A stretch of DNA of 64,000 nt, from positions 1 through 64,000 of the IMG/VR virus record IMGVR_UViG_3300036790_000270. The stretch is one strand, 5' to 3'. The notes beneath the pieces were generated by a model. It did not search any database. It saw only the letters and a list, made by a program, of their open reading frames with translations, and had not been told where the DNA came from. The DNA is from a virus. This document shows positions 1 to 64,000 of this stretch, in pieces. Position 1 is the first letter of the stretch; every line of letters starts with the position of its first letter. The translations under genes were made by a program, and so were the position numbers.

Positions 1-56
1 GGGGTGCCGGGCGTCGCCTGAATCTCCCGCAGAACCCTCAGGTAAGTATCTGGCAT
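1..56 (-). CDS. Partial early protein, cut by the window edge
   Basis: An ATG at 54-56 on the minus strand opens a frame beginning MPDTYLRVLREIQ that leaves the window after 18 codons. It follows the stop of the gene at 61-225 by four bases, and the GGAA-rich end of that gene can serve as its ribosome-binding site. The fragment is too short to identify. It shows that the leftward early operon continues beyond the left edge. Confidence 0.6.
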   Translation of the reverse strand, partial: MPDTYLRVLREIQATPGT

Positions 57-60
57 GGTG

Positions 61-225
61 TTATTCCTGTTCCTTCCTCTCAAACAGATCCCAGCGGATC
101 ACGTGGACACTGAGGATCTCGCCAGCCTCAACGTACGCGTAACGAAGTGCATCGAACATGGCCTGAATGGCTGTGTGCTCGGCATCAGCGGCACTGTCGG
201 CATCCGCGGCGAGCGACAGCGACAT
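61..225 (-). CDS. Small hypothetical early protein (54 aa)
   Basis: The frame begins MSLSLAADADSA and ends with TAA at 61-63. It is short, acidic to neutral and probably helical, without cysteines or a membrane segment. No clear ribosome-binding site precedes the ATG, and an in-frame stop lies 19-21 bases upstream, so no earlier start exists. It is the second-last visible member of the leftward operon and is followed after four bases by the truncated edge gene. No family recognised. Confidence 0.55.
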   Translation of the reverse strand: MSLSLAADADSAADAEHTAIQAMFDALRYAYVEAGEILSVHVIRWDLFERKEQE

Positions 226-250
226 GGCGCGGTGGTCAGGCGGTCACTGG

Positions 251-544
251 TCAGCCCAGTTCCTTTCTTGCCTTGTACTCAGCAATGAGGTTGCCCGCCC
301 ACCGGTCGTTCGCCTCAGGCGAGTCATCGAACGGGATGAACCGGTCGTGCGGTCCCGGCTCGGCCGGGTTGTACTCGCTGCCCGGCTGCATGACGCCGCG
401 CCGGAACGCCTGCTCCCATTCGCGGTGCAGTACCGACTGCCGCCACGGGAGCTTGTTCTCTAGCCGTTCCATGTCCTCGGTGATCAGCTGGCAGTTACGG
501 AACGGCGCACGTCCCGATGACGGCCGGAACCAGGTGCGCCTCAT
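251..544 (-). CDS. Hypothetical early protein (97 aa)
   Basis: The start ATG (542-544) overlaps the stop of the upstream gene as ATGA, which indicates translational coupling. A longer in-frame extension exists upstream but reads through the neighbour in an Arg-rich shadow frame, so I reject it. The product is charged and Trp-rich (MRRTWFRPSSGR near the N-terminus, ending AEYKARKELG) and soluble, with no motif I recognise. Role unknown. Confidence 0.75.
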   Translation of the reverse strand: MRRTWFRPSSGRAPFRNCQLITEDMERLENKLPWRQSVLHREWEQAFRRGVMQPGSEYNPAEPGPHDRFIPFDDSPEANDRWAGNLIAEYKARKELG

Positions 545-882
545 GACGCGTCCGGCAGCATGGCGTACAGCCCGCGTGCGTTCTCCGGCAGGCTTTCCGG
601 TGCGTACTCGAACCTGGTGCCCAGCGGGCCGACGATGGCGACGCGGCCGAACCCGGCTACGTACACGTGCACGACGTCGGTACCCGGGTGAACGTGCAGC
701 CCGATGTTGCCCTCGCCGAGGGGGCTGTTGCTGTACGCGCCCGGCTGTGACGGGTCGACCGCCATGCTGCGAAGCTCGCTGTAGGTGAGCTGGTTCACGG
801 TTTGTCTCCTTGCTTTCGCGTCGGTGTTCAGGTTGTCGCGCTCTTCGGCGCTCATGCTGTCCGGGTAACTGCTCACGGTCAC
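541..882 (-). CDS. Hypothetical early protein (113 aa)
   Basis: The GTG at 880-882 overlaps the upstream stop as GTGA. A second GTG at 874-876 is better spaced from the GAGGAGA ribosome-binding site and could be the true start (111 aa). The N-terminal third is hydrophilic and helical. The rest has short hydrophobic strands (VVHVYVAGFG, VAIVGPLG), suggesting a small beta domain. Coupled on both sides to the genes at 251-544 and 879-1361. No family assigned. Confidence 0.75.
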   Translation of the reverse strand: MTVSSYPDSMSAEERDNLNTDAKARRQTVNQLTYSELRSMAVDPSQPGAYSNSPLGEGNIGLHVHPGTDVVHVYVAGFGRVAIVGPLGTRFEYAPESLPENARGLYAMLPDAS

Positions 883-1361
883 TTCTCCTCTGCGTCATCG
901 CCGCCGACGTCGTCACGTTCCGCGTTGAACCCGGCTAGCCTGTCTGCTTCCTCGCAGTACAGCGGGCAGGTGCCGTCTGCGGTTCGGATGCGGTTGCTGT
1001 ACGGGCACCAGTCCCCTACGTCGTTGCGGTGTTCGGGTACCTGCTCCAGGCCGTCTAGGTCCTGTAGCGGGTCCTCGGCCTCGTACCCGTCCGGCCCGTA
1101 CAGGACGCCGGCGATCAGCGTGTCCTCGTCGTCGTTCAGGCTGGCGCGCATTTCCCCGACCGCCAGTTCCTCGGCTTCTTCAGCGGTAGCCGCGACAGCA
1201 GATGCTGCCCACGCGCCCTTTGCGCCGTCGATCACTTCGCTGCCGTCATCCAGGTAGTCGCTGCCGCCGTAGACGCTGTGCTCGCCTTCGACTACTCCCA
1301 CGCTGACCGGCTCGTCTTCCACCCAGAGCCCTATGACGGTCCACGCCTTGCTGTCGCTCAT
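879..1361 (-). CDS. Acidic hypothetical early protein (160 aa)
   Basis: The start ATG (1359-1361) has an AAGGAGA ribosome-binding site a few bases upstream. An apparent in-frame GTG start at 1397 lies inside the palindrome at 1390-1405 and lacks a ribosome-binding site. The product is strongly acidic, with an Ala/Glu-rich helical middle (residues about 50-85) and a CPYSN...CPLYC cysteine set near residues 120-140 that could bind metal. Its start is 29 bases downstream of the palindrome, the first member of a coupled run of genes to the left. Function unknown. Confidence 0.8.
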   Translation of the reverse strand: MSDSKAWTVIGLWVEDEPVSVGVVEGEHSVYGGSDYLDDGSEVIDGAKGAWAASAVAATAEEAEELAVGEMRASLNDDEDTLIAGVLYGPDGYEAEDPLQDLDGLEQVPEHRNDVGDWCPYSNRIRTADGTCPLYCEEADRLAGFNAERDDVGGDDAEEK

Positions 1362-1389
1362 GCTCGGTTCTCCTTGCGTGATTGTGCTA

Positions 1390-1405
1390 AGTGCCACGTG
1401 GCACT
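1390..1405. promoter_or_regulatory. Palindromic operator-like site, copy 1
   Basis: Perfect 16-bp AGTGCCACGTGGCACT flanked by TA/AA. It lies in the gap between the stop at 1417 and the start at 1361. Confidence 0.7.
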
Positions 1406-1416
1406 AACTATTCCGG

Positions 1417-2493
1417 TTAGTCGACCTGCCCGCCGACCGACCAGGACCGGCCCTCGGGCACCGTGTTCTTCACGAGCTGGTACCAGGTCTTGCCGTCGCC
1501 CAGCTTGAGCGTGCGGTGCTCCGGACGGCGGCCGGCCTCGCGCGGGCGGTGCCGCATGAAACCACGGCCGTAGGTGACCCCGTACTCGTCCTTCCGTACT
1601 TCGGTCACCTGGTGGTTGACGCCGAGAACGTACGCGCTTGGCGTGCTCGGTGCGTTTAGCTCACGGGTCTGGCGGGTTGACCTGACGGCGAACACGTCCC
1701 CTTGCCGCAGTACCTCGCGGCTTCCGCTTTCCGCTTCGATGACCTGCGGCGGCTTCAGCGCCTCGCGGGCTTCCGCTACCGTCTGCGGCTTCGCGCCCTC
1801 TGGCAGCTGCGTGAGGAAGTACAGGCCGAAACCCGGCTCGTTCTCGTCGAACGCCGACAGGAAGTACGCTGACCCGCTGACGTACTGCCCGGCCGGGTGC
1901 ACCATCCGGTGCGTCAGGTCCATGTACGCGGGCTCGCGGTGCCAGTACTGGTAGTTCGCCGTGAACACGGTCTCGCCCAGGTGGTGGACCTTGATCTCGT
2001 ACGACCAGTCACCGCCGGGCAGCTGCTGCCAGTTCCGCGTGTAATGCGTGTCCCCGAGATCCCACTTACTGGGGGCTTCCGGGCGCGTACGCGTCTCCGA
2101 GGTGTACCGGTCCGGCAGCGTCTCGACGGCCGTGATGCTGTTGTGCTTGATGCCGGCCTGGTTCAGTGCGGAGAACGGGATGATCAGGAACGGCAGTCCC
2201 GTATCCCGGACCAGTGCCTGGACTGCAGTCTGCATACTGGTGGTGGACTGCCCCCAGCCGCGCCTGCCTGACCAGCGGTCACCGTTCAGCAGCCACCAGC
2301 CGCGCCTGCTGCTCCCCGACGGCATGATCACGGCGAGAGGGAAATGCCGCCCGTAACTGAATATGGCGTCATTGCCGTCTAGCGTGCCCTGGTAGATTCC
2401 TTGCAGGTGATAGTCGCTGAAGAAGTGCTGGTTGTCGGTGCCCGCGTCCCGGATGAACCTTTCGATGATCTCAGACATTCTCTTACCGGACAT
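1417..2493 (-). CDS. Hypothetical early protein (358 aa)
   Basis: The ATG at 2493 has an AAGGAG site seven bases upstream (minus strand). It is the second-largest product of the early region. The N-terminal half carries a Trp/Gly-rich stretch (GWWLLNGDRWSGRRGWGQST, residues about 65-84). The C-terminal half is Tyr/His-rich, then basic with RHRPREAGRRPEHRT before a short hydrophobic end. No catalytic motif or membrane segment is evident. The basic C-terminal region would suit nucleic-acid binding, but that is only an impression. No family assigned. Confidence 0.85.
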   Translation of the reverse strand: MSGKRMSEIIERFIRDAGTDNQHFFSDYHLQGIYQGTLDGNDAIFSYGRHFPLAVIMPSGSSRRGWWLLNGDRWSGRRGWGQSTTSMQTAVQALVRDTGLPFLIIPFSALNQAGIKHNSITAVETLPDRYTSETRTRPEAPSKWDLGDTHYTRNWQQLPGGDWSYEIKVHHLGETVFTANYQYWHREPAYMDLTHRMVHPAGQYVSGSAYFLSAFDENEPGFGLYFLTQLPEGAKPQTVAEAREALKPPQVIEAESGSREVLRQGDVFAVRSTRQTRELNAPSTPSAYVLGVNHQVTEVRKDEYGVTYGRGFMRHRPREAGRRPEHRTLKLGDGKTWYQLVKNTVPEGRSWSVGGQVD

Positions 2494-2523
2494 GCGTGTT
2501 TCTCCTTGTCGTGTGTTTTGCTC

Positions 2524-2531
2524 AGTGCCAC
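2524..2531. promoter_or_regulatory. Half-site of the palindromic operator
   Basis: AGTGCCAC, one arm only. The second arm is not conserved in the following bases (TAAGTCGTGCTGACT). It occupies the same kind of intergenic position (2494-2550) as the full copies, so it looks like a decayed copy. Confidence 0.35.
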
Positions 2532-2550
2532 TAAGTCGTGCTGACTGTGG

Positions 2551-2694
2551 TTAGCTGTCGTTTCGCTTGCCAGTCAGTACCAGCAGCCACAGCGTGTCGA
2601 ACGCCTCGCTGACCTCGGGCGGGTTGTCCAGCTTCTCCGCCGGGTTGTCGGCGACGTAAGCTTCTAGCAGCCGTAGTGCGGCAGTTGGCGTCAT
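2551..2694 (-). CDS. Small hypothetical early protein (47 aa)
   Basis: The frame begins MTPTAALRLLEAYVADNP and ends in TAA at 2551-2553. A GAGGAGA ribosome-binding site sits just upstream, within the end of the oxidoreductase gene, and one base separates that gene's stop from this ATG. The tight coupling and good ribosome-binding site support it despite its size. It is probably a single amphipathic helical domain. Function unknown. Confidence 0.75.
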   Translation of the reverse strand: MTPTAALRLLEAYVADNPAEKLDNPPEVSEAFDTLWLLVLTGKRNDS

Positions 2695-2695
2695 G

Positions 2696-4207
2696 TCAGT
2701 TCTCCTCTAGCAGGTGCTGACCGACGCGGAGCGCGTTGGCCATGATCGTCAGCGCGGGGTTGACCGCGCCGATACTCGGGAACACCGATGCGTCCGTGAC
2801 GTACAGGTTGTCCAGGTCGTGCGCCTTGCAGTGCACGTCAACAACCGATGTTGCCGGGTCGTTACCCATCCGCGCGGTGCCCGCCTGGTGCGCGACGCCG
2901 GCTAGCGGGATCTGCTTGCCCGCGAACCACGTGTGATTGAGCATCCCGGTGACGCGCATGATCTCGCGCAGCTTCATGTACAGCCCGCGAGCTTCTGATT
3001 CGTTTGTCGGCGTGTACGCCAGGTGCACGTTCCCCCCCGTGTCCAGGGTTACCCGGTTCTGCGCCAGGGGCAGGTCCTCGGTGGTCAGCCAGAAGTCCAC
3101 GCTGTGCGCGGCGATTTTCGCCAGCGGCCATTCGGGCGCCAGCATCGCCAGCCTGCTCTCACTGCGCATCGCCGCCGCGCACGACTTGCCCACCATCTGA
3201 ATCGATCCGAGCGAACCGTAGAAGTCATGCAGGGCCATGGTCTTCTGGAACACCGTGTGATTCGGCTTCCGGTCAACCGCGATCACCGCGCGGCTGTTGT
3301 GCATCATGAAGTTCCGGCCGACCTGACCCGAACTGTTGGCGATGCCTGACTGCAAGAGGATCTTGGCAGTGTTGACCGCGCCGGCCGCGAGCACCACGTT
3401 GTCAGCGCTGTACCAGTCATGCCCGCCAAGATGCACGCCGTCCTGTGCCTGCTGTTTCGCCCACACGCCCATGACTCGCCCGTTGCGGACGACGATCTCG
3501 TCAACCTCAGCGCCGGTCACCAGCGTGACGTTCGGGTAGTCGACGATCGGTTTGACCGCGATCACGTCAGCGTCAGCTTTGCCGTTGACCAGGCAGGGGT
3601 GCCCGTCGCAGGTACCGCACTTGACACACGGCAGTTCCGGCTTGCTCCCGCTGCCGCTCTCGTTCAGCAGGACGGCGGACGGCGCGTGGAACGGGTGGTA
3701 GCCCTCGGCGGCCAGCTGACCGGAGATCTCCGCGATGCGCGGTGCGTGCCGGACCGGCGGGTGCGGGTACTGCCGGGACCATGCTCCCTCGGTCGGGTCC
3801 TCGCCGTGTCGCCCGTGCACCTGGTACATCTGCTCCGCAGCCGAGTAGAACGGTTCCATGTCGCCGTAGCTGACCGGCCATGCGGGTGAAGTGCCGTCAA
3901 CGTGCCCGGTCACGTCGAAGTCTTCCGGTCGCAGCCGGAACAGCGCCGCGCCGTACAACTTGGTCGCGCCCCCCACGTAGTAGTGGCTCTGCGGCTGGAA
4001 CGGCTTCCCGTGCCGGTCGTACCAGGTATCCGGCGAGATGTACCGGCCGTCCTCGAACACGGCCTCCGGGTCCCAGTTCTGCGCCTCCTGCGGCAGGAAG
4101 CCGCCCCGTTCGAGGATCAGGATCTTCCGGCCGGCCCGCGCCAGCTTGCTCGCGATCGTGCCGCCGCCGGCGCCGCTGCCGATGATGATGAACTCGTAGT
4201 CACTCAT
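2696..4207 (-). CDS. GMC-family FAD-dependent oxidoreductase
   Basis: This 503-residue protein has the two ends expected of glucose-methanol-choline oxidoreductases. At the N-terminus is an FAD-binding Rossmann motif (FIIIGSGAGGG, about residues 6-16). At the C-terminus is the substrate domain with a catalytic His in GVAHQAGTARMG (near 440) and the partner Asn in GAVNPALTIMANA (near 483). A cysteine cluster (CVKCGTCDGHPC) lies in the middle. Family members oxidise alcohol groups of sugars, choline or other small molecules; the substrate here cannot be read. The ATG at 4207 has an AAAGGAA site; an upstream in-frame start would read through the leader. Such a metabolic enzyme is unusual for a phage early region. 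It looks full-length and intact, with host-like codon use. Confidence 0.93.
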   Translation of the reverse strand: MSDYEFIIIGSGAGGGTIASKLARAGRKILILERGGFLPQEAQNWDPEAVFEDGRYISPDTWYDRHGKPFQPQSHYYVGGATKLYGAALFRLRPEDFDVTGHVDGTSPAWPVSYGDMEPFYSAAEQMYQVHGRHGEDPTEGAWSRQYPHPPVRHAPRIAEISGQLAAEGYHPFHAPSAVLLNESGSGSKPELPCVKCGTCDGHPCLVNGKADADVIAVKPIVDYPNVTLVTGAEVDEIVVRNGRVMGVWAKQQAQDGVHLGGHDWYSADNVVLAAGAVNTAKILLQSGIANSSGQVGRNFMMHNSRAVIAVDRKPNHTVFQKTMALHDFYGSLGSIQMVGKSCAAAMRSESRLAMLAPEWPLAKIAAHSVDFWLTTEDLPLAQNRVTLDTGGNVHLAYTPTNESEARGLYMKLREIMRVTGMLNHTWFAGKQIPLAGVAHQAGTARMGNDPATSVVDVHCKAHDLDNLYVTDASVFPSIGAVNPALTIMANALRVGQHLLEEN

Positions 4208-4251
4208 GCTTTTCCTTTCTGGGTTCGTGCAGGTGAGCACGCGGAAAGCTA

Positions 4252-4267
4252 AGTGCCACGTGGCACC
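4252..4267. promoter_or_regulatory. Palindromic operator-like site, copy 2
   Basis: AGTGCCACGTGGCACC, one outer mismatch. It lies 45 bases before the oxidoreductase start. The flanking GCACGCGGAAAGCTA is shared with the copy at 7485. Confidence 0.65.
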
Positions 4268-4282
4268 TAGCCTCCCGTCTGC

Positions 4283-4537
4283 CTAGCTGACCACCCATCC
4301 CTGCGGCGTCCACGTCAGCGCCGCTGACCAGTCGCCCCCGTGCACGCACGCCGAGATGCCCCCCTGCAACGTAAGCTCGTCCAGTGACCACTGATGGTCC
4401 CCGAACGGCAGCAGCCCCGGCATCGTGGTGAATGACAGGAATTCCGGGTAATGGCCGACCGCGAACGTGAACGACCTTTTCGTGTGCGGCGCGTCATGCC
4501 CTTTCAGCAGTGGCGCCACGTGCACCAGGGCGGTCAT
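4283..4537 (-). CDS. Hypothetical early protein (84 aa)
   Basis: The ATG at 4535-4537 overlaps the upstream stop as ATGA and has a GGAGGACGGG site. The product (MTALVHVAPLLKGHDAPHTK...) is rich in His, Trp and aromatic beta-type segments and ends in LTWTPQGWVVS. It is soluble, with no motif recognised. Coupled with the 36-residue gene upstream as a two-gene unit behind the operator at 4664. Confidence 0.75.
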   Translation of the reverse strand: MTALVHVAPLLKGHDAPHTKRSFTFAVGHYPEFLSFTTMPGLLPFGDHQWSLDELTLQGGISACVHGGDWSAALTWTPQGWVVS

Positions 4538-4644
4538 TGCCCGTCCTCCTCTGCGTCATAGCCCACCGTCGAGTAGTAGGTCTCGTCTGACTCCAGGCAC
4601 ATCCGCAGGAACCTCCGCGCCGCGCCCGCGATTTTCTTCCACAT
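4534..4644 (-). CDS. Tiny early protein (36 aa)
   Basis: The frame begins MWKKIAGAARRFLRMC and ends EEDGQ. It has an AAGGGG ribosome-binding site and couples to the next gene by ATGA. The first 16 residues form a basic amphipathic helix and the rest is acidic. A peptide like this could bind a membrane or a protein partner, but nothing in the sequence decides that. Confidence 0.7.
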   Translation of the reverse strand: MWKKIAGAARRFLRMCLESDETYYSTVGYDAEEDGQ

Positions 4645-4663
4645 GCTGATTCCCCTTCTCCTT

Positions 4664-4679
4664 AGTGCCACGTGGCACC
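4664..4679. promoter_or_regulatory. Palindromic operator-like site, copy 3
   Basis: AGTGCCACGTGGCACC, 20 bases before the start at 4644. An AT-rich stretch (4680-4712) follows on the right and may hold a leftward promoter. Confidence 0.65.
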
Positions 4680-4715
4680 AAGGAAATTTTTCGTTTGCAC
4701 CAGTTGTTTCCGGTT

Positions 4716-4780
4716 GCGCGATACGGGCCCGGCCACCAGAAGCACGAGCCCATATCCGAGACGCCGGGCCCGTATCGCGC
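4716..4780 (-). terminator. Large 17-bp inverted repeat, probable terminator or RNA hairpin
   Basis: Perfect 17-base arms (4716-4732 and 4764-4780, GCGCGATACGGGCCCGG and its complement) enclose a 31-base loop. The hairpin begins 8 bases after the stop of the gene at 4789-5088, as a terminator would. No T-run follows on the minus strand (CAACCGG), so it is not a typical intrinsic terminator. Confidence 0.6.
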
Positions 4781-4788
4781 GAGATTAG

Positions 4789-5088
4789 CTAGAAGCGGCC
4801 TACGTAGTCGAGGGCTTCCTGGCACCCGTTGACGCCTACTGTCGCGCCTACCACGACGGTGGAGTCAACCAGGTTAAGCACCGACATGAACGTCAGCACC
4901 GCGACCAGGCTGATCAGTGCTATGTGGATGTGCAGCCGGCGGCGGAAGCGGGCAGCCTCGTCTTCTTCCGCCAGCACCAGCCGGTGCACCTCGGCGCACA
5001 CCCGGTGATGCGCCTTGTCTCGTTCGGCTTTCAGCCGTTTCACGCACTTACGGCACGGGCTCGTGATCTCACGGATTGGAAAGCTCAT
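4789..5088 (-). CDS. Small membrane protein (99 aa)
   Basis: The frame starts MSFPIREITSPCRKCVKRLK with an AGGAGA ribosome-binding site. CxxC with neighbouring His residues marks a possible metal knuckle near residues 12-40. One strong transmembrane segment follows (about 60-85, ALISLVAVLTFMSVLNLV), then a short exported or cytoplasmic tail. The start overlaps the end of the phosphoribosyltransferase-like gene by 20 bases. It is the last gene before the 17-bp inverted repeat. Role unknown; single-pass small phage membrane proteins are often superinfection or lysis accessories. Confidence 0.75.
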   Translation of the reverse strand: MSFPIREITSPCRKCVKRLKAERDKAHHRVCAEVHRLVLAEEDEAARFRRRLHIHIALISLVAVLTFMSVLNLVDSTVVVGATVGVNGCQEALDYVGRF

Positions 5089-5464
5089 GCGCGGGGATCT
5101 CCTTGTAGGTGCCGGTGTCAACTTCGTAGGTAGCCACGATCGGGGCGTGCTCCGACTGGTTCATGTAGCCGAGCATGAAGTCCGTCGTGTGCTTCTTGCT
5201 CGCGCCGAACGCGAAGTAGTCATCCACGTACAGGAACCGCTGCGACGGGCTGACCGCGCCAATCGTGACGATCACTGAGACTGCGCAGTCGTGCCCGTCC
5301 GGGTACACGATCATCAGCGGCTTCCCGGTCAGCGTGCTAATGCTCGCGCCCAGCGAGATCGCGTGCGCGTCCCCCGCCACCACGATCGCGTCATAGTCGT
5401 CCTCGTGCTTGCACAGGTCCAGCATCGCGCCGTACACCGCGTCCTGAAGGGTATCTGCTGGCAT
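5069..5464 (-). CDS. Phosphoribosyltransferase-like protein (131 aa)
   Basis: The sequence has the layout of a type I phosphoribosyltransferase: an early strand-loop DAIVVAGDAHAISLGASIS, then the PRPP-loop-like strand RFLYVDDYFAFGAS (about residues 85-98), close to the family VDD-xxxTG-xS pattern. The family transfers phosphoribose from PRPP to a base or degrades such links. The Thr-Gly of the loop is replaced by Phe-Gly, so catalysis is uncertain and a binding role is possible. Start ATG 5464 is chosen over an upstream GTG inside the palindrome at 5514 because it has an AAGGAGAAAG site. Confidence 0.6.
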   Translation of the reverse strand: MPADTLQDAVYGAMLDLCKHEDDYDAIVVAGDAHAISLGASISTLTGKPLMIVYPDGHDCAVSVIVTIGAVSPSQRFLYVDDYFAFGASKKHTTDFMLGYMNQSEHAPIVATYEVDTGTYKEIPAHELSNP

Positions 5465-5504
5465 TGTCTTTCTCCTTCCGTCCGATCCGTTCGGACACGG
5501 AAAA

Positions 5505-5538
5505 GGCCCGCTTAATGCCACGTGGCACTAAGCGGGCC
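5505..5538 (-). terminator. Terminator built around an operator palindrome
   Basis: The palindrome copy AATGCCACGTGGCACT (5514-5529) is extended by GGCCCGCTTA on one side and TAAGCGGGCC on the other, giving a stem of about 16 bp. On the minus strand it is followed by CCTTTTCC, an intrinsic-terminator-like T-run. It lies between the gene ending at 5549 and the gene starting at 5464, and would reduce read-through into the latter. Confidence 0.65.
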
Positions 5539-5548
5539 CCACCGTGAG

Positions 5549-5728
5549 CTAGCGGTCCCAGTATTTCGGAATTTCCGCCGGCCACAATGGGCCGATGTTC
5601 GTTCCAACGCGGGACAGGTTGTACATGCCGTATACCGGATTGTTTCCGTGCCATACCTCGGACGGCTCTATTTCCCAGCCGCGCGCTGCTGCCTGCTTGC
5701 GCATCTCCTCGAATTCTTTTCGCTGCAT
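5549..5728 (-). CDS. Small hypothetical early protein (59 aa)
   Basis: The frame begins MQRKEFEEMRKQAAARGWEI and ends IPKYWDR. The charged helical start and aromatic C-terminal half (VYGMYNLSR, GPLWPAEIP) look like a folded mini-domain. It starts one base after the stop of the preceding gene and has a GAGGA-type site. No family recognised. Confidence 0.7.
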   Translation of the reverse strand: MQRKEFEEMRKQAAARGWEIEPSEVWHGNNPVYGMYNLSRVGTNIGPLWPAEIPKYWDR

Positions 5729-5729
5729 G

Positions 5730-5858
5730 TCAGTAGCCGTCCTCGATCGCGTGCAGCCGCGTGTAGAATCGCAGGTTAAGCTTCCGGAAACGGCACCGGC
5801 TGGTCAGCCCGCATAGCTGCGAGTAGACCTTGATCCTGAGTAGTTCGTTGACAGTCAT
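5730..5858 (-). CDS. Tiny basic early protein (42 aa)
   Basis: The frame begins MTVNELLRIKVYSQL and includes CGLTSRCRFRKLNLRF. The strong net positive charge could suit nucleic-acid or membrane contact. An AAAGGAAA ribosome-binding site sits just downstream of the palindrome copy at 5876. It is first in a coupled pair with 5549-5728. Function not readable. Confidence 0.65.
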   Translation of the reverse strand: MTVNELLRIKVYSQLCGLTSRCRFRKLNLRFYTRLHAIEDGY

Positions 5859-5875
5859 GTGATTTCCTTTCTGCT

Positions 5876-5891
5876 AGTGCCACGTGGCACT
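5876..5891. promoter_or_regulatory. Palindromic operator-like site, copy 5
   Basis: Perfect AGTGCCACGTGGCACT, 18 bases before the start at 5858 and 9 bases after the stop of the lipoprotein gene. Confidence 0.7.
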
Positions 5892-5899
5892 AAGAATGG

Positions 5900-6358
5900 T
5901 TAGCTGTTACAACTGCTGATGTTCGCCGTGACGGAATTAAGAACGCTGGTGACCGTGACTAGCTGCGCGGTGGCGCCGCTGACGTCGCCGGCTGTCATGT
6001 CTTCCCCGGCCGTTACCAGGCCCGTCATGGCCGTGACGTAGTCGGCACTTCCCGGCATCGGGTCAGCGAGCGCGGTAGCCGCGTCGGTGGTGAGTTGCGG
6101 GCCGTCCGTGAATTCAAGCGCTGGCAGGTTGCCCGCGTCCGCGTCCTGCCCCGACTGGGCAAGGTCGCTCTCGATAGCGGTTGTCTCGGTGAGGCCGCCA
6201 CCGGTTGCCCACGCCGCTATTAGTACGCAGGCCGGCACGGGGGAGGAAACCTTAACGGGAGTGACTACCTGACTTGCCCCCGTGCTGCCGCACGCGGTCA
6301 TGCTCACCGCGAGTGCTGCCGTCATCAGGATGACGCCGATAATGCCCTTGATATTCAT
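5900..6358 (-). CDS. Predicted lipoprotein (152 aa)
   Basis: The N-terminus MNIKGIIGVILMTAALAVSM is a signal sequence ending in a lipobox (VSMTAC), so the mature protein should begin at Cys27 and be lipid-anchored on the outside of the cell membrane. The mature part is Ala/Thr-rich and acidic, with two further Cys near the start (AC) and end (SSCNS) that could pair. Phage lipoproteins of this size often act in superinfection exclusion; that role is inference. ATG 6358 has an AAAGGAAA site; an upstream GTG in the palindrome at 6378 is rejected as start. Confidence 0.8.
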   Translation of the reverse strand: MNIKGIIGVILMTAALAVSMTACGSTGASQVVTPVKVSSPVPACVLIAAWATGGGLTETTAIESDLAQSGQDADAGNLPALEFTDGPQLTTDAATALADPMPGSADYVTAMTGLVTAGEDMTAGDVSGATAQLVTVTSVLNSVTANISSCNS

Positions 6359-6377
6359 GCTGTTTTCCTTTCTGCTA

Positions 6378-6393
6378 AGTGCCACGCGGCACT
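6378..6393. promoter_or_regulatory. Palindromic operator-like site, copy 6
   Basis: AGTGCCACGCGGCACT, with a central T-to-C change that breaks the CACGTG core. It lies 20 bases before the lipoprotein start. Confidence 0.6.
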
Positions 6394-6401
6394 AAGAACG
6401 G

Positions 6402-6629
6402 TTACTTGCTCGCCGGGAACGTCCACCACAGCACGCGCGTCCATGCACTGGCGAAGCGCGCGTCATTCCCGTCTAGGCGGGACGCGGAATACCGGCGCTC
6501 CCCATCGGGCATCAGAATGGCCGTGAAACTGTATCGCCGGCCCCTGATCAAGCGCGTCCACCGTTGGCTTGACCCGTTTCCCGGCGCGATCGGCGCAATT
6601 GTTGTGATCACGCGCTGCGGCTGCCTCAT
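6402..6629 (-). CDS. Basic hypothetical early protein (75 aa)
   Basis: The ATG at 6627-6629 overlaps the upstream stop as ATGA, with a GGAGGAA ribosome-binding site. The product is Arg/Trp-rich and basic (RWTRLIRGRRYSF, WTRVLWWTFPASK). No membrane segment or known motif. Possibly nucleic-acid binding by composition only. Confidence 0.7.
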   Translation of the reverse strand: MRQPQRVITTIAPIAPGNGSSQRWTRLIRGRRYSFTAILMPDGERRYSASRLDGNDARFASAWTRVLWWTFPASK

Positions 6630-6910
6630 GCCGTTCCTCCTTGCCTGCTGATATCAGTTACGCTTGCCTCATGCCAGGCCGTTCCGTCCCAGACGCTGAT
6701 AACCACGTGCGGGATATCCCGGAACGGATCGCCCGTGGGACGCTTGTTGTCGCCGACGGCGAAGACACTGATAGTCCACTGGTCAGCTGTCGGCAGTGAT
6801 TTGTCATTGGTTACGTAATGGTCACCGAAACTTTTTCCGTAACTGTCGGCGAACGGTAGGTGCCGGATTCTCGGCTTGACGTCAGATTCCTTGTTCCACG
6901 GTCCGCGCAT
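6626..6910 (-). CDS. Hypothetical early protein (94 aa)
   Basis: The frame starts MRGPWNKESDVKPRIRHLPF with a GGAGGA site, 17 bases downstream of the palindrome copy at 6927. It alternates charged loops with short beta-type segments (WTISVFAVGD, HVVISVWDGTAWHE). An upstream GTG inside the palindrome is not used here. Coupled to 6402-6629. No family assigned. Confidence 0.75.
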   Translation of the reverse strand: MRGPWNKESDVKPRIRHLPFADSYGKSFGDHYVTNDKSLPTADQWTISVFAVGDNKRPTGDPFRDIPHVVISVWDGTAWHEASVTDISRQGGTA

Positions 6911-6926
6911 GTGATCCTCCGTTCTT

Positions 6927-6942
6927 AGTGCCACGTGGCACT
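6927..6942. promoter_or_regulatory. Palindromic operator-like site, copy 7
   Basis: Perfect 16-bp copy flanked by TT/AA, between the stop at 6949 and the start at 6910. Confidence 0.7.
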
Positions 6943-6948
6943 AAACTA

Positions 6949-7200
6949 CTAATGGATTGGTGTTCCGTCCGGGTACTGGGCACTGTTGAAGAACTCGATG
7001 CCTTCGTCGAACCCGCTGTCATACGCCGAAACAGCGCTGTACGTATCGATCCACCCCGGCATCCTTTCCGCTTTGATTACCTCTAGTGGATGGCTATCGC
7101 AGCCATAGGCGCTAACGTACGATGCGTGCGACCACCCGCGCTCACGGCCGGTTATCCGCGCCGCATTCGCCAGCTTCAAAGAGACGTCTAACCGCCTCAC
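6949..7200 (-). CDS. Hypothetical early protein (83 aa)
   Basis: The GTG start at 7200 is nine bases after the stop of the 34-residue gene and has only a weak GAGCG site, so it may depend on coupled translation. The sequence (MRRLDVSLKLANAARITGRE...) has a basic N-terminus and an acidic, aromatic C-terminal half with Asp/Tyr-rich loops. No motif recognised. Confidence 0.65.
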   Translation of the reverse strand: MRRLDVSLKLANAARITGRERGWSHASYVSAYGCDSHPLEVIKAERMPGWIDTYSAVSAYDSGFDEGIEFFNSAQYPDGTPIH

Positions 7201-7209
7201 TGCTATCGC

Positions 7210-7314
7210 TCACGCGGATACCCCCAGCTTCTCCAGTTCCGCTAGCAGTTCGGCTAGCTCTGTGGCATAGGCTGATTCCTGCTCCATCCTGCTTTCTACC
7301 GGGCCCGCGTCCAT
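7210..7314 (-). CDS. Tiny coiled-coil early peptide (34 aa)
   Basis: MDAGPVESRMEQESAYATEL is followed by a Leu/Glu heptad-like stretch (LAELLAELEKLG), consistent with a short coiled coil. A GGAAGGGGG ribosome-binding site supports translation. Likely a dimerising partner or leader peptide; nothing further can be said. Confidence 0.6.
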   Translation of the reverse strand: MDAGPVESRMEQESAYATELAELLAELEKLGVSA

Positions 7315-7484
7315 CACGGCCCCCCTTCCTGTTTCGGTTACCGCGTTACCTGCGCGCGTGGCCACGGGTCACAGTTGACAGGCTGTAACCCGGACCATGC
7401 ACGTAAGTCACACAACACTTTTGACGGATGTCAGACCATGATGACTGACCACCTTTCTCATGCCAGTTGGCACGCGGAAAGCTA
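7315..7484 (-). other. Intergenic stretch, apparently a lost gene slot
   Basis: Downstream of the operator copy at 7485 are the same TTAGCTTTCCGCGTGC leader as at the oxidoreductase gene and an AAAGGTGG site, but the ATG that follows is stopped after one further codon. The remaining bases hold no supported frame on either strand. This looks like the control region of a gene that has decayed. Confidence 0.4.
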
Positions 7485-7500
7485 AGTGCCACGTGGCACT
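7485..7500. promoter_or_regulatory. Palindromic operator-like site, copy 8
   Basis: Perfect 16-bp copy. A looser dyad TGCCAGTTGGCA lies next to it (7461-7472). Confidence 0.65.
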
Positions 7501-7527
7501 GACACTTAGCTAACCGTCTGCCAGCGG

Positions 7528-7779
7528 CTAGAACGGTGGTTCGAATGCGTGCACGGTGTTGTCGCCGGCGCGCTCTCGCCACGCTGTCACGTGATCCGTG
7601 GAATGCTTTCCAGTGCTTTCCGGCATTATCGCTACCGGCCAGAAACGGAATTCCGGGAACACGTCACTAGACAGCCTGGTGACGTCCGTCTGAATTGACA
7701 GCCGCATGCTTTCCGCTAGCCGCTTAAGGTCGGCGCCGGTCGTGTGATCGCCGGTGGTGACCTCAACTGTGAATATCAT
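7528..7779 (-). CDS. Hypothetical early protein (83 aa)
   Basis: The frame starts MIFTVEVTTGDHTTGADLKR, preceded by an AAGAAAGAGAG stretch. The fold appears alpha/beta, with an early beta strand, a helix (ADLKRLAESMRLS) and strands around FPEFRFWPVAIM. It ends HAFEPPF. No catalytic motif recognised. Confidence 0.75.
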   Translation of the reverse strand: MIFTVEVTTGDHTTGADLKRLAESMRLSIQTDVTRLSSDVFPEFRFWPVAIMPESTGKHSTDHVTAWRERAGDNTVHAFEPPF

Positions 7780-7816
7780 GCTGCTACTCTCTTTCTTGGT
7801 GGCCGATTACCGATGG

Positions 7817-8200
7817 TTAGCTGCAGTCCTCGCCGAAGTACTTGACGTCCTCAGTGACGTACTTGGCCGCCGCGCCGCTCCGCACGTCGCTGTACAGGCC
7901 GGCCGCGTCCTCACCCGTGTACTTCCACGGTGCGGATTCGCTCACGGTCATCATCGTGTTCAGGTTGGCCGTGGTCCGCTTGTGGTCCCACGTTGCGAAC
8001 GCCGCGCACGTTCGCTGCGCCGGCGTTGCCGTTGCGGTGGCCGCGTTCGCCACTGCCGCGTACGCGAGTCCGACTACCAGGAACGTAAGCAGGAAGATGC
8101 TGATTCCGATCGCGCGCTTGATCCCCGTGTCCGCCTTAGCCAACGGCGCGGTTTCCTCATGCCGGTCGGTGTGCGTGCCAGTCCCGTTCGTGTACCTCAT
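7817..8200 (-). CDS. Single-pass membrane or secreted protein (127 aa)
   Basis: The first 35 residues are polar (MRYTNGTGTHTDRHEETAPL). One transmembrane or signal-anchor segment follows at about 33-55 (ISIFLLTFLVVGLAYAAVAN), ending in ANAATA, a possible signal-peptidase site. The exported part has two Cys (RTCAAF and FGEDCS) that could form a disulfide. A 17-codon upstream extension is possible, but ATG 8200 has an AAGGGTG site 12 bases ahead. It could be an envelope-facing moron protein. Confidence 0.75.
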   Translation of the reverse strand: MRYTNGTGTHTDRHEETAPLAKADTGIKRAIGISIFLLTFLVVGLAYAAVANAATATATPAQRTCAAFATWDHKRTTANLNTMMTVSESAPWKYTGEDAAGLYSDVRSGAAAKYVTEDVKYFGEDCS

Positions 8201-8364
8201 GACGATATGCACCCTTCTGGGGAACACCCCACGTAGATAGGTCCCACCCATCTGGCCACGTAGCCTGTGGGCAAGTCAAAGACTGGCCGGAAGTTGGTCG
8301 CGTCGAATTGGACGTGGTAGCGGCCGCACAGTTCCCGCAAGGCGGTTTCCTGCTGTGGTGTCAT
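8197..8364 (-). CDS. Small hypothetical early protein (55 aa)
   Basis: The frame begins MTPQQETALRELCGRYHVQF and ends GPIYVGCSPEGCISS. It has an AAAGGAAA site and couples to the next gene by ATGA. The Cys-His content (LCGRYH, VGCSPEGC) could bind metal, but spacing is not that of a known finger. It sits 17 bases downstream of the palindrome at 8381. Confidence 0.75.
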   Translation of the reverse strand: MTPQQETALRELCGRYHVQFDATNFRPVFDLPTGYVARWVGPIYVGCSPEGCISS

Positions 8365-8380
8365 GCTGATTTCCTTTCCT

Positions 8381-8396
8381 AGTGCCACGTGGCACT
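8381..8396. promoter_or_regulatory. Palindromic operator-like site, copy 9
   Basis: Perfect 16-bp copy, between the stop at 8405 and the start at 8364. Confidence 0.7.
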
Positions 8397-8404
8397 TGAG
8401 GTAG

Positions 8405-8614
8405 TTACGGAACGAGGGTTACCTTGGTCAGTTTCGCGTACCTGATTTGCAAGGTCACGCCGGCCGGCTTGTCATCCTTGTTGATGTACCGCCCGTCCTC
8501 CTTGTGGCCGGCTTGCACGATCCTGAAATCGTTGCCGGCGTTCCAGTCGGCCAGTACGGCGGCCTTAGACCGGTAGTCGCGTCCGTACGCTGGGACCACG
8601 GTGAGATACTGCAT
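8405..8614 (-). CDS. Hypothetical early protein (69 aa)
   Basis: MQYLTVVPAYGRDYRSKAAV opens a basic alpha/beta-looking mini-protein with a GAGAGGAA ribosome-binding site. A Trp/Asn-rich middle (ADWNAGNDFRIVQ) precedes a Lys-rich end (KLTKVTLVP). Function unknown. Confidence 0.75.
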   Translation of the reverse strand: MQYLTVVPAYGRDYRSKAAVLADWNAGNDFRIVQAGHKEDGRYINKDDKPAGVTLQIRYAKLTKVTLVP

Positions 8615-8626
8615 TGGGTGTTCCTC

Positions 8627-9118
8627 TCAGTAACGTGCGGTGGGCGCGAGGTTTCCGCGCTTGGAGATGCCCGACGGGTAGCTTTCCCCGCCGCCAGGGA
8701 TGTCGCCTGCGTCACGGGTAAGGTTGCCCCGCGCGCTTACCCACGCCCGGTAGCCGTTGTCGGTGCCAATGGCCCGTGCGTCACCAGCCCGGTAACCGGG
8801 CGCGCTTGGGTCAACGGCCACCTTGATGCCCGCGACGGGCGTGATGTGCGGCGCGCTCACCCGCGCGGTAGCCGGTATCGGGTTGCCCGCGAAATACGCG
8901 GCGTCTGGCCGGTAGTAGACCGATCCCCCGCCGTTCCTGCGGTTCGCGTTGGTGTTGCGCCGCCGTACGCGCCCGTTCCCGCCGCGTGCGGTTCCCGCGA
9001 GCACGTTCCCGCGATCTCCGCCCGCCGGCTCCGGGGTGTCACCACGCTTAGACCTAGCCGGCGCGGTGCCCGTGCGCAGCAGCGTGTCCAGCCGCGCGAT
9101 GCTTTCGGCTAGGCTCAC
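8627..9118 (-). CDS. Arg/Gly-rich hypothetical early protein (163 aa)
   Basis: The GTG at 9116-9118 overlaps the stop of the 27-residue membrane peptide as GTGA. A longer frame upstream is a shadow reading. Residues 1-20 form a helix (SLAESIARLDTLLRTG). Residues 20-60 are Arg/Gly/Asn-rich and probably disordered. The rest is a Pro/Ala/Asp-rich domain with repeated Gly-Asn loops. Basic, soluble and possibly nucleic-acid binding by composition. No family assigned. Confidence 0.65.
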   Translation of the reverse strand: MSLAESIARLDTLLRTGTAPARSKRGDTPEPAGGDRGNVLAGTARGGNGRVRRRNTNANRRNGGGSVYYRPDAAYFAGNPIPATARVSAPHITPVAGIKVAVDPSAPGYRAGDARAIGTDNGYRAWVSARGNLTRDAGDIPGGGESYPSGISKRGNLAPTARY

Positions 9119-9198
9119 GCGAGCGCCGCCGCAATCACCATGATCGTGCCCAGGACCGCGCACACGATCGCCAGCACGGCTTGCTCCGTTTCTGTCAT
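9115..9198 (-). CDS. Tiny single-span membrane peptide (27 aa)
   Basis: MTETEQAVLAIVCAVLGTIM runs into VIAAALA and stops. After six polar residues the whole peptide is one transmembrane helix. A GGAGGAA ribosome-binding site and the GTGA overlap with the next gene argue that it is translated. Phage peptides of this form can act as holin-like or regulatory membrane peptides, which is speculation here. Confidence 0.65.
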   Translation of the reverse strand: MTETEQAVLAIVCAVLGTIMVIAAALA

Positions 9199-9243
9199 GC
9201 GTTCCTCCACCTGTTTCGGGTCGTGCCCTGATAAGCACGCGGC

Positions 9244-9269
9244 GCGGCTAGGGTGTGTGCCCTAGCCGC
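9244..9269. promoter_or_regulatory. Hairpin related to the second repeat family
   Basis: GCGGCTAGGG and CCCTAGCCGC form a 10-bp stem around TGTGTG. The core resembles CTAGGTGTGCCCTAG of the 49-bp repeats. It lies between the genes at 9292 and 9198, with no T-run on either strand. Confidence 0.5.
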
Positions 9270-9291
9270 ACCGTGCACCGGTCGGGACTGA

Positions 9292-10041
9292 TCATTCAGC
9301 GGTCAGTTGGGCGAGGTACAGTTCCGCCTTGGTGATCAGGGCGTGAAGTTCATCTTCCGACATCGCTGACAGCAACGTGTCTAGGTCGAATGCGGCGTCG
9401 GCGGAGGCCGTCCGTGGCGTGGTGGCCGTGGTGCCGGGCTCGCCGTCCGCACTGTCGCCGCTAGCGGATTCGCTTGCCGGCGTGTGCGCTGCTACGCGTG
9501 CCGGATTGGCGAGATTCAGTTCGGTGCGGTCCCGCTTGATCGTGCGCTCACCAGCGCCGGCCATCGCCATCACGTGCTCGATTGAGGTCTTGGGGTCGCG
9601 GGTGTACATCAGCGTCACTAGCAGCCGGCGCGCATCGTAGGGGAGCTGGAAGTTGTCCGGCCGGATGCCCATGAAGTCACGGAAGTACGCCTTCACTGTC
9701 ATGTCTTTGGCATCCCAGGGCGCGTACGGGTACAGCGCCGCGAATGCCTCTGCCACTTTCTTGGCATCCACGATCGCGGCCGTAACGAGCTTGCTGGCAA
9801 CCGCTTCAAGTGCCGCGCCTTTCTTTGGGTCCAGCTCTGGCGCGGACGCAGCCGGCGTCTTGGGCGCGACCGGCGTCTTGGGCGCGACCGGCGTCTTGGG
9901 CGCAGCCGGCGTCTTGGGCGCGACCGGCGTCTTGGCCGTGGCGGGCGGAACGATAGCCAGCCCGGTAGCGGCTTTGGCCGTGCGCTTGATTTGCGGCTTG
10001 GTGTCGGTGGTAACGAGCTTATGTTCTGCGGTTGCCGGCAT
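9292..10041 (-). CDS. HTH-like protein with KTPxAP repeat tail (249 aa)
   Basis: Residues 1-30 are polar. About five KTPVAP/KTPAAP repeats follow (roughly 37-65), encoded by 18-bp DNA repeats at 9856-9930. A helical domain comes next, including ALYPYAPWDAKDMTVKAYFRD, and then GAGERTIKRDRTELNLANP (about 165-183), which resembles a recognition helix of helix-turn-helix proteins. The C-terminal end is acidic and helical. The Lys/Pro/Ala tail resembles those of histone-like DNA-binding proteins. It is a candidate early regulator or nucleoid protein; it might bind one of the repeat families here, but no direct evidence exists. Confidence 0.6.
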   Translation of the reverse strand: MPATAEHKLVTTDTKPQIKRTAKAATGLAIVPPATAKTPVAPKTPAAPKTPVAPKTPVAPKTPAASAPELDPKKGAALEAVASKLVTAAIVDAKKVAEAFAALYPYAPWDAKDMTVKAYFRDFMGIRPDNFQLPYDARRLLVTLMYTRDPKTSIEHVMAMAGAGERTIKRDRTELNLANPARVAAHTPASESASGDSADGEPGTTATTPRTASADAAFDLDTLLSAMSEDELHALITKAELYLAQLTAE

Positions 10042-10064
10042 GATCGTGCCTTTCGCTGTCTGGA

Positions 10065-10113
10065 TGCTAGGTGTGCCCTAGTTGCGCTGCATCTGGCGTT
10101 GCGCATGATCGGG
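10065..10113 (-). repeat. 49-bp direct repeat, copy 1
   Basis: Identical over 49 bases to 10459-10507. It contains the dyad CTAGGTGTGCCCTAG and ends exactly 24 bases before the start codon at 10041. Likely a promoter/operator unit. Confidence 0.75.
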
Positions 10114-10129
10114 CTGATTGGAAACTCGT

Positions 10130-10435
10130 TTACGCCAGTCGGTCCCGTCGGTTGATATCGGCTATTACTAGGTCATACAGGGTTTGCAGCGCGGAATCCT
10201 CTACCGGCCCGATAATCTCAGGGTCGATAAGGTCCCGCACTACGCGGTACGCCTCTCCGGGGGGTAGCGGAGCAGAGTCGTCGTCATTTAGTTCGGTGAT
10301 CGTGACGGTGCTGGGATCACGATAGTTTCGATCTACGTGAGCTTGCGCACTAGCCATGTTCTCCGCCACGATGACGGAAGCGAATTTCGTGTAACCACCG
10401 AACTGAGACGGGATTAGGAGTCGGTACTGTGCCAT
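10130..10435 (-). CDS. Hypothetical early protein (101 aa)
   Basis: MAQYRLLIPSQFGGYTKFAS starts an alpha/beta protein with an AAAGG site. The middle is acidic (ITELNDDDSAPLPPGEAYRV) and a helical C-terminal half follows (ALQTLYDLVIADINRRDRLA). An in-frame upstream ATG adds five residues. Its start is 24 bases from repeat copy 2, the same spacing as at the neighbouring gene. Function unknown. Confidence 0.75.
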   Translation of the reverse strand: MAQYRLLIPSQFGGYTKFASVIVAENMASAQAHVDRNYRDPSTVTITELNDDDSAPLPPGEAYRVVRDLIDPEIIGPVEDSALQTLYDLVIADINRRDRLA

Positions 10436-10458
10436 GGGCGTGCCTTTCACTGCGTGGT

Positions 10459-10507
10459 TGCTAGGTGTGCCCTAGTTGCGCTGCATCTGGCGTTGCGCAT
10501 GATCGGG
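10459..10507 (-). repeat. 49-bp direct repeat, copy 2
   Basis: Second exact copy, ending 24 bases before the start codon at 10435. A degenerate third copy begins near 10755 (GTGTGCCCTAAGCAACTGCG). Confidence 0.75.
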
Positions 10508-10518
10508 TTTCGCTGTGC

Positions 10519-10644
10519 TTAGCCATTCTTGATCCACGCGGTACCGTCGGTGGTCAACTGGTAGCCGGCCATTGAAATGCTGTGGAGGACCGACCCCGGA
10601 AGGACGTATCCGTTTCGGTACAGCCGGTTGAACAGTGCTTCCAT
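10519..10644 (-). CDS. Tiny early protein (41 aa)
   Basis: The frame begins MEALFNRLYRNGYVLPGSVL and ends DGTAWIKNG. It has a GAGGAAA ribosome-binding site and a perfect palindrome copy 23 bases upstream, the standard early-gene layout. It is the rightmost supported early gene, probably one of the first transcribed. No motif recognised. Confidence 0.7.
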   Translation of the reverse strand: MEALFNRLYRNGYVLPGSVLHSISMAGYQLTTDGTAWIKNG

Positions 10645-10666
10645 GATTTCCTCACTGCCCTTGGTT

Positions 10667-10682
10667 AGTGCCACGTGGCACT
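10667..10682. promoter_or_regulatory. Palindromic operator-like site, copy 10
   Basis: Perfect 16-bp copy flanked by TT/AG, the rightmost one in the window. Confidence 0.7.
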
Positions 10683-11380
10683 AGCGCACGATGCGCAATC
10701 TGATTGCTGCCCTGTTACCCGGTTAGCGACTGACGTGCTGTTACCAACCCCATCGTGTGCCCTAAGCAACTGCGATGCGCTCAATCGGTAATGCGTGGCG
10801 CTGTACCTGGTAGCTAGCCATCGTGCCGGTAGTAGTTCCGGCTTGCAGGTGACTGTCTGACATGCGGTCCGCGACGGCTTGTCTCAGCACTAGCTTTGGC
10901 GTGCTCACCTGCTGCATTGAACCGCGCCGCTAGCCGATGGCCAGGATTCGCGCGATTGTCTCTAGTTCCTCTGAGAACTAGCAAGATCAGCCCTTGCAAT
11001 CGAGCCGCCGGCTATGGAACGGGTGTCTGCCTCTGACCAGCTACCTTCACGCGGGTGACGCGCTACTCCGGTAGGTTCGGCTGCCTTGCCCTTGCGCGTT
11101 GGGCTTGAAAACAGCCCAACGTGACCACATTCCCATGCAATCTGTTGATGTCAATACCTTGATACCCAACTTGTTTCTAATTCGTTATTGATCTGTTACT
11201 TAACCGGTTAACACTAATCTGTTCGGTGCGGCCGGGATTTGCCCACGGCTGACCTGGGCGGATGCACCACAACGGCCGAACGGGATGACCCGTGGGTGAA
11301 TGGCCGCGACAACCGTGTAAAGGCCTGTACGTGGCTGCTAGGGGCCTTTAAACGGGTGCTGGTGACTGGCCGGCCGTGTT

Positions 11381-11407
11381 TGTCGCGGATGTCGCGGCTG
11401 TCGCGGG
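11381..11407. repeat. Three tandem 9-bp repeats
   Basis: TGTCGCGG followed by A, C and G in three head-to-tail units (11381-11389, 11390-11398, 11399-11407). They sit in the control region and could be protein-binding iterons. Confidence 0.5.
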
Positions 11408-11485
11408 TGGTTGCGATGCGATGTTACGCAACTGAGATCTTGGGTGTTGTCCTACTTGTCCACCTATGACCGGTATGCCCGGATG

Positions 11486-11523
11486 TTGACACGTTAGGAT
11501 GTGAACGTAGTTCAGTTCACATC
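11486..11523 (+). promoter_or_regulatory. Rightward promoter with overlapping dyad
   Basis: TTGACA (11486-11491), a 16-base spacer and TAGTTC (11508-11513) resemble a sigma70-type promoter. A 9-base inverted repeat, GATGTGAAC/GTTCACATC (11498-11506 and 11515-11523), overlaps the -10 and start region, as an operator would. A GGAGG site and the 50-residue gene follow. Confidence 0.55.
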
Positions 11524-11537
11524 AACCGGAGGTTCGC

Positions 11538-11690
11538 ATGCTGATCCACATCATCAACGCACTGATCACGATCGCGCCGTTCATCCTGCACACGATCGAG
11601 ATCACCAGGCTGCACGGTGTGCAGGTCGTGTGCCAGCTACAGACCGCGCACGGCCAGATCTACGCCAACGCCTGCAACACGATTGGCTGA
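11538..11690 (+). CDS. Small membrane-associated protein (50 aa)
   Basis: MLIHIINALITIAPFILHTI is a hydrophobic N-terminal helix, and a polar tail follows with two Cys (VVCQLQ, NACNTIG). The GGAGG site is eight bases ahead of the ATG, directly downstream of the promoter at 11486, so this is probably the first rightward product. The helix could be a signal or anchor. Function unknown. Confidence 0.65.
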   Translation: MLIHIINALITIAPFILHTIEITRLHGVQVVCQLQTAHGQIYANACNTIG

Positions 11691-11694
11691 CCAC

Positions 11695-11889
11695 GTGCTG
11701 ATCCGCTGCACACGACGTGATCTCACGGTGGACGAGGCGATCACCGTGCTTGCCGTCGACGGCTACCGTGGCGATGCCATCGTTCGCTACCTAGCCGACG
11801 CCCGTGCTGGATCTGCCTGGCCAGTCGGTCCGGTCGATCGTGTGACCTACCTGGCTACCGGCTACACGATCGCTTACAAGCAACGCTGA
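11695..11889 (+). CDS. Small hypothetical protein (64 aa)
   Basis: The GTG at 11695 is four bases after the preceding stop. An earlier in-frame start lies inside the previous gene and gives a shadow-like N-terminus, so I reject it. The product (VLIRCTRRDLTVDEAITVLA...) is basic, with a helix-turn-helix-like run DEAITVLAVDGYRGDAIVRYL (about residues 13-33), and might bind DNA. There is no strong ribosome-binding site; it probably relies on coupling. Confidence 0.55.
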   Translation: MLIRCTRRDLTVDEAITVLAVDGYRGDAIVRYLADARAGSAWPVGPVDRVTYLATGYTIAYKQR

Positions 11890-12390
11890 TACTGCCTGGT
11901 TGACGGGCTCGGTGCCGTGCGGCATCGAGCTCGTTGGCATGCCCTGTTGGCGTGCTGGTGTGCTCATGGTGGCGTGCGGCTACGTGGTGTGCTACCTACT
12001 GCCCTGGCTGGTGTGTACATGATCCACTACATGACGTCCATCATGTGTACTACACAACACATCACATACCGCATGCCAACTACCGCATTCCGTATATCAT
12101 ATGACGTATGCGATGCGCTCGCGTACCGTACGCCAATTGGCCGACCATATATGATAATGTGAATTCGAATACATGTGTGCCGTAATTGTGTTCGATTTTT
12201 TGTCATTACCACCTACCGGACCTTCGGTTGACGGAATTCCCTCTCCGTGGCAGAAAACCCCTCTGCACAGCGGAAAACAGGAAAATTTTCGGCAAAAATC
12301 CCCCATACTTAGTTCAGTCACTGAACATTCTCTCTCTCGGAAAATCCGTAATCCGGAATAAAAGCCGACCCCCTTGGGCTGTCTTCCGGT
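11890..12390. other. AT-rich non-coding region with dyads
   Basis: About 500 bases visibly poorer in GC than the surroundings, dense in short dyads (TACATGAT/ATCATGTA around 12020-12052, ATGTGT/ACACAT around 12043-12063, ATATATGATA near 12148, GAATTCGAAT near 12162). Frames here on both strands are interrupted or lack ribosome-binding sites. It could be a replication origin or a regulatory island; neither can be proved by eye. Confidence 0.5.
12312..12326. promoter_or_regulatory. Dyad GTTCAGT-C-ACTGAAC
   Basis: Perfect 7-base arms around one base. The half-site GTTCAG also occurs at 11510-11515 by the rightward promoter. A possible operator ahead of the gene at 12391. Confidence 0.45.
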
Positions 12391-12642
12391 ATGACCGCGA
12401 TCAGCGAAGCCGTAGTCAGGTGGCTAGACGTCGACGTCAGTGAGACGCCCCCCTGTGAAGGAGTACTGCTCCAGTTCGGCCGGGTGTGCGGTACTCCGTC
12501 GGCTGTCCGCGTGTACGTGATGTGCTTTTGTGGAGGGTCGTGCACGATCTTCTTGTGCGAGCGGGATTACCGGCAGCTGACGCTAGGGTTCGCTCGTTGC
12601 GGGCGCTGCCATCTCAAGATCGACAAGTGGACGGAGATCTAG
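12391..12642 (+). CDS. Zinc-ribbon-like small protein (83 aa)
   Basis: The N-terminal part MTAISEAVVRWLDVDVSETP is acidic. The C-terminal half carries CFCGGSC, FLCERDY and ARCGRCHLKI, cysteine pairs compatible with one or two zinc sites. No clear ribosome-binding site precedes the ATG, so translation may be leaderless or weak. It leads a run of tiny Cys-rich genes. Regulatory or DNA-binding function is possible but unproved. Confidence 0.65.
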   Translation: MTAISEAVVRWLDVDVSETPPCEGVLLQFGRVCGTPSAVRVYVMCFCGGSCTIFLCERDYRQLTLGFARCGRCHLKIDKWTEI

Positions 12643-12755
12643 TGAAGAAGACGGAACGAGGCATGGGGTGCTGCGGCTGCGGCCCCGGCGGCGGTGGCTG
12701 CACCTGCAGTCCAGGTTGCACGTGTACCTGCTCGTACTGCGATTGCCCGAAGTAG
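12642..12755 (+). CDS. Metallothionein-like cysteine-rich peptide (37 aa)
   Basis: The GTG at 12642 shares its G with the previous stop (TAGTG). The peptide starts VKKTERGMGCCGCG and continues in CTC, CTCTC and YCDC motifs, with ten cysteines in 37 residues. CxC repeats of this density are typical of metallothionein-type metal thiolate clusters. It resembles no phage protein I can name. An internal ATG (eighth codon) would give a 30-residue form. Confidence 0.6.
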   Translation: MKKTERGMGCCGCGPGGGGCTCSPGCTCTCSYCDCPK

Positions 12756-12761
12756 GAATTC

Positions 12762-12902
12762 GTGCCTGATGATTCGTGCGCGCAGGGACACGCCAAGAGG
12801 ACGTTGTTCTATGAGGACCTGCCGGACGGCGGCCAGCGGCGGCACTGGATCTGCACTCGCTGCCTGATCTGTGCCAGTGACCCGCCGTCCAGTGCCAATT
12901 AA
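12762..12902 (+). CDS. Small Cys/His protein (46 aa)
   Basis: VPDDSCAQGHAKRTLFYEDL is followed by WICTRCLICAS. The Cys-x3-His and CxxCxxC elements could make one zinc site. The GTG start has an AGTAGGA sequence ahead and lies six bases after the previous stop. One of a row of Cys-rich mini-genes. Function unknown. Confidence 0.6.
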   Translation: MPDDSCAQGHAKRTLFYEDLPDGGQRRHWICTRCLICASDPPSSAN

Positions 12903-12913
12903 GAGGGAGGACC

Positions 12914-13228
12914 GTGGCGAGGACACCGAAGATCGTTCGGCGTAACGGCGGTTACTGCGTCTGCCCGCAGCCGGTAAAGACGACGAACATGCGGGAGAAT
13001 TTCTTCCGGGACGGAACCTGCAAGCGCGGGTACTGCTACTCAGCAAAGTGCTGGGACTGCTGCGGGGAGCTGTTCAGCATGGGGCCAATAACGTGCCAGT
13101 GCGAGCACCCGCGCTGGTGCCGGTACCCCGGGATGGAGCAGCCGGGCCACTGGGACCCAGCGAAGGACGAGTTCGTTCCGGCGCGTGCCGCGGTGAAGCC
13201 GAGTATCGCCAGGCGCCATCGTGCATGA
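12914..13228 (+). CDS. Cysteine-rich zinc-binding-like protein (104 aa)
   Basis: A strong GAGGGAGGA site precedes the GTG. Ten cysteines are arranged as YCVCPQP, TCKRGYCYSAKCWDCCGEL and TCQCEHPRWC (residues about 15-75), suggesting at least two metal sites. The C-terminal 25 residues are basic (ARAAVKPSIARRHRA). It looks like a small nucleic-acid- or protein-binding zinc protein. Confidence 0.75.
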   Translation: MARTPKIVRRNGGYCVCPQPVKTTNMRENFFRDGTCKRGYCYSAKCWDCCGELFSMGPITCQCEHPRWCRYPGMEQPGHWDPAKDEFVPARAAVKPSIARRHRA

Positions 13229-13472
13229 TGCGATAGTGGTCCGTATCAGCGTGACAGCGTGCGTTATCCAGGAGACGGGTGTTCTGTGTACCGAGCCAGT
13301 CGTTAATGTCTGGTCGGCTGGATGCGTTCATGAGCACGTGGTAGAGGGAATGGGTATTTGCGCCCGGCATCAGTGGCGGATGCACCTGCCGTGGACTTGT
13401 TCCGTCTGCCGGCCGTTGCACGGGGACTGCCAGGTGCAAATGCGACAGGTTACGACAGCGGAAGGTAATTAG
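13221..13472 (+). CDS. Cys/His-rich small protein (83 aa)
   Basis: The GTG at 13221 overlaps the end of the preceding gene by eight bases. The C-terminal half has CVHEHV, ICARHQW, WTCSVC and HGDC, a Cys/His set reminiscent of treble-clef fingers (HNH or similar) but lacking a recognisable HNH core. Role unknown. Confidence 0.65.
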   Translation: MHDAIVVRISVTACVIQETGVLCTEPVVNVWSAGCVHEHVVEGMGICARHQWRMHLPWTCSVCRPLHGDCQVQMRQVTTAEGN

Positions 13473-13473
13473 C

Positions 13474-13659
13474 GTGAATTTCGCGGAGCGCGGCGGAAAT
13501 GGCCGGAATGGTGACGGTTCCTGGGCGCCGACGGACGGTCGTGGCTGCCCTACGTGCGGTGCGATCCGCAGTGGGTGGCATGGTGGGGATTGTCCCAATC
13601 GTTGGTACCAGTACGACGAGGACGGGACGTGCCTCAACGCGGGGCTTCTGCCCGGATAG
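13474..13659 (+). CDS. Small CxxC protein (61 aa)
   Basis: The GTG start has a GGAAGG site. MNFAERGGNGRNGDGSWAPT is a Gly-rich leader, then GCPTCGA, GGDCPNRW and GTCLNA give four cysteines spaced for one zinc. Last of the rightward Cys-rich row before the oppositely oriented protease gene. Confidence 0.65.
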   Translation: MNFAERGGNGRNGDGSWAPTDGRGCPTCGAIRSGWHGGDCPNRWYQYDEDGTCLNAGLLPG

Positions 13660-13827
13660 CCTGATTACGCGCCTAGTGGGACCTCTTGCGGTCTTGGCCC
13701 GCGTGCGACGGTGAAGCCGGACCGCGTCAGCCGTCGCGGGCGCGTTAGGTTTCAGCCGGTTCTGCGTACTTTCCTGAAGTTCAGCGCGGAATGCGGTAGT
13801 TTTCGTAAGTCAAGGCCTAGCCGAAAA

Positions 13828-13866
13828 AGCGCCGCGGTCAGCCTCTCACGAGGGGACCGCGGCGCT
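13828..13866 (-). terminator. Rho-independent terminator of the protease gene
   Basis: 12-bp stem AGCGCCGCGGTC/GACCGCGGCGCT (13828-13839, 13855-13866). On the minus strand it is followed by TTTTT (13824-13828). It lies 28 bases past the stop at 13895. Confidence 0.85.
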
Positions 13867-13894
13867 CGGCTGCCAGCAACGACAGGATTTCAGC

Positions 13895-14848
13895 CTAGAC
13901 CAGGCTCTTCAGCCACGCCAGGAGCTTCTCGACACCCTCGACGAGCTCGGCGACCGGGTTCTCGCTCGCTGGCGACACTGCGGGGGGCGCCGGAACGGGC
14001 GCGGGCACCGGCTTCGGCTGGGTAATCACCGCGGGGAACGCGTTTCCGGTGATTTCCTGGTAGTCCGCGGCGAGCTGCGCGATATTCATCCCGATGAGGA
14101 AGTTCTTGCTCATTAGGTGCTCCGGCCAGATGACCACCCAGCATTCCTCGACGGCGTTCTCCCAGAATGCGTCCGTGAAGCTGGTTTCCTGTGCCCAGGT
14201 GATGAACCGCTCGTCGCCGCCCAGCGGCCCGGCTCCAGCGGCCCCGTAGCCCGCGATCATGACGCTGTGGCCGCCGTCAACCGGGCTGGTCGGGCTCCAG
14301 TCCCAGGGCTGGCCGTCGCTGAACTCCGTCTGGTTGATGTCGAGCACGTTGATGCCCGTCCACACGCTGCCGAAGACGGCGATCGCCGCTTTTACTTCAG
14401 CGGGGTTCTTGTAGTCGACTGCGGCGAAGCAGAGCGCCTTCACGCCGTCGGGACCGCCGTTTGCGACGAGGTCTTCCAGGCCGGTCTGAATGTCCATGCC
14501 GTTGTCGTCGGGTGAGCCGGGGCCGGAGGCTGTTCCGCCTGCGGGGCTGAAGCCGGGGTTCTGCGTCTCGTAGAACGTCCAGACCTGGGACTGGCCGGGG
14601 TAAGTTCCCTGGGCAGTTAGCCAGGTGGTGACCAGGTACCGCATGTTGGCCCAGGTAACCGCGACGCAGTCGCCCGCCTGGTCATTGCCGAGCATCTGCC
14701 AGCTGCCGTCTAGCCGCGTGAGGTAGTCCTCAGCTGCGGGGACGAGGGGTTCCAGCTTGTAGGCGTCGTCGGTCAGGTAGTTCTTCAGCCGGAGAGCGCG
14801 TGCCCGCTTCGGGGAACGACGGCCGTACCTGCCGGGAGTGCGTGCCAT
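13895..14848 (-). CDS. Papain-like (C1-type) cysteine peptidase
   Basis: 317 residues. The oxyanion/catalytic segment GNDQAGDCVAVTWANM (Gln57, Cys61) matches the Q-x-G-x-C pattern of papain-fold peptidases. DGGHSVMIAGYG (His194) matches the catalytic His strand, and ITWAQETSF (about 216-224) stands where papains have their Asn/Ser-Trp element. A basic N-terminus (RRSPKRARALRLK) and a Pro/Val-rich linker (PAPVPAPP, about 275-290) before a C-terminal helix complete it. No signal peptide. It has its own orientation and a strong terminator, so it is probably an independent accessory gene; targets could be host proteins or phage structural proteins. Confidence 0.8.
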   Translation of the reverse strand: MARTPGRYGRRSPKRARALRLKNYLTDDAYKLEPLVPAAEDYLTRLDGSWQMLGNDQAGDCVAVTWANMRYLVTTWLTAQGTYPGQSQVWTFYETQNPGFSPAGGTASGPGSPDDNGMDIQTGLEDLVANGGPDGVKALCFAAVDYKNPAEVKAAIAVFGSVWTGINVLDINQTEFSDGQPWDWSPTSPVDGGHSVMIAGYGAAGAGPLGGDERFITWAQETSFTDAFWENAVEECWVVIWPEHLMSKNFLIGMNIAQLAADYQEITGNAFPAVITQPKPVPAPVPAPPAVSPASENPVAELVEGVEKLLAWLKSLV

Positions 14849-14915
14849 GAAAGTCCTTTCACTCGTGACATGGCACCGGCTCCCGGGAATCGGGCCGCGG
14901 TTACTGGAGGTAGCT

Positions 14916-14930
14916 TACGATGTGATTATG
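14916..14930 (+). promoter_or_regulatory. Leaderless promoter of the DUF397 gene
   Basis: TACGAT (14916-14921), then six bases, then ATG. The same TACGAT-N6-ATG arrangement recurs at 15111. Confidence 0.6.
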
Positions 14931-15107
14931 GACAATGAGTGGCGCAAGAGCACGCGCAGCATCGCGAACGGGGACTGCGCGGAGATAGGGCAAGCTGGCT
15001 GTGTCATCGGCGTCCGGGATACGAAGGAAGCTGAGCGTCTAGACCGGGTTGTCCTGGAGTTCCCGCGCGCAGCATGGGAAGCGTTCACCGGGAAGCTGAA
15101 GGCGTGA
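14928..15107 (+). CDS. DUF397 domain protein (59 aa)
   Basis: The sequence MDNEWRKSTRSIANGDCAEI...VRDTKEAE...LEFPRAAWEAFTGKLKA matches the DUF397 pattern: W-R-K-S-S/T near the start, C-V/A-E, VRDSK, then W-x-x-F at the end. DUF397 proteins are abundant in Streptomyces and relatives, usually next to an Xre-type regulator with which they are thought to work. No such partner is seen here. The ATG at 14928 is favoured by the domain boundary and leaderless -10; GTG 14922 adds two residues. Probable host-derived gene that could interfere with host regulators. Confidence 0.88.
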   Translation: MDNEWRKSTRSIANGDCAEIGQAGCVIGVRDTKEAERLDRVVLEFPRAAWEAFTGKLKA

Positions 15108-15122
15108 ACTTACGATAAGCGC

Positions 15123-15275
15123 ATGAGACTGACCCTGCTTAACCCGCTTCCGCGGCGCGTATGCTTCCGGCTATGGCTGACTAGCCATCGTGACGGGCTG
15201 GCTACCTGGCTGGCGTATCGTGATCACTTGCGCGCTGCGGAGTGGACCTGGCGGCTGACCGGGGGATGGCGCTGA
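15123..15275 (+). CDS. Small basic Trp-rich protein (50 aa)
   Basis: MRLTLLNPLPRRVCFRLWLT runs on to LATWLAYRDHLRAAEWTWRL and stops in TGATG, overlapping the ATG of the next gene. TACGAT six bases before the ATG suggests a leaderless start. It is Arg/Trp-rich and amphipathic. Its translation would feed the terminase-small-like gene by coupling, and it may be mainly a leader peptide. Confidence 0.6.
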   Translation: MRLTLLNPLPRRVCFRLWLTSHRDGLATWLAYRDHLRAAEWTWRLTGGWR

Positions 15276-15691
15276 TGGGAAGCTGGTTCGAGGCCAAGCG
15301 TGACGGGCGCTGCTCGCACTGCCCGCGGTCGTTCATCGCTGGCGAAGAGATTTACGCCAAGAGCAAGGGCGTCTACCTCTGCCATGACTGCGGTCTGCTC
15401 GCGGACAACCTCCCGAGTGACGTCGGTTCGTGGGAAGCGTCAGTCATGAAGGATCTTGCGAAGCTCCCGCTGGAGGCGAGTGAGGGTACCCTCGCGCAGA
15501 ACATGCTCGGCCTGGCGAGGGATCTCGACGCCGGTGACGTTCCCCCGCGGGAGCGCCCGCAGTACACCAAGGAGATGCGGATCAACCTGCTTTCGCTGCA
15601 GGACGCGTTCCCTGCCTCCGACGAAGATGACGAGACCGAGGTCGCCCGGCAGAAGCGTGAGCGCCGCGCCCGGGAGAACGGCGGGTTCTGA
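15275..15691 (+). CDS. Zinc-finger protein, candidate terminase small subunit (138 aa)
   Basis: MGSWFEAKRDGRCSHCPRSF begins a zinc ribbon (CSHC...YLCHDCG, residues about 13-42). The C-terminal half has ALARDLDAG-type helices (MLGLARDLDAGDVPPRERPQ, MRINLLSLQDAFP) like those in actinophage small terminase subunits, then a charged tail (VARQKRERRARE). Position upstream of TerL supports a DNA-recognition role in packaging. Start 15275 is set by the TGATG overlap with the previous gene rather than the earlier in-frame GTG. The family call is tentative. Confidence 0.55.
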   Translation: MGSWFEAKRDGRCSHCPRSFIAGEEIYAKSKGVYLCHDCGLLADNLPSDVGSWEASVMKDLAKLPLEASEGTLAQNMLGLARDLDAGDVPPRERPQYTKEMRINLLSLQDAFPASDEDDETEVARQKRERRARENGGF

Positions 15692-15753
15692 CGCCAGCGG
15701 CCGGCTGCCCCAGGTGAAGGAATAAGGCGCACGGCAAGATCGTTGCACCGGCC

Positions 15754-15918
15754 ATGACCGCAACTACCGGTGTGAGCAGTAACCGTGTTTCCGTGCTAGG
15801 CCCGCCAGTGCCAGGCCACGCGTACCCGTGCTGTGATCACTGTGGCGGCGTACCCGGGCATCTGGTCGGGCATGGCATCCCCTGCACCTGCCCGAAGCCC
15901 CCGCCGCTCCGGGACTAG
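15754..15918 (+). CDS. Small Cys/His/Pro-rich protein (54 aa)
   Basis: MTATTGVSSNRVSVLGPPVP precedes PCCDHCGG and PCTCPKPP. The CxxC pairs separated by about 14 residues could hold zinc. There is no good ribosome-binding site, and a later internal start is possible. Adjacent to another mini Cys gene 8 bases downstream. Confidence 0.5.
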   Translation: MTATTGVSSNRVSVLGPPVPGHAYPCCDHCGGVPGHLVGHGIPCTCPKPPPLRD

Positions 15919-15926
15919 GAGTAACT

Positions 15927-16025
15927 GTGTTCCCGTGCTGCGCGCACTGCAACTGCCGCGAGGGCAAGCGTAACGGCCACCCTCTCCCGTGCCCGGCCTG
16001 CCAGATGCCCCGCCCGGCAAAGTAA
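15927..16025 (+). CDS. Tiny cysteine-rich peptide (32 aa)
   Basis: MFPCCAHCNCREGKRNGHPL ends CPACQMPRPAK. Six cysteines and two His in 32 residues, with an AGGAG site ahead of the GTG. The spacing CCxxCxC...CPxC resembles a single zinc knuckle. Confidence 0.55.
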   Translation: MFPCCAHCNCREGKRNGHPLPCPACQMPRPAK

Positions 16026-16038
16026 AGAAGGAGGCGTC

Positions 16039-16266
16039 ATGACCATTCAGCCCCATGAAACTTACCCGGCACTGCCGAAGCGCCGGCACTGCGATGTCTG
16101 CGCCGATACGCACTTCGTCAGCAACTGCTACGTCTACGATCGTGCGGTGCAGTGCACCTGCGGCGCCGGCGACGACGAGCTCGCCTTCCACACCATGTCC
16201 TGCGACAGCGTCCCGTGCCCGTTCTGCCAGCTGCTCGGTGAGCCCGTATGGCCGATGACGAGGTAA
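16039..16266 (+). CDS. Cys-rich small protein (75 aa)
   Basis: An AAGGAGG site precedes the ATG. The sequence holds HCDVCAD, NCYVYD, QCTCGAG, SCDSVPCPFC: at least nine cysteines suitable for two zinc sites. Residues 1-16 are Pro-rich. Soluble. Role unknown, but the strong ribosome-binding site implies real expression. Confidence 0.7.
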   Translation: MTIQPHETYPALPKRRHCDVCADTHFVSNCYVYDRAVQCTCGAGDDELAFHTMSCDSVPCPFCQLLGEPVWPMTR

Positions 16267-16382
16267 CCGTGACGCTGGTGGAAAGGCTGTGGCTGGCGTT
16301 TGTGTGCCTGCTGCTTTCCGGGGCCATCGGTTTCTGCATCGCTGAGGCGCTGGCTGCCGGGTGCGCTCGCGGCTGCAGGTGA
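16248..16382 (+). CDS. Tiny membrane protein (44 aa)
   Basis: MADDEVTVTLVERLWLAFVC followed by LLLSGAIGFCIAEALAAGCA gives one transmembrane helix and a Cys/Arg tail. ATG 16248 overlaps the previous gene by 19 bases. GTG 16269 (37 aa) has a better GAGG site and may be the true start. A holin-like peptide is conceivable; context does not support it strongly. Confidence 0.55.
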   Translation: MADDEVTVTLVERLWLAFVCLLLSGAIGFCIAEALAAGCARGCR

Positions 16383-16454
16383 ATGCGCCGCGGCAGCCTC
16401 TTGCCGCCCGGGGTGCGGGGAAGCTTGTACCGCACCTGTAACTGGCAGGAGTAG
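16383..16454 (+). CDS. Possible 23-residue peptide
   Basis: ATG directly follows the previous stop (TGAATG). MRRGSLLPPGVRGSLYRTCN and three more residues end in TAG. Coupled translation is plausible, but the peptide may be fortuitous. A stem CCTCCCG/CGGGAGG (16469-16502) lies just beyond. Confidence 0.25.
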   Translation: MRRGSLLPPGVRGSLYRTCNWQE

Positions 16455-16526
16455 GAGCTGTCAGTTTCCCTCCCGTTCTTTAGCCCGCCTTCCAGCGGGA
16501 GGGCGTTACCGGGAAGGCTGGGCCAG

Positions 16527-16623
16527 AGAGCACCCATCCGGCGGAACCGGCCCGTTACCTGGAAAGGCGTCATAGCCGATCTGGAGTAGAGCAGGTTCGA
16601 CCCCTGTACCGGAGGGGTGCTCT
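16527..16623 (+). ncRNA. tRNA-like structured RNA
   Basis: A canonical T-arm (GCAGG TTCGACC CCTGT, 16591-16607) sits within a 77-base span (16537-16613) whose ends pair as TCCGG/CCGGA, the right size for a tRNA. A D-like arm CCGG/CTGG is possible. The anticodon region (GGC GTCATA GCC) does not form a standard arm. The whole is enclosed by a further 9-bp stem AGAGCACCC/GGGTGCTCT (16527-16535, 16615-16623). It may be a decayed tRNA or a tRNA mimic. Confidence 0.4.
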
Positions 16624-16635
16624 TTGCTGTGTCCG

Positions 16636-16650
16636 TAGTATCAGCATGTG
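16636..16650 (+). promoter_or_regulatory. Leaderless promoter of terL
   Basis: TAGTAT (16636-16641), six bases, then the GTG start at 16648. Confidence 0.5.
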
Positions 16651-18297
16651 CAAAGTGCTACTTCAGGTGTCCTGTATGGCAGTCAGACACCTCGCTTCTG
16701 GACGTGCCCGCCGCGGCACGTTCACCCGGTGGAGGGCTGCCGTTCCTGCGCGTCGCAGGCAGCTGAGTACCCGGCGGGCACCGGCTGCGGGGACACCCAG
16801 GCTATTGACGTCCTGGCGTGGGCGGCCGACGCCGCCGGGTACGAGCCTGACCCGTGGCAGAGCTGGTTCCTCACCCAGTCACTCGGCGTGCTGCCGGATT
16901 CCACCTGGGCTGCCTCTGACGTCGGGCTGATCGTCAGCCGCCAGAACGGCAAGGGCACCATCCTGGAGATCCGTGAGCTCGGCGGCCTGTTCGTGCTCGG
17001 CGAGGAACTGATCATCCACACCTCGCATGAGTTCAAGACGTCCGCTGAGCACTTCCGCCGGGTGAAGACGGTTTTCGACGATCACCCGGCGCTGCGCAAG
17101 CGGGTCAAGCGGATCGCCGGCTCTCACGGTGAGGAAGCGATCGAGCTGTTCCCGCAGCCCACCTTGATCTTCGGGGCCGGCCGCAGGCAGATCACCCGCC
17201 GTGTTGCCGGGCGCCTGCGGTTCCTTGCCCGGTCTAAGGGCTCCGGCCGTGGCTTCAGCTGTGACTGCCTGGTTTACGACGAGGCGATGATCTTGTCTGA
17301 GGACCAGGTTGCCGCGTCCCTGCCGACCATGTCCGCCCGTGCCAACCCGCAGATCTGGTACGCGGGCTCCGCTGGCGATGAGGACAGTGCCCAGTTCGGC
17401 GCGGTCCGCAACCGGATCGTGAAAAACACCTGCGATCTGTGCGGCGCCGAGTGGAGCATCAACCCGCACAATGACGCCTGCCCCCGCGATGAGGTAACCG
17501 GCCGGCCGTCCAACTACTTCATTACCTGCGCCAAGCATGACGACCGGGACGAACCGCGCAGCTGGGCGAAGGCCAACCCCGGGTACGGGTACCGCATCTC
17601 GGAGAAGTTCACCCGGAATACCGAGATGGCGAACATGCCGCCGTTCAAGTTCGACCGCGAGCGGCTCGGCGTCGGGGCATGGCCGCAGCCGGAAGCGCCC
17701 TGGGCGGTCATCAACGAGATCGCCTGGCAGAAGCTCGCCGTCTCCCAGGAAAAAGCCGGGTTCCCCGTTCAGCCGATCGTGTTCGCCCTTGACATCGACG
17801 AGGACGGCCGGTCCGCCACCATCAGCGCCGCCTGGGACCACGGGGAGTCCGGCCGGGTCGTGCTGGAAATCCCCCGCGGCTGCTCCAGGCAGGGCAGCGA
17901 CTGGATCATGGCGAAAGCGAAGGAACTCTACGAGAAGCGCAAGCCCCTCGCCATGGTCATCCCTAAGAGCGGTCCTGCGGCAGCGCTGATCCCCGAGGGC
18001 CGCAAGCTCTGGCGGGAGCGCTGCGTGGAGATCGGTACCGCTGAGGAGGCCGCCGCGTTCGCCTGGCTGATCCAGCAGGTTCGCGCGGATAAGCTCTGGC
18101 ATTTCGGCCAGGAAGGCGCCCCCACCCTGTGGCACGCTGTCGCCACCGCGGCAACTCGTGTTGTCGGTGACGGCGGCAAGGCCTGGTCCCGGCGTGACAG
18201 CGAGTCCGATATCACGCCGGCCACCAGCGCCACCCTTGCCGCCTACATCCTGAACAGGGACCGCCGTAACTACGACTTGATGTCCTCGATCGGGTAG
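16648..18297 (+). CDS. terL: Terminase large subunit
   Basis: 549 residues, normal for a phage packaging motor. Walker A is SRQNGKGT (about 97-104). Walker B is CLVYDEA with the catalytic Glu (about 207-213), followed by a coupling segment (IWYAGSAGD, about 240). The C-terminal nuclease domain begins near VFALDIDEDGRSATI (about 377) with its first metal Asp. A four-cysteine N-terminal knot (C20, C31, C34, C47) and a CDLCG...C insert near 262 are extra features. It cuts and pumps DNA into proheads with the portal. No ribosome-binding site, but a leaderless -10 is correctly placed. Confidence 0.95.
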   Translation: MQSATSGVLYGSQTPRFWTCPPRHVHPVEGCRSCASQAAEYPAGTGCGDTQAIDVLAWAADAAGYEPDPWQSWFLTQSLGVLPDSTWAASDVGLIVSRQNGKGTILEIRELGGLFVLGEELIIHTSHEFKTSAEHFRRVKTVFDDHPALRKRVKRIAGSHGEEAIELFPQPTLIFGAGRRQITRRVAGRLRFLARSKGSGRGFSCDCLVYDEAMILSEDQVAASLPTMSARANPQIWYAGSAGDEDSAQFGAVRNRIVKNTCDLCGAEWSINPHNDACPRDEVTGRPSNYFITCAKHDDRDEPRSWAKANPGYGYRISEKFTRNTEMANMPPFKFDRERLGVGAWPQPEAPWAVINEIAWQKLAVSQEKAGFPVQPIVFALDIDEDGRSATISAAWDHGESGRVVLEIPRGCSRQGSDWIMAKAKELYEKRKPLAMVIPKSGPAAALIPEGRKLWRERCVEIGTAEEAAAFAWLIQQVRADKLWHFGQEGAPTLWHAVATAATRVVGDGGKAWSRRDSESDITPATSATLAAYILNRDRRNYDLMSSIG

Positions 18298-18423
18298 GGA
18301 GGGGTTTCACGCCGCCGGTTTCACCTGGCAGATCACGGTGGAGGCGCTTCGCGGGGCCGGGAGTCTGCCTTGTCCGGCTTGCCGCACGAGGATTCCCCTG
18401 ACCCCGGCTTCAGTGCCCGCGCC

Positions 18424-18546
18424 TTACAGGCGGTTGGCGTCCTGCTGTGCCTCGTGCAGCGCTAGCTGCTCCCAGTTCTTCCGGGCCCACGACGGGTAGC
18501 CAGGGCCGCCGTTGTAGGCGCTGCCCCGGCCGGAAACTTCGTTCAC
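18424..18546 (-). CDS. Small hypothetical protein (40 aa)
   Basis: The GTG at 18546 has an AAAGGA site at good spacing. An in-frame ATG at 18585 would give 53 residues but is far from its GGAGG. The product (NEVSGRGSAYNGGPGYPSWA...) is soluble, with a Gly/Tyr-rich start and a helical, charged end. It is third in the leftward lysis-like cassette. Confidence 0.6.
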   Translation of the reverse strand: MNEVSGRGSAYNGGPGYPSWARKNWEQLALHEAQQDANRL

Positions 18547-18619
18547 GGTGTTCCTTTCGCAGAAGACGCTGAACAGATTAGTCATGACAGCGCTAGCCGC
18601 CTCCGGGGTATTCCGCGGT

Positions 18620-19015
18620 TCACGCGCTGAGTGGCTCGTTCAGCAGGGCGATGAAGGCATCGGTCCGCGCGTGCATCGCCGTGATGAAGGCGTCGGTGTC
18701 GCCCGCCGGGACGAGCATCCGGAACGGACCGGAGACGCGGCTGACCGGTACGGGCGCGGGTGCCTCGTACTGCTGCCCCGGGACATCGTTCAGGAAGTCC
18801 CGGAGGCCGGTTTCCGGCCAGTCCCAGTTCTGCCCGTCCCAGTCCGGCATGGTGACCCCGGCGACTTCCTGCTCCCACTGGGTGCGCAGCCTGGTGTCCT
18901 CGGCTGAGTTGCGGTGGTTGTCGCGCAGGTACAGGTAGGCGAGGACGGCCGCCATAAGCAGCAGGCCGATCAGGGTACTGGTGGCAAGTTCCTGCCCGGT
19001 CACGTCAGCAACCAT
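18620..19015 (-). CDS. Single-pass membrane protein (131 aa), possible lysis accessory
   Basis: One transmembrane helix lies near the N-terminus (about 13-31, STLIGLLLMAAVLAYLYLR). A charged linker, a Trp/Asp-rich segment (MPDWDGQNWDWPETG) and a helical C-terminus follow, probably in the cytoplasm. The ATG at 19015 overlaps the end of the transglycosylase gene by 11 bases, so the two are co-translated. A holin or holin-partner role fits the neighbour but is not proved by sequence. Confidence 0.75.
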   Translation of the reverse strand: MVADVTGQELATSTLIGLLLMAAVLAYLYLRDNHRNSAEDTRLRTQWEQEVAGVTMPDWDGQNWDWPETGLRDFLNDVPGQQYEAPAPVPVSRVSGPFRMLVPAGDTDAFITAMHARTDAFIALLNEPLSA

Positions 19016-19601
19016 CGCTGGGCCCCCACGGTGAGGTGCCGGCCTCGGCGTACAGCTTCCAGAACGCCGCTGTCTGCTGCGCCTCGCTGTAGTCCCGGGC
19101 CGGCCCGGGAAGGCCGGTGACGTCTTCCCACGTGGTGCTGAGGAAGCCGTACAGGCCGCTGGCGGTACTTGCCGGGTTCTGCGCGTCCGGGTTGCCCCCC
19201 GACTCGCGGCTGATCACGCACGCCTGGAAGCTGCCGTCGCCGGCGGTGGAGACGTCGCCTGAGTAGGTGACGGCGTCTGCCTCGTGCCGGGCGGGAGCGT
19301 GATAGGCCGCCTGCTGGACGGGGGCCGGCTGCGCGGCAAGCTGCTGCAGGTATGACAGGTGAGCCAGGTGCTCAACGTGCAGGAGGTGCCACTGGTGCGC
19401 GTCGTACAGGCTCGCGACGGCCTGGTAAGCCATGGTTCGGACCGTGTTTGACGGGTGCCTGGCCGGGGATGGGGAGGCTGCGGACAGCGTGACCGGGGCA
19501 GCCGAGAAGATAGCCGCGGAGGTGATCAGGAACGCCGTTGACAGGGCCGTCAGGAATACCCGGGACAAGACGCGGAAACGCGCGCTGAGCGTGGTCAGCA
19601 T
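19005..19601 (-). CDS. Secreted transglycosylase-like protein (Rpf/lysozyme fold), candidate endolysin
   Basis: 198 residues with an N-terminal signal or anchor helix (about 15-42, FLTALSTAFLITSAAIFSAA), a His/Gln-rich linker, and a C-terminal lysozyme-like domain. FQACVISRESGGNP carries the catalytic Glu (Glu133) and ASGLYGFLSTTW is the usual following motif. A final Cys could pair with Cys128. Such domains cleave peptidoglycan. The leftward orientation between terL and portal and overlap with a membrane protein suggest a lysis unit; a resuscitation-promoting-factor-like envelope enzyme is an alternative. The ATG has an AAGGA site. Confidence 0.85.
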   Translation of the reverse strand: MLTTLSARFRVLSRVFLTALSTAFLITSAAIFSAAPVTLSAASPSPARHPSNTVRTMAYQAVASLYDAHQWHLLHVEHLAHLSYLQQLAAQPAPVQQAAYHAPARHEADAVTYSGDVSTAGDGSFQACVISRESGGNPDAQNPASTASGLYGFLSTTWEDVTGLPGPARDYSEAQQTAAFWKLYAEAGTSPWGPSDGC

Positions 19602-19731
19602 GTATATCCTTACGTCGTTGATTGGTACCGCGCACGGGGAAGGACTTGCCGGTACGACCCCCGCGAAGCGGTCGTTTAACGCCCGACGATAACAGGCTGG
19701 TCTCAGGCTGCGCCATTGAATCTCGGAAAAG

Positions 19732-19760
19732 GGCCCTTCTGGCTAGTCCCCGGAAGGGCC
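19732..19760. terminator. Bidirectional terminator
   Basis: GGCCCTTC/GAAGGGCC stem (19732-19739, 19753-19760) with TTT on the right and AAAA on the left, so it could stop transcription in either direction. It separates the lysis-like promoter region from the rightward genes. Confidence 0.65.
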
Positions 19761-19787
19761 TTTCGCATGTCAGGTACGCTAGCCGTT

Positions 19788-20051
19788 ATGACCGTTGCAC
19801 TCGACGAGACCCGGGTCGACTTGCTGCTTGGCGAGGCCGACCGGATCGCCACGGCTAACCCGCCGTCGAAGGTCCTCGCCACGGTCATCCTCGGTCTGTT
19901 CACCGCGGTCGGCTGGGTCATCGGGCGCACCTGGTTCTACGCGGCGAAGAGCGTTGCGTTCATCGCGCTCGCCGTTCGCTACGGCTACCGGCAGGGTGCC
20001 AGGGTGCCCGTAGAGCGCAAGAGTCCTTCATCCCCTTCCCAGCTTTCGTAG
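19788..20051 (+). CDS. Small membrane protein (87 aa)
   Basis: TACGCT at 19775-19780 is seven bases before this ATG, suggesting leaderless expression. An earlier in-frame start runs through the terminator and is rejected. MTVALDETRVDLLLGEADRI is polar, then two hydrophobic segments (about 29-45 and 52-66) form a hairpin in the membrane, followed by a basic tail. Two-span topology is common in phage holins, so this is also a lysis candidate. Confidence 0.7.
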   Translation: MTVALDETRVDLLLGEADRIATANPPSKVLATVILGLFTAVGWVIGRTWFYAAKSVAFIALAVRYGYRQGARVPVERKSPSSPSQLS

Positions 20052-20055
20052 TGCT

Positions 20056-20142
20056 GGAGGGTTGGCTGAGAGGCAAGGCGCTGGACTGCTAATCCATGGT
20101 CACGGCTGACGCCGTGCGCAGGTTCGACCCCTGCACCCTCCG
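20056..20142 (+). tRNA. tRNA-Ser (anticodon GCT)
   Basis: Acceptor arms GGAGGGT/ACCCTCC, class II D-arm (GGCTGAGAGGC), anticodon arm TGGA CTGCTAA TCCA, a long variable arm (CACGGC...GCCGTG) and T-arm GCAGG TTCGACC CCTGC. All parts are canonical. CCA is not encoded (GCG follows). Confidence 0.93.
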
Positions 20143-20143
20143 C

Positions 20144-20226
20144 GGAAGGTACCGCCAGGGCGGCAAACGGCTCCAGAAAAGCCGGGCGGGCACTGCGTCC
20201 CGAGGGTTCGATTCCTTTACCTTCCG
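20144..20226 (+). tRNA. Atypical class II tRNA, loop CCAGAAA
   Basis: Acceptor GGAAGGT/ACCTTCC pairs fully, the variable arm is long (CGGG...CCCG) and the T-loop is TTCGATT, but the D-arm is minimal (GCC/GGC) and the T-stem has two G-T pairs. The anticodon arm CGGCT CCAGAAA AGCCG has C instead of T at position 33 and would read AGA (Ser). It may be degenerate or specialised. Confidence 0.6.
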
Positions 20227-20262
20227 CAGTGAGCTTGCCTATACCGCCCGCTTGACCCCCGG

Positions 20263-20338
20263 TACGCTTACCTGGTAGTGCCCTACGGCCGGTCCCATCC
20301 CCCGGAGCTAGGAGTCCTGACCGAAGGGCGTCCTGGCC
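20263..20338 (+). promoter_or_regulatory. Late leader with P1-CGG-P2-AGC RNA motif, copy A (portal)
   Basis: -10 TACGCT (20263-20268). P1 CCTA/TAGG (20282-20285, 20309-20312), CGG at 20286-20288, P2 CCGG/CCGG (20289-20292, 20302-20305), AGC at 20306-20308. Competing P3 AGGAGTCC/GGGC-TCCT (20310-20317, 20326-20334) overlaps P1' and contains the AGGG site. GTG follows at 20339. Confidence 0.65.
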
Positions 20339-22063
20339 GTGGGGCTGATCGACAACATCCGGGCATCCGCTTACGAAGAGCGGGTGATCGGCGGTGTCCC
20401 GTGGAAGCCCTGGGAGAACCCGTTCTGGCGGTTTGACACCGGCGGCCCGGTGCACCCGACGCGGCAGTTTTACGGGCCGAACGAGGCGATGGGGCTGCCC
20501 GCCCTGTACGCGGGCGTCAAGCTGCTCGCCGACAACGCCGCCTCGCTGCCGCTGCGCGTCTACCAGAATTACAACGACGCCACCGGCTGGCCGAAGCACC
20601 GGCTGTGGAACGGCCCCACCATCTTCGATAAGCCGTCAGTCATCGGGACGTTCTTCGACTGGATGGCGCAGGCGATGGTGTCGGTCCTGCTGCAGGGCAA
20701 TGCCTGGGGGTTCATCTCCGGCAAGGACGGCTACGGGTTCCCGACCGGCATCGAGTGGATTCCGCCGGAGGACGTCTACGTCCTGGAGCCGCAGGACCAG
20801 CAGACCGCCAACCCGCTGCGCGCCAAGGTGTTCGTCTTCGGCCGCGAGGTCACCTGGTACGGTCCCGACGCCGAGGTCTTCCACGTCCGCGGCATCACGC
20901 TGCCCGGCCGCATCGAGGCGATCAGCCCGCTGCGCGCGTTCGCGCTGACGGTCCTGGCGGGCAAGGAGGCCCAGCGGTACGGCACCAGCTGGTACGAGGC
21001 CGGCGGCTTCCCGCCCGGTACCTTCCAGAACGCCGAGATGGAAGTTAACGCAGCTCAGGCGGCTGAGATCCGCGCGTCACTGGTGACCAGCCTGCGGCGC
21101 AGGGAGCCTTTGGTTTTCGGTCGCGACTGGGATTACAAGCCGGTCACCGTGCCGCCGAGCGAGGCGCAGTTCATCGAGGCGATGCAGCTGAACGCCACGC
21201 AGATCGCGGCGATCCTCAACCTGCCGCCCGACCGGCTGGGCGGTACCCGCGGGGACTCGCTGACGTACTCGACGTCGGAGCAGAGCACCCTGCAGATCAT
21301 CGAGGCGCTGCGCCCGTGGCTGACCCGGTTCGAGCAGAGCTTCTTCGACCTGCTGCCCCGCAACCGCTTCACCCGCTTCTACACCGATGCGCTACTGAAG
21401 ACAGACCTGGAAGCCCGGATGAACAACTACCAGGTGATGCGGAACATCGGCATGCGCACCGCTGACGAGATCCGCGAGCTGGAGGACCTGCCGCCGCTGC
21501 CGTCCGGGGTCGGTTCCGAGGAACTGCCACTGACCACCATGAACGCCATGGGCACCCGGGCCGGCGCCATCCCCAAGAGCTTCCTGAAGAGCGTCGTGCT
21601 GGAGATGGACATCGCCGCCGACCGGCTGATCAAGCTGGAGAAGACGATGATCAGCCAGGGCAAGCTACCGCAGGCAACAGCCCCTGCTCCCGGCATGCCA
21701 GGCCAGCCCGGCGCGGGAGGCTCAAGTAGCGGAAGGCCGGGCGCAAGTAGCGCCTCCCCGGCGCCCAGTGCCCCCGTAGGCGGCAAGGTCCCGATCGGGC
21801 TGCCGAATGCCCCGCTGCCGCTCACCCAGGACCCGGCGTCGTTCCTGTCCTCGCTGATCAGCGTGCAGCGCGACATGAGCTGCGACTACGAGATGCGCGA
21901 GCTGGCCCGGCACCTCTACAACTCCATCGCCGAGCGTGCCAACCGGATTGCCCGGGACGAGCCGGACGAGTACGTGCCGTCCTCCCACCTGCTGGCACCG
22001 TGGGTGCCTGGCCGCGACGACCTGCGCGAGGTCATTCTTTCCGCGAACGGGCACCGCAAGTGA
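20339..22063 (+). CDS. Portal protein (HK97/phage-portal family)
   Basis: 574 residues. The N-terminal part FYGPNEAMGLPALYAGVKLLADNAASLPLRVY is the usual opening of HK97-type portals. A conserved core follows (LLQGNAWGFI, GIEWIPPEDVYV, EVFHVRGI, GGFPPG, FGRDWDYKPV), then the crown/stem region around GGTRGDSLTYSTSEQ (about 300-315). The C-terminus is Pro/Gly/Ser-rich (about 440-500) and then helical. It forms the twelve-subunit vertex through which TerL pumps DNA. The GTG start lacks a free Shine-Dalgarno; the site lies in leader hairpin P3. Confidence 0.95.
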   Translation: MGLIDNIRASAYEERVIGGVPWKPWENPFWRFDTGGPVHPTRQFYGPNEAMGLPALYAGVKLLADNAASLPLRVYQNYNDATGWPKHRLWNGPTIFDKPSVIGTFFDWMAQAMVSVLLQGNAWGFISGKDGYGFPTGIEWIPPEDVYVLEPQDQQTANPLRAKVFVFGREVTWYGPDAEVFHVRGITLPGRIEAISPLRAFALTVLAGKEAQRYGTSWYEAGGFPPGTFQNAEMEVNAAQAAEIRASLVTSLRRREPLVFGRDWDYKPVTVPPSEAQFIEAMQLNATQIAAILNLPPDRLGGTRGDSLTYSTSEQSTLQIIEALRPWLTRFEQSFFDLLPRNRFTRFYTDALLKTDLEARMNNYQVMRNIGMRTADEIRELEDLPPLPSGVGSEELPLTTMNAMGTRAGAIPKSFLKSVVLEMDIAADRLIKLEKTMISQGKLPQATAPAPGMPGQPGAGGSSSGRPGASSASPAPSAPVGGKVPIGLPNAPLPLTQDPASFLSSLISVQRDMSCDYEMRELARHLYNSIAERANRIARDEPDEYVPSSHLLAPWVPGRDDLREVILSANGHRK

Positions 22064-22147
22064 AACGTTGCACGTCAGGTAGCAGGTGCCTACCATTTTC
22101 AATAGACGTGGCGCGTACTGCGCTGTTGCGTTTTAAGGAGACGACAG

Positions 22148-23533
22148 ATGGCTGTTCTTAGCAGCAGCGCACGCGACAACCTCCCCGATTCCGCTTTCGG
22201 TTACATCGAGCCCGGCGGCAAGAAGGTCAACGGCAAGACGGTGCCCGGCAGCAAGCGGCACTTCCCGATCCACGATTCAAATCACGTGAAGAACGCGCTC
22301 GCGCGCATCGCTCAGGGTGCCCGGTTCGGTGACCAGGCCAAGGGGAAGGTCATGGCGGCAGCTAAGCGCATGGGAATCGACCACGACGAGGCCAGCTCCG
22401 GCACCGGCCGTTCCTTCGACTCCCTTTACCCTGAGGTCCGGTTCCTCGCCGACGTCCCCGAGATCCGCAGCATCGGCGACGGCCAGCCCCAGCACATCAC
22501 CGGCTACGCCGCGGCCTTCGGGAAGCTGTCCCGGCGACTCGGCGGCTTCGTCGAGCGCGTCATGCCGACCGCCTTCAACGAGTCACGCGACGCCAACTGG
22601 CCGGACGTCGTCTGCCGGTACAACCACAAGGACGACATGGTCCTCGGCACCACCGCCGCGGGCACCCTCCAGCTGGAGGTGGACGAGCGCGGCCTGCGCT
22701 ACGACGTCGTCCCGCCCAAGCACCGCGCCGACGTGATGGAACTGATCGAGCGCCGCGACGTCCGCTACAGCTCCTTCGCGTTCCGGTGCGCCGTTCCCGG
22801 CACCGATGACGACTGGGGGCTGTCCGACTTCGGCATCCCGCTGCGCTCACTGCACAACACCACGCTGCTCGACACCGCCCCCGTCCTCGACCCGGCCTAC
22901 CGGGACACCTCCGCCGTCGCCCGCAACATGACCGGCGCCGTGGAGTCACTCGCCATGTGGGTGGACGCCGAGCCGGCTGAGGTGCGCAACATGATGGAGG
23001 CAGGCCAGGCCGCCCGCTTCTTCAAGCGCACTGACCGGCCGTCGGCCCCGGGGGCTGAGCCTGTCCCCGTTCCGGAGACCCGGGAGCAGACGATGCTGGA
23101 CGATCCGACTGTCGCCCTCCGGCACTGGACCTACGCCGACGACGACACTGACGTCACCGCTGAGCAGCACGCCGATGAAACGCGGGCGATGCACAACGCC
23201 GACACCATGTGCCGCAAGTACGTGGACGGGGAGCCCTGCGTTCAGGGTGCGGGGCACGACGGCGACTGCAAGGGCCGCTGCTACGGCCGGCCGCACGGGC
23301 TGCCCTGCGCCATGGTCCAGGGGCACGGCGGGGAGCACCAGCCGATGGCTGTCGATGACGGTAACGGCCCCGGCCGCGGGCGTCCCCCCGCGCACCGTGA
23401 CGGCAGTGAGGCAGAAGGCGAAAGCGAGGAGCAGCGTGAGGCTGCTGACCCGGCGGAAAACCGGACGCTGACCGGCCCCGAGGCACTGCTGAAGGCGCTG
23501 GAAATGCGCGGGCAGCTCACCCCGGTCGACTAA
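22148..23533 (+). CDS. Prohead protease fusion protein
   Basis: 461 residues in three parts. Residues 1-75 are a small domain with SKRHFPIHDSNHVKNALARI and AKGKVMAAAKRMG, found in phage structural genes. Residues about 95-270 match HK97-type prohead proteases: ITGYAAAFGK, VCRYNHKDDMVLGT (catalytic His), LRYDVVPP, DVRYSSFAF (catalytic Ser). Residues 320-460 are an unusual acidic tail with a Cys/His block (MCRKYVDGEPC, GHDGDCKGRCYG, PCAMVQGHGGEH) that may bind zinc. The enzyme trims capsid and scaffold during maturation. AAGGAG site present. Confidence 0.9.
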   Translation: MAVLSSSARDNLPDSAFGYIEPGGKKVNGKTVPGSKRHFPIHDSNHVKNALARIAQGARFGDQAKGKVMAAAKRMGIDHDEASSGTGRSFDSLYPEVRFLADVPEIRSIGDGQPQHITGYAAAFGKLSRRLGGFVERVMPTAFNESRDANWPDVVCRYNHKDDMVLGTTAAGTLQLEVDERGLRYDVVPPKHRADVMELIERRDVRYSSFAFRCAVPGTDDDWGLSDFGIPLRSLHNTTLLDTAPVLDPAYRDTSAVARNMTGAVESLAMWVDAEPAEVRNMMEAGQAARFFKRTDRPSAPGAEPVPVPETREQTMLDDPTVALRHWTYADDDTDVTAEQHADETRAMHNADTMCRKYVDGEPCVQGAGHDGDCKGRCYGRPHGLPCAMVQGHGGEHQPMAVDDGNGPGRGRPPAHRDGSEAEGESEEQREAADPAENRTLTGPEALLKALEMRGQLTPVD

Positions 23534-23537
23534 GCCC

Positions 23538-23876
23538 GTGGATGACGGCAAGATAGAGCGGCTGCTTCAGGCGATGGAGCAGAGACTCACTGAGAAACTG
23601 GAGATCATCATGTCTGAGCAGAGCCAGCAGCAGATCGACGTCAATAACGCGGGAACGGCCATCATCGCGCTGCTTACTGACATGCAGGCGGACATCAGCA
23701 CGATCGGTACCGGCGTCGCGAGCATCACGGCCGCGCTTGCCGCCCTGCCCGCCTCCGTCGACACCACGCAGCTTGATGCCGACGTCGCGCAGATCGCGGC
23801 AGCGCAGGCGAGCCTCGACGCGGCGGCTGCCTCGGTCGCTAACGCCGTGCCCCCGGTGACCCCGCCCGCGAGCTAA
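23538..23876 (+). CDS. Coiled-coil protein, possible scaffold (112 aa)
   Basis: The GTG follows the protease stop by four bases. MDDGKIERLLQAMEQRLTEK begins a helical region that continues through Ala/Asp/Gln-rich heptads (DADVAQIAAAQASLDAAAAS). No folded-domain signature. The position between protease and capsid genes and the helical composition fit a scaffolding or delta-like assembly protein, but this is context only. A terminator hairpin follows. Confidence 0.65.
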   Translation: MDDGKIERLLQAMEQRLTEKLEIIMSEQSQQQIDVNNAGTAIIALLTDMQADISTIGTGVASITAALAALPASVDTTQLDADVAQIAAAQASLDAAAASVANAVPPVTPPAS

Positions 23877-23906
23877 GCTGAAGCCCTCGTCTGGTAGCGA
23901 GGCCCG

Positions 23907-23949
23907 GAACCCTTAATAAGCCCTGTGCTTGTTAAGGGTTCTGCCTTTT
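23907..23949 (+). terminator. Intrinsic terminator before the capsid gene
   Basis: 10-bp stem GAACCCTTAA/TTAAGGGTTC (23907-23916, 23932-23941) followed by TGCCTTTT. It ends the portal/protease transcript, and a new promoter follows at 23970. Confidence 0.75.
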
Positions 23950-23969
23950 CCGCTGTCAGGTTTGTGCCG

Positions 23970-24046
23970 TAGTCTTGAATTTGAGTTAGCCACGGCCGCG
24001 CGATCTGCGCTGGAGCTGGTCCATCCTGAAACAGGGAGGACTGGCA
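23970..24046 (+). promoter_or_regulatory. Late leader with P1-CGG-P2-AGC RNA motif, copy F (capsid)
   Basis: -10 TAGTCT (23970-23975). P1 GCCA/TGGT (23989-23992, 24017-24020), CGG 23993-23995, P2 CCGCGC/GCGC-T-GG (23996-24001, 24007-24013), AGC 24014-24016. P3 (24018-24028 with 24032-24042, one A-A mismatch) takes over P1' and buries GGGAGG. GTG at 24047. Confidence 0.65.
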
Positions 24047-25414
24047 GTGGCTTCAGACCTTGCCAAGTCGCTTCACGAGCAGGAGCAGGGAGTCTGGGGC
24101 AAGATTCAGTCCCTGGCCATGGCTGCCTCCGCCGAGAAGCGCAGTTTTACCGATGACGAGCAGCGCTCATTCGATGCGATGCACGCTGAGCTGGACGGCG
24201 TTGACAAGCGCCTGCGCGACATCCTTGAGGGTGAGAAGCGCCAGGCACAGACCGACGAGATGTACGCCGGCCTTGAGAAGCGCACGGGCACCCCGGGCAC
24301 GCACCGCCCGCTGAACAAGTTCGAGGAAGAGCTCCGGGCTTTCGCCCGCGGCGAGGTGCGCGCGATCGACGTCATCTCCTCGGAGTCCCGGATCATGCAG
24401 CGGCTGTCCACCGGCCGCCCCGTGAGCCCCACTGAGGTCCGTGTCCTGACCGACGCGTACATGCCGCCCGGCAGCTTTACCAACCAGACAAACGCCGGCA
24501 TCGTCCCGATTGACTTCTACGACCAGCTCCTGAGCTACCTGATTGAAGTCAGCGGCGTCATGCAGACTGGCCCCACGGTGCTGAACACCGCGGGCGGCGA
24601 GCCGATCCAGGTTCCCATTGTCCAGCAGCACACCGGCCTCACCACGGCTGGCGCCCAGGTGACCGTTTCCGCCGCGCAGTCCGCCACCCTGGCGACCGCC
24701 GACCCCGGCTTCGGCCAGAAGACCCTGACGGCGAACAAGTTCGGCATCCTCATTCAGGTCGCGCGGGAGCTGATCGACGACTCCGGCGTCAACCTGCTGG
24801 GCTACCTCGCCATGTCCTCGGGCCGCGCCATCGGTAACGCCCTCGGAAACGCGCTGGTCAACGGCGGCAACGGCATCACCGGGAGCATCCTTGCCGCGCC
24901 CGTCGCGGTTACCGGCGGCTCGGCCTCGGCAGTCAGCGCCACCAACCAGGCGCCCGGCGGCCCGTCCTACTCCAACCTGATCGACATGGAGTACAGCGTC
25001 ATCGCGCCGTACCGCCAGTCGCGGTCCTGCTACTGGCTGGCGGCCGATCACACGCTCGGCAACCTCCGCAAGCTGACTGACGCCATCGGCCGGCCCCTGT
25101 GGGAGCCGTCTACCGTCCTCGGCAGTCCCGACCTCCTGCTCGGCAAGCCGCTGGTCGCCGACCCGTTCATGCCGGCGATGGCCGCGGGATCGAGCATCTA
25201 CCCGATCGCGTTCGGCGACTTCAGCCAGTACTTCGTCCGGATGGTCGGCGGTGTCCGCTTCGAGCGGTCTGACGACTACGCGTTCGGCAGCGACCTGGTT
25301 TCCTTCCGGGCTGTTATCCGCGCCGACGGTAACCTGATGAACCCGCCCGTCTCGGTCACCCCGTCTCTCAAGGGCCAGCCGCTCGTGCTGTTCCAGAGTG
25401 CGGCAACGGGCTGA
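24047..25414 (+). CDS. Major capsid protein (HK97 fold)
   Basis: 455 residues. An N-terminal helical delta-like region (about 1-110, with EKRSFTDDEQRSFDAMHAEL) would be removed by the prohead protease. The body has typical capsid segments: a beta region GAQVTVSAAQSATLATADPGF, KFGILIQVARELIDDSGVNL, LGNALGNALVNGGNG, and the C-terminal VRFERSDDYAFGSDLVSFRA, close to the family ending. It builds the icosahedral shell. It has its own promoter and RNA leader. Confidence 0.95.
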   Translation: MASDLAKSLHEQEQGVWGKIQSLAMAASAEKRSFTDDEQRSFDAMHAELDGVDKRLRDILEGEKRQAQTDEMYAGLEKRTGTPGTHRPLNKFEEELRAFARGEVRAIDVISSESRIMQRLSTGRPVSPTEVRVLTDAYMPPGSFTNQTNAGIVPIDFYDQLLSYLIEVSGVMQTGPTVLNTAGGEPIQVPIVQQHTGLTTAGAQVTVSAAQSATLATADPGFGQKTLTANKFGILIQVARELIDDSGVNLLGYLAMSSGRAIGNALGNALVNGGNGITGSILAAPVAVTGGSASAVSATNQAPGGPSYSNLIDMEYSVIAPYRQSRSCYWLAADHTLGNLRKLTDAIGRPLWEPSTVLGSPDLLLGKPLVADPFMPAMAAGSSIYPIAFGDFSQYFVRMVGGVRFERSDDYAFGSDLVSFRAVIRADGNLMNPPVSVTPSLKGQPLVLFQSAATG

Positions 25415-25416
25415 TA

Positions 25417-25490
25417 TAAACTAGGAACTCCAGTAGCCGCGGGGTTCAGGAGAGGGCTCCTGCTTATTACGATGAAGCAGGAGCCCTCTC
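25417..25490 (+). promoter_or_regulatory. Promoter and 16-bp leader hairpin before gene 25509
   Basis: TAAACT (25417-25422) is a -10-like sequence. A perfect 16-bp stem (25450-25465 and 25475-25490) with loop ATTACGATG follows, with no T-run after it. It may terminate capsid read-through or stabilise the downstream mRNA. A GGAG site and ATG follow. Confidence 0.6.
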
Positions 25491-25508
25491 TGCCGTACAG
25501 GAGATGAC

Positions 25509-26024
25509 ATGAAGGCTGTCCGGCTTACGCACTCCTGCTGGCTGAACGACCGCGTGCACGGGGATACGGGTGCCATCCTGTTTCTTGAGGATGATGAAGC
25601 GCACGGCCTTATCGTCGTTGGCCTGGGCATGCACGCTCCCGAGCATGAAATCGGCTCTGGCCCTGAGGCGGCGCAGGAGATCCCGGTCGTCAAGCGAGCG
25701 GATGCCCCCACTCCGGACGAGGTACTGGACCAGGCTGACATCAGCTTCGTCGGTCCGGAGGCGGCAGCGGCGCGCATGCAGGAGCTCGTCGACCTGACCG
25801 AGGAGCTGGGCCTGTACGACATCCCGGCGGACGACGCAGCCGCCGCGCTGGAGGAAGCCAGGCACGGGCAGCCGGAAATGACGAGGCCCTGGACGACCGC
25901 GGCAAAGGCCGACTGGATCAGCTGGGCGGTGCACGGCAATCACGGGCAGCCGCCGACAACTGCGGAAAACGCGGCGCTCCTGACGAAAAGCCAGCTGATG
26001 TCCCGCTATGGCGAACGGCTGTGA
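25509..26024 (+). CDS. Hypothetical structural-region protein (171 aa)
   Basis: MKAVRLTHSCWLNDRVHGDT begins a small beta domain (AHGLIVVGLGMHAPEHE). An acidic helical middle follows (AAARMQELVDLTEELGLYDI) and then a C-terminal module TAAKADWISWAVHGNHGQPPTTAENAALLTKSQL, which resembles the short helical peptides found in phage head proteins that recruit partners. It follows the capsid gene, so a head-decoration or assembly role is possible. GGAG site present. Confidence 0.75.
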   Translation: MKAVRLTHSCWLNDRVHGDTGAILFLEDDEAHGLIVVGLGMHAPEHEIGSGPEAAQEIPVVKRADAPTPDEVLDQADISFVGPEAAAARMQELVDLTEELGLYDIPADDAAAALEEARHGQPEMTRPWTTAAKADWISWAVHGNHGQPPTTAENAALLTKSQLMSRYGERL

Positions 26025-26030
26025 CCCTCC

Positions 26031-26067
26031 TACACTAGAGGCATAGCGACCAGCAAGGAGTCCTCTC
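26031..26067 (+). promoter_or_regulatory. Promoter and leader of gene 26068
   Basis: TACACT (26031-26036) followed by AGAGG...CCTCT, a 5-bp stem that encloses the AAGGAG ribosome-binding site. Confidence 0.5.
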
Positions 26068-26598
26068 ATGGCCACTGTCAACGACGGCACCAACCCGGGC
26101 CGCAGCCCGCAGCCCGCGCGGCAGTCACCGGGCCGTACGCGCCACGGCCGTGCTGAGGCCGGCCTAGACCCGACTAACGAGCTCGGCCAGGTGCCGGGTG
26201 AGATCTTCGGCTTCTCCCAGACCTACGCGACCGGCGCCCGCGGCTCTTCCGGCAGCGGCTCCGTCCCGGCTGACGTCACCATCCAGAAGGGCCAGCTCGA
26301 CTCGGGCCTGTCCAACGTTGACGGTAGCGAGATCACCTCAACGGGTGCCCCTGGCAGTACGGGCGCGTCTAACCACGGCGGCGGCGAGACGGTCACCTAC
26401 ACCGACTTCTTCGGTTACATGGGCCAGGAGCACCGTGAGTCCTCGACTACCGGCCGCATCGACGGCGACGGCGACTGGACGCAGTTCGGGGAAGGCAGCG
26501 GCTTCAGTGGCCCCACCCTGCCGATCCTGCAGAACGCCCGGCCCACCTCTACCGGTGCCGGCCAGGGTCACGTCCGCGGGGCCGGCCGGGGCGTGTAA
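26068..26598 (+). CDS. Gly/Ser-rich hypothetical structural protein (176 aa)
   Basis: Low-complexity throughout: a basic N-terminus (RQSPGRTRHGRAEAG), then Gly/Ser/Thr-rich segments with few hydrophobic residues (GSSGSGSVPADVTIQ, STGAPGSTGASNHGGGE). It is probably extended or disordered and could decorate the capsid. The stop and the next ATG overlap as TAATG. Abundant expression is plausible, with its own promoter and AAGGAG site. Confidence 0.75.
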   Translation: MATVNDGTNPGRSPQPARQSPGRTRHGRAEAGLDPTNELGQVPGEIFGFSQTYATGARGSSGSGSVPADVTIQKGQLDSGLSNVDGSEITSTGAPGSTGASNHGGGETVTYTDFFGYMGQEHRESSTTGRIDGDGDWTQFGEGSGFSGPTLPILQNARPTSTGAGQGHVRGAGRGV

Positions 26599-26783
26599 TG
26601 GCGAAGGACGAGTCGGGCGTGCGGTGGCCGGCGTGGCCTGTCGTCGGCGCCGTGGGCGCGAACGGGAACTACGACCCGGCAGCGGCGCTCCCGCGCGCTT
26701 CTGATTTCACCCTGACCCCGTCCGGGATTGCCGAGCAAGAGGCAGCGGTACCGCAGGAGGCACCCGATGCAGGACCTGAGTGA
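26598..26783 (+). CDS. Small hypothetical protein (61 aa)
   Basis: MAKDESGVRWPAWPVVGAVG is a short Trp/Val segment, followed by an acidic Pro/Ala/Glu tail (EQEAAVPQEAPDAGPE). Coupled to its neighbours by TAATG upstream and a 17-base overlap downstream. Probably a head-region accessory peptide. Confidence 0.65.
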   Translation: MAKDESGVRWPAWPVVGAVGANGNYDPAAALPRASDFTLTPSGIAEQEAAVPQEAPDAGPE

Positions 26784-27024
26784 GCACGCCCGCGGCAGCC
26801 TCGCCATGAGCAGCAGCATGGCGGGCGGCAACGTCCTGTCGGAGATCCCCAAGTTCGGGTCGCCGGGCAGCCCGTCAGAGCAGACCTCTGACATCCCCTG
26901 GGGTCCCTCGCACAATGACCCTGAGCCGCAGATCGGCGCGCCGTCGGGTGCGCACACTGATACCAAGACGGGCGGCAGCGGCGAGTACCCGCTTTCCCCG
27001 CGAGCCTGGAAGAAGGTGCCGTAA
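26767..27024 (+). CDS. Small hypothetical protein (85 aa)
   Basis: ATG 26767 has a GCAGGAGGC site. An in-frame upstream ATG gives an Arg-rich shadow N-terminus and is rejected. The product (MQDLSEHARGSLAMSSSMAG...) is Gly/Ser/Pro-rich with a Trp (DIPWGPSHNDPEPQ) and a basic end (RAWKKVP). Low complexity suggests a flexible virion peptide. Confidence 0.65.
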   Translation: MQDLSEHARGSLAMSSSMAGGNVLSEIPKFGSPGSPSEQTSDIPWGPSHNDPEPQIGAPSGAHTDTKTGGSGEYPLSPRAWKKVP

Positions 27025-27299
27025 TGGCGGCTAGCTGGGGACCAGTTGAGCGCCCTGCGGGGCGAGGCGGCCGGCCGATCGGCGCAGAGGGCACTGTCAC
27101 GCAGCCGTCAGAGGGCAGCCTGGGGGCCGGGCCGCATCACGAGGTCCGCTACGACGCGACCGACGGGCGGCACGGGCGCGAGTCCGGCATGCACCCGTGG
27201 GAGTCGGTTGACCCGATGTCCGGCCCAACCGCGAATACCGACTTCGGCCAGTCAGCCGGCCGGTTCCCCGACGGCCCCGGTGCCTGGCGCCAGACCTGA
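27024..27299 (+). CDS. Small Gly-rich hypothetical protein (91 aa)
   Basis: Coupled by TAATG. MAASWGPVERPAGRGGRPIG precedes a polar, Gly/Asp/His-rich body. Part of the same short-gene chain as 26598 and 26767, all with similar composition; they may be head-surface peptides. No family recognised. Confidence 0.65.
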   Translation: MAASWGPVERPAGRGGRPIGAEGTVTQPSEGSLGAGPHHEVRYDATDGRHGRESGMHPWESVDPMSGPTANTDFGQSAGRFPDGPGAWRQT

Positions 27300-27300
27300 C

Positions 27301-27690
27301 GTGACGCGCGTCATCAAGACGGCCATCGTGTTCATCGCGGTGGCCGTCGTTTTCTGCCTGGCCGCCGTGTACGACCGGGTTATCCTGCATTTCCTCGGCT
27401 GGGACGGGCAGACCAGCGACAATTACGCTGCCTGGTCCGGGTCGGTCCCTGCCCTGATCTCCGCGGTCGGGCTGTCTACGCTGATCACCGGCATGTGGTC
27501 ACATGTTAACTGCCATGAGCCGGGCTGCTTCCGGATCGGCAAGCACAAGGTAAGCGGGACGCCCTGGTGCACCGTTCACCATGAGCATGCCCGCCCGGAG
27601 CGCAGTGAGCACGAGATCCTGGCCTCCATCGAGGCGAGCATGACGGAGCTGCTGAGCCTGCTGCGGGCGCAAGCCGGCGAGCCGCATTGA
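27301..27690 (+). CDS. Two-span membrane protein with Cys/His loop (129 aa)
   Basis: GTG 27301 is one base after the previous stop. Two transmembrane helices (about 7-27, AIVFIAVAVVFCLAAVYDRV; about 49-66, ALISAVGLSTLITGMW) are followed by a cytoplasmic CHEPGCFRIGKHKVSGTPWC-type segment (about 71-90) and HH, a possible metal site. A helical tail (ILASIEASMTELLSLL) ends it. It overlaps the channel-like gene as TTGA, so the two membrane proteins are co-translated and may interact. Confidence 0.8.
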   Translation: MTRVIKTAIVFIAVAVVFCLAAVYDRVILHFLGWDGQTSDNYAAWSGSVPALISAVGLSTLITGMWSHVNCHEPGCFRIGKHKVSGTPWCTVHHEHARPERSEHEILASIEASMTELLSLLRAQAGEPH

Positions 27691-28043
27691 ACGTGCACCA
27701 CAAGCGGATGCTGAAGCTATTCGGGCTGGTGGCTGCGCTGGTGGTGGTTCTCGGCACCGTGTACGGCGAGGTAACCCCGGCTGGCCCGTGGGACGGCATG
27801 TACTTCGCCGTGGTAACCGTGACGACCGTCGGGTACGGCGACATCGTCCCGCACGGCTGGGCCGCGCACCTGGTCGCCCTGGCGATCATGATCCTGATCA
27901 TCCCCGCCTGGGCCAGCGTGTTCTCCCTGCTTACCACCGCTATGCTGGCCAGCCACGTAGACGCGCAGACTCACCGCCAGACTGCCGAGATCAAGGAGCA
28001 CGTCAGTGACACTATGGGCAACGCGCAAGCCGGGCAGCAGTGA
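27687..28043 (+). CDS. K+-channel-like two-span membrane protein (118 aa)
   Basis: TM1 spans about 9-27 and TM2 about 60-85. Between them, the pore-helix/selectivity-filter segment FAVVTVTTVGYGDIVP (TVGYGD, residues 47-52) matches the potassium-channel signature exactly. The 118-residue length fits a minimal pore domain that would assemble as a tetramer. A polar helical tail follows. Start TTG 27687 overlaps the previous stop; GTG 27693 or ATG 27708 are alternatives. Virus-coded minimal K+ channels are known from algal viruses. Here it might depolarise the membrane during entry, exclusion or lysis, which is inference. Confidence 0.85.
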   Translation: MNVHHKRMLKLFGLVAALVVVLGTVYGEVTPAGPWDGMYFAVVTVTTVGYGDIVPHGWAAHLVALAIMILIIPAWASVFSLLTTAMLASHVDAQTHRQTAEIKEHVSDTMGNAQAGQQ

Positions 28044-28281
28044 CCTCATTACCGTCAGCATGACCTACGGCCCGATTACCGCCGCGGTTGAAGAGAACAG
28101 TGGTCACTTGCTTAGTTTCTGGCATGAGCTCGGCCGCCTGGTTGCCGTGCAGGACAACGAGAAGCGCGCGCAGGCCGGCTGGCAGCGGTACGCAGCGCAT
28201 CACACGGACGGCCCTATGCCTACCTGGGAGGGACTGCACGAGGAAGAACGCCAGCACTGGATTGCCGCGTTCACGGAATAG
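28006..28281 (+). CDS. Hypothetical protein (91 aa)
   Basis: GTG 28006 overlaps the channel gene by 38 bases. ATG 28060 (73 aa) is an alternative that avoids most of the overlap. The conserved-looking part is MTYGPITAAVEENSGHLLSF...WQRYAAHHTDG...WEGLHEEERQHWIAAF, a helical protein with His/Trp pairs. No family assigned. Confidence 0.65.
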   Translation: MTLWATRKPGSSDLITVSMTYGPITAAVEENSGHLLSFWHELGRLVAVQDNEKRAQAGWQRYAAHHTDGPMPTWEGLHEEERQHWIAAFTE

Positions 28282-28359
28282 CCCGCCTGGGGGTGGCGCG
28301 GTGGTTAGCTCCAGTCAGCGCTGTTCCCCGACGGGGGTGACTGGAATGCCGTGCTGGGC

Positions 28360-28375
28360 TAGGCTGTGCCTCATG
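28360..28375 (+). promoter_or_regulatory. Leaderless promoter of gene 28373
   Basis: TAGGCT (28360-28365), seven bases, then ATG. Confidence 0.5.
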
Positions 28376-28789
28376 AATAGTACTAGATGGTTTAACGGGG
28401 TAGTTCCGATGCCTAGCGTGTTGGCGATCACGGCTTACCTGTCTTACGAGTCTTTCACTGTTCAATACGGGAACGGTGAGTTCGGTCTAGCTGACTACTC
28501 GACAGCAGCAGATGTAGACACAGCAGTTGCGACGTTTGTTGAGGATGCGGGATTCCCGTGGATTGCTGTCGGTAGCGCGGGAAATATTCCGGATAACGAC
28601 AACGAAGTAGTTAACTGGACGCTCGCCATCAATCTCGGTAGTTGGGCGCTAACTTCATTGTCGGATAGTGGAGACGGACTAAGGGTTAACGGTAGCGGGA
28701 GTACGCCGGGTTACGCTCCGTGGGATAACTTTGCTGATGCCATGGCCGCGATCCTGTCTATCACGGGAAATTCTGCGTGGCCATCGTAG
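28373..28789 (+). CDS. Low-GC hypothetical protein (138 aa)
   Basis: MNSTRWFNGVVPMPSVLAIT begins a mostly beta, acidic protein with Trp/Asn-rich strands (VVNWTLAINLGSWALTSL) and a Gly/Ser loop (GLRVNGSGSTPGY). GC content is visibly lower than in neighbours and codon choice differs (more T- and A-ending codons), which suggests recent acquisition. It has a leaderless promoter, as phage moron genes often have their own. Function unknown. Confidence 0.7.
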   Translation: MNSTRWFNGVVPMPSVLAITAYLSYESFTVQYGNGEFGLADYSTAADVDTAVATFVEDAGFPWIAVGSAGNIPDNDNEVVNWTLAINLGSWALTSLSDSGDGLRVNGSGSTPGYAPWDNFADAMAAILSITGNSAWPS

Positions 28790-29490
28790 AACCTGTCCAC
28801 TGGTACCATTTCTTCTGCGGTAATGACGTTCTCTCCATGTGGGACGTGCCGCTCACTGAGCACGTCGCTGGCCTGCGCTCCGCTGGCTTTGACGGGAAGT
28901 GCTTGGTCGGTCTTGTCGGTGGTGCGGGGCAACAGGAAGACGCCCGGCGGTGGCTTGCTGCGTACTGGCCGGAAGCTGAAATCGCAGTAACGGCAGAAGA
29001 CGGCTTTGAACAGGTGACCCTAGCCGCACTGCACATGTGGTGTCAGGATGCCGACCCGGAAATACCAGTTTTTTACGGGCACACGAAGGGCGCTTTCTCT
29101 AACCACCCTGTTGCTGCCCCGTGGCGCCGGGCGATGACCGCAGTGTGCGTTGCCCGGTGGCGGGATCGCGTGGCTGACCTGGCGGCCGTTGACGCGGCCG
29201 GGCTGCACTGGCTGACACCGGAGGCATTTCCCGGTTACGTGAGCAGCCCGTTCTTCGGGGGTAACTTCTGGTGGGCGACAGCCGGGTACCTCGCGTCCCT
29301 CGCCCCGGTAGACCCCGGGGACGTTAACCGCTACAGCGCGGAAAGCTGGGTCGGCACCGGGAACCCGGTAGTGCGAGCGCTCAGCACCGCATGGCCGGAG
29401 TACGCGGGCTGCACCTTCCCGCCGGGGCGGCCGTTATGCGTATCCTCGCGTCGCACGACGGCGGCTCAGGGTGCAGCTGGTACCGGATGA
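28777..29490 (+). CDS. Glycosyltransferase-like protein (237 aa)
   Basis: The core VFYGHTKGAFSNHPVAAPWR...FFGGNFWWATAGYL (about 98-175) matches a family of putative capsule/LPS glycosyltransferase-like proteins that share Y-x-H-x-K-G and F-x-G-N-F-W-W-A. The N-terminal third (HWYHFFCGNDV, GFDGKCLVGLVG) may be a Rossmann-like part. GTG start overlaps the previous gene. The C-terminal 18 residues overlap the next gene. First of the sugar-modification block. Confidence 0.65.
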   Translation: MAIVEPVHWYHFFCGNDVLSMWDVPLTEHVAGLRSAGFDGKCLVGLVGGAGQQEDARRWLAAYWPEAEIAVTAEDGFEQVTLAALHMWCQDADPEIPVFYGHTKGAFSNHPVAAPWRRAMTAVCVARWRDRVADLAAVDAAGLHWLTPEAFPGYVSSPFFGGNFWWATAGYLASLAPVDPGDVNRYSAESWVGTGNPVVRALSTAWPEYAGCTFPPGRPLCVSSRRTTAAQGAAGTG

Positions 29491-30503
29491 TCATGCCGCT
29501 GACCGCGGTGAACGACCTCGCTGACGGGATCAGCGTTACATTCCGGGCTGGCGGCGGGAAGCTGATGAAAAACCCGCACCCCATGGTGACGGTCGCTGAC
29601 GGTGATAATGCCGACCTGGTTGTCTCCCAGCGGGCCAGTGAGTACCGCGGCCTCGGCCTGTGGCGCCGGTGGGGCAGCTCCCCGGCGCGGCGCACCGTTT
29701 ACGAGAACGACGACGACGTCTTCTCCATCACCCCGGAGAACGATGCTGCCTACGCTTCCTACAAAGAAGGCACCGACGTCCGGGAGGCGACCCTCCGCTA
29801 CTGCCGCACCGCCAACCTGATCACCACCACCAGCCCGCACCTAGGCGACCGGTTCCGGGAAATGTGCCCGCAGGTCCCGGTGGAGGTGCTGCCCAACTAC
29901 ATTCCCCGATGGGTCCTAGACTTGCCGCGAGACCCATTCGACAGGCGGCTCCGGATCGGCTGGGCCGGCGGCTCCTCGCACGCGCGGGACATCCACACCG
30001 CGACGTCGTCGGTCCGCCGGTTCATGACGCGGTTCCCCGGCTGGGACCTGTACCTGAACGGCATCGACTACCGGCGCCAGTTCCGCTGCCCGCCCGAGCG
30101 GTCCTTCCACGTCCCGTGGATACACGTTACCGACGAGCCGCAGCTTTACTACCGGGCTATCGACTTCGACATCGGCATCTGCCCGCTGCTGTCCACCCAG
30201 TTCAGCCGGTCCAAGAGCTGGATTAAGTCACTGGAGTACTTCAGCCGGGGCATTCCCGTCGTGGCCAGCGACGTCGAGCCGTACCGCCGGTTCATCGACC
30301 ACGGTGTCGACGGGTTCCTCTGCAAGACCGACCATGAATGGCTGAAGTACCTGTCCCTGCTGGCGGGCGATGAGGAACTCCGGCTGAAGATGGGCGCCGC
30401 GGCGAAAATGAAGGCTTCCGCTAACGTCATGGAAGACCATGTGCAAGAGTGGGTCAACGCTTACACGATGCTGTTCCCGATCGGCTGGGAGTATAAGGGC
30501 TGA
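29436..30503 (+). CDS. Glycosyltransferase (GT-B/GT4-like, 355 aa)
   Basis: MRILASHDGGSGCSWYRMIM opens a typical GT-B N-terminal domain. The C-terminal domain carries LRIGWAGGSSHARDI (about 160), YYRAIDFDIGICPLLSTQFSRSKSWIKSLEYFSRGIPVVAS (about 230-270, the E-x7-E-like donor region) and a FLCKTDHEWLKYL end. These proteins transfer a sugar from a nucleotide donor. Its start lies 55 bases inside the previous gene; a 15-codon extension is possible but lacks support. Confidence 0.85.
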   Translation: MRILASHDGGSGCSWYRMIMPLTAVNDLADGISVTFRAGGGKLMKNPHPMVTVADGDNADLVVSQRASEYRGLGLWRRWGSSPARRTVYENDDDVFSITPENDAAYASYKEGTDVREATLRYCRTANLITTTSPHLGDRFREMCPQVPVEVLPNYIPRWVLDLPRDPFDRRLRIGWAGGSSHARDIHTATSSVRRFMTRFPGWDLYLNGIDYRRQFRCPPERSFHVPWIHVTDEPQLYYRAIDFDIGICPLLSTQFSRSKSWIKSLEYFSRGIPVVASDVEPYRRFIDHGVDGFLCKTDHEWLKYLSLLAGDEELRLKMGAAAKMKASANVMEDHVQEWVNAYTMLFPIGWEYKG

Positions 30504-30506
30504 TGT

Positions 30507-30869
30507 ATGAGCCGAAACTGTTACGTTAGGGGTGCCCTGCCAGCCTGCGAGCAGCAAGGATGCCAGGCTCCGGCGCTAGCCGCGCTGTCACGCCGCCTGT
30601 CTGAGCAGGCGCACACGGTCCTAGAGACGCTAGACAAGAAGGGAACGCAGATGCAGCCGACTAAGGCGCTGTGGTGCGAGCAGAGCGGCCACCCGTTCAG
30701 CGAGAAGGACCCGGACGTTCAGGTGCTTACGATTACCGGCCGTAGCCCGGACGGGGAGACGGTAGAGGAGTCGCGGACCAGCTGCGGGGAGTGCGCCGCT
30801 GTGGCGAAGACCCGGCTCGGCAAGGTACGCAACAGCCAGGTTTCCCAGCTTCCGCCTAGCGACTCGTAA
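30507..30869 (+). CDS. Small hypothetical protein (120 aa; possibly 72 a shorter form)
   Basis: ATG 30507 gives a 48-residue Ala/Arg/Cys-rich extension; an internal ATG at 30651 has a better AAGGGA site and would give 72 residues beginning MQPTKALWCEQSGHPFSEKD. The latter part has WCEQSGHPF...SCGECAAVAKTR, a CxxC pair and a Cys/His that could bind one zinc. Coupled to the epimerase gene. Function unknown. Confidence 0.7.
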   Translation: MSRNCYVRGALPACEQQGCQAPALAALSRRLSEQAHTVLETLDKKGTQMQPTKALWCEQSGHPFSEKDPDVQVLTITGRSPDGETVEESRTSCGECAAVAKTRLGKVRNSQVSQLPPSDS

Positions 30870-31832
30870 ATGAAGTACCTGGTAACCGGCGGGGCCGGGT
30901 TCGTCGGCAGCAGCCTGGTGAAGCGGCTCGTTGCCGACGGGCACGAGGTCACCGTCCTCGACGACATGTCCCGGGGCAAGCCTGAGCGGCTAGACGGCGT
31001 TAGCTGTCAGGTTAAGCCAGGCGACATACGCGATTCTTACCTGGTCAAGCGGGCGATGCACGGCTGCGACGCCGTCGTGCACCTTGCCTACCTTCAGGGT
31101 ACGCAGACGTTCTACGCTGAGCCCCGCCAGGTTCTTGACGTCGCCGTGCGCGGAATGCTTACCGTCCTGGACGCGTGCGAGGCCACCGGCTGCGCCGACC
31201 TGCTGCTGGTCTCCTCGTCGGAGGCGTACCAGGTAGCTCCTGTCGTGCCTACTCCCGAGGACATACCGCTGACCGTCCCCGACGTGCTCAATCCCCGCTA
31301 TTCCTACGGCGGCGGCAAGATCGCCTGCGAGCTGATGGCCCTGGCCTGGCAGCGGACTGGGGTCCTCGACCGCCTGGTCATCGCCCGGCCGCACAATATC
31401 TACGGCCCCGACATGGGCCGCGAGCACGTTATCCCCGAGTTCTGCGACCGGATGACCGTATTGAACCGGGAGCAGCCCGAGGGAACTATCCCGTTTCCCG
31501 TTCAGGGCACCGGTCAGGAAACCAGGTCGTTCTGCTATATCGATGACTGTATTGACCAGCTGGCGGTACTTGCCCGCGAAGACTGCTCCGTTGAGGGTGT
31601 CTACCACGTCGGCACCATGGACGAGTGGCGCATCGAGGACGTCGCCGGGCTGATCGCCTGGAATTACGGCCGCGACATTAAGCTCATGCCGGGTACCCTG
31701 CCCAAGGGCTCCCCGCCCCGCCGGCTGCCCGATACTGCTAAGATCCGGTCACTGCGTACCGAGTGGCACCAGACTCCGTTCCGCGAGGGTCTCACCAAGA
31801 CCGTCGAATGGTACCGCGCTAATGAGCGGTGA
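30870..31832 (+). CDS. NAD-dependent nucleotide-sugar epimerase/dehydratase (320 aa)
   Basis: Extended short-chain dehydrogenase. NAD site TGGAGFVG (residues 6-13), LDDMSRG after strand 2, VHLAYLQGT, LLVSSSEAYQV with the active Ser region, and YSYGGGK with the Tyr-x3-Lys pair (about 149-153). RPHNIYGPD and the C-terminal RSFCYIDD complete the family pattern. Related enzymes are UDP-glucose epimerases and dTDP-sugar dehydratases; substrate is not readable. It is followed by a sugar C-methyltransferase and a cupin isomerase, so it probably makes or remodels a deoxysugar. No gap to the preceding stop. Confidence 0.92.
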   Translation: MKYLVTGGAGFVGSSLVKRLVADGHEVTVLDDMSRGKPERLDGVSCQVKPGDIRDSYLVKRAMHGCDAVVHLAYLQGTQTFYAEPRQVLDVAVRGMLTVLDACEATGCADLLLVSSSEAYQVAPVVPTPEDIPLTVPDVLNPRYSYGGGKIACELMALAWQRTGVLDRLVIARPHNIYGPDMGREHVIPEFCDRMTVLNREQPEGTIPFPVQGTGQETRSFCYIDDCIDQLAVLAREDCSVEGVYHVGTMDEWRIEDVAGLIAWNYGRDIKLMPGTLPKGSPPRRLPDTAKIRSLRTEWHQTPFREGLTKTVEWYRANER

Positions 31833-32946
31833 GACTGACACTTGCGGCGGCTGCGGCACTGCCGGCCTGATCCCGGTTTTTGACATGGGACGCCAGCCTC
31901 TTGCCGAGGGCGCGTCCTCCCGCAGCTACCCCCTGTGCCTGGTCAAGTGCCCGCGCTGCGGCCTTGTCCAGCTTGACTACATCGTCGACCCGGCCGAGGT
32001 ATTCCCGAAGGACCACCCGTACTCGACAGGAAACTCTGCGGCGCTGCGCGAGCATTACGGCCGTCTAGCCCGGGACCTCGCTACAAACCTGTTCACCGAT
32101 GACGTCGTCGTTGACATCGGCGCCAACGACGGGACGCTGCTAGCCTGCTACCCGCCGGGCGGCCTGGTGAAGGTCGCCGTTGAGCCGACGGACCAGGGAA
32201 AGAAGATCCCGGCGGGCATCACCTGGGAGAAGGGCTCCTTCACTGCGAATCTCGCCATAGGTATTCGCGAGGGATACGGCCCGGCCAAGGTGATCACCGC
32301 GATGAACGTTCTCGCGCACGTGCCCGACGTGCACGATTTCCTCGACGGCGTTGCTGAGCTGCTGCACGACGACGGGGTGTTCGTCACTGAGAACCACGAC
32401 CTGTACAGCATCACCGAGGGCCTGCAGATCGACACGATTTACCATGAGCACCTGCGCTACTACACCGTCGGCACTCTCGCTCACCTGCTAGAGCAGCACG
32501 GGCTGCACGTCACCCGCTCAGAGCCGACCCCGATGCACGGCGGGTCGTTCCGCGTTCGGGCGCGCAAGGTCGCCCCTGGTTTCCAGAGGCGGGCCAGGTC
32601 CGCGGCGACCGCGCTGCGCGGCATGCTGTGGCAGCTCGTCGACAAGCACCAGGCTGTCTACGGTATCGGCGCAACCACCCGCGCGACCCCGCTGATCCAT
32701 TACGCCGGCATCAAGGACCTCGTCGACTGCGTTTGCGAGCGGCCAGGTAGCGACAAGATAGGCACGTGCATCCCAGGTACCGCGATCGAGGTAGTCGACG
32801 AGGCCCGGCTCATTACCGACCAGCCGCCGTACGCCCTGCTGTTCGCCTGGCACATCGCTGACGACATCGTTCCGAAGCTGCGCGCGGCCGGGTACAAGGG
32901 GAAGTTCATCGTGCCGCTGCCGAGCCCGGAGGTCCTTGATGACTGA
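31822..32946 (+). CDS. Sugar C-methyltransferase (TylC3/NovU-like, 374 aa)
   Basis: Three-domain layout of nucleotide-sugar C-methyltransferases: an N-terminal zinc domain (CGGCGTAGL...CPRCG, about 8-48), a SAM-binding core (VVVDIGANDGTLL, about 95-107; ENHDLYSITEGLQIDTIYHEH with the catalytic His/Tyr segment), and a C-terminal domain starting near YGIGATTRATPL. Such enzymes add a methyl to carbon 3 of a 4-keto deoxysugar. Overlaps the epimerase gene by 11 bases. Complete. Confidence 0.9.
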   Translation: MSGETDTCGGCGTAGLIPVFDMGRQPLAEGASSRSYPLCLVKCPRCGLVQLDYIVDPAEVFPKDHPYSTGNSAALREHYGRLARDLATNLFTDDVVVDIGANDGTLLACYPPGGLVKVAVEPTDQGKKIPAGITWEKGSFTANLAIGIREGYGPAKVITAMNVLAHVPDVHDFLDGVAELLHDDGVFVTENHDLYSITEGLQIDTIYHEHLRYYTVGTLAHLLEQHGLHVTRSEPTPMHGGSFRVRARKVAPGFQRRARSAATALRGMLWQLVDKHQAVYGIGATTRATPLIHYAGIKDLVDCVCERPGSDKIGTCIPGTAIEVVDEARLITDQPPYALLFAWHIADDIVPKLRAAGYKGKFIVPLPSPEVLDD

Positions 32947-33310
32947 GCTAGGCCGCTTCGAGGACGAGCGCGGTGTCATTCAGGACCTGCTAGCCGGCCC
33001 TGTCGATTCCGTCACCGAGATCTTTACGCGGGCCGGGGCCGTCCGTGGTAATCATGTGCATGCTGAGACTGTCCAGTGGACTTACGTTGTCTCCGGCAGG
33101 CTCCGCGTAGTGCATCAGTCGGCGGGCGCTGAGCCGGCTGCTAACGAATGCGGTTCCGGCGAGCTGATCTGCGATCCGATGGGCGTTGCCCACGCCTGGC
33201 AGGCAGTGGAGGACACGACAGTTCTCGTCTTCACGCGGGGCCCGCGCTCGGGGGCGGACTACGAGGACGACGTGCAGCGGCTAGCCCCGGGGGACAGGCT
33301 GATTCCGTGA
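32939..33310 (+). CDS. Cupin sugar isomerase-like protein (123 aa)
   Basis: A cupin barrel of the WxcM/FdtA type: an opening FEDERGVIQDLLAG, then GAVRGNHVHAETVQWTYVVSGRLRV (metal or substrate His-rich strand), and CDPMGVAHAWQAVEDTTVLVF. dTDP-4-keto-6-deoxyglucose 3,4-ketoisomerases share this pattern. ATG 32939 overlaps the upstream stop. Direct linkage with the epimerase and C-methyltransferase supports deoxysugar synthesis. Confidence 0.85.
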   Translation: MTELGRFEDERGVIQDLLAGPVDSVTEIFTRAGAVRGNHVHAETVQWTYVVSGRLRVVHQSAGAEPAANECGSGELICDPMGVAHAWQAVEDTTVLVFTRGPRSGADYEDDVQRLAPGDRLIP

Positions 33311-34011
33311 GCACTGCCGTTATCATCCCTACCTTCGGCCGCGCGGGCAAGATGGCGGCCGTCACCCGGAACATCCTGGAGGCCAGCCACGCGCCGCTGA
33401 ACGTGTTCTTCGTGGTGGAGCGAGACGACGCGGAGTCTGTAGCGGAAGCCGGGCGGCTATTTGACGAGAACATCGTCAGCGTAGTAAACACCCGGAAGCA
33501 GTCATATGCCGGTGCGGTCAATACCGCCGTCAGTGCGCTGCTAGACCTAGAGTGGGAGTACTTCTTCCTGGGCGCGGACGACCTCGACTTCAAGCCCGGC
33601 TGGGATACCGAGGCCCTGCGGGCAGCTCAAGACGGCGCGCTGGTGATCGGCACTAACGACCTGCATAACCCTTACGTCCTAGCCGGAACTCACGCCACGC
33701 ACGTCCTGGTGCACCGGGATTACGTCACTGACCCGCGTTATGCCTACGACCCGGATATGGCGGGGCAAGTGATGTTCGAGGGTTACGATCACAACTTCGT
33801 CGACACTGAGTTCGTTGACGCGGCCAAGGCAGCTGGTGTCTTTACCCCGTGCATGACCTCCGTAGTGGAGCACCTCCACCCCGACTGGGGCCTGTCCCCG
33901 TGGGATGCCACGTACGCGAAGACCCGTGCGCGTATTCATGATGATCACGGGCTATTCCGGTCTCGCGAGCACTTGTGGACAGCGCACCCGGACGGAAGGC
34001 AGCTGCTGTGA
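33307..34011 (+). CDS. Glycosyltransferase, GT2-like (234 aa)
   Basis: GTG 33307 overlaps the cupin stop as GTGA. STAVIIPTFGRAGKMAAV is the classical GT-A start. EYFFLGADDLDFKPGW (about 80-95) contains the metal-binding Asp motif. The C-terminal half (AGTHATHVLVHRDYV, FEGYDHNFVDTEFV) has the acceptor-side residues. It is a processive-type or single-sugar transferase by family. An upstream extension in the cupin frame is rejected. Confidence 0.88.
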   Translation: MSTAVIIPTFGRAGKMAAVTRNILEASHAPLNVFFVVERDDAESVAEAGRLFDENIVSVVNTRKQSYAGAVNTAVSALLDLEWEYFFLGADDLDFKPGWDTEALRAAQDGALVIGTNDLHNPYVLAGTHATHVLVHRDYVTDPRYAYDPDMAGQVMFEGYDHNFVDTEFVDAAKAAGVFTPCMTSVVEHLHPDWGLSPWDATYAKTRARIHDDHGLFRSREHLWTAHPDGRQLL

Positions 34012-34637
34012 CCATTCCACTCGTCAGCATCATCACCTCGACCTGGCAGCGGAACGAGCGGCTGCTCAACCGGTGCATCCCGTCGGTCCAGGCACAGGCG
34101 TACCCGAAAGTCGAGCACGTCATCGTCTCCGACGGCCCTGACCCGGACCTCGCTGACCAGATTGCCCTCCTGGACAGCCGGCTCGCATTCGCCCACCCGG
34201 TGCACTTCCTCGAACTGCCCGAGCACGACCCGGAGCGGCACTGGGGGCACCATGCGCGGCTGGCGGCCCTCGCGCGTGCCAAGGGTGACCTGATCGGCTA
34301 CTGCGATGACGATGACTCGCTGCGCCCGGACCACATCCGGCTGCTCGCGCAGGCACTGAAAGACGACCCGTCAGCTAGCTGGGCGTACTCCGTCATGGCG
34401 TCCTACAGCCACGCGGGTGTCTGCGAGATCGGTCACGGCGCTCCCGCGGGCGGCCAGATCGGCACACCGGTGATCATGCACCGCCGCGAGGCCCTGCAGC
34501 ACGGCACCTGGGGGCCGGCCTCGCCGATGGAAGACTGGCAGCTGGTGCAGCGCTGGACGGAAGCCGGGCTTACCCACGCGCATATCCAGGATGTCACCGT
34601 TGACGTCTGGCCCTCTGCGTACCATGAGCATTTCTGA
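34008..34637 (+). CDS. Glycosyltransferase, GT2-like (209 aa)
   Basis: GTG 34008 shares bases with the previous stop. TIPLVSIITSTWQRNERLLN is the GT-A opening, and DLIGYCDDDDSLRPDHI (about 93-109) holds the metal-binding Asp cluster. SPMEDWQLVQRW (about 178-189) matches the E-D-W acceptor/base segment. Second GT2 enzyme in tandem, so at least two different linkages are likely built. Confidence 0.9.
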   Translation: MTIPLVSIITSTWQRNERLLNRCIPSVQAQAYPKVEHVIVSDGPDPDLADQIALLDSRLAFAHPVHFLELPEHDPERHWGHHARLAALARAKGDLIGYCDDDDSLRPDHIRLLAQALKDDPSASWAYSVMASYSHAGVCEIGHGAPAGGQIGTPVIMHRREALQHGTWGPASPMEDWQLVQRWTEAGLTHAHIQDVTVDVWPSAYHEHF

Positions 34638-34639
34638 CC

Positions 34640-34813
34640 ATGGAGCGTGTTGTCCTGCCGGTGTGGCTCGTGCTCATGCTCGGCATGCCCGGGTTCATGA
34701 TCGTGATGCTCGTATCCGGGTACCCGCAGGGACTCGCCATGATCTTCGTCATGGTCATCATGAGCTGGGTAGCAGGGCAGATACTTGAAGACTTGTCCCG
34801 GGGGAATTCCTGA
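34640..34813 (+). CDS. Small two-span membrane protein (57 aa)
   Basis: MERVVLPVWLVLMLGMPGFM is a first hydrophobic helix, and GLAMIFVMVIMSWVAGQIL is a second. It begins two bases after the glycosyltransferase stop. Methionine-rich. It could anchor the glycosylation enzymes or be holin-like; the sequence does not decide. Confidence 0.65.
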   Translation: MERVVLPVWLVLMLGMPGFMIVMLVSGYPQGLAMIFVMVIMSWVAGQILEDLSRGNS

Positions 34814-34822
34814 GCCGCGTGG

Positions 34823-34837
34823 TAGCGTGACCCCATG
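34823..34837 (+). promoter_or_regulatory. Leaderless promoter of gene 34835
   Basis: TAGCGT (34823-34828), six bases, then ATG. Confidence 0.5.
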
Positions 34838-34996
34838 AGCACGCCTGAGCCACTTGACGAAGAGCAGGCACCCAAGGTAGAGGTCCGTGGCGGCGACCGG
34901 GAAGCCGACTGGAACACGCCGCTGTCGTACCTGCCTGCTTACGAGGATGCCGGTGCCGGCTGCGGTCCGGACTGCGCCTGCCACGAGGATGAGTGA
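34835..34996 (+). CDS. Small acidic protein (53 aa)
   Basis: MSTPEPLDEEQAPKVEVRGG is acidic and Pro-rich, and the C-terminus CGPDCACHEDE carries three Cys and a His that could bind metal. The stop overlaps the next start as GTGA. A leaderless -10 element lies upstream. Function unknown. Confidence 0.6.
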   Translation: MSTPEPLDEEQAPKVEVRGGDREADWNTPLSYLPAYEDAGAGCGPDCACHEDE

Positions 34997-35583
34997 GCGG
35001 GCAGGTACGGCAGCGGCGTGACCAGCTGTTCCTTCAGGCTGCCCTCGTAATCCGGCAGGTTCAGCAGGCTGAGCACCGGTGGTTCGCCCAAGGGGACCCG
35101 GCTTCTCCTACGCTGCCCTGGATGCCGTTCCAGCCCGCCGACTTCCTCTCGATCGTCTTCGAGTGCGTCCCGGAGATGAAAGGCGGCCGGTGGTTCATTG
35201 ACGTCGGGTGCGGGCCCGGTACCAAGATGCAGCTTGCCCGGCAGTTCTTCGGGCTTGAGGCCGAGGGCATCGAGATCGACCGGCCGATGGCGGAAGCGGC
35301 GGCTGCCTACGGCACTGTCTTCGCGGCTGACGCCCTGGACACGCCTCCCGGTTTCTATGCCGAGTACGACCTGGTCTGGCTGTACCGGCCGTTCCGTGAC
35401 GTGCAGCTGGAAGAGAAGCTTGAGTCCCGCGTCATGAACGAGATGAAGCCCGGCGCGATCCTGGCCGGCGGCAGCTGGGAGCACTGCCCGGCGGAGTACG
35501 GCTGGATACCCGTCATGGACGACTGGGAGCTGCGCCGCGGCGCCTGGATGAAGCCACGCCCGGTTGCTGACCTAGTGCTGTGA
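34993..35583 (+). CDS. SAM-dependent methyltransferase-like protein (196 aa)
   Basis: WFIDVGCGPGTKMQLARQFF (about 66-85) is motif I of class I methyltransferases, followed by EAEGIEIDRPMAEAA (acidic motif II) and FAADALDTP. Family members methylate small molecules, sugars or proteins. It is the second methyltransferase of the sugar block and might O-methylate a glycan. Coupled on both sides by GTGA overlaps. Confidence 0.85.
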   Translation: MSGQVRQRRDQLFLQAALVIRQVQQAEHRWFAQGDPASPTLPWMPFQPADFLSIVFECVPEMKGGRWFIDVGCGPGTKMQLARQFFGLEAEGIEIDRPMAEAAAAYGTVFAADALDTPPGFYAEYDLVWLYRPFRDVQLEEKLESRVMNEMKPGAILAGGSWEHCPAEYGWIPVMDDWELRRGAWMKPRPVADLVL

Positions 35584-35861
35584 AAAACCTGGCGACCTAC
35601 CTGGCGCACTTCCACCTAACGGGATTCGGCTGGTACTGGGTCGTCTGGTTCGTCTTCGGTTTCGGCGTGCCCGAAGCGTACGGACTGCTCCGCAACACCC
35701 AGGACACCCTGAGCTGGCAGTTCTGGGGACTTGAGCGCATTAACTTCCAGCATCCTTTCGATTTCTCTGACTGGACCTGGGAGCACTACCTGATCGGCGT
35801 CATGCTGCTAGCCGGCTTCGTGTGGCTTTTCTTTCACCTGGTTGACGGTATCTGGCGCTAG
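35580..35861 (+). CDS. Trp-rich membrane protein (93 aa)
   Basis: KNLATYLAHFHLTGFGWYWV begins the first hydrophobic segment (about 14-32). A soluble middle (NTQDTLSWQFWGLERINFQH) precedes a second span (YLIGVMLLAGFVWLFFHLV, about 69-87). Ten tryptophans in 93 residues are notable. Short two-span phage proteins of this sort are often annotated as holins; that call is weak here. Confidence 0.7.
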   Translation: MKNLATYLAHFHLTGFGWYWVVWFVFGFGVPEAYGLLRNTQDTLSWQFWGLERINFQHPFDFSDWTWEHYLIGVMLLAGFVWLFFHLVDGIWR

Positions 35862-35882
35862 GTACGCGCCCTGCTGACCAGC

Positions 35883-35947
35883 TAACCTTGAGCTGAACCG
35901 CCCTACGGCCGCATCCGGAGCTAGGGCACCCGACGAAGGGTGTCCAC
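35883..35947 (+). promoter_or_regulatory. Late leader with P1-CGG-P2-AGC RNA motif, copy B
   Basis: -10 TAACCT (35883-35888). P1 CCCTA/TAGGG (35901-35905, 35922-35926), CGG 35906-35908, P2 CCG/CGG (35909-35911, 35916-35918), AGC 35919-35921. P3 GGGCACCC/GGGTGTCC (35924-35931, 35938-35945) uses the same GGG as P1' and holds the AAGGG site. GTG at 35948. Confidence 0.65.
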
Positions 35948-36268
35948 GTGCGTGATATTCCGCTGATCGCTCCGCAGCCGCAGGGCTGGTACTGCCCCAA
36001 CTGCCTCGTCACCGACGTCACCGCGCCGCTGCCACCGGGCCAGTCGCGCTATCACGCCTGCGCGGGCCTGCACGGGCTGAATGCTCCCCTGATCCGGTCG
36101 GGCCTGGACGCCAAGGTTGAGGCTGAGGAGCGCCAGGACTACCTCAACGGCGACCAGCAGGCGACCGGTGACGACGGCAAGGTCTACATGGCCGTGCGGA
36201 CCACCCGCGATGACGGCGACGACGTGACCGTATTCGCGGGCCTCGCCCACGCAGAGATGAAGGTGTGA
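35948..36268 (+). CDS. Small zinc-ribbon-like protein (106 aa)
   Basis: RDIPLIAPQPQGWYCPNCLV and YHACAGLHGL form a CxxC...HxC metal site (about 15-40). The rest is acidic with a beta-rich C-terminal half (VYMAVRTTRDDGDDVTVFAG). GTG start with leader copy B. It heads the operon of surface-type proteins that follows. Confidence 0.7.
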   Translation: MRDIPLIAPQPQGWYCPNCLVTDVTAPLPPGQSRYHACAGLHGLNAPLIRSGLDAKVEAEERQDYLNGDQQATGDDGKVYMAVRTTRDDGDDVTVFAGLAHAEMKV

Positions 36269-36272
36269 CCTA

Positions 36273-36647
36273 ATGGCTTATGTTTCCTTCACGGCGTTCC
36301 CTCGGCGTCATGACCTAGTGGACGAAATTTTCGACGCTTTCAACTCGAACGGGATCTATACCAGTGGCTACTACGACAGTTCCGGTATCGACCGACTCCG
36401 GGTAGCTTCTTACAACCTCAACGGCACGGATATTACTTTCCAGGTGCAGGAGAGTCAGCTCAGTTCAGGGAGTGATTCTGGCGAGGTAGATGAAGGCGCC
36501 GTACAGGTTGTCCGCCAGCAGAGTCTGACCGTAGCCACTGACAACTCGGTGTACTGCGAGGTTCCATTGACGGGAAGATTTTTCTGTTTGGTTCTACAGA
36601 ACGGTGAAGTAGATTCACCCATCGTGATCACGCTTAGGGCGGTCTGA
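36273..36647 (+). CDS. Low-GC hypothetical protein (124 aa)
   Basis: MAYVSFTAFPRRHDLVDEIF opens an acidic beta-rich protein with repeated Ser/Asp loops and TFQVQESQLSSG. Base composition is lower in GC than in neighbours, as at 28373, which suggests acquisition. GAAGGTG ribosome-binding site. No family recognised. Confidence 0.7.
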   Translation: MAYVSFTAFPRRHDLVDEIFDAFNSNGIYTSGYYDSSGIDRLRVASYNLNGTDITFQVQESQLSSGSDSGEVDEGAVQVVRQQSLTVATDNSVYCEVPLTGRFFCLVLQNGEVDSPIVITLRAV

Positions 36648-36648
36648 A

Positions 36649-37173
36649 ATGTCCTGGTCTGTTAGTGCCATCTTCCAGCAGTCACTGCTGAACCCGCTGA
36701 TGGGCAAGGCCACCGGGTCTACCAACCCCACCACTTTCGGGAGCTGGACGGCCGACACCATCGACGTCGCCCTGTTCCTGACTGGCGCTACCCCGGATAA
36801 AACGGCGGCGTTTGCCTCAATCGGTTACAACACAGGCAGCGTTTGGACTACGGCGAATGAGGCCCCGGGCACCGGCGGGTACACCCAGGGCGGCACGGCG
36901 CTCGCGTCCAAGGCGAACACCGTTGACTCAGGTTCTTCTTCCCTGTGCTTCACGGCGGCTAACCCAAGCTGGACGAGTGCCACCATCTCCGGCGTGTTCG
37001 GGGACTTCGTCTACGATGCCTCGATCACCGCTACCGGCAGCACCGTCACCAAGCAGGGGCTCTGCTTCAACTACTTCGGCGGCTCGCAGTCGGTCACCTC
37101 GGGCACCTTCACCATTCAGTGGGCCACCCCGCCCAGCGGCGGCGTTACCGCGGTCTTCAACGTCAGCGTCTGA
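36649..37173 (+). CDS. Phage surface-type beta protein (174 aa)
   Basis: MSWSVSAIFQQSLLNPLMGK is followed by Thr/Ser/Gly-rich beta strands (WTADTIDVALFLTGATPDKT, YDASITATGSTVTKQG). The low-charge composition resembles head or tail decoration proteins with immunoglobulin-like folds. One base separates it from the previous stop. Function is a guess from composition. Confidence 0.7.
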   Translation: MSWSVSAIFQQSLLNPLMGKATGSTNPTTFGSWTADTIDVALFLTGATPDKTAAFASIGYNTGSVWTTANEAPGTGGYTQGGTALASKANTVDSGSSSLCFTAANPSWTSATISGVFGDFVYDASITATGSTVTKQGLCFNYFGGSQSVTSGTFTIQWATPPSGGVTAVFNVSV

Positions 37174-37208
37174 CCTTCCCTCCGCTTTACCCCGGGAGGC
37201 GGTGAGGC

Positions 37209-38708
37209 ATGACGATCGCCGCCGTGCCGTCGGGTGGCGCGCTTGGTTCCGCGACCGCCAAGACATTCACCCTGACGCCCAGTACCGTCGGCGACTTCAT
37301 CCTGCTCTGGGTGACCGCGGAGACCGTTGCGGATTATGCCGTTTCGATCAGTAGCAGCAACATCAGCTGGGTTGTCACGCCCCTGGTCGCCCATCACGCG
37401 TTTACGAACAACCTGGTCGTTCAGTCTGTTTTCATCGGTGAGGTCACCAGCACCAGCGGTGCCACGCAGACAATCGTTACGGCCGCGGGCAGCCCGACGC
37501 TCCGGATCGCCTGGCAGGAATTCAGCACTACGGCCGGGTACGCGTCGATCACCCTCAACGTATCGGGTACCACAGACACCCTTTCTAGCGGCACGATGCC
37601 GCCGGTCACCACCACCGTTACCGGTTGCACTTACGCGGGCTACGTCTACGACAACGGCTCCGGTGTCATCGGTACTACCAGCGGTTACAAGTACCAGCTA
37701 GACACCAACAGCAACCAGTACGCGTACAGCACGACGCCTCTGGGCATTAGCACCTACACCCCGAATATCGGTGACGCGAACGGCACGTCCGGTATCGCTG
37801 TCGCCGTCTACGAGGCCGGGGTCACAGCCAGCGCCGGCCTCGCCCACGGCACGGGCGCCGCCCTGCAGCCGCAGGCAGGCTCCGTCGGCCTTCCGGCCGG
37901 CACTGGCACCGCCCAGCCGCCGACAGCGCAGGTCACTGCCCTTGCGGGGCTCGCCCACGGTGCCGGCACCGCGCAGCAGCCGCAGTTCGGCATTGCTAAC
38001 CCGCCTGCCGCCACGGGCACCGGCACCGCGCAGCAGCCGGCCGCTCAGGTCACTGCCCTCGCCGGGCTCGCGCACGCTGCCGGTACCTCCTTCCAGGTGC
38101 CGGCGCCCGCGGGGCTCGCGCACGGCACCGGCACCGCGCAGCAGCCGTCAAAGCTCGTCGAGCCGTCTGCCGGGCTAGCCGCCGGGGCCGGCAACGTGTT
38201 CCAGCCGACACCGCGCATCCTGCGCAACCCGCAGAACCTCGGTGCCGTCGTCACCCCGCTCGGTCCTAACGCGACCGCCGAGCTTCCGGTCACCGGCGGC
38301 ACCCTCACCCTCGCTGACCTGGGCGCGACCTTCGCCCTGGCTAACCTCGGCGCAAGCCTGACGGGATGGACCATGCAGACAGCCACGCTGAACATCCTTG
38401 AGTTCAACGACGTGACGATCAACCTCGCCATTACCAACAACGGCAGCGCGTACAACCTGGCGTCCGCCACGCTGAACATGCTGTTCAAGAGCGCCGCCGG
38501 CACGCCGGACGCGGACGCGCTGCTCTTCTCCTCCGCGGGCGGCTCCCCGGCCATCACCATCACCAACTCAGCTGGCGGCCTGGCGACCGTGCAGATCCCC
38601 AACGACGACCTGGATACCGAGGCGTACAACTTCTACCGGGTCGACGTGGTTGTCGGCGGGTTCCAGAACACCTGCATCAGCGGGTCGGTCACCTGGACGA
38701 GCCTGTAG
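37209..38708 (+). CDS. Repeat-containing surface protein (499 aa)
   Basis: The N-terminal domain (1-200) is beta-rich (TLTPSTVGDFILLWVTAETV, SGTTDTLSSGT). Residues about 205-330 are seven or eight units of AGLAHGTGTAQQP-like repeats linked by Pro/Gln. The C-terminal domain (about 345-499) again looks like a beta-sandwich (TLNILEFNDVTINLAITNNG). The design, two folded ends joined by a repetitive stalk, suits a virion fibre or adhesin. A GGAGG site lies within a small hairpin upstream. Confidence 0.8.
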   Translation: MTIAAVPSGGALGSATAKTFTLTPSTVGDFILLWVTAETVADYAVSISSSNISWVVTPLVAHHAFTNNLVVQSVFIGEVTSTSGATQTIVTAAGSPTLRIAWQEFSTTAGYASITLNVSGTTDTLSSGTMPPVTTTVTGCTYAGYVYDNGSGVIGTTSGYKYQLDTNSNQYAYSTTPLGISTYTPNIGDANGTSGIAVAVYEAGVTASAGLAHGTGAALQPQAGSVGLPAGTGTAQPPTAQVTALAGLAHGAGTAQQPQFGIANPPAATGTGTAQQPAAQVTALAGLAHAAGTSFQVPAPAGLAHGTGTAQQPSKLVEPSAGLAAGAGNVFQPTPRILRNPQNLGAVVTPLGPNATAELPVTGGTLTLADLGATFALANLGASLTGWTMQTATLNILEFNDVTINLAITNNGSAYNLASATLNMLFKSAAGTPDADALLFSSAGGSPAITITNSAGGLATVQIPNDDLDTEAYNFYRVDVVVGGFQNTCISGSVTWTSL

Positions 38709-38734
38709 CCTTTCCCGGCTGCCTGACGTGCCGT

Positions 38735-38806
38735 TAAACTCAAGGGGAACTGCCGCGGCCTGAACCAGGAGCCGGCATCGGGATTGACCACGATGCCGGA
38801 GTCCTG
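38735..38806 (+). promoter_or_regulatory. Late leader with P1-CGG-P2-AGC RNA motif, copy C
   Basis: -10 TAAACT (38735-38740). P1 TGCCG/CGGCA (38751-38755, 38773-38777), CGG 38756-38758, P2 CCTG/CAGG (38759-38762, 38766-38769), AGC 38770-38772. P3 CGGCATCG/CGATGCCG (38773-38780, 38791-38798) reuses all of P1'. GGAG and ATG follow. Confidence 0.65.
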
Positions 38807-39223
38807 ATGACGATCCTCCTGTCCAGCACTTTCACCGACAACCTGCTCGGCACGGGAACTGAGGGCGTCGCCACCCAGATCGGCAGCGGCACGCTCATTA
38901 TTTACAGTGGCGCTGCCCCGGCGGGCCCGAACGAGTCCCTGTCCGGCAACACGGCGCTGGCGACTTTTACGTTCTCAGTTGCGGGCAGCCAGGGCTCTCC
39001 GGCCGGCGGCGTGATGGACCTGGCGTTCTCCGCTACCACTGTCACCGCCGCCGCCTCCGCGACCGCGACGTTCTTCCGCATTGCCAGCTCGGGCAGCACC
39101 GCCCTGATCCAGGGGACGGTAGCTGTCAGCGGCGGGGACTTCAACCTGTCCAGCACGGCCATCACCTCCGGCGACAACGTAACCATTACCGGCACGCCGA
39201 CGATCTCCTGGCCGGTGAGCTAA
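38807..39223 (+). CDS. Beta-rich structural-type protein (138 aa)
   Basis: MTILLSSTFTDNLLGTGTEG runs into a repetitive Ser/Thr/Ala/Gly beta protein (NTALATFTFSVAGSQGSPAG, ITSGDNVTITGTPTISWPVS). Similar in style to 36649. Its own promoter and RNA leader suggest high or timed expression. A head-decoration role is possible. Confidence 0.7.
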   Translation: MTILLSSTFTDNLLGTGTEGVATQIGSGTLIIYSGAAPAGPNESLSGNTALATFTFSVAGSQGSPAGGVMDLAFSATTVTAAASATATFFRIASSGSTALIQGTVAVSGGDFNLSSTAITSGDNVTITGTPTISWPVS

Positions 39224-39225
39224 CC

Positions 39226-39840
39226 ATGGCCAACCAGCAGTGGGTCTGCCTGCTTAACGGCGGCAACCCGTACAGCGCCGGCGCCGGCGCCGCCCTTAGC
39301 TCGGCTGCCACGGCCACCATCTCGCCGGTTAACGGCGTCGCCTCCAACCCGCCGGACATGGCGCAGGTTCAGGCAGCCGGCCAGTCTTACGGCTGGTACC
39401 CCGGCATGCTGGTCCGCGTCACCGCCCGCGGGTACCTCACCACCACTGGCACCAGCGGCACCGTCACGTTCTTCCTCGCTAGCCGGGTCGGTAACTCCGG
39501 CAGCACCTGGGTCACCCTCGCGACCGCCGCCGCCCTGACTACCGGGACGGGCTCGCTAGCCGGCCTGCAGTGGGAGCTGGACGCGCTGTCCCAGTGCACT
39601 GCGGTCGCCGCCACCGGGAACACGGTATCGACGCAGGGGAACCTCACCCTTGTCCCCGTCGCCGCCCAGACGATTCCCACTGGCACCGCGGACATCGTCC
39701 TGTCCCTGCCGAACGCCTCCGGTGTGACCGCGGCGGCGGTCGACACCACGCAGCTGCAGGGGATCTCCATGCGCTGCACCCAGGCGACCAGCGCGTGCAC
39801 CGTCCAGCTCACCCAGTGGCTTGTAGAAGCACTGGACTAG
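39226..39840 (+). CDS. Structural-type protein (204 aa)
   Basis: MANQQWVCLLNGGNPYSAGA opens a protein with a long Ala/Ser/Thr-rich body and well-spaced beta strands (MLVRVTARGYLTTTGTSGTV, GSTWVTLATAAALTTGTG). The composition resembles jelly-roll capsid or tail decoration proteins. Two bases after the previous stop. No family assigned. Confidence 0.7.
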   Translation: MANQQWVCLLNGGNPYSAGAGAALSSAATATISPVNGVASNPPDMAQVQAAGQSYGWYPGMLVRVTARGYLTTTGTSGTVTFFLASRVGNSGSTWVTLATAAALTTGTGSLAGLQWELDALSQCTAVAATGNTVSTQGNLTLVPVAAQTIPTGTADIVLSLPNASGVTAAAVDTTQLQGISMRCTQATSACTVQLTQWLVEALD

Positions 39841-39872
39841 CCAGGCCGCCCGTGCCCGGAGGGCGGTGACGC

Positions 39873-42260
39873 ATGACGACCTACCGGCTGTTCCCGTCCA
39901 CCAGCGGGCCGTCGGCCGCCACCAGCTTCAGCGGCGCCTACGGGACCGGCACCAAGTTCCAGGTGACCGCGGGCGGCCTGTGGCTGGCCGGCTTCTGGTG
40001 GTGGGTGTGCGCAACGGGCTCGCAGTCCACCGCGGCGCAGCCGTTCTGCCTGTGGCAGGTGACTGCGTCAGCGGCAGGAATACTCCTGTCCCCGGGTGTG
40101 TCCGTCACTTCCGGCACCTTGTCCGCCGGGTGGAACTACGTCCCGCTGGCCACCCCGGTTGCCCTTACGCAGGGTGCCACTTACCAGGCGGCGACTGCGT
40201 TCAGCAACGCGTTCCCGCTGACCAACAGCCAGTACGCCACCGGTGGCGCCTACGCGGCGGGCATCGTCAACGGGCCGCTCACCGCGTTCAGCGACGGCAC
40301 CGGCACCAACCCGGACCCGTACAGCAACAGCCAGTGCGCCTACCAGACCTCAAGTACCGACCCGACGGTCACGTTCGCCACCGACGGGGACTCCGGGTTC
40401 AACGGCTGGCTGGACGTCCAGGTCACCGACCAGGCGCCCGCCGGGGCCAGCTACCGGATCTGGCCGGACTACCCGGACGTGCTGGTCGGCGTCAGCAGCG
40501 ACACCACCGGCTACATCCTGGCCACCGAGTTCTCCGTGTCGGCGGCCAGCGCGCTCGACCGGATCTGGCACTACTCGCCGTCCGGCGCCGCCTCCCTGCC
40601 GACCCGCTGCAGTATCTGGAACGTCTCCACCACGACGGAGCTCAGCGGCGCGGGTAACACCTCACCGGCGTGGCTGCTGCCCGGCGGCGCCAGTGCCTCG
40701 GCCGGCGGCGGCTGGGTCTACTGCGACTACACCTCTGCAGGGGTAACGCTGGCTGCCGGCACCAGTTACAAGGTCGCCACCTACCACGCCAGCGGCAGCG
40801 AGTGGATGGCGGTCACCCCGGACTACTGGTCAACCGGCGCCGGCACGTCCGGGATCACCAACGGCGTCATCTCCGCGCCGAACAGCGCCTCGGCCAGTCC
40901 CGGGCAGGGCTCGTACGAGACGACCTGGTCCTATCCGTCGCTGTTCATCACCGGCGGTGAGAACTACTGGGTCGACGCGGAGGTCACCCCGCTCACCGCT
41001 ACGGCCGTGCTGCCCGTCCCGCCGCTGCCCGTTCCCCCCGGGCGCCTGTCCCCGGCGGCCTTCCGCTTCTACGCCCGCCCGGTGTCAAGCCCCGCGGCGG
41101 CGGTTAACGCCGAGTCCGGCTCGCTTGCTGTCGCACTGCCCGCCCTCACCACAGCCCTGGCGGGCGCGACCGGGCACAAGGGCCCGCTTGCCGTCACGCT
41201 GCCCACCCTGACGACGTCGCTGGCGGGTACTGCCCAGCACACCGAATCAGGTTCCCTCGCTATCGCGCTGCCGACCCTGACGACGACGCTGACCGGTGCC
41301 GACGGGCATAACGGCGCACTGGCGGTCACGCTGCCCGCCGTGGCGACCAGCCTGGCCGGAACCGCGCAGCACACGGAATCCGGCTCTTTCACGGTCACGC
41401 TGCCGACGCCGGCGACCTCGCTGACCGGTGCCGACGGGCACGGCGGCGCGCTTTCCGTCGTGCTTCCCGCAATGGTGACGTCGCTGAATGCGGCGCGGGG
41501 CGGCGGCGGTGCCTTCACGATCACGCTGCCGGCTCTTGTCACCTCGCTGGCGGGTACCGCGCAGCACACCGAGTCGGGCCCGCTTGCCGTCGTGCTGCCC
41601 GCGCTAGTTAGCAGCCTGACGGGCGCGGCCGGGCACAAGGGCCCGTTCACGGTCACGCTGCCGACCCTGGCGACATTGCTGGCGGGCACGTCGCAGCACA
41701 CCGAGTCCGGGCCGTTCACGGTCACGCTGCCGGCTCTCGTCACGTCGCTGACCGGAACCAACGGGACGCCAGGCGCGGTAACCGGCGCGTTCCTGATCGA
41801 GCTGCCCCCCGGCAAGCGTGACCAGGCGGAAACCGGGCCGCTCGCGCTGCCGCTGCCGGCCCTGTCCCTGAGCCTGACCGGGGAGCACGGCCGCCAGGGC
41901 GCCCTGCAGCTGGCACTGCCGGCACTCGTCACCGGGCTGGCCGGCCACGCGCCGGTCGTGATCCCCGGGGCGTTCACCCCGTCGCTTCCCGTCCCGGTAA
42001 CCGGCCTGACCGGGAAGGTCGCGCACTGCGGCCCGCTAGGGATCTCGTTCGGGATACCCGGTGACGGCCTGACCCGCTTCCAGATGTTCGGCGCTGAGTC
42101 TCGCGGCGCCGCCGTGCTAACGCTTCCCGTGCCCCGGCTGACCATGGCCGCGCAGGTACCCGACGAGCCAGGCACCCGTTCCCATTTCCGGCTCGGCCGC
42201 TGGATTTCCGCCCGGCTGCCCCGCAAGTACAGCCAGACCGAAGAAGAGGAGACACCGTGA
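39873..42260 (+). CDS. Large repetitive surface protein (795 aa)
   Basis: The N-terminal half has two DUF4082-like beta-sandwich modules (FQVTAGGLWLAGFWWWVC near 30-50; LATEFSVSAASALDRIWHY near 210-230) of a type seen in cell-surface and phage proteins. Residues about 410-640 are roughly ten 20-24 residue repeats of the form L-x-V-x-LPxLxTSLxGxxxHxxxG. The C-terminal end is basic (SHFRLGRWISARLPRKYSQT). It resembles a tail or capsid fibre that displays a repetitive beta shaft. The ATG follows a hairpin that holds the GGAGGG site. Confidence 0.8.
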   Translation: MTTYRLFPSTSGPSAATSFSGAYGTGTKFQVTAGGLWLAGFWWWVCATGSQSTAAQPFCLWQVTASAAGILLSPGVSVTSGTLSAGWNYVPLATPVALTQGATYQAATAFSNAFPLTNSQYATGGAYAAGIVNGPLTAFSDGTGTNPDPYSNSQCAYQTSSTDPTVTFATDGDSGFNGWLDVQVTDQAPAGASYRIWPDYPDVLVGVSSDTTGYILATEFSVSAASALDRIWHYSPSGAASLPTRCSIWNVSTTTELSGAGNTSPAWLLPGGASASAGGGWVYCDYTSAGVTLAAGTSYKVATYHASGSEWMAVTPDYWSTGAGTSGITNGVISAPNSASASPGQGSYETTWSYPSLFITGGENYWVDAEVTPLTATAVLPVPPLPVPPGRLSPAAFRFYARPVSSPAAAVNAESGSLAVALPALTTALAGATGHKGPLAVTLPTLTTSLAGTAQHTESGSLAIALPTLTTTLTGADGHNGALAVTLPAVATSLAGTAQHTESGSFTVTLPTPATSLTGADGHGGALSVVLPAMVTSLNAARGGGGAFTITLPALVTSLAGTAQHTESGPLAVVLPALVSSLTGAAGHKGPFTVTLPTLATLLAGTSQHTESGPFTVTLPALVTSLTGTNGTPGAVTGAFLIELPPGKRDQAETGPLALPLPALSLSLTGEHGRQGALQLALPALVTGLAGHAPVVIPGAFTPSLPVPVTGLTGKVAHCGPLGISFGIPGDGLTRFQMFGAESRGAAVLTLPVPRLTMAAQVPDEPGTRSHFRLGRWISARLPRKYSQTEEEETP

Positions 42261-43291
42261 GCGCCCAGGTGTATTACGATTCGCCGACTGAGGCGTCTGC
42301 GATCGTCCCGGTCACCTTTACCGCTGCAACGGGCGTCGTCACCGACCCGAGCTCGATTAGCTGCGTCGTCGTCGACCCGACCGGCGCGCAGGTCACCTAC
42401 ACCTACGGCGCGTCGGGCCCGGACAACACGATCACCCGCACCGCGTCGGGAAACTACGCGCTGAACCTCACCGGGATCGACCTGGCGGGGCTGTACACGA
42501 CGATCTGGGTCGGCACCGGCAACGGCGTCCAGCAGACGAGCCCGTACACGGTGCGCATCGTCCCGCTGTCTGCCGTCGGTACCGGGATGCAGTACTGGTA
42601 CACCGGCCGGGAAGAACTCAAGTCCCGGCTGAACATCACCGACAGCAACTCGGACTACGAGATCCAGATTGCCATCCAGGCGGTCACTAACTGGATAAAC
42701 TCGTACGCCGGCCGTCACTTCTACCAGCTCACCGAGACGCGGACGTACTGCCCGACGAATATCTGGGAGCTGGCAGTCGACGATATCGTGTCGACGCCCG
42801 CTGTCGCCGCGGCCACCCAGGTCAACCTGGATTATGACGGCGACGGCATCTACGAGGTCAACTGGGGAAACCCGGCGCCCCCGGTCGGCACCGGCCTCAA
42901 CTACGTACTGAAGCTGGGCACCCCGGGCAATTACGAGGACAACTACAACGTCAACTCAGCTGGCGTCCCCCGGCCGTACACCCAGCTGCAGGCCCTCATG
43001 AGCGGGCAGGGCGAGGACCCCGCAGGCGGCGGCTGGCTGCCCTTTATCTGGCCCTACACCCACCTTAACCGGGTGCAGGTCATCGCCACCTGGGGCTGGC
43101 CCGTTATCCCGCCGAGCGTCGCCCAGGCCTCGTTGCTGCTGTGCACCGACGTCTTCAAGTCAAAAGACGCGCCCTGGGGTATTGCCGGGACAGCCGAAAC
43201 CGGGCTGATGCGCGTGCAAAGTAACCCGTGGGCAGTCGAATTCCTGCACGATTTCATCAACACGCGCAGGAAGGTGGGAGTTTTATACTAA
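42257..43291 (+). CDS. Head-tail connector/adaptor with N-terminal Ig-like domain (344 aa)
   Basis: Residues 1-110 form an immunoglobulin-like domain (TEASAIVPVTFTAATGVVTD...). YTGREELKSRLNITDSNSDYEIQIAIQAVTNWINSYAGRHF (about 115-155) is the helical signature of HK97 gp6-like adaptor proteins, extended by VQVIATWGWPVIPPSVAQASLLL (about 275-297), also typical. It joins the portal to the tail. Fusion with a surface domain is unusual. GTG overlaps the previous gene by four bases (GTGA). Confidence 0.88.
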   Translation: MSAQVYYDSPTEASAIVPVTFTAATGVVTDPSSISCVVVDPTGAQVTYTYGASGPDNTITRTASGNYALNLTGIDLAGLYTTIWVGTGNGVQQTSPYTVRIVPLSAVGTGMQYWYTGREELKSRLNITDSNSDYEIQIAIQAVTNWINSYAGRHFYQLTETRTYCPTNIWELAVDDIVSTPAVAAATQVNLDYDGDGIYEVNWGNPAPPVGTGLNYVLKLGTPGNYEDNYNVNSAGVPRPYTQLQALMSGQGEDPAGGGWLPFIWPYTHLNRVQVIATWGWPVIPPSVAQASLLLCTDVFKSKDAPWGIAGTAETGLMRVQSNPWAVEFLHDFINTRRKVGVLY

Positions 43292-43300
43292 GGCTTTTCG

Positions 43301-43315
43301 TATGCTGTTCTCATG
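43301..43315 (+). promoter_or_regulatory. Leaderless promoter of the 43313 ORF
   Basis: TATGCT (43301-43306), six bases, then ATG. Confidence 0.5.
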
Positions 43316-43438
43316 CGCGAGGTTCAGTTGCACGGGAAGGTGCGGTCCCGGCGTGCATCCTTTGGGTTACGTCCGTGGGGTGGCCGGGACCGCAGCCTGT
43401 ACAGCACCGGGCTTCCGTGTTTTAGTCCCGTAAGGTGA
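43313..43438 (+). other. Tiny ORF or structured RNA with 12-bp inverted repeat
   Basis: A 41-codon frame (MREVQLHGKVRSRRASFGLR...) starts six bases after TATGCT. Inside it, TGCGGTCCCGGC (43341-43352) pairs perfectly with GCCGGGACCGCA (43383-43394) around a 30-base loop. Either a basic peptide is made or this is a leader RNA for the next gene, whose own -10 (TAAGGT, 43431-43436) overlaps the stop. Confidence 0.4.
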
Positions 43439-43445
43439 GGTCATG
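43431..43445 (+). promoter_or_regulatory. -10-like element before gene 43443
   Basis: TAAGGT (43431-43436), six bases, then ATG. A GGTGAGG ribosome-binding site overlaps it, so the element could serve either way. Confidence 0.4.
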
Positions 43446-44453
43446 GCGCCGAAGGCTAAGGTCACCGCGGTCTCGTCGAAGACCACGTCCACGGCGGCCA
43501 GCGGGCTGCAGCTGTCGGCCGCGCAGTGGAAGGTGTACAGCTCTGTTTACACCGCTACCCAGCGCAGGCTGGCGATCGCCGCTGCCGCCAAGTCGCTGCG
43601 CAAGTCCCGGCTGAGCGCCGCCTACGCGACGCAGAAGAAGGCCGCGGTGGCGCGCTCGGTTGCCTCGGCGGCGGCGATCGCCGCGAACGCGACCCGGGTG
43701 TCCTACCGGAACTCGGTGCTGGCGCACCAGAACACCGCGCTGAAGAACCGGGTGTACGCGGACATGGCGCAGCACATGACGATCGCCGGGCGCGCCCAGT
43801 ACATCGCCGGCGGCGAGAAGTCCTACGCGCAGGCCGCCGTCTTGCGGACGCTCACCACCGCGCAGGCCACCACCATCGAGGCGGCCACGTTCGCGAAGGC
43901 CGTCAAGACGGCGAAGGTAGCGGCCAGCGGCGCGAAGGTAACCGTGGCGGGCGCTGCGATAGCGAAGGCAGCCAAGGCCGCCGCGACCGCTGCCGCGAAA
44001 GCCTCCCCGGCCGGCCGTACCGCGCCCCGCCCCGCTCACCTGATGCTGCCGCTGTTCCGCGAGCCGTTCGGCGACCCCGAGGGCTACGACTGCGTCGCGG
44101 CGGCGATCGCCACCCACCTTGACTTCCGCACGGCCTACCGGATGACGCCGCAGGAGTACGGCACGCTGACCGCCCGGCTCGGGGACGGGCCGGCCCTGGA
44201 GGACGCGCTGAATGTCGTAGCCGGGGACGGCCTCAGCGGCTCCTACCGCCTCAGCAGCTTCGGCCTGACGGAGCCGCGGGCGGGCACGCGCCTGGTCGCC
44301 GGCTTTGCCACGGCTAACGGGCCGCACGCTGCGCTGCTGCTGTCAGACCTGCTGGTCTTCAGCTGGGGTGAGGTGCTGAGGCTGCAGGACGTGATGCTCC
44401 CGGGAACCGCGATCGAGGAGGCCTGGGACCTGACCTGGGAGCCGCTAGGCTGA
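43443..44453 (+). CDS. Ala/Lys-rich protein with cysteine-peptidase-like C-terminal domain (336 aa)
   Basis: Residues 1-200 are Ala/Lys-rich helices (AAAIAANATR, KAAKAAATAAAKAS), similar in composition to histone-H1-like tails. The C-terminal 130 residues look like a folded domain: EGYDCVAAAIATHL (Cys at a helix start, about 217-230) and GPHAALLLSDLLVFSWGEVL (His about 289) resemble the C39/papain-like Cys-His arrangement. Between connector genes, it might be a DNA-binding internal head protein with a protease or pseudo-protease domain. The fold call is tentative. Confidence 0.6.
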   Translation: MAPKAKVTAVSSKTTSTAASGLQLSAAQWKVYSSVYTATQRRLAIAAAAKSLRKSRLSAAYATQKKAAVARSVASAAAIAANATRVSYRNSVLAHQNTALKNRVYADMAQHMTIAGRAQYIAGGEKSYAQAAVLRTLTTAQATTIEAATFAKAVKTAKVAASGAKVTVAGAAIAKAAKAAATAAAKASPAGRTAPRPAHLMLPLFREPFGDPEGYDCVAAAIATHLDFRTAYRMTPQEYGTLTARLGDGPALEDALNVVAGDGLSGSYRLSSFGLTEPRAGTRLVAGFATANGPHAALLLSDLLVFSWGEVLRLQDVMLPGTAIEEAWDLTWEPLG

Positions 44454-44461
44454 GCTACATG
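44446..44461 (+). promoter_or_regulatory. Leaderless promoter of the 44459 gene
   Basis: TAGGCT (44446-44451), seven bases, then ATG. Identical hexamer to 28360. Confidence 0.5.
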
Positions 44462-44527
44462 GGAAGTTCCGGGAACAAGAAGCCATTCGACGCCGCTGCC
44501 GCCCGCGATCTCGACGAGACCCGGTGA
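44459..44527 (+). CDS. 22-residue leader peptide
   Basis: MGSSGNKKPFDAAAARDLDE and two more residues end in GTGA, overlapping the next start. It appears to be translated from a leaderless transcript and probably serves to couple translation into the tail-terminator-like gene. Confidence 0.45.
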   Translation: MGSSGNKKPFDAAAARDLDETR

Positions 44528-44997
44528 ACCTGACGGTTATCAGGGCCGCGCTCGCCGCGCAGGTCAACGCGGTAGCCTCGCCCGCGCTGCGCATGCTGCC
44601 CGAGCCCGAGGACCAGATCAACCCGCCCGTCGGGATCGTCATGCCGGGGCGCCCGTACGTTGACTACGCCACCACGCTGCAGGGCGAAACGGGGTTCGGG
44701 CCGGTTCTCGGCGGTACCGCGACCCCGCTGTCGGAGACGAACTTCAACCTGGACATCCTGGTCCTGATCTCGCACGCCTCCACCCTGGAGCGGATCGAGC
44801 AGAACCTGGACGCGTGGCTCGGCCTGGAGAACGACGGCACGGCCGTGTCAGTTGCCGCCGCGGTCTTGTCTGACATCACCCTCGGCGGTACCGTCCGCTG
44901 GTGCATCCCGACGACCGCTGACGCACCGGGTCCCCTTGCCTGGAGCGGCCCCGAGGCATTCGGCAGCCGCGTCCACCTGCAGTTGTCCGCCTTGTGA
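44524..44997 (+). CDS. Head-tail joining or tail terminator-like protein (157 aa)
   Basis: NLTVIRAALAAQVNAVASPA is a helical start. NFNLDILVLISHASTLERIEQNLDAWL (about 75-100) is a strand-helix pattern common in tail-terminator/minor-tail proteins of siphoviruses, and the C-terminal GSRVHLQLSAL is a closing strand. Position after the adaptor and before the tail tube fits. GTG start coupled to the leader peptide. Confidence 0.7.
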   Translation: MNLTVIRAALAAQVNAVASPALRMLPEPEDQINPPVGIVMPGRPYVDYATTLQGETGFGPVLGGTATPLSETNFNLDILVLISHASTLERIEQNLDAWLGLENDGTAVSVAAAVLSDITLGGTVRWCIPTTADAPGPLAWSGPEAFGSRVHLQLSAL

Positions 44998-45290
44998 TGG
45001 CGCACGCTTACCTGTCGACCGCCTGCTATCACAGCAAGCACGGCGTCTTGTGCCGCCAGACGTGCAAGTACTGTGACGCGCCCTGCTCGTGCACCTGCCA
45101 CCGGGGCATTCTCCCGGTACCGTGGGTCGATCAGGCGCGAGCCGTTGCTGCGGAGCTGTTCAGCGCGATTTACCCGGCTGACGTGCCCGATGCCCTAGCG
45201 CAGCGAATCGAGACTGACCCGGCCTTGTTCTGGCTGCGCGGCGAGATAGCACCGGACGGGCAATGGCACGAACCTGGGGACGAGGGTTAG
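44994..45290 (+). CDS. Small Cys/His-rich protein (98 aa)
   Basis: GTG 44994 overlaps the previous stop; ATG 44997 is the alternative. CYHSKHGVLCRQTCKYCDAPCSCTCH (about 11-36 in pieces) holds seven Cys and three His, probably two zinc ions. An acidic helical C-terminus follows. Its location among structural genes is unexplained. Confidence 0.7.
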   Translation: MMAHAYLSTACYHSKHGVLCRQTCKYCDAPCSCTCHRGILPVPWVDQARAVAAELFSAIYPADVPDALAQRIETDPALFWLRGEIAPDGQWHEPGDEG

Positions 45291-46363
45291 TGGCGCGCAT
45301 CCTGCTGGTGCAACCGGGCCCGGACTTCTCCGTTGCCGACGTTTACCGCGGCTGGCAGAAGGCGCTGACCGCGCTCGGTCACACGGTGATGGCGTACAAC
45401 ACCAGCGACCGGCTGACCTTCTACGGCCGCACCCGGATGCCCGAGCACGACAAGCCCGCCTGCGAGCACTGCGGTGAGGTGCCGACCAGGCAGGCGGTGC
45501 CCGACAGCAACGGCATCCTGGCCCTCGGCATGGACGGGCTGTACGCCACCCTCAACAAGTTCTGGCCGGACATCGTGTTCTTCATCTCGGGTTTCTACCT
45601 GACCCCGGCGATTCTCCAGTTCATCCGCACCCGGCGGCACAAGATCGTCTTCCTGCACACTGAGTCGCCGTACCAGGACGAGGAACAGCTGCAGCGCGGT
45701 GAGTTCGCGGACCTGAACCTGCTGAACGACCCCGCGAACATCAGCGCGTGGAAAGACCTGGACGTCCCCGTCGCGTACATGCCGCACGCCTACGACCCGG
45801 GCATTCACTACCCGGCCAGCCCGCGTAACTATGAGGCTGACTTCGCGTTCGTCGGCACCGGGTTCCGCTCGCGCCAGGAGTTCTTCCACCAGATGGACCT
45901 GGACGGGCTCAGCGTCGTCCTCGGCGGCAACTGGGCGAACACCGAGCCGGAGTACCGCCACCTGCTGAAGTACCTTGGCCACCCGCTGGAAGCCTGCGTC
46001 GGCAACGAGGAAACCGCCCGCGTCTACCGGCTCGCTAAGGCCGGCATCAACTTCTACCGGCGGGAATCAGAGGACGCGCACGCTGGCGAAGGCTGGGCGA
46101 TGGGGCCACGGGAAGTGGAGATGGCCGCCTGCGGCTTGTTCTTCCTGCGTGACCCGCGGCCGGAGTCCGACGAGGTTTTCGGCCGGTGCCTGCCCGCGTT
46201 CGGCTCAGCTGACGAGGCATCTCAGGAACTCCGTTACTGGACGGGTAACGACGCCCTGCGCGAGCGCTATGCGGCGCAGGCACGCGAGCGGATCGTAAGC
46301 CGCACGTTCAGCAACAATGCCAGGGCGGCACTCAACCTGATGGAAGAGGCGGGAATACTGTGA
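45290..46363 (+). CDS. Glycosyltransferase, CgeB-like (357 aa)
   Basis: GTG 45290 shares a G with the previous TAG. ARILLVQPGPDFSVADVYRG opens a GT-B domain. IVFLHTESPYQDEEQ (about 118-132), FAFVGTGFRSRQEFF (about 185), INFYRRE..AHAGEGWAMGPREVEMAACGLFFLRDPRPES (about 250-290) and the C-terminal AQARERIVSRTFSNNARAALNL match CgeB/YkvP-type glycosyltransferases. It lies apart from the main sugar block, within connector genes, so tail or connector proteins may be its target. Confidence 0.88.
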   Translation: MARILLVQPGPDFSVADVYRGWQKALTALGHTVMAYNTSDRLTFYGRTRMPEHDKPACEHCGEVPTRQAVPDSNGILALGMDGLYATLNKFWPDIVFFISGFYLTPAILQFIRTRRHKIVFLHTESPYQDEEQLQRGEFADLNLLNDPANISAWKDLDVPVAYMPHAYDPGIHYPASPRNYEADFAFVGTGFRSRQEFFHQMDLDGLSVVLGGNWANTEPEYRHLLKYLGHPLEACVGNEETARVYRLAKAGINFYRRESEDAHAGEGWAMGPREVEMAACGLFFLRDPRPESDEVFGRCLPAFGSADEASQELRYWTGNDALRERYAAQARERIVSRTFSNNARAALNLMEEAGIL

Positions 46364-46503
46364 GCGACAGCTGGATGTGCGGGTACCGGTGGCAGGACGG
46401 GGATAACACCGAGCTGCACGAGACGCATGTCTGCGGCCTGCTGACCAACGGCGGCCAGCACACGCACGACTGCATTGTCTCGGTGTGCCGGGGGACGCAG
46501 TGA
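46360..46503 (+). CDS. Tiny Cys/His protein (47 aa)
   Basis: MSDSWMCGYRWQDGDNTELH, then THVCGLL, HTHDCIVSVC. Four Cys and several His suit one zinc site. GTG coupled to the previous stop (GTGA) and its stop to the next start. Confidence 0.6.
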   Translation: MSDSWMCGYRWQDGDNTELHETHVCGLLTNGGQHTHDCIVSVCRGTQ

Positions 46504-46655
46504 TCTGCCAGCCGTGCCGGGACAACGCCCACGACGTGTGCCCCGAAGTAGCGCGCCGGGAGCACCGGGCTGACCTGAACGCCATTGAGCTTAAGGGCGG
46601 CCCGTGGTGTGACTGCCAGCACAAGCCGCGGGCTGAAGTGCAGCGCCGCATGTAG
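46500..46655 (+). CDS. Tiny Cys/His protein (51 aa)
   Basis: MICQPCRDNAHDVCPEVARR and PWCDCQHKPR give CxxC, HxxxC and CxCxH elements, probably one zinc ion, in a basic peptide. GTGA overlap with the preceding gene. It is the last gene before the tail-tube promoter. Confidence 0.6.
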   Translation: MICQPCRDNAHDVCPEVARREHRADLNAIELKGGPWCDCQHKPRAEVQRRM

Positions 46656-46682
46656 CCCTATCCCGGCAGGCAGAGCGCCGCT

Positions 46683-46763
46683 TACACTAGATAAGTAGAG
46701 CCGAGGCCACGTGTTACCACGTCGGAGCCGGACCCGTTCCTTTTTTCGGAAAAGGGGTCTGAC
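46683..46763 (+). promoter_or_regulatory. Late leader with P1-CGG-P2-AGC RNA motif, copy E (tail tube)
   Basis: -10 TACACT (46683-46688). P1 CCG/CGG (46701-46703, 46729-46731), AGG in place of CGG (46704-46706), P2 CC-ACGTG/CACGT-C-GG (46707-46713, 46718-46725), AGC 46726-46728. P3 CGGACCC/GGGTCTG (46729-46735, 46755-46761) plus TTCC/GGAA holds the AAAAGGGG site. GTG at 46764. Confidence 0.6.
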
Positions 46764-47216
46764 GTGGGAAGAATCCACGGTCGCAACGGCATGGTCTATA
46801 TGGCCCTGCTCGCTCAGGGCACCGCGCAGCCACTCGCTTACGTCAGTGACTGGACCATGAACTTCACCGTGGCGAAGGTGGACGTCACTGCCCTCGGCGA
46901 CGCCAACCTCGTCTGGGTAGCCGGCCTGCCCGACGCCTCCGGTGACTTCACCGGTTTCTTCGACACGGCGACTTCGCAGACCTACCAGTCCGCGGTTGAC
47001 GGCCAGCCTCGTAACTTCTACCTGTACCCGACGCTCGTCGCGGTCAACGGCGGCCCCGGAAACGCGACCGTCAACGTCGGCCAGTACTTCTTCGGCACGA
47101 TCCTCCCCGACTTCAGTTCCGCTGGCGGAGTTGCCGCCGCGGTCACCATGAAGTCAACCTGGAACGCTGCCTCCCAGGTGCAGCGGTACCCGAGCACGGG
47201 CGTTCCCGGAACCTGA
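46764..47216 (+). CDS. Major tail (tube) protein (150 aa)
   Basis: A compact beta-rich protein: MGRIHGRNGMVYMALLAQGT...YVSDWTMNFTVAKVDVTALGDANLVWVAGLPDASGDFTGFFD. This is the usual opening of siphovirus tube proteins (insert strand W-T-hydrophobic, D-V-T, then a D-x-S/T-G-D-F-x-G pattern). The C-terminal VTMKSTWNAASQVQRYPS fits too. It stacks as hexamer rings around the tape measure. Position directly before the chaperones and tape measure supports this. Confidence 0.88.
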   Translation: MGRIHGRNGMVYMALLAQGTAQPLAYVSDWTMNFTVAKVDVTALGDANLVWVAGLPDASGDFTGFFDTATSQTYQSAVDGQPRNFYLYPTLVAVNGGPGNATVNVGQYFFGTILPDFSSAGGVAAAVTMKSTWNAASQVQRYPSTGVPGT

Positions 47217-47228
47217 TCCTGACGTGGC

Positions 47229-47262
47229 GACGGCCCTTTCCCCGGACAGGAAAAGGGCCGTC
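47229..47262 (+). terminator. Hairpin after the tail-tube gene
   Basis: 11-bp stem GACGGCCCTTT/AAAGGGCCGTC (47229-47239, 47252-47262), 13 bases past the stop. No T-run follows (TCCGG), so partial termination or mRNA 3'-end protection is likely. Confidence 0.6.
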
Positions 47263-47346
47263 TCCGGATGGCGTTGGAACGCTGGGTTTCGTGTGCTCTT
47301 TGGCCTCCGGTGAAACTCACCCTATATGAGCGAACCGGAGAATTCA

Positions 47347-47823
47347 GTGCCCCCTCGCAAGACCCGTACCGTCGCGCCGCGCCCCGTTCAGGACGTCCCG
47401 CTGGAGGGCGAGGAGCCGGTCAAGGTGGACGGCCGGACCAGTGCCGCCCGGCAGGCCCGCCGCCTGCAGATGGCGACCGCGGAGGAAAAGGTGCGGCTGC
47501 CCGAGGAGGAGCGCGCCGTTGAGGTGACCGACGGGCAGCTGGTCGCGCCGATCAAGGAGAAGTACTTCCGGCTGCAGGAGTCCCTCGGCCTGATGCCGCT
47601 GATGGAGTGGGCGGCGGCGCAGGACGACCTGGACGCCGACAACCAGGTGCAGCTGGCCGGCCTGTTCCGGTTGCTGAAGGACCTGGTCGCGCCGGAGGAG
47701 TGGGCGGAGTTCCGCAGCTTCACCCGGGAAGCCAAGTGCATCGATGAGGACTTCATCGGCTTCGTCAACGCCGGGATGGAAGCGATGGCGGCCCGCCCTA
47801 CCGGGGAGCCCGCAGCCTCCTGA
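47347..47823 (+). CDS. Tail assembly chaperone, first frame (158 aa)
   Basis: GTG 47347 has a GGAG site seven bases ahead and a TATATG -10 at 47322; the in-frame ATG 47326 overlaps that -10. A basic N-terminus and helical middle precede the gpG-like helical core KYFRLQESLGLMPLMEWAAAQDDLDADNQVQLAGLFRLLKDLV...EEWAEFRSFTREAKCIDEDFIGFVNAGME. Such chaperones bind the tape measure during tail assembly. The frame for the second half continues in the -1 frame after 47748. Confidence 0.85.
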   Translation: MPPRKTRTVAPRPVQDVPLEGEEPVKVDGRTSAARQARRLQMATAEEKVRLPEEERAVEVTDGQLVAPIKEKYFRLQESLGLMPLMEWAAAQDDLDADNQVQLAGLFRLLKDLVAPEEWAEFRSFTREAKCIDEDFIGFVNAGMEAMAARPTGEPAAS

Positions 47824-48272
47824 AGTGGCTGCTGGCGAACTTCGCCAAGGTAAACGGTGACTTCCTGCGCGCTCACGGGCACGGCGTCGAGATGCTGTCG
47901 GCCCGTGAGCTGTGCGACGTCGCCTACGCCGCGATCATCGCGGACATGGAGCGTCACCATTACGCCCTGGTGGCTGCCGGGGCGCAGTGGAAGGACAGCC
48001 GGGACCCGCTCGGGGACGACATCGCCCGGTTCGAGGAGCGCATCGGGCTGCGGGACAACCCGGAGGCCCTCGCCCTCGCCCTGCACAAGCAGTTCCTCGC
48101 CGACCAGGGCAAGGAATGGGATGACACGCCTGTCGGCGCCGGGAACGGCGAGTGGTGGGACCAGGACGCCGAGTTCACTGACATGCGTGACCTGGACGCC
48201 GAGGCGAAGCGGCGCGCTGCGGCAGCGAAGAACTACGGGCTGTTCGCCAAGGACCGGAAGGGTAAAAAGTAG
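47820..48272 (+). CDS. Tail assembly chaperone, second frame (gpT-like)
   Basis: This frame is open from 47748 and reads LKWLLANFAKVNGDFL from 47820, into ATG 47892 and AYAAIIADMERHHYAL..., a usual gpT-like helical body with W/D-rich end (NGEWWDQDAEFTDM). It is normally made only as a -1 frameshift fusion to the first frame, in an overlap of 47748-47823. The best candidate site is the ACC GGG GAG run at 47800-47808, which is not a perfect slippery heptamer. Independent initiation at ATG 47892 is the alternative. Confidence 0.75.
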   Translation: MKWLLANFAKVNGDFLRAHGHGVEMLSARELCDVAYAAIIADMERHHYALVAAGAQWKDSRDPLGDDIARFEERIGLRDNPEALALALHKQFLADQGKEWDDTPVGAGNGEWWDQDAEFTDMRDLDAEAKRRAAAAKNYGLFAKDRKGKK

Positions 48273-48274
48273 TC

Positions 48275-48673
48275 ATGGCAGAGGTGAACCTGGACGCGGT
48301 GGCGATGGACTGGCTGCTGAACGACCCGGCCGGGCCGGTCGGCGTGCTGATCGCGGACATGTCGGAGAAGGCAGCCGCGATTGCCCGGACCGCTGCACCC
48401 GTCATGGTGACCGGCTCGCGCTGGCCGCCGAGCAACTTCTCGCACTGGGGGAAGGCTTTCAACCCGCGCTTCCAGTACGGTGACACGGGCCCGGGTGACA
48501 CGCGGGCGAGTGTGCGGTGGTCCGGGTTCCTGTACAACGGTCTCGGCCAGATGTACTCCGGGGTGAACGTCAACTACGGGCCGACGCTGTACCTGCAGCA
48601 GGGCGGCGGCCGGCACGGGCACGCGATCCGGCACCCGTTCATGACCACGGCGCTGGATACGGTGCAGCTGTGA
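48275..48673 (+). CDS. Small tail-region protein (132 aa)
   Basis: MAEVNLDAVAMDWLLNDPAG...SWPSNF-like SRWPPSNFSHWGKAFNPRFQYGDTGPGDTRASVRWSGFLYNGLGQMYSGVNVNYG holds a beta-rich core (about 48-105) and ends in HAIRHPFMTTALDTVQL. The pattern resembles small head-tail/tail-completion proteins in which a buried strand pair sits on a ring. Located between chaperone and tape measure. Family not proved. Confidence 0.7.
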   Translation: MAEVNLDAVAMDWLLNDPAGPVGVLIADMSEKAAAIARTAAPVMVTGSRWPPSNFSHWGKAFNPRFQYGDTGPGDTRASVRWSGFLYNGLGQMYSGVNVNYGPTLYLQQGGGRHGHAIRHPFMTTALDTVQL

Positions 48674-48749
48674 GCACTGCCGGGCGTAGGTCGTATGGGT
48701 TCCGTAACTGCATTGGCCCGGCAGCTACGCAGTAGAGCGCCCGTCCCCG

Positions 48750-48823
48750 TAGGGTTATTCCGAATGCCGCGGCCTGAACTCCGGGAGCCGGCCTGATCCC
48801 CGCTCCAGAGGAGATGGCGACCG
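48750..48823 (+). promoter_or_regulatory. Late leader with P1-CGG-P2-AGC RNA motif, copy D (tape measure)
   Basis: -10 TAGGGT (48750-48755). P1 GCCG/CGGC (48766-48769, 48789-48792), CGG 48770-48772, P2 CC/GG only (48773-48774, 48784-48785), AGC 48786-48788. A local CTCC/GGAG hairpin (48803-48813) covers the GGAG site, but here no P3 overlaps P1'. GTG at 48824. Confidence 0.55.
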
Positions 48824-51800
48824 GTGGCCAGGCTAATTGGCGACGCTTATATCGTCATCTACCCGCAGACGGACCAGTTCGGGCCGCTGCTCAAGGCGGC
48901 TGTCACCGCGCAGGTTAACGCGATCCGGCCGAAGGTCAACGTCACCCCGCAGCTGGATAAGGCCGCCGCCGCGGCGATTGAGACCGAGCTGAAGTCCCTT
49001 GGCGGCCAGGAACTCACGCTGGACGCGATGCTGTCGGCCTCGTCGATCGCGGCGATCCGGGCCGAGCTTAACGGTCTCACGAGTGACGTTAAGCTCGGTG
49101 CCGACCTGGACCCGGCTGCCCTGGCCCGGGTTGAGGCGGAGCTGAAGGCGGTCTCGGACAACCTGCAGCTGGGCGCGTCCGTTGACCCGGCGGCGCTCGC
49201 GCGGATCGCGTACGAGCTGCGGGCGATCGGGCAGAACGTGCCAGTGGACCTGCAGCTGGACAGCCCGAGCCTTTACGCGGCGCGGGTTGAGATGCAGAAC
49301 GCGCTCGGCGAGATCCGGCCGGACCTTGACATTGACCCGGCGTCGCTGGCCGCCGCACGGGCGCAGCTGGCCTCGGTTATCGCGAACGTGCCGCTCAACT
49401 TCAGCCCGGCGCAGGTTGCCGCGGCCGTTGCTGACCTGAACATGGACCTGCGGACGGGCATCACCACCGTTAACATCCCGGTCGGTCTCAGTCTCCCGGA
49501 GCTGACTGCCGCCGCCGCGTCGCTTAACGCTTACATGCGGAGCAACACCGCAACGGTGCAGGTGCCGGTGCAGGTCAGTCAGGCGCAGCTTGCAGCGGCG
49601 GTTGCCTCCCTTGACGCTTACCTGCGGACCGGTATCACCACGGTCAACATCCCGGTCGGCTTCAGTGCCGCGCAGGTCGCAGTCGCCAGCATCGCGCTGA
49701 ACAGGTACATCCAGTCGGGCATCACCCCGGCGACTGTCCCGGTGCAGGTCAGTAAGGCGTCCCTGGCGGCGATGAACGCGTCCATCAACGCCTACCTGCG
49801 CACGGGCACCACTGCCGTTAACATCCCGGTGCAGCTTAACCAGGCGCAGCTTGCCGCGATGCGCGCGTCGCTCAGTGCCTACCTGAACGCCGCCCCGGTT
49901 AGCGTGAACGTCAGCACCGCCAGCGCGATGACGAAGGTTGCCGCCCTGGGCGCCTACACCTCCCAGGTGATGGGCAACGCGTTCAGCAACGTCAACGTCG
50001 CCGGGGCGCTCGCCAAGATACTGTCGCTGCAGGCTGCCGCGGCGAGCATCGGGGCGACGTTCAGCGCGATGGCTAATACCAGCAACGTGCTCAACATGAG
50101 CCTGTCACTGGCGGGCGCAAGCGCTAACTCACTGATGAAGGCGTTCATCACGATGGTGAACGGCGGCGGCGCCTGGGGCGTGCTGACGTCCCGGATTACC
50201 TTGTTCGCCGGCGCGCTGAACCAGGTGCTGCCCGAGGTGCTGTCGAGCGTGTCCGTCTGGCACCTGGCGACTGACTGGGTGCTGGAGTTCGCCGCGGTCC
50301 TGGTGCCGGCGTCCCTGGCCGTCACCGCCTGGGGCGCGGTCATGGCATTCGTTGCAGCGGACGCGCTGACCAAGTTCCAGGCGATCTCGGCAGCGGCGAC
50401 GGTGACCGGCGAGAAGATCGGGTCGTTCAACTCGAACCTGAAGAACGGCATCGGGCCGCTTCAGTCGCTGCAGAACTACCTGAACCCGACGGTGTGGGAG
50501 CTGTACGGCGACGCTATGACGGTCGCCACGTCGAAGAGCAGCGTCTTCACCGGGATCGTGAAGCAGGTCAATACCGTCGTGGAGGACCTGGCCGCCCGGA
50601 TGACGGCGGCGTTCTCCTCAACCGGGGTGCAGACGTTCATGCAGAACGGCGCCCTCGACTTCCAGCGGTTCGGCACGATCATCGGCAACCTGGGCGGCGC
50701 GTTCGGTAACTTTGTCAAGGACGTCCCTGGTTACGCTGAGATTATAGAAGAACTGTTCGAGAAGATAACGGCTGGTATCGAGGCGTTCACGGCGTTCGCC
50801 GGGCCCGTTATCCAGGCTGGCCTCGCGATGCACGGCTTCATCCTTTACGTTGGCCTGGCGCTGACCGCCGGGGTGTCCCTGATTGCCGGCATCGGCAACG
50901 TCACCGCCAAGTTCTTCACCTTCGCCGCCTCCGCGGTCGACCTGAGTACCATCAGCGAAACCATCCAGATTGCCTTCCTCAACGCCGGGCTCGCAATTAC
51001 CGGGTTCATCGAGCGCATCGCGCTGCTGGTGAGCAACCCGTACGTCGTCGCGCTCGCCGCCATCGGCCTGGCAGCGTACGACATGGTGGAGGATTTTGAC
51101 TCCGCTTCCTCGGCGGTCAGCAACTGGGCGCGGAACCTGACGCAGGGCATCGCCCAGATGCAGGGCGGCGCGGCGCTGCAGTCAATCTCTGAGGCGTTCG
51201 GCAAGATCACCACGCAGATCCAGCTAGCCTCCTCGCCGGCCGCGTACAACCAGATCGCGGCGAACTGGAACAACCTGTCCAACACGGGGAACGCGTTCGC
51301 CAAGGACTCGACTTACGACGCGAACGAGTGGATCAGCGCCTGGTCGGACCTGGGCAAGGCCCTGCTCACCAGTTCCGGCTGGGCGACGACGGTCTCCAAG
51401 TTCGGTAACGCCATCGCGGACATGTTCGTCACCGGCAAGGGCGTTACCCTCCAGGTAGCCGCTAACGTCGGCGCCCTGGAAAACGCGTACCAGCAGCTCT
51501 CCGTCCAGCAGCAGAACCTGCTCGTCGTGACCGGGCAGCTGATGACAAGCACCCTGAAGATTCCCGGCACCAACCAGCTGGCCACCACCACCACCTACTC
51601 CTACGCGCAGAGCCTCGGCATCCTGAACGCGGCCGGCGTGCAGTCCACTGACAGCCTGGCGACGATGGAAACCAAGGTCGCCAGCCTGCTGCAGGGCTAC
51701 CAGACGCTCGGGCTGACCGCCGGCCAGGTCGGCAACGCCGTTAACGCGATGACGTTCGCCACCCAGCTGGGGCAGACCGGCATCACCAAGATGACCCAGG

Positions 51801-54334
51801 GCTACTCCAGCTTCATCTCCACCATTACCGGCGGCGAGACCGCGTTCACCACCTTCGGCGAGGGCCTCGCCACGCTCGCGCAGGCATTCAACTCCGCCGG
51901 CATCGCAACGTACACCGACAAGCTCGGCACCCTCCAGGTGAAGACCAATGAGGCCGCCACGTCGATGGACGGGCTGTCTGCCGCCGACCTGAACGTCCGC
52001 GGCGCGTTCGCCACGGAGATCACCAACGCGACCAACCTGTACAACAGCCTGCTTACCCTGGCCACCGTCTCTGACGCCGGCGCTAAGGGACAGGGGCTGC
52101 TCGCCCAGGCGGGCAAGGACATGGTCGCGACGCTGCTGCCACTCGCCAAGGGCAGTGCCACCGCGATGTCTGAGGTGTCCGCGCTCGCGCAGATCGCCGG
52201 CGGCCCGGCTACCACCTCGTTCCAGACGCTGTCTAACTGGGTTGGCAAGGTGCAGAACCCGATGCAGCAGCTGAATAGCATCGAGGGCAAGCTGACCGTC
52301 TCCTCCGTTAACCTGGAGACCGACGCCAACAACCTGGCGGGCGCGTTCGGCGTCACCTTGACCAGCGCTATCTCCGGCGCCCTGTTCGCCGCGGAGAAGG
52401 GCCCGCAGGCACTGCAGGGACTTGCGACCGCCCTGGCGGCCATGGTGAACGGCACTGGTTCCGCGACTGACGTCGAAGCGGCGCTGCGGCAGCTGATCCC
52501 GGCGCTCACCCTGATGACGGGCAGCGGCAAGAACGCGGAAGCCCAGTTCCTGGCGATGGGCGGCGCGCTGCATATCAGCCAGAGCGAGCTGGCCGCCATG
52601 TGGGACGCGGCCCAGCCGGTTCCCGGCACCCTGATCAACGCTGCTGCCGCGGCGAAGAGCTTCACGGCCGCGGTGCAGGACACCGGCAACGTGCTGAAGG
52701 GCATCCCCGGGGTTCTTACCAGCAACCTCGCCGGGTACACCCAGCTGCAGGCGATGCTCGCCAAGACCGACACCGGCCTGACCAACAACACCAGCGCGGC
52801 GAACCTGGGCAAGCAGGCGTTCATTAACTTCGCCGAGCAGGGCCTGCACCAGACGGCCGCGCAGGCGACCGCGCTGTGGGCGAACATCAACGACCAGAAC
52901 CTGGTGAAGCTGGGCGATGAGGCCACCACCACCAAGACCCTGTTCATCCAGCTAGCCGAAAACGGCATGGGCCTCACCAAGACCCAGGCGACCGCCCTGT
53001 GGACCACGCTGCGCCTGCAGTACCTGGATACCCTCGCGTCTAAGGCAGGCACGACGGAGTCGTCGTTTGTCGCCCTGGCCAAGAGCGGCCTCAACCTGTC
53101 GAACACGGCGGCTGAGAACCTGTGGACCTCGATGCGCCAGCAGTACCTGGACACCCTGGCGTCCAAGGCGGGCGAGACCGAGACCGCGTTCGAGGGCGTC
53201 GCCAAGCAGTTCGGCCTCAACCAGACGGCAGCCGAGCAGCTGTGGACGGCGATGCACACCCTCGCCTCCGGCAGCCCTTACAACGCGAACGTCAACGCCA
53301 CCATCGGCGCGTCCGGTGAGGTATCGGTGCTGGAGGACATCGCCGCGCCCGGCGTCGCCGTGACCAAGAACATCCTCGGCGAGCTGACGTTCTCCGCGGC
53401 GGGCGGCATCATCAACGGCAAGGGCCCGTCCGGCAAGGATTCCACCCTGGTAATGGCGGCGCCTGGTGAGGCCATCATCCCGACGGCGCACGTGCCGAAG
53501 ATCGCCGACATGGCGCGCAAGGCCTCCATTCCCGGTTTCACGGCCGGCGGCCTCGTTGCCGGCGCACCCGGGCTGGAAACCCAGCTCGGCCAGATCGTGC
53601 CGACGACGGCGAAGGACGTGGGCAGCTACGCGCAGTCGGTTATCCAGGCGTTCGTCACCGGGGCGTCTAAGACCGCGGACGCGTCCGCCACGGCGATGCT
53701 GCCCACTGTCGGCGCGCAGACGTCCACCCAGATCGTGTCAATCCTTGAGCAGGCGCTGAAGATCACCAACACGCCGCTGTCCTGGCTGCCCGCCCTGGAA
53801 ACCCTGGTGAGCAAGGAATCGTCCGGTAACGCGTCCGCGGTCGACCCGATCTCGGTTGACGGCCAGCACGCTACCGGCCTGTTCCAGACGCTGCCCAGCA
53901 CTTTCGCGCAGTACGCGATGCCCGGGTACGCCGCCGGCCCCACCAACGCGCTGGACGACGCGATCGCGGGCATCCGCTACATCAAGGCCGAGTACGGCAC
54001 GCCCGCTGCCATCACCGGTATCGGCAAGCCCGGCACCTACGAGGGCTACAGCGCCGGCGGCATGGTCAACGAGCCGGTGTTCGGCTACGGGAAGTTCTCC
54101 GGGATGCCGTACTCATTCGCGGAGAACGGGCCCGAGCAGGTCATCCCCGGCGGCGCGGCCACTCAGTCGCAAGCAGGGCTCCCGGGGCTCACCATGTACC
54201 AGGGAAACACGCTCATTCAGCTGCTGCAACAGCAAAACAAGCTCCTCGGGCAAATGCCGTACACGCAAGCACAGGCGATCAACCAGGCCAATGCGACCGG
54301 CGTGCGCAGGGGATACTTTGCGACGAGTGGCTGA
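48824..54334 (+). CDS. Tape measure protein with transglycosylase domain (1836 aa)
   Basis: The N-terminal quarter (about 40-360) consists of 33-35 residue repeats, each with a helix and an LRTGITTVNIPV-like strand (YLRTGITTVNIPVGFSAAQV). Hydrophobic segments (about 490-520, 680-720, 740-770) follow as in other tape measures. About 1640-1730 is a lytic transglycosylase domain: LVSKESSGNASAV (catalytic Glu), GLFQTLPSTFAQY, DDAIAGIRYIKAEYG. The C-terminus GYGKFSGMPYSFAENGPEQVI is typical of actinophage tape measures. It sets tail length and probably cuts cell wall during DNA entry. At about 0.15 nm per residue the tail would be near 275 nm. Confidence 0.95.
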   Translation: MARLIGDAYIVIYPQTDQFGPLLKAAVTAQVNAIRPKVNVTPQLDKAAAAAIETELKSLGGQELTLDAMLSASSIAAIRAELNGLTSDVKLGADLDPAALARVEAELKAVSDNLQLGASVDPAALARIAYELRAIGQNVPVDLQLDSPSLYAARVEMQNALGEIRPDLDIDPASLAAARAQLASVIANVPLNFSPAQVAAAVADLNMDLRTGITTVNIPVGLSLPELTAAAASLNAYMRSNTATVQVPVQVSQAQLAAAVASLDAYLRTGITTVNIPVGFSAAQVAVASIALNRYIQSGITPATVPVQVSKASLAAMNASINAYLRTGTTAVNIPVQLNQAQLAAMRASLSAYLNAAPVSVNVSTASAMTKVAALGAYTSQVMGNAFSNVNVAGALAKILSLQAAAASIGATFSAMANTSNVLNMSLSLAGASANSLMKAFITMVNGGGAWGVLTSRITLFAGALNQVLPEVLSSVSVWHLATDWVLEFAAVLVPASLAVTAWGAVMAFVAADALTKFQAISAAATVTGEKIGSFNSNLKNGIGPLQSLQNYLNPTVWELYGDAMTVATSKSSVFTGIVKQVNTVVEDLAARMTAAFSSTGVQTFMQNGALDFQRFGTIIGNLGGAFGNFVKDVPGYAEIIEELFEKITAGIEAFTAFAGPVIQAGLAMHGFILYVGLALTAGVSLIAGIGNVTAKFFTFAASAVDLSTISETIQIAFLNAGLAITGFIERIALLVSNPYVVALAAIGLAAYDMVEDFDSASSAVSNWARNLTQGIAQMQGGAALQSISEAFGKITTQIQLASSPAAYNQIAANWNNLSNTGNAFAKDSTYDANEWISAWSDLGKALLTSSGWATTVSKFGNAIADMFVTGKGVTLQVAANVGALENAYQQLSVQQQNLLVVTGQLMTSTLKIPGTNQLATTTTYSYAQSLGILNAAGVQSTDSLATMETKVASLLQGYQTLGLTAGQVGNAVNAMTFATQLGQTGITKMTQGYSSFISTITGGETAFTTFGEGLATLAQAFNSAGIATYTDKLGTLQVKTNEAATSMDGLSAADLNVRGAFATEITNATNLYNSLLTLATVSDAGAKGQGLLAQAGKDMVATLLPLAKGSATAMSEVSALAQIAGGPATTSFQTLSNWVGKVQNPMQQLNSIEGKLTVSSVNLETDANNLAGAFGVTLTSAISGALFAAEKGPQALQGLATALAAMVNGTGSATDVEAALRQLIPALTLMTGSGKNAEAQFLAMGGALHISQSELAAMWDAAQPVPGTLINAAAAAKSFTAAVQDTGNVLKGIPGVLTSNLAGYTQLQAMLAKTDTGLTNNTSAANLGKQAFINFAEQGLHQTAAQATALWANINDQNLVKLGDEATTTKTLFIQLAENGMGLTKTQATALWTTLRLQYLDTLASKAGTTESSFVALAKSGLNLSNTAAENLWTSMRQQYLDTLASKAGETETAFEGVAKQFGLNQTAAEQLWTAMHTLASGSPYNANVNATIGASGEVSVLEDIAAPGVAVTKNILGELTFSAAGGIINGKGPSGKDSTLVMAAPGEAIIPTAHVPKIADMARKASIPGFTAGGLVAGAPGLETQLGQIVPTTAKDVGSYAQSVIQAFVTGASKTADASATAMLPTVGAQTSTQIVSILEQALKITNTPLSWLPALETLVSKESSGNASAVDPISVDGQHATGLFQTLPSTFAQYAMPGYAAGPTNALDDAIAGIRYIKAEYGTPAAITGIGKPGTYEGYSAGGMVNEPVFGYGKFSGMPYSFAENGPEQVIPGGAATQSQAGLPGLTMYQGNTLIQLLQQQNKLLGQMPYTQAQAINQANATGVRRGYFATSG

Positions 54335-54552
54335 CCGTCGCGGGCGCAGCTCCTGTGGGCCTCGTTACGAAGTTGGCCTGCGGCGGTCAGCTGCGAGCAC
54401 TGCGGGCGTTGGCTGACTGGGTTTCGTTTCGAGAGTGGCCCGCGGTAGTCGCAACAGCTGAGTAGCGGCCGGTATTCCGCCCGTATAGGGTCAGCGTAGG
54501 GAGCGCTCGGCAGACCGCTGAGCTGGCCTGAGTCGTGTCGCGCGGAGGACGT
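54335..54552 (+). promoter_or_regulatory. Intergenic leader of the first giant tail gene
   Basis: No gene in this 218-bp gap. TATAGG (54484-54489) is a possible -10. CGG-CAG-accg-CTG-AGC (54509-54524) resembles the CGG-P2-AGC core of the late leaders, but P1 cannot form, so I do not count it as a copy. A GGAGG site lies at 54544. Confidence 0.4.
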
Positions 54553-57500
54553 GTGGCCGCCTACTCAGGCAGCTCGTACCCATACTGGCTGACGTTGCAG
54601 GGCAACGGCTCTGTCGCCAACGCCGGGGCGCAGTCGGAGAACATCCCGGTCACGCCAGGGACGGACTACGCGTTCACCGTCGTCGCGGCGTACTCGGGGT
54701 TCTTCTCGGGCGGCATCAAGCTGACGCTCGCCTGGTACGAGTCGGGCGGCACGCCGATCAGCTCGGTGACCGCCACCAGCGGCGCGATGGCCCCCAACGA
54801 GCTGGTTGAAGTTGCCACCGCCTCGACGGCCGCGCCCAGCCTCGCGTCTTACGCGATCGCGACTGTCGCCCAGGACGGGCTGCCCGGGGCGTCTAACGTC
54901 CTGTCGGTCTTCGCCGCCACGGTTACCCCGGCGGCCTCGATCCCGGTCAACATCAACTACGCCTTCACCTGGACGTTCTGGCCCTGGGAAGGAGTTAACG
55001 ACGCGACGCTGGGCTGGCAGGCGGACCAGTTCCTGGTCGACAACAACGACTCGCTGGTGCTGTCCGGGGTCATTGAGCTGATGGGCGGCGCGGGCGGCGT
55101 TGAGTGCACGGCGATCCCCGAGCTGCTGGACGCCAACGGGGTCGGCCCGCGGTACCGCATCCTGGCGGCGCCGTCGCTGAACACCGCAGCGTACGGCTAT
55201 GAGGCGTCTTACGACATGAACGCCCCGCAGCCGACCCAGGACGTCGTCGCGTCGATGCTGCTGGACGGGGAGCGGCCGTTCGGCACCCGGGCGTCCAACC
55301 GGACGATCTCGCTGCCCATCATTATCTTCGGCACGCTCAACGGCGGCATGAAGCAGGTGCTGGCGGCCCGCGAGTACCTGATGAGCCTGATCGACCAGCA
55401 GGTCTGGCAGATTACCTGGACCTCGTCCGGCAGCGGCCTGCCGATGCTGTACGACTGCTTCCGGGCGCTGCCGTCGATCCCGCTGTACGGCTTCAACTAC
55501 TCCTCCGGCGGCTCGGCGGTCGGGTCGGCGGCGGCTGCCACCCACGGCGGCGCGCTCGGGCGGCCCAACTACCCGATCGCCATGATCACCGTCACCCTCC
55601 AGGCGCTGCCTTACGGCCGCAGTGACATTGACGGCATCCAGAACCTGGCGATCGCCAACAGCCTGATCAACTCCCCGGTGCCGCCGGGCAGCCAGGGCGT
55701 CGACAACTTCTCCTCGGTCACCGGCGGCCAGGGCTGGGTGCAGGACGACACCAAGTTCGTGCAGGGCGGTACCGCGTCCATCCGCTACGACGCGCCCGTG
55801 CCGGTCAGCTCGCCGTACCCGGCCGCCATTTACGCGCATAGCCTGTCCGCACCGGTCAGCGTCATCGGGCTGCCCGCCATAGCGGTCTGGCTGGGGCAGG
55901 CCTACGACACCCAGTGGGCGCCGTCCCCGTCGTTCGTCTCTAACGTCACCCTCGCCTGGACGCTGACCGACGGCCTGGGCCGCACCCTGTCGTTTTCGGC
56001 GACGCAGAATGCGGCACCCTGGGGGGCGCTGCCGTCCACCCCGCAGTGGACGCTGGTCAGCGCGCCGATCCCGCAGGCAAGCGCCAGCTTCTCCTACGGG
56101 GACGTCACCGGCTACTCCGTCGTCGTCACCAACTGGGCGGGCTCCGGCAACACGGGGCTCGTGCGGATGCACGCGTGGCTGAACGACCTGGTCGCCGTGC
56201 CGCAGACGGTGGCTAACCAGCCGTCCCCGCGCGGGGTGCTCTACAACCTGTTCTCGCTGCCCGGCAGCGCCCGCGCCCCCATCAACGTGCAGTGCCAGCT
56301 GCCCGCTACCGCGCCGGTCGTGCAGGAGATCACCACCCCGGCCTCCGGCAGCTGGATCGTGCCGCCGTCGGTCTACCAGCTTGAGGCGGAAGCCTGGGGG
56401 GGCGGCGGCGGCGGGGCGACCGTCAACCAGGCACGGCCGACCGCGGGCGCCGGCGGGGGCGGCGGCGAGTACGCGGCTGAGCCCCTGCTGAACGTGATCC
56501 CCGGTGCCGTCGTCCCTTACAGCCTCGGCTCGGGCGGTACGCCGTCCCAGGTGCAGGACACCGTCATCGACATCACGACGCCCGGCGCGCACAGCTGGCT
56601 CTGCCCGCCGAACGTCACCTCCCTGCTGGTGGAGTGCTGGGGCGGCGGCGGGGCGGGCGCGGCCGGGTCGGGCGGCGGCGGGGCGGGCGGCTACTCGTCC
56701 TCCACGGTCACCGTCGTGCCCGGCCAGTCGTACAACCTGTCGGTCGGCGCGGGCGGCACCGCTAACTCGGGGACCACGTCGGCGGATAACGCGGCCCGTA
56801 ACGGCGCGGCAACCTGGTTCGGCAACTCCAGTGCCACCGGGATCAGCAACGCCCTGGTCGCCGCGTCTGGCGGTACTTCCCCGACCACCGGCAGCACCTC
56901 GGGCGGCTCCGGCGGCAGCAACTCCGGCTGCCCCGGCACCACGCAGTACCCCGGCGGCAACGGCGGCTGGGCCCCGGGCGGCGGCGGGGGCGGCGGCGGC
57001 GGGTGCGCGGGGCACAGCGGTCGCGGCGGCCACGGCCGGGCGCCTGCCTCCAACGGGTTCGGCGCGGTGTGGTGCGGCTCCGGTTCCGGCGGCTCCGGCA
57101 GCGGCCAGGGCGGTAACGGCGGTAACGGCTCGTCCTGCCCGGGTACCCCGTCGGGCGGTTTCTTCCCCGGTGGCGGCGGCGGCGGCGGTTTCTGCGGCAC
57201 CTACTTCCAGTACGCGGCGCAGCCTGTGCAGGCGACTCCCGGTACCGCCCAGGTCAACTACATGGGTGCTAACGGCGCCAACGGCATGGTGCAGCTGACT
57301 TACGCCATCGGCAACGGCATCGCGGTCAACGGCGGGGCCACCATCTTCGGGTCGGCCGGCACGACGGGCACCGTGGTTACCGCCAACGGCGGCGCGAGCG
57401 CGGCCCTGAACTCGGTGACCGGCGCGGCGGGCGGCTCGGGCAGTGCTAACACGGTGCACGAGAGCGGCGGCGCGGGCGGCCTTAACACCTCCGGCACCTA

Positions 57501-59814
57501 CGGCAGCTGGATGCTCGGCCCGTCGGTCAGCAACCTGTTCCAGACGCTGAGCTCGTTCACCTACAGCGCGGGCAGCCACACCTCCGCGGCGGCCAGCAGC
57601 TCCTGCGCGCAGGGCGGCGGCGTCGTGCTCATTGAGTCGGCTGCTCCCGTCTTCGACCTGGTGGTCACGGACTCCGCGGGCAACACCTACGTCAACCAGC
57701 AGCAGCAGGGCGGCGGCAGCGGCGGGGCGACCGGCTGCATCTACGTTTTCAGCACCCCGCTGGCCTTCCCGGTTACTACCAGCACCACCCTGACCGTCAC
57801 CTCGGCGACCAGCCAGGAGTACGGCGCCATCTGGTACGCCTCGCCGTGGATCACCGACGCCACCGGCTCCAACAACGGGCAGGGCAACGGCACCGGGACC
57901 GCGGTCAGCGGCCAGTTCGGCACTGCCGACAACGTGTCCGCGCAGTATGAGCTGGTGCTCGCGTTCAACGCCACCAATCAGACCTTCGGGACCCCCACTT
58001 ACGGCGGCAAGCTCTGGTACGCACCCGGCTCGACCAGCTCCCTGGTGGCGGGCGGCAGCCTGTCCATGCAGGCGTACGTGGGACTGAACTCCGGCGGCGG
58101 CACCGGCTCGGCTAACGGGGACGCCTTCGCGCAGGCCATCGGCGGCAGCTCCTCCTGGGCGGTGCTGTGCATCCCGCTCATGGCGGCCAGTCAGCAGGCG
58201 TACGCGCCGCAGCTCGACTGGCGGGCCGGCACCACCCCGGGAGCGTCGACCACCTGGGGCACTGACTGCTCCATCTCGGCGGAGGGCATGATCGCCGTCG
58301 TCGGGATGGCCGGGTCCGGCAGCGGCATCACGGCGGGGCCGTCCGCGTTCAGTGACCAGGGCGGCAACGTCTACACGGTGCAGAACACGACGGTGCTGCC
58401 GTCTAGCGGCGGGGTGATGTTCCTGGCGACCGCGCCGGTCACCGCGGCGATGACGCAGGGCGCGTCGGGCACGGTCAGCTGGGGGCACGCGTCGGCCGCG
58501 CCCAACTACTGGACGGCCGCCTACTGGATTCCGAACGCCACCGGCCTGGACGGGGTCTCTGCGGTGACCGGCAGCAGCGGTACGCCGTCGGGGGTCTACG
58601 CGCCGTCTGCCAGCAACGACATGACCCTGGCGGTGCTCGGGAACGCGGTGAGCGTTACGGCGTCAGGCACGATGGCCGCGCCGTGGAACTACCTGGACGC
58701 CAATAGCCAGGCGTACCTGTCGGGGCAGACGTGGGCCTGCCAGGTGACTGACCGGACGGCGGTTACCGCCGCCACGACGATGACCTCCGACCCGTGGGCG
58801 ATGCTCCTGGCCGGGTTCACGATGAACGTGCGGGCAGGCGGCGGCGGCGCAGCCGGGGGTCCTGGTAACACGGGCTACCCGTCGACCTTCTACGGCGGCG
58901 GTCCGGGTTACGCGGGCGGCGGCAAGGGCGGCCTGGGCGCGCAGTCCCTTAATACCAACGGCGGCGGCGCGTCACTGCCCGGCGGCGGGGGCGGCGGCTC
59001 CTACGGGGCGACCACCACCTCGATCGAGGGCGGGCAGGGCGGGCAGGGCGCCGCGCGGATCACCTACTCGCCGCCGCTCACCCCGTTTAACACGCTGATC
59101 GTGCACCGGCCGGGGACGACCGCGAGCAAGAACCTGAACCCGCTGTGCCCGATCCCGATCACCGACGTGCCGAACAACACCGAGTACACGGTGACCAATG
59201 CGGTGCAGGCGTCGATCCCGGCGGCGTTCAACAGCACCTACACCGTCATCCTGGTCAACCACGCCTGGGACTCGGCCACCCTCGGTACCGCGCGGACGAT
59301 CACCGTGACGATCTCCCAGTACGAGTACCCGGGCGGCCCGGCCTCGTCAGTGCAGGTCAGTCGCGCCGTGACGCCCTCAACTGACGTGGTCAACGGAATT
59401 CTCAACATGGGCGAAGTCACCTTGCCGGTCAAGGATTACGCCAAGTTCAATAACCAGGCGTACTTCACGGTGAGTATCAACGACACTGACGCCAGCGACC
59501 GGTTCATGGACGTCCTGTTCCTGGACACCACCGGGCAGACCGTCCTGCTGAACATCGACCCGAGCCAGCCTGGCTACAACACCTACGTCAACTTCTACAT
59601 TGACGAGCCGACCGCCGACCGCGACCTCGGCTTCATCGGCGGCACCTGCCAGGACCGGCAGCACAACGTCTCGCTGATGGAGTACACCTTCGTCTCCGGC
59701 GGCCCGCTGTACATCGGCGCGGGTGACAACCTGCTGCTCACCTACAGCCCAAGTGGCGCGCCGAGTCTCGGGCTGAGTTATAGCCCGCGCTGGTACCTAG
59801 ACAGGATTGTCTAG
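54553..59814 (+). CDS. Giant minor tail protein with glycine-rich domains (1753 aa)
   Basis: GTG 54553 is close behind GGAGGA; GTG 54535 would add six residues. The N-terminal 400 residues have the style of distal-tail proteins (FTWTFWPWEGVNDATLGWQA, GERPFGTRASNRTISLPIIIFGTL, MLYDCFRALPSIPLYGF). The rest alternates beta-sandwich modules with at least three glycine-rich domains (ECWGGGGAGAAGSGGGGAGG near 700; VRAGGGGAAGGPGN near 1425). The C-terminal end (HRPGTTASKNLNPLCPI, DASDRFMDVLFLDTTGQTVL, YSPRWYLDRIV) is a folded virion-type domain. Likely part of the tail tip/baseplate that contacts the host. Confidence 0.88.
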   Translation: MAAYSGSSYPYWLTLQGNGSVANAGAQSENIPVTPGTDYAFTVVAAYSGFFSGGIKLTLAWYESGGTPISSVTATSGAMAPNELVEVATASTAAPSLASYAIATVAQDGLPGASNVLSVFAATVTPAASIPVNINYAFTWTFWPWEGVNDATLGWQADQFLVDNNDSLVLSGVIELMGGAGGVECTAIPELLDANGVGPRYRILAAPSLNTAAYGYEASYDMNAPQPTQDVVASMLLDGERPFGTRASNRTISLPIIIFGTLNGGMKQVLAAREYLMSLIDQQVWQITWTSSGSGLPMLYDCFRALPSIPLYGFNYSSGGSAVGSAAAATHGGALGRPNYPIAMITVTLQALPYGRSDIDGIQNLAIANSLINSPVPPGSQGVDNFSSVTGGQGWVQDDTKFVQGGTASIRYDAPVPVSSPYPAAIYAHSLSAPVSVIGLPAIAVWLGQAYDTQWAPSPSFVSNVTLAWTLTDGLGRTLSFSATQNAAPWGALPSTPQWTLVSAPIPQASASFSYGDVTGYSVVVTNWAGSGNTGLVRMHAWLNDLVAVPQTVANQPSPRGVLYNLFSLPGSARAPINVQCQLPATAPVVQEITTPASGSWIVPPSVYQLEAEAWGGGGGGATVNQARPTAGAGGGGGEYAAEPLLNVIPGAVVPYSLGSGGTPSQVQDTVIDITTPGAHSWLCPPNVTSLLVECWGGGGAGAAGSGGGGAGGYSSSTVTVVPGQSYNLSVGAGGTANSGTTSADNAARNGAATWFGNSSATGISNALVAASGGTSPTTGSTSGGSGGSNSGCPGTTQYPGGNGGWAPGGGGGGGGGCAGHSGRGGHGRAPASNGFGAVWCGSGSGGSGSGQGGNGGNGSSCPGTPSGGFFPGGGGGGGFCGTYFQYAAQPVQATPGTAQVNYMGANGANGMVQLTYAIGNGIAVNGGATIFGSAGTTGTVVTANGGASAALNSVTGAAGGSGSANTVHESGGAGGLNTSGTYGSWMLGPSVSNLFQTLSSFTYSAGSHTSAAASSSCAQGGGVVLIESAAPVFDLVVTDSAGNTYVNQQQQGGGSGGATGCIYVFSTPLAFPVTTSTTLTVTSATSQEYGAIWYASPWITDATGSNNGQGNGTGTAVSGQFGTADNVSAQYELVLAFNATNQTFGTPTYGGKLWYAPGSTSSLVAGGSLSMQAYVGLNSGGGTGSANGDAFAQAIGGSSSWAVLCIPLMAASQQAYAPQLDWRAGTTPGASTTWGTDCSISAEGMIAVVGMAGSGSGITAGPSAFSDQGGNVYTVQNTTVLPSSGGVMFLATAPVTAAMTQGASGTVSWGHASAAPNYWTAAYWIPNATGLDGVSAVTGSSGTPSGVYAPSASNDMTLAVLGNAVSVTASGTMAAPWNYLDANSQAYLSGQTWACQVTDRTAVTAATTMTSDPWAMLLAGFTMNVRAGGGGAAGGPGNTGYPSTFYGGGPGYAGGGKGGLGAQSLNTNGGGASLPGGGGGGSYGATTTSIEGGQGGQGAARITYSPPLTPFNTLIVHRPGTTASKNLNPLCPIPITDVPNNTEYTVTNAVQASIPAAFNSTYTVILVNHAWDSATLGTARTITVTISQYEYPGGPASSVQVSRAVTPSTDVVNGILNMGEVTLPVKDYAKFNNQAYFTVSINDTDASDRFMDVLFLDTTGQTVLLNIDPSQPGYNTYVNFYIDEPTADRDLGFIGGTCQDRQHNVSLMEYTFVSGGPLYIGAGDNLLLTYSPSGAPSLGLSYSPRWYLDRIV

Positions 59815-60158
59815 TGCGCGGCCTTTCCCCAGCGCCCCGGTGGCTTCTGCTTCCGCCACACCAGGTTGCCCGGCGAGGCGTCCAGCTTGCCCCCGGGCCC
59901 GTGCCCTGCCTCGTACCCGGGGGGCCGGGGACGGTCAAAAGCCTCCAGCACCAGGTGGTGAACGTAGCGCCGGAGCATCGTGCCGTTCCGGTACAGCCGG
60001 ACCTCGGGGTACCCGTCGTTCTCCCGGATGTACCAGTTCATCAGCTTGCCGCCGCGAACTCCCCGGAGGGTTTTCCGCGGCAGGGAGCGCACGCTGCCCA
60101 GGCTGCTGACCTCGTACAGGCCCTCCCAGCCGTACACCGGCCGCCACTCTTCGTCCAT
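59811..60158 (-). CDS. HNH homing endonuclease (NUMOD4-HNH, 115 aa)
   Basis: MDEEWRPVYGWEGLYEVSSL then GSVRSLPRK is the NUMOD4 DNA-binding motif. VHHLVLEAFDRPRPPGYEAGHGPGGKLDASPGNLVWRKQ is the HNH catalytic part, with the first His pair, a GH in place of the usual NH, and NLVW. It is on the opposite strand from all tail genes and its stop overlaps the end of the upstream gene by four bases. Intergenic HNH genes of this type spread by cutting allele copies lacking them. The changed central motif might weaken activity. Confidence 0.88.
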   Translation of the reverse strand: MDEEWRPVYGWEGLYEVSSLGSVRSLPRKTLRGVRGGKLMNWYIRENDGYPEVRLYRNGTMLRRYVHHLVLEAFDRPRPPGYEAGHGPGGKLDASPGNLVWRKQKPPGRWGKAAH

Positions 60159-60205
60159 GCAGGACGTAACTGCCCGCGTGCCGGGTGTATTCCGGGTGGT
60201 GAGAC

Positions 60206-63200
60206 GTGACCGCGACCCCCCCGAAGCCGAGCCTGGTCAAGACCACCGCGCTGTCGATGGCGCAGGCGGTGACCGACCGGCTGACCGCGCTGCTGCCGAC
60301 GGTACCGAGCGCCGAGTCGCCGGTAACCGTCTACCAGGCGGGCACCCTGGGCGTCGGCGGCCAGCTGAACGCGCCCACCTCGGTCTTCCCCGCGGGCGCC
60401 GGCTACTACGGGGTGTGGACCGCACCGGACCTGAACGACGGCAACGCCTACACGGTGCAGGTGGAGTGCTTCGGCGGCGGCGGGGGCGGCGGCGGCGGCT
60501 CGACCACGACCGGCGGGGGCGGCGGCGGCGGGGCGGAGTACGCCAGGGAAACCTACTACCCGGTCAAGCCCGGCGCGGACTACGTGTGGACGGTCGGGGT
60601 GCCGGGCAGCGCGGGCACCGCCAACAGCGACAACAACCAGGGCGGGACCGCGGGCGGCAGCGGCGGCGACACGGTCTTCGACATCGCCGGGAGCGGGGTG
60701 GCGGGCGGCATCACGGCGCACGGCGGCCAGGGCGGTGACGTCGGTAACACCGGGATCGGCGGGACGGCCGGGTCGGGCAGTATCAACACCACCGAGTTCA
60801 GCGGCGGCGCCGGAGGTACCAATCTTCCCGGTTCTGGCGGCGGCGGGTCCGGCGGCCAGGGCGGTACCGACAATCCCGTTAGCCTGAACCAGGGAGGCAT
60901 GCTGAGCGCGCCGCCGCTCGCCTGGCTGGTGCTGAACGACGCCTCCTCCAACGGCCAGCTGAACGACAACAGCGGGAACAACAACACCGGCGCGGTCGGC
61001 AACCCGGGCGGCGGCAGCGGCGGCTTCACCTATGCCCAGCCGGGCGCGCCTGCCCAGGTGCCCGCCTACTCCAACGGCGCGAGCCCGCCGAGCTCACCCA
61101 ACCCGAGCGCCGCCGGGGACCAGCTGCGCTTCACGCTCAGCTCGCTGACCTCACCGTCGGCGTACTTCTACACGCCCGGCTACAGCGCCAACGGGTCGCA
61201 GTTCACCGTCTCCGGCTGGTTCACCCCCGACCCGACCGGCACCTGGGGCAACACCGCGACCGGCTCACGGGCCGTGCTGGTCGGCAACAACGCGGGCTAC
61301 GCGACCGCCAGCCGGGCCGGGGTCACCTTGTACCTGGTGAACAACGGGACGCCTGCCAACCAGAGCTGGCAGCTGGTCTACTACTGCTCCGACTTCTACA
61401 ACTACCAGACGGTCAGCACACCGCTGAAGCCGGTGGCGGGCACCGCGGTCTACATCGTCGCGACCTTTAGCTCCGGCACCATGAAGCTGTACGTCAACGG
61501 GACGCTCGCCGGCAGCGCCAGCGCTGGCTTCAGCAGCATTCCCGGCTGGCCGACCACGCCGTACTCGATGCTGGCGGGCGCCAACCCGACCCTGACCGGC
61601 GACTGGTTCTTCGGCTTCATGAGCAACCTCTGGTTCGCTGACGGGGTGCTGAACGCGGCGGGAGTCAGCCAGGCGTACGCTGGCTCGGGCGGCAGCTCCA
61701 CCGAGGGCGGTGCGGGCGGCGGCGCATCGGGCGGGCCCGCTGCCAACGGGGGCGCGGGGGCTGCTGGCAGCGGGTCCTCCGGCGGGGCAGGCGGTACCCC
61801 GGCAACGCAGCCCGCAACCTCGATCGGGCTGAACACCCCGGCGTCGGCTGGCATCGCGGGCGCGGCCGGCAGCTCCGGCAACTCCGGCATCACCGGCGCG
61901 GCCGGCGCGGGCGGCGGCGGGGCAGGCTCCAGCTCAGCGCCCCCGGTGATCACCACCGTGCAGGTCCCGTTCGTCACCGCGGCTTCCTACTGCGGGACGG
62001 ACGCGGGCGGCGGCGCGGCGGGCGCGGTCTACAACCCGGTCATCCAGGGCACCACGGGGCGGCTGTTCACCGGCGGCCTGGCCAGCGACACCGCCAGCGG
62101 CTCAAAGAACTCGCTGCTGGTCCTGCCGCCCAACCTGGCGGCCAGCCTCGCCAGCGGCAGCTACACGGTACTGCGGGTCACCCTCACCGTCACCAATGCC
62201 AACACCCAGGGCAGTCAGGCGGCGCTGATGCAAGTCGGCTGGAGCGCTGACACGTTCCTGCCGATCACCTATGAGGCCGGCGACATTGCCGGGTCTGCCG
62301 GGGTGATGGAGATCCCGGCCGGGGCGTACACGGTGACCGCGGACCTCACTGAGTCCCAGCTGGGGCTCTACCTGCAGAACGGCGGCGCGACCGCCCTGGT
62401 GCTCGGGCCGGGCAGTACCCCCACCTTCGCTGCCTACAGCGCGGACACAGCGGCTGACTTTTACACCGCGGTCTACGGGCCGGGTGCCACTGATAACGCG
62501 GGAAACTCCCTGCAGCCCTACCTGACCGTCACCTACGCGCAGGCGACCACCGTCCAGCAGGGCTCCCCGGGCGGGGCCGGCGCCATCCTGCTGACCTACC
62601 TGAACCAGGCGCAGACCCTTGTCGGCACCTGGAACTCCACTGACGGGATCAATGCCAGCGGCGGCCAGCTGACTGAGACGACCGTTGTCCTCGGCTCGAC
62701 GATCACCGACGCGGCCCTCGACGGCGCCCGCACGCTGAACCGCGGTGACGCCCGGCGCAGCATGCGGGCAGCTCGGGCACGGGGCCGGGCACTGGGGGCT
62801 CGCCCCGGCCGCCGCCTCGGCGCTGTTCCCGGGGCGCCGGGCACCATCCTCGGTTACACCGCTGGCACCACTACGGTTACCCAGGCGACCGCCGGAAGTT
62901 ACACGTTCACCGTGCCCGCGGACGTCACCTCCCTGAACGTGCAGTGCTGGGGCGGCGGCGGCGGTGGCACGGGCGGCAGCAACACGCAGGGGCAGGCAGG
63001 CGGCGGCGGCGGGGGGTACGCCGGGGAACCGAACTACGTGGTCAGCCCGGGGGACGTCATCAGTTACGTCGTCGGGGCGGCCGGCGCGGGCGACCACGTC
63101 GGGACTTCCACCAGCGCTAACGGGGGCAATACCCAGTTCGACACGACCGGCGTGGCGGGCGGCGGCGTGCTGGCTAACGGCGGCAAGTCGTACAGCAGCA

Positions 63201-64000
63201 GCCTCAACTACGGGCCCGGCGGCAGCTCGTCCGGCAATACGGTCAGCTTTGCCGGCGGCAACGGCGGTCCGCTTTACTCCGGTCAGTCCAACGGCTCGGG
63301 CGGCGGCGGCTCCGGCGGCACCACGGGGAACGGCGGCGGCGGCAGCAACGGCGGCGGGGCGGGCCGGGCAGGCAACGGCGGCGGTGAGCCGGGTGGCGCG
63401 GGCGCGGGTACCGGCAGTGGCTCCGGCGGCTCGGCGCCCGGGGGCGGCGGCGGCGGCGCGAGCAAGGGCACCAGTTCTTATACCGGCGGCTCCGGCGGCG
63501 CGGGCCAGGTGCTGATCACCTACGCATCGTCCACCGCGCTGGCCACCTCGATCGCGACCGCCTCCGGCAGCGACGCAGCGGGCAACACCTACCCGGCGGG
63601 CGTGATGACCGCGGCGCTGCAGGTGAACGGCACCACCACCACCGAAAACCAGACGGTGTCCAACACCACGACCACCGACATTCTGGCGGTCACCGCTAAC
63701 GCGACCGTCGGCGGCAACCACACGGTCACCGGCAACGTCGCCGCGGCTACCTATACCGGTGCGTCCGGCGGCGCGATGGAGAACAGCACCGGCATTCACT
63801 CCTCCGGCACCGTGGAGGCTGACGGCGGCCTGACAACCGGGGGCGGCGCCAGCATCAGCGGTGGCGCGAGCATCTCTGGCGGCATCGAGAACGACAGCAT
63901 GCACGCCTCGGCGAACGTGCAGATCGACGGTACCGGAAGCGTCAACGGCACGCTCACCGCGAGTTCCGGCATCGAAACCTCCAGCATGCACTCCACCGGG
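60206..64000 (+). CDS. Giant glycine-rich tail protein/fibre, cut by the window end
   Basis: GTG 60206 with a GGTGAG site opens a frame still open at 64000 (1265 codons). TATPPKPSLVKTTALSMAQA is a helical start. Glycine-rich modules occur near residues 70-130 (VQVECFGGGG...) and 885-1090 (VQCWGGGGGGTGGSN...). About 325-480 looks like a LamG/concanavalin-type sugar-binding sandwich (FTVSGWFTPDPTGTWG, AGTAVYIVATFSSGTMKLYVNGTLAG). The end turns into short repeats (GGASISGGASISGGIEND). It is similar in style to the preceding giant gene and probably forms a receptor-binding fibre or tip. Confidence 0.85.
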   Translation, partial: MTATPPKPSLVKTTALSMAQAVTDRLTALLPTVPSAESPVTVYQAGTLGVGGQLNAPTSVFPAGAGYYGVWTAPDLNDGNAYTVQVECFGGGGGGGGGSTTTGGGGGGGAEYARETYYPVKPGADYVWTVGVPGSAGTANSDNNQGGTAGGSGGDTVFDIAGSGVAGGITAHGGQGGDVGNTGIGGTAGSGSINTTEFSGGAGGTNLPGSGGGGSGGQGGTDNPVSLNQGGMLSAPPLAWLVLNDASSNGQLNDNSGNNNTGAVGNPGGGSGGFTYAQPGAPAQVPAYSNGASPPSSPNPSAAGDQLRFTLSSLTSPSAYFYTPGYSANGSQFTVSGWFTPDPTGTWGNTATGSRAVLVGNNAGYATASRAGVTLYLVNNGTPANQSWQLVYYCSDFYNYQTVSTPLKPVAGTAVYIVATFSSGTMKLYVNGTLAGSASAGFSSIPGWPTTPYSMLAGANPTLTGDWFFGFMSNLWFADGVLNAAGVSQAYAGSGGSSTEGGAGGGASGGPAANGGAGAAGSGSSGGAGGTPATQPATSIGLNTPASAGIAGAAGSSGNSGITGAAGAGGGGAGSSSAPPVITTVQVPFVTAASYCGTDAGGGAAGAVYNPVIQGTTGRLFTGGLASDTASGSKNSLLVLPPNLAASLASGSYTVLRVTLTVTNANTQGSQAALMQVGWSADTFLPITYEAGDIAGSAGVMEIPAGAYTVTADLTESQLGLYLQNGGATALVLGPGSTPTFAAYSADTAADFYTAVYGPGATDNAGNSLQPYLTVTYAQATTVQQGSPGGAGAILLTYLNQAQTLVGTWNSTDGINASGGQLTETTVVLGSTITDAALDGARTLNRGDARRSMRAARARGRALGARPGRRLGAVPGAPGTILGYTAGTTTVTQATAGSYTFTVPADVTSLNVQCWGGGGGGTGGSNTQGQAGGGGGGYAGEPNYVVSPGDVISYVVGAAGAGDHVGTSTSANGGNTQFDTTGVAGGGVLANGGKSYSSSLNYGPGGSSSGNTVSFAGGNGGPLYSGQSNGSGGGGSGGTTGNGGGGSNGGGAGRAGNGGGEPGGAGAGTGSGSGGSAPGGGGGGASKGTSSYTGGSGGAGQVLITYASSTALATSIATASGSDAAGNTYPAGVMTAALQVNGTTTTENQTVSNTTTTDILAVTANATVGGNHTVTGNVAAATYTGASGGAMENSTGIHSSGTVEADGGLTTGGGASISGGASISGGIENDSMHASANVQIDGTGSVNGTLTASSGIETSSMHSTG

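What the first reader, a model, noticed from the sequence alone, without database searches (positions are those of the whole stretch)
20281..48813. A shared small RNA fold in the 5' leaders of six late operons
Seen: leaders at 20281, 23989, 35901, 38751, 46701 and 48766 share P1, CGG, P2, AGC, P1' (one copy has AGG). P1 changes with compensation (CTA/TAG, CCG/CGG, CCA/TGG), and P2 differs in length and sequence while staying paired. Each copy follows a TANNNT -10 by about 15-25 bases and precedes a separate gene: portal, capsid, a zinc-ribbon protein, a surface protein, tail tube, tape measure. Established: covarying stems around invariant loop bases are the usual sign of a selected RNA structure. 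Inference: a cis-acting element coordinates late gene expression. I do not recognise it as a known RNA class.
Basis: partly seen in the sequence, partly recalled or inferred. Interest (0 to 1): 0.9.

Follow-up and report, generated by a model that had tools for sequence, protein, structure and literature searches.

The report
RNA switch before phage late genes
A large, uncultured soil phage (probably of actinobacteria) and its relatives put the same small RNA fold at the start of the messages for their capsid, portal, tail and other genes; the fold competes with a hairpin that hides the ribosome-binding site, so it looks like a new, genome-wide on/off switch for making virus parts.

Summary
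All six leaders carry P1-NGG-P2-AGC-P1'. A seventh lies on the minus strand (14873-14903), and two more lie in the rest of the 117-kb IMG/VR record. Of 78 capsid leaders found by protein similarity, without selecting for structure, 76 have the core. P1 pairs at 84-87% per position against 36-42% in background matches, and it covaries. The unpaired N is never G in 76 short-loop leaders. Rfam has no match, and five related isolated actinophages lack the motif.

(1) The 3' strand of P1 is also the 5' strand of a downstream hairpin, P3, that covers the ribosome-binding site. Forming the motif lowers the predicted cost of opening the Shine-Dalgarno by 3.3 kcal/mol (0.6 in shuffles), and by 3.6 (0.7 in shuffles) in 32 leaders fetched afterwards. 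(2) Many capsid leaders of distant relatives hold a second, inverted copy of the internal loop.

Best explanation: a translational ON-switch stabilised by an unidentified trans-acting factor, most likely a phage protein, working like phage Mu Com/mom. The RNA element is near certain, the P1/P3 switch likely, and the factor and the direction of control are inference. It is a new RNA class with no isolated carrier found.

The parts
20263..20268 (+). -10 (TACGCT) of the portal-operon promoter
   Evidence: aligned promoters, TTGC-17-TANNCT
20282..20312 (+). copy 1 (portal): P1 CCTA/TAGG, CGG, P2 CCGG/CCGG, AGC
   Evidence: 28.9 bits
20309..20335 (+). P3 of copy 1: hairpin that reuses the 3' strand of P1 and covers the SD region (portal GTG at 20339)
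23970..23975 (+). -10 (TAGTCT) of the capsid promoter
23989..24020 (+). copy 2 (capsid): P1 GCCA/TGGT, CGG, P2, AGC
   Evidence: 26.3 bits
24015..24045 (+). P3 of copy 2: GCUGGUCC/GGACUGGC plus UCCU/AGGG; takes up P1' and the GC of AGC, covers the SD; kept in 9 orthologues
35883..35888 (+). -10 (TAACCT)
   Evidence: sequence, aligned promoters
35902..35925 (+). copy 3 (106-aa zinc-ribbon protein gene): P1 CCTA/TAGG
   Evidence: 31.3 bits
35924..35945 (+). P3 of copy 3 (overlaps P1' by 2 nt only)
38735..38740 (+). -10 (TAAACT)
   Evidence: sequence, aligned promoters
38752..38776 (+). copy 4 (virion protein, phrog_3758): P1 GCCG/CGGC
   Evidence: 29.9 bits
38773..38798 (+). P3 of copy 4: CGGCAUCG.../...CGAUGCCG
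46683..46688 (+). -10 (TACACT)
   Evidence: sequence, aligned promoters
46701..46731 (+). copy 5 (tail tube): P1 CCG/CGG, AGG variant, longer P2
   Evidence: 22.9 bits
46729..46761 (+). P3 of copy 5 (CGGACCC/GGGUCUG)
48750..48755 (+). -10 (TAGGGT)
   Evidence: sequence, aligned promoters
48766..48792 (+). copy 6 (tape measure): P1 GCCG/CGGC; its P3 is weak
   Evidence: 30.0 bits
14912..14917 (-). -10 (TAAGCT) of copy 7
   Evidence: 32.8 bits
15275..15691 (+). 138-aa protein with N-terminal zinc ribbon; the only candidate trans-acting factor offered here (speculative; may be a terminase small subunit)
   Evidence: homologue in all ten records examined by HMM; zinc ribbon and C-terminal part split in two distant records

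Best explanation
A cis-acting mRNA switch at the 5' end of many transcripts of this phage group. Transcription starts a few bases before P1. The nascent leader can fold in two mutually exclusive ways. (A) The motif: a 4-bp P1, a conserved NGG/AGC internal loop, then P2. (B) P3: a hairpin made from the 3' strand of P1 (often with the GC of AGC) and the sequence up to the Shine-Dalgarno, which covers the ribosome-binding site. By standard energies P3 wins, so translation is low by default. A factor that recognises the internal loop, most likely a phage-encoded RNA-binding protein made during infection, would hold the motif in form A, cut P3 back and let ribosomes in on all these messages together. 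Shown by comparison: the motif, its covariation, the promoter, the strand sharing and the predicted RBS effect. Inferred: that translation is the step controlled, that form A is ON, and that a trans-acting factor exists. Not known: what the factor is.
For: P1 covariation and an unbiased pairing test. 76 of 78 capsid leaders, unselected for structure, carry the core. Copies sit just after a TTGC-N17-TANNCT promoter. A leader's own P1' pairs downstream better than other leaders' P1' do (0.709 vs 0.526, 46 of 53, p 1e-8). SD-opening cost is 7.2 free and 4.0 kcal/mol with the motif formed; the drop of 3.26 compares with 0.63 for shuffled downstream sequence and 1.71 for swapped P1 stems. In 32 leaders fetched after the hypothesis was set the drop is 3.63 vs 0.74 (29 fall, 0 rise). 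The SD overlaps paired bases in 80 of 82 leaders and only 1 of 82 has a run of five T, so P3 is not a terminator. P3 is kept across capsid orthologues and takes in the GC of AGC. Conserved unpaired bases (N never G; GG; AGC) point to recognition by something. Forming the motif costs about 7.4 kcal/mol without help. A second, inverted internal loop occurs in 17 of 54 distinct capsid leaders (expected 0.015).
Against: All folding energies are predictions, with the purine-rich internal loop scored as a generic loop; if it is intrinsically stable, form A could win without a factor. In 4 of 52 leaders the SD cost rises with the motif, one of them the window's tail-tube copy (3.9 to 4.8), and copies 3, 6 and 7 of the window show weak or no P3 effect. 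SD pairing probability itself hardly changes (0.69 to 0.64); only the energy cost does. The ON direction and the factor are inferred. No expression data exist, because no member has been isolated.
Confidence: 0.6

Rival explanations
1. Ligand-free kinetic timer: P1 forms first on the emerging RNA and is later displaced by P3, so fresh messages are translated and old ones are silenced.
For: Order of the elements 5' to 3' and the lower predicted energy of P3; strand sharing.
Against: A timer needs only pairing, but the unpaired NGG and AGC bases are near invariant, N avoids G, and a second inverted loop is kept.
Confidence: 0.15
2. Processive antitermination element (like the put RNA of phage HK022 or LoaP-type hairpins): the RNA loads a factor on RNA polymerase so that it reads long late operons.
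For: It sits at the very 5' end of each transcript, next to the promoter; structural operons are long.
Against: Does not predict that P1' should match the SD-covering hairpin; terminator-like sites in 20-60 kb are about as common as in shuffles.
Confidence: 0.1
3. Small-molecule riboswitch: the NGG/AGC loop binds a metabolite that rises during infection.
For: Aptamer-plus-expression-platform layout with an RBS-covering alternative hairpin.
Against: About 25 nt with one 3x3 loop is small for a metabolite aptamer; most genes controlled are structural, not metabolic.
Confidence: 0.1
4. 5' stabilising hairpin or DNA operator downstream of the promoter, with no switch.
For: Location at the 5' end; strong sequence conservation of GGCC/GGAGC.
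Against: P1 compensatory changes and free variation of P2 length speak for RNA; a DNA site or a mere stabiliser does not explain three-strand complementarity.
Confidence: 0.05

Closest known systems
Phage Mu Com/mom translational activation (PMC6483171)
   Same: Phage RNA leader whose inhibitory hairpin covers the start region; a small zinc-finger phage protein binds a nearby hairpin and relieves it; the selected Com targets have two loops placed symmetrically about a 3-4 nt stem, which recalls the double-loop capsid leaders.
   Different: One target gene (a DNA-modification gene), a different binding sequence (GAG(N)2CC selected in vitro), no shared motif; no Com homologue identified here. 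Here one motif serves about 9 leaders per genome.
SAS/ESAS of cluster K mycobacteriophages and cluster EF Microbacterium phages (PMC3203893, PMC7302621)
   Same: Repeated elements upstream of many start codons in actinobacteriophages.
   Different: SAS is a 13-bp conserved RBS sequence in the non-structural half of the genome, and the authors found little support for an RNA hairpin in ESAS; the element here has covarying stems, lies at the promoter-proximal end, and is mostly on structural genes.
Translational riboswitches with an RBS-covering expression platform (general knowledge)
   Same: Aptamer-like motif sharing a strand with a hairpin that hides the RBS.
   Different: No ligand known; no Rfam match; phage-wide on virion genes.
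put RNA / nut / LoaP antitermination leaders (general knowledge)
   Same: Short hairpins at the 5' end of phage or operon transcripts.
   Different: Not linked to an RBS hairpin; no terminator dependence seen here.

Membership tests
Any Rfam 15 family | match at or above the curated score | tested here: not met
   window: only a tRNA; nine motif-bearing loci at E <= 5: no match at the motif
SAS/ESAS (cluster K) | GGGATAGGAGCCC 3-7 bp before start codons, non-structural genes | tested here: not met
   window leaders lack the 13-mer and sit on structural genes; some distant leaders have ATAGGAGCCC as SD inside P3 (L061), a partial resemblance
Com/mom-type switch | inhibitory hairpin covering the start region | tested here: met
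   P3, by prediction and comparison
Com/mom-type switch | small zinc-finger RNA-binding activator protein related to Com | tested here: inconclusive
   a zinc-ribbon protein occurs in all ten records examined but has no Pfam match to Com and may be a terminase small subunit
Com/mom-type switch | protein binding raises translation | not testable with these tools
   needs experiment
Riboswitch | aptamer and expression platform share a strand | tested here: met
   by prediction and comparison
Riboswitch | direct small-molecule binding | not testable with these tools
   needs experiment
Antitermination leader (put, LoaP) | read-through of downstream terminators | not testable with these tools
   terminator-like sites in 20-60 kb are near shuffle level; function needs experiment

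The most novel reading that the evidence does not exclude
A phage-wide translational regulon: one new RNA aptamer class, used singly or as an inverted pair, lets a single phage-encoded factor switch on translation of capsid, portal, tail and lysis messages together, each from its own promoter. This would be late-gene control at translation rather than by a late sigma factor or antiterminator.
Probability: 0.4. Interest if true: 0.9.

Novelty: new variant of a known kind. Interest (0 to 1): 0.78.

Why it matters
Late phage genes are usually said to be turned on at transcription (general knowledge). If this reading holds, a large group of uncultured soil phages controls virion genes together by an RNA switch in each mRNA. 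It gives a compact, portable translational switch for high-GC actinobacteria and a defined search problem: find the factor that binds NGG/AGC.

Tried and rejected
Pattern scan with a deliberately mismatched P1 (CCCG/TAGG) gave 7 hits, none recognised as members of the group, whereas CCTA/TAGG gave 8 hits, and the six that were re-read all have a TANNNT box upstream and an ORF downstream. Capsid search of bacterial genomes found no prophage, and a DUF397 search found no relative, so no host was named. Five related isolated phages (Ariel, WXIN, REQ1, Lilbooboo, RemusLoopin) have no copy, best E 0.1. A 5.7-Mb Embleya replicon gave hits at chance level only: the six that were read have no -10 box. 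The SAS/ESAS lead was read and set aside as a different element. The plain 'SD becomes unpaired' version of the switch was tested and is weak; the opening-energy version holds. The zinc-ribbon protein as the factor is kept as a guess only: it is universal in the group, but so are terminase, portal and capsid.

Full report
WHAT WAS CHECKED. The window is bases 1-64000 of a 117,211-bp IMG/VR virus record. It carries terminase, portal, protease, capsid, tail tube and tape measure genes. A seventh copy lies on the minus strand, as the leader of a conserved 317-aa gene. A covariance model built from 43 copies finds nine copies in the record at E below 0.01, including record positions of about 67225 and 97576 outside the window.

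IS IT REAL. Cores were collected with no pairing demand. Leader-like ones (TANNNT upstream, SD and ORF downstream, short P2 loop; 76) pair at 84-87% in P1 positions 1-4, against 36-42% in 883 other matches, and return to background at positions 5-6. N is never G in these leaders, though it is G in 23% of background matches. In the curated alignment the covariation score is 0.555 against 0.206, with 65 double-change cells against 23.6; obvious false matches had been removed by hand from that alignment, so one search is the cleaner test. Capsid genes fetched by protein similarity give a set not chosen for structure: 76 of 78 leaders have the core, and P1 pairs 94, 93, 98 and 74%. The two leaders without the exact core have a close variant. 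Among orthologous portal leaders, the fourth P1 pair is C-G, T-A or G-C. Rfam has no match.

PROMOTER AND POSITION. Aligning on the -10 box gives TTGC-N17-TANNCT, with the start of transcription expected a few bases before P1. The element is therefore the first thing in the RNA.

THE SWITCH. Folding the leaders alone mostly does not show P1; it shows a hairpin that starts in the 3' strand of P1 and runs through the Shine-Dalgarno. I call it P3. The 3' strand of P1 pairs downstream with probability 0.71 against 0.41 in shuffles, and a leader's own strand fits its P3 better than other leaders' strands do (46 of 53, p 1e-8). Holding the motif in place lowers the predicted cost of opening the SD from 7.2 to 4.0 kcal/mol; the drop of 3.26 compares with 0.63 when the downstream sequence is shuffled and 1.71 when P1 stems are swapped between leaders. 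The same test on 32 leaders fetched later by pattern scans gives 3.63 against 0.74, with 29 falling and none rising. P3 is not a terminator: 1 of 82 leaders has a T run, and the SD overlaps paired bases in 80 of 82. In capsid orthologues P3 also takes in the GC of AGC, so it competes with the loop itself. The pairing probability of the SD changes little, so the effect is on hairpin strength rather than full exposure. In the window it is clear for copies 1, 2 and 4, modest for 6, small or absent for 3 and 7, and reversed for 5.

THE SECOND LOOP. At least 17 of 54 distinct capsid leaders, all in more distant relatives, contain the same internal loop again in inverted orientation inside P2 (AGC on the 5' side, NGG on the 3' side, N = C or T), separated by about 4 bp; 0.015 are expected by shuffling. 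Conserved unpaired bases used twice in mirror positions suggest a binding site, perhaps for a dimer (inference).

WHICH GENES. Across ten records, orthologous capsid, portal, 106-aa zinc-ribbon, tail tube, tape measure, virion protein and 317-aa genes carry it repeatedly; others precede terminase, tail-fibre-like, lysin-like and epimerase genes (these last labels are from reading the sequences). Two own copies are not structural: one before a primase/PolA-exonuclease fusion, one before small transmembrane proteins with a weak spanin match. 'Late' is thus mostly, not wholly, right.

WHERE IT OCCURS. Many IMG/VR contigs carry it. No isolated phage examined has it: five actinophages related in terminase, portal or capsid gave nothing above chance, and no bacterial genome in the collection was found to encode the capsid. 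The host is unknown; a DUF397 protein points to Actinomycetes.

MECHANISM. Best reading: a translational ON-switch stabilised by a trans-acting factor that binds NGG/AGC. It works like Mu Com/mom, where a small zinc-finger protein binds the leader and relieves an inhibitory hairpin (PMC6483171), but it is not shown to be related. A zinc-ribbon protein at 15275-15691 occurs in all ten records by HMM and has no match in 50,697 phage records. This makes it testable, not likely: it sits next to the terminase gene and may be its small subunit, and in two distant records the two halves are separate genes.

LIMITS. No experiments; energies treat the internal loop generically; SD positions were assigned by rule; the sets include selection for P1 pairing or for given P1 sequences; direction of control and existence of a factor are inferred.

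Noticed in passing
L093:13820-14040 (record about 97520-97740): The 1241-aa primase/DUF5906/PolA-exonuclease fusion is preceded by the motif and then by a short ORF (about 14 codons) with a strong SD whose stop overlaps the fusion's GTG start; possible translational coupling.
   Followed up: partly
window 15275-15691; G013 and G014: 138-aa protein with N-terminal zinc ribbon and a separate C-terminal part, one gene here but two genes in two distant relatives; no relative in the phage collection.
   Followed up: partly
window 28000-35600: A block with glycosyltransferases and a nucleotide-sugar epimerase sits between capsid and tail genes.
   Followed up: no
L094:5841-6791 (minus): Phage-encoded Ku protein (PF02735).
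   Followed up: no
window 59811-60158 (minus): NUMOD4/HNH homing-endonuclease-like gene between two very large tail genes, on the opposite strand.
   Followed up: no
window 20056-20227: Two adjacent tRNA-Ser genes (GCT, AGA) directly upstream of the portal promoter.
   Followed up: no
window 23907-23950: A strong inverted repeat followed by a short T run lies just before the capsid promoter, so the portal unit probably ends there (seen by eye; not listed by the scan).
   Followed up: no

What the first reader, a model, noticed from the sequence alone, without database searches (positions are those of the whole stretch)
28777..35583. Virion glycosylation cassette with deoxysugar enzymes
Seen: epimerase/dehydratase, sugar C-methyltransferase, cupin ketoisomerase, two GT2, one GT-B, one HF-x-GNFWWA-type transferase-like protein and a second methyltransferase in overlapping genes. 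Established: these enzyme families together build and methylate keto-deoxysugars in antibiotic and O-antigen pathways. Inference: the phage builds and attaches a branched or methylated sugar to virion proteins (or to host surface or DNA). No sugar-1-phosphate nucleotidylyltransferase is seen in the window, so the donor is probably taken from the host.
Basis: partly seen in the sequence, partly recalled or inferred. Interest (0 to 1): 0.7.

Follow-up and report, generated by a model that had tools for sequence, protein, structure and literature searches.

The report
Phage-made branched sugar cassette beside capsid
An uncultured soil phage, and dozens of its relatives, carry beside their capsid genes a small gene set that very probably builds a methyl-branched sugar and attaches it to the virus particle; virion glycosylation is known in phages, but a phage set that makes this kind of sugar donor was found in none of about 50,700 deposited phage genomes.

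Summary
The enzyme genes at 28777-35583 are real and conserved. The core is three genes: an NDP-sugar SDR (30870), a sugar C-methyltransferase (31822) and a sugar cupin (32939). SDR and methyltransferase sit side by side in 53 of 54 related viral contigs, the cupin in 41, next to three different head modules.

The SDR is not a dTDP-glucose-type dehydratase. It belongs to its own clade, close to UDP-glucuronate decarboxylases, and keeps most of their signature catalytic residues. In bacteria its closest homologues are followed by the same methyltransferase (70 of 80 loci) and often lie near a nucleotide-sugar dehydrogenase (50 of 80). The likeliest product is therefore a C-methylated ketopentose nucleotide made from host UDP-glucuronate, not a 6-deoxyhexose. 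The 'GNFWWA' protein has a glycosyltransferase A fold.

Across 16 relatives the SDR, methyltransferase and one GT2 co-vary with each other but not with the capsid protein; the GT-B and second GT2 do track it. I read this as a swappable sugar module inside a capsid-matched glycosylation apparatus. Attachment to virion proteins is inferred from position and soluble enzymes. No chemistry is shown.

The parts
28777..29490 (+). Gene A: GT-A-fold protein (GNFWWA family), putative glycosyltransferase; YGHTKG where a DxD motif would be expected
   Evidence: No Pfam/PHROG/NCBIfam hit; 21 viral relatives at 27-66%; alignment A4; AlphaFold pLDDT 85, pTM 0.84; VIA Z 12.5 to heparosan synthase 2, 12.0 to B4GALNT1
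29436..30503 (+). Gene B: GT-B (GT4-type) glycosyltransferase; sequence divergence tracks that of the major capsid protein
   Evidence: PF00534, phrog_7162 E 2e-38; Mantel rho 0.84-0.86 with MCP; 30-31% to GTs of Streptomyces phages Zuko and KimJongPhill
30507..30869 (+). Gene C: small ORF of unknown function, conserved in the two closest relatives (coding signal strongest from 30651)
   Evidence: 60-72% identity, pN/pS 0.41-0.51; ORF
30870..31832 (+). Gene D (EPIM): UDP-glucuronate-decarboxylase-like NDP-sugar SDR, makes the 4-keto intermediate
   Evidence: Top PDB hits human UXS1, E 2e-43; own clade next to UXS; S117, E118, R143, Y146, K150, N176, R285 invariant and S116 nearly so
31822..32946 (+). 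Gene E (CMT): sugar C-methyltransferase, TcaB9/TylC3/NovU type
   Evidence: Pfam Methyltransf_13/23/14; PDB TcaB9 E 1.5e-72; C43, C46, Y67, H166, Y207, E209, H210 invariant, C8 and C11 nearly so
32939..33310 (+). Gene F (CUP): ketosugar-type cupin epimerase/isomerase
   Evidence: AlphaFold pLDDT 94.5; Foldseek RmlC homologue, FdtD/FdtA, CapF, StrM; H39, H41, Q46, H85 invariant
33307..34011 (+). Gene G (GT2a): GT2 glycosyltransferase, slot variable between relatives
   Evidence: PF00535; 28-31% to GT2a of other cassettes; no phage match
34008..34637 (+). Gene H (GT2b): GT2 glycosyltransferase, tracks MCP
   Evidence: PF00535 E 8e-15; Mantel rho 0.80 with MCP when the copy nearest CMT is used
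34993..35583 (+). Gene I: second SAM methyltransferase (probably O-methylation of the sugar; inferred)
   Evidence: Weak PF13649/MetW; relatives at 33-73% in 12 cassettes counting the window
35580..35861 (+). Gene J: small membrane protein overlapping gene I, doubtful member
   Evidence: Hydropathy; phrog_3555
24047..25414 (+). Context: HK97-type major capsid protein upstream of the cassette, a candidate acceptor
   Evidence: phrog_10 E 7.5e-50
45263..46363 (+). Context: extra GT-B-like protein between tail terminator and major tail protein, possibly tail glycosylation (inferred)
   Evidence: PF13524 E 4e-16; neighbours phrog_17840 and phrog_10528

Best explanation
The cassette lets an actinobacterial phage build its own C-methyl-branched sugar nucleotide and attach it to virion proteins in the cytoplasm. 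Gene D oxidises an NDP-sugar at C4 to a ketone, most likely UDP-glucuronate with loss of CO2, giving a UDP-4-ketopentose. The cupin F epimerises or isomerises next to the ketone, and E adds a methyl group to a carbon beside it. Genes B, G, H and probably A transfer this and host sugars onto capsid or head-tail proteins; I may methylate an oxygen. The donor comes from the host, since the record encodes no nucleotidylyltransferase or UDP-glucose dehydrogenase; nine related phages bring a short dehydrogenase. B and H are the capsid-matched transferases, while D-E-G is a module exchanged between phages. Shown: the genes, folds, conserved catalytic residues, conserved operon, placement beside heads and covariation. 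Inferred: substrate, order of steps, product, reduction of the 4-ketone (no reductase in the cassette; D could do it with its own NADH) and acceptor.
For: D and E adjacent in 53 of 54 viral relatives, F in 41. Cassette lies 1.4-7 kb after an HK97 MCP in 34 loci and 0.9-4 kb after a second, unrelated capsid protein in 11; a third head module lies beside it in L051/L053. Minimal form: Ser/Thr-rich small protein - D - E - F - one GT2. D: UXS top PDB hits, UXS-side placement and R285 at the UXS1 R277 / ArnA R619 column (residues from PMC12820599 Table 3 and PMC10338323). E: TcaB9-like with intact active site. F: ketosugar cupin fold. Dehydrogenase-D-E neighbourhood in bacteria and short dehydrogenase in nine phage cassettes. 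MCP-GTB rho 0.84-0.86, MCP-GT2b 0.80, while D/E vs MCP is about 0. No transmembrane segment in A-I. A cultured Streptomyces phage has a homologous GT-B beside a UDP-glucose dehydrogenase, a methyltransferase and the terminase-capsid genes. Virion glycosylation is established for mycobacteriophages Che8, Corndog and Myrna (Freeman 2023, as cited in PMC12363180).
Against: No virion, glycan or enzyme assay exists. D forms its own clade, not inside UXS, and lacks the UXS 'SPASPxxY' loop, so its substrate may differ. No dehydrogenase in this record. No ketoreductase in the cassette. Position beside head genes can reflect late expression only. Covariation rests on 16 loci, and the GT2b value depends on which paralogue is used.
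Confidence: 0.52

Rival explanations
1. Same virion-glycosylation role, but D is a 4,6-dehydratase-like enzyme and the sugar is a C-methyl 6-deoxyhexose, as in noviose or mycarose pathways.
For: The E family is best known from 6-deoxyhexose pathways (TcaB9 and 3-C-methyltransferases); S-S-E also occurs in LegB- and GMD-type dehydratases; NCBIfam scores LegB highest, though far below cut-off.
Against: UXS1 is the top solved structure, about ten orders of magnitude better than dehydratases; R285 and the RxPD motif are absent from RmlB, GMD and LegB-like rows; frequent dehydrogenase neighbour.
Confidence: 0.22
2. The cassette modifies the phage's own DNA bases with a sugar to escape restriction.
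For: Phages do attach pentoses to cytosine (Shewanella phage Thanatos, PMC12838424); soluble GTs would fit.
Against: No thymidylate-synthase/hydroxymethylase family member in the record; genes sit with head genes in three different head modules; GT-B and GT2b track the MCP.
Confidence: 0.07
3. The cassette changes the host's surface polysaccharide during infection, for example to block superinfection.
For: Bacterial homologues of D-E lie in apparent polysaccharide-type clusters with GT2 and membrane proteins; the record also has a GT2, a deacetylase-like and a GH16-like protein at 75.7-78.6 kb.
Against: Genes A-I have no membrane segment and no flippase or polymerase was recognised nearby; location in the late structural module; capsid covariation.
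Confidence: 0.12
4. Sugar-handling genes carried without a tight role in the particle (cargo).
For: GT slots vary even between close relatives (G not found in L003/L004 while D is 79-82% identical).
Against: Purifying selection, intact active sites and a fixed D-E pair beside capsids in over 50 contigs.
Confidence: 0.05

Closest known systems
Virion glycosylation of mycobacteriophages Che8, Corndog, Myrna (Freeman et al. 2023, read only through citing papers PMC12363180 and PMC12691614)
   Same: Actinobacterial phage encodes its own glycosyltransferases; capsid and tail tube are glycosylated there.
   Different: Here the phage also carries a three-enzyme pathway for a C-methylated ketosugar donor. 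Core genes have no close relatives in deposited phages: D at most 31%, E in 7 records at 25-29%, F, A, G and H none.
Streptomyces phages KimJongPhill and Zuko (Zukovirus), genes 4-6 of KimJongPhill
   Same: UDP-glucose dehydrogenase, methyltransferase and a GT-B 30-31% identical to gene B, directly before terminase and capsid genes.
   Different: No D-E-F core was seen among the annotated genes of the stretch; function untested.
Chlorovirus PBCV-1 (PMC5408694)
   Same: A virus encodes nucleotide-sugar enzymes and cytoplasmic glycosyltransferases for its capsid glycan.
   Different: Eukaryotic virus with GDP-fucose/GDP-rhamnose enzymes; not homologous as a system.
Everninomicin EvdS6 pathway (PMC10338323)
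   Same: A decarboxylase that releases UDP-4-ketoxylose feeds a branched pentose-derived sugar in an actinomycete.
   Different: Branch there is proposed to come from an acetyl transfer, not a C-methyltransferase; secondary metabolism, not a phage.
Bacterial dehydrogenase - D - E neighbourhoods (found here)
   Same: D 47-57% identical and E immediately downstream in diverse bacteria and archaea.
   Different: Cupin F in only 1 of 80; neighbours include NUDIX, Gfo/Idh, DegT aminotransferase or RmlD-like genes; product unknown to me.

Membership tests
UDP-glucuronate decarboxylase (UXS/ArnA/U4kpxs) | SDR triad and signature residues: T/S, S, E, Y, K, Arg144, Asn176, Arg277 (UXS1 numbering, PMC12820599 Table 3) | tested here: met
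   S116, S117, E118, Y146, K150, R143, N176, R285; all but S116 (nearly invariant) invariant in 30 phage sequences
UDP-glucuronate decarboxylase (UXS/ArnA/U4kpxs) | Falls inside the UXS clade and keeps the SPASPxxY active-site loop | tested here: not met
   Own 100/100 clade beside UXS; loop reads YLQGTQTFY. Therefore not filed as UXS, only 'works like'
UDP-glucuronate decarboxylase (UXS/ArnA/U4kpxs) | Decarboxylates UDP-glucuronate | not testable with these tools
   Needs enzyme assay
dTDP-glucose / GDP-mannose 4,6-dehydratase | TDE-YSASK (RmlB) signature or clade membership with RmlB or GMD | tested here: not met
   SSE, RYSYGGGK; outside RmlB and GMD clades
Sugar C-methyltransferase (TcaB9/TylC3/NovU) | Zn-binding N-domain, SAM domain, C-terminal Methyltransf_14 domain, catalytic Tyr/His/Glu set | tested here: met
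   the list of catalytic residues is from my own knowledge of TcaB9, mapped on the alignment
Sugar C-methyltransferase (TcaB9/TylC3/NovU) | C-methylation of a ketosugar nucleotide | not testable with these tools
   Needs enzyme assay
Ketosugar cupins (RmlC, FdtA/QdtA, CapF C-domain) | Cupin fold of this group | tested here: met
   Foldseek E about 1e-6, prob 1.00 to all three groups
Ketosugar cupins (RmlC, FdtA/QdtA, CapF C-domain) | Specific reaction (3,5-epimerase, 3,4-ketoisomerase or metal-dependent CapF-type epimerase) | tested here: inconclusive
   Matches tie; invariant H39/H41/Q46/H85 could be a metal site (CapF is a Zn enzyme with His290 as ligand), but no assay
Phage virion glycosylation system | Phage-encoded glycosyltransferases linked to structural genes | tested here: met
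Phage virion glycosylation system | Glycan on capsid or tail protein, lost when the GT is removed | not testable with these tools
   Needs virion MS and a mutant

The most novel reading that the evidence does not exclude
Soil actinophages carry an exchangeable 'virion serotype' module: a phage-encoded pathway to a C-methyl-branched pentose nucleotide not reported in phages, plus its own GT2, swapped between phages inside a conserved, capsid-matched glycosylation frame and also paired with unrelated capsids.
Probability: 0.3. Interest if true: 0.78.

Novelty: new variant of a known kind. Interest (0 to 1): 0.6.

Why it matters
Phage virion glycosylation was shown only recently. Here dozens of uncultured phages bring a dedicated pathway for an unusual branched sugar, placed beside unrelated capsid genes and apparently swapped as a unit. 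That would be a phage counterpart of antigenic or serotype cassettes in bacteria and would link capsid chemistry to what the particle meets in soil (adsorption, predators, proteases). It also points to a widespread bacterial nucleotide-sugar route (dehydrogenase, D, E) whose product I could not name, and it gives a directly testable enzyme question.

Tried and rejected
Megablast of 20-44 kb against deposited phages: no match. Family libraries for GNFWWA: nothing; PDB by sequence: nothing meaningful. VIA rows for gene A mix glycosyltransferases with nucleotidylyltransferases such as GlmU at similar Z, so the fold alone does not prove GT activity; the GlmU-like reading was not pursued because, by eye, the N-terminal nucleotidylyltransferase signature is missing. 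Sequence-only PDB search of the cupin gave oxalate decarboxylases weakly, overruled by the structural match. Freeman 2023 not held. Literature searches for a phage C-methyltransferase or branched-sugar cassette found none in the held library. First covariation run used wrong paralogues in some loci, repeated. A 79% 48-bp DNA match of the E gene to 41.6 kb looks like GC-rich chance similarity.
Full report
WHAT IS THERE. The window is the first 64 kb of a 117,211-bp virus record. Structural genes run in order on the + strand: terminase 16729-18297, portal 20339-22063, protease 22148-23533, HK97-type capsid protein 24047-25414, then the cassette, then tail terminator (44524) and major tail protein (46791). 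The terminase resembles those of Rhodococcus, Mycobacterium and Arthrobacter phages at about 30-36%, so the host is probably an actinobacterium (inference). Cassette genes: A 28777-29490, B 29436-30503, C 30507-30869, D 30870-31832, E 31822-32946, F 32939-33310, G 33307-34011, H 34008-34637, I 34993-35583, J 35580-35861. Selection ratios pN/pS against the close relatives are 0.28-0.66.

CONSERVATION. A scan of viral contigs with D found 54 relatives at 51-81% identity. E follows D in 53 (the exception ends at the contig edge) and F is found in 41. The HK97 capsid gene lies upstream in 34 loci counting the window, with D 1.4-7 kb after it. In 11 loci D lies 0.9-4 kb after a different 640-aa capsid protein, which matches the major head protein of Alicyclobacillus phage MMB025. 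A third set (L050-L055) lies outside both; in L051 and L053 a terminase-portal-protease-capsid module of its own is seen beside it. The smallest version is a small Ser/Thr-rich protein, D, E, F and one GT2, followed by another small Ser/Thr-rich protein. None of this core has a close relative in 50,697 deposited phage records: D at most 31%, E in 7 records at 25-29%, F, A, G and H none.

WHAT D DOES. The best solved relatives are UDP-glucuronate decarboxylases (human UXS1, E 2e-43), ahead of 4-epimerases and dehydratases. In a tree with references, phage and bacterial D form one clade (100/100) on the UXS side (92/85), away from RmlB and GMD (each 100/98 or better) and from GalE- and LegB-like rows. 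The residues listed for UDP-xylose synthases in PMC12820599 Table 3 map to S116, S117, E118, R143, Y146, K150, N176 and R285. R285 sits at the column of UXS1 R277 and ArnA R619; the ArnA arginine was used to recognise decarboxylases in antibiotic clusters (PMC10338323). RmlB, GMD, GalE and LegB-like rows lack it. But D lacks the UXS SPASPxxY loop and forms its own clade, so I call it UXS-like, not UXS. In 80 bacterial and archaeal loci E lies with D in 70 and a nucleotide-sugar dehydrogenase in 50, and E is the very next gene in 62 of the 74 loci where D was called. Nine phage cassettes carry a 239-269 aa dehydrogenase with an FxGxCWPKD motif but without the C-terminal domain. This favours UDP-glucuronate as substrate. 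It remains an inference.

E AND F. E matches TcaB9 and other sugar 3-C-methyltransferases over its whole length with the active-site residues invariant. F is predicted with high confidence and matches RmlC, FdtD/FdtA, CapF and StrM. All of these act next to a 4-keto group, which D would supply. No ketoreductase or aminotransferase was seen in the cassette. D could reduce the final ketone with its own NADH, as UXS enzymes do, or the host could; this step is open.

TRANSFERASES. B is GT-B, G and H are GT2. A is a GT-A fold (Z 12.5) with YGHTKG at the end of the strand where DxD would be expected; nucleotidylyltransferases score nearly as high, so transferase activity is likely but not shown. None of A-I has a membrane segment, which fits cytoplasmic acceptors.

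COVARIATION. On 16 non-redundant loci, capsid-protein identity correlates with GT-B (rho 0.84) and GT2b (0.80), while D and E do not correlate with capsid protein (0.04, 0.01). D, E and GT2a correlate with each other (0.46-0.62). In a 15-locus set that includes the portal, capsid-portal rho is 0.50 against 0.86 for capsid-GT-B. GT-B lies farther from the capsid gene than D does in 18 of 21 loci, so simple linkage does not explain this. My reading is that B and H are matched to the capsid protein, and D-E-GT2a is exchanged. Caveats: few loci, identity-based, and the GT2b value depends on which copy is taken.

ALTERNATIVES. DNA modification: no ThyA/hydroxymethylase family member in the record. 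Nucleotidylyltransferase and dehydrogenase are also absent, so UDP-glucuronate or UDP-glucose must come from the host. Host-surface modification is not excluded. The nearest cultured parallel is Streptomyces phage KimJongPhill, where a homologous GT-B sits with a UDP-glucose dehydrogenase and a methyltransferase directly before terminase and capsid genes. Virion glycosylation itself is known in mycobacteriophages (PMC12363180).

VERDICT. A real, conserved, phage-borne pathway for a C-methylated ketosugar with dedicated transferases beside capsid genes. This is a new variant of the known phenomenon of phage virion glycosylation. The chemistry and the acceptor are inferred.

Noticed in passing
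45263-46363: Extra GT-B-like protein (PF13524) between the tail terminator and the major tail protein; may glycosylate the tail tube.
   Followed up: partly
G000 109441-110295 (L160:9941-10795, - strand): Ku-like protein by its N-terminal sequence (read by eye, no family search).
   Followed up: no
G000 75741-78568 (L158): A GT2 that looks processive, a polysaccharide-deacetylase-like and a GH16-like protein in a row; possibly an envelope-directed set separate from the cassette (read by eye).
   Followed up: no
27708-28043: Small protein with a TVTTVGYGD potassium-channel selectivity-filter motif just upstream of the cassette.
   Followed up: no
2696-4207 (- strand): ORF that looks like a GMC-type oxidoreductase by its N-terminus.
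   Followed up: no
L057-L136: Widespread bacterial/archaeal neighbourhood of nucleotide-sugar dehydrogenase, D, E, NUDIX, GT2 and a variable slot (Gfo/Idh, DegT or RmlD-like); product unknown to me.
   Followed up: partly
L035, L037, L038, L039, L042, L043, L056: Related cassettes carry a B12-binding radical SAM protein (c39) and no recognised cupin; perhaps an alternative sugar-modifying step.
   Followed up: partly
36649-42260: Ser/Thr/Ala-rich repeat proteins directly after the cassette; candidate glycan acceptors or fibres.
   Followed up: no
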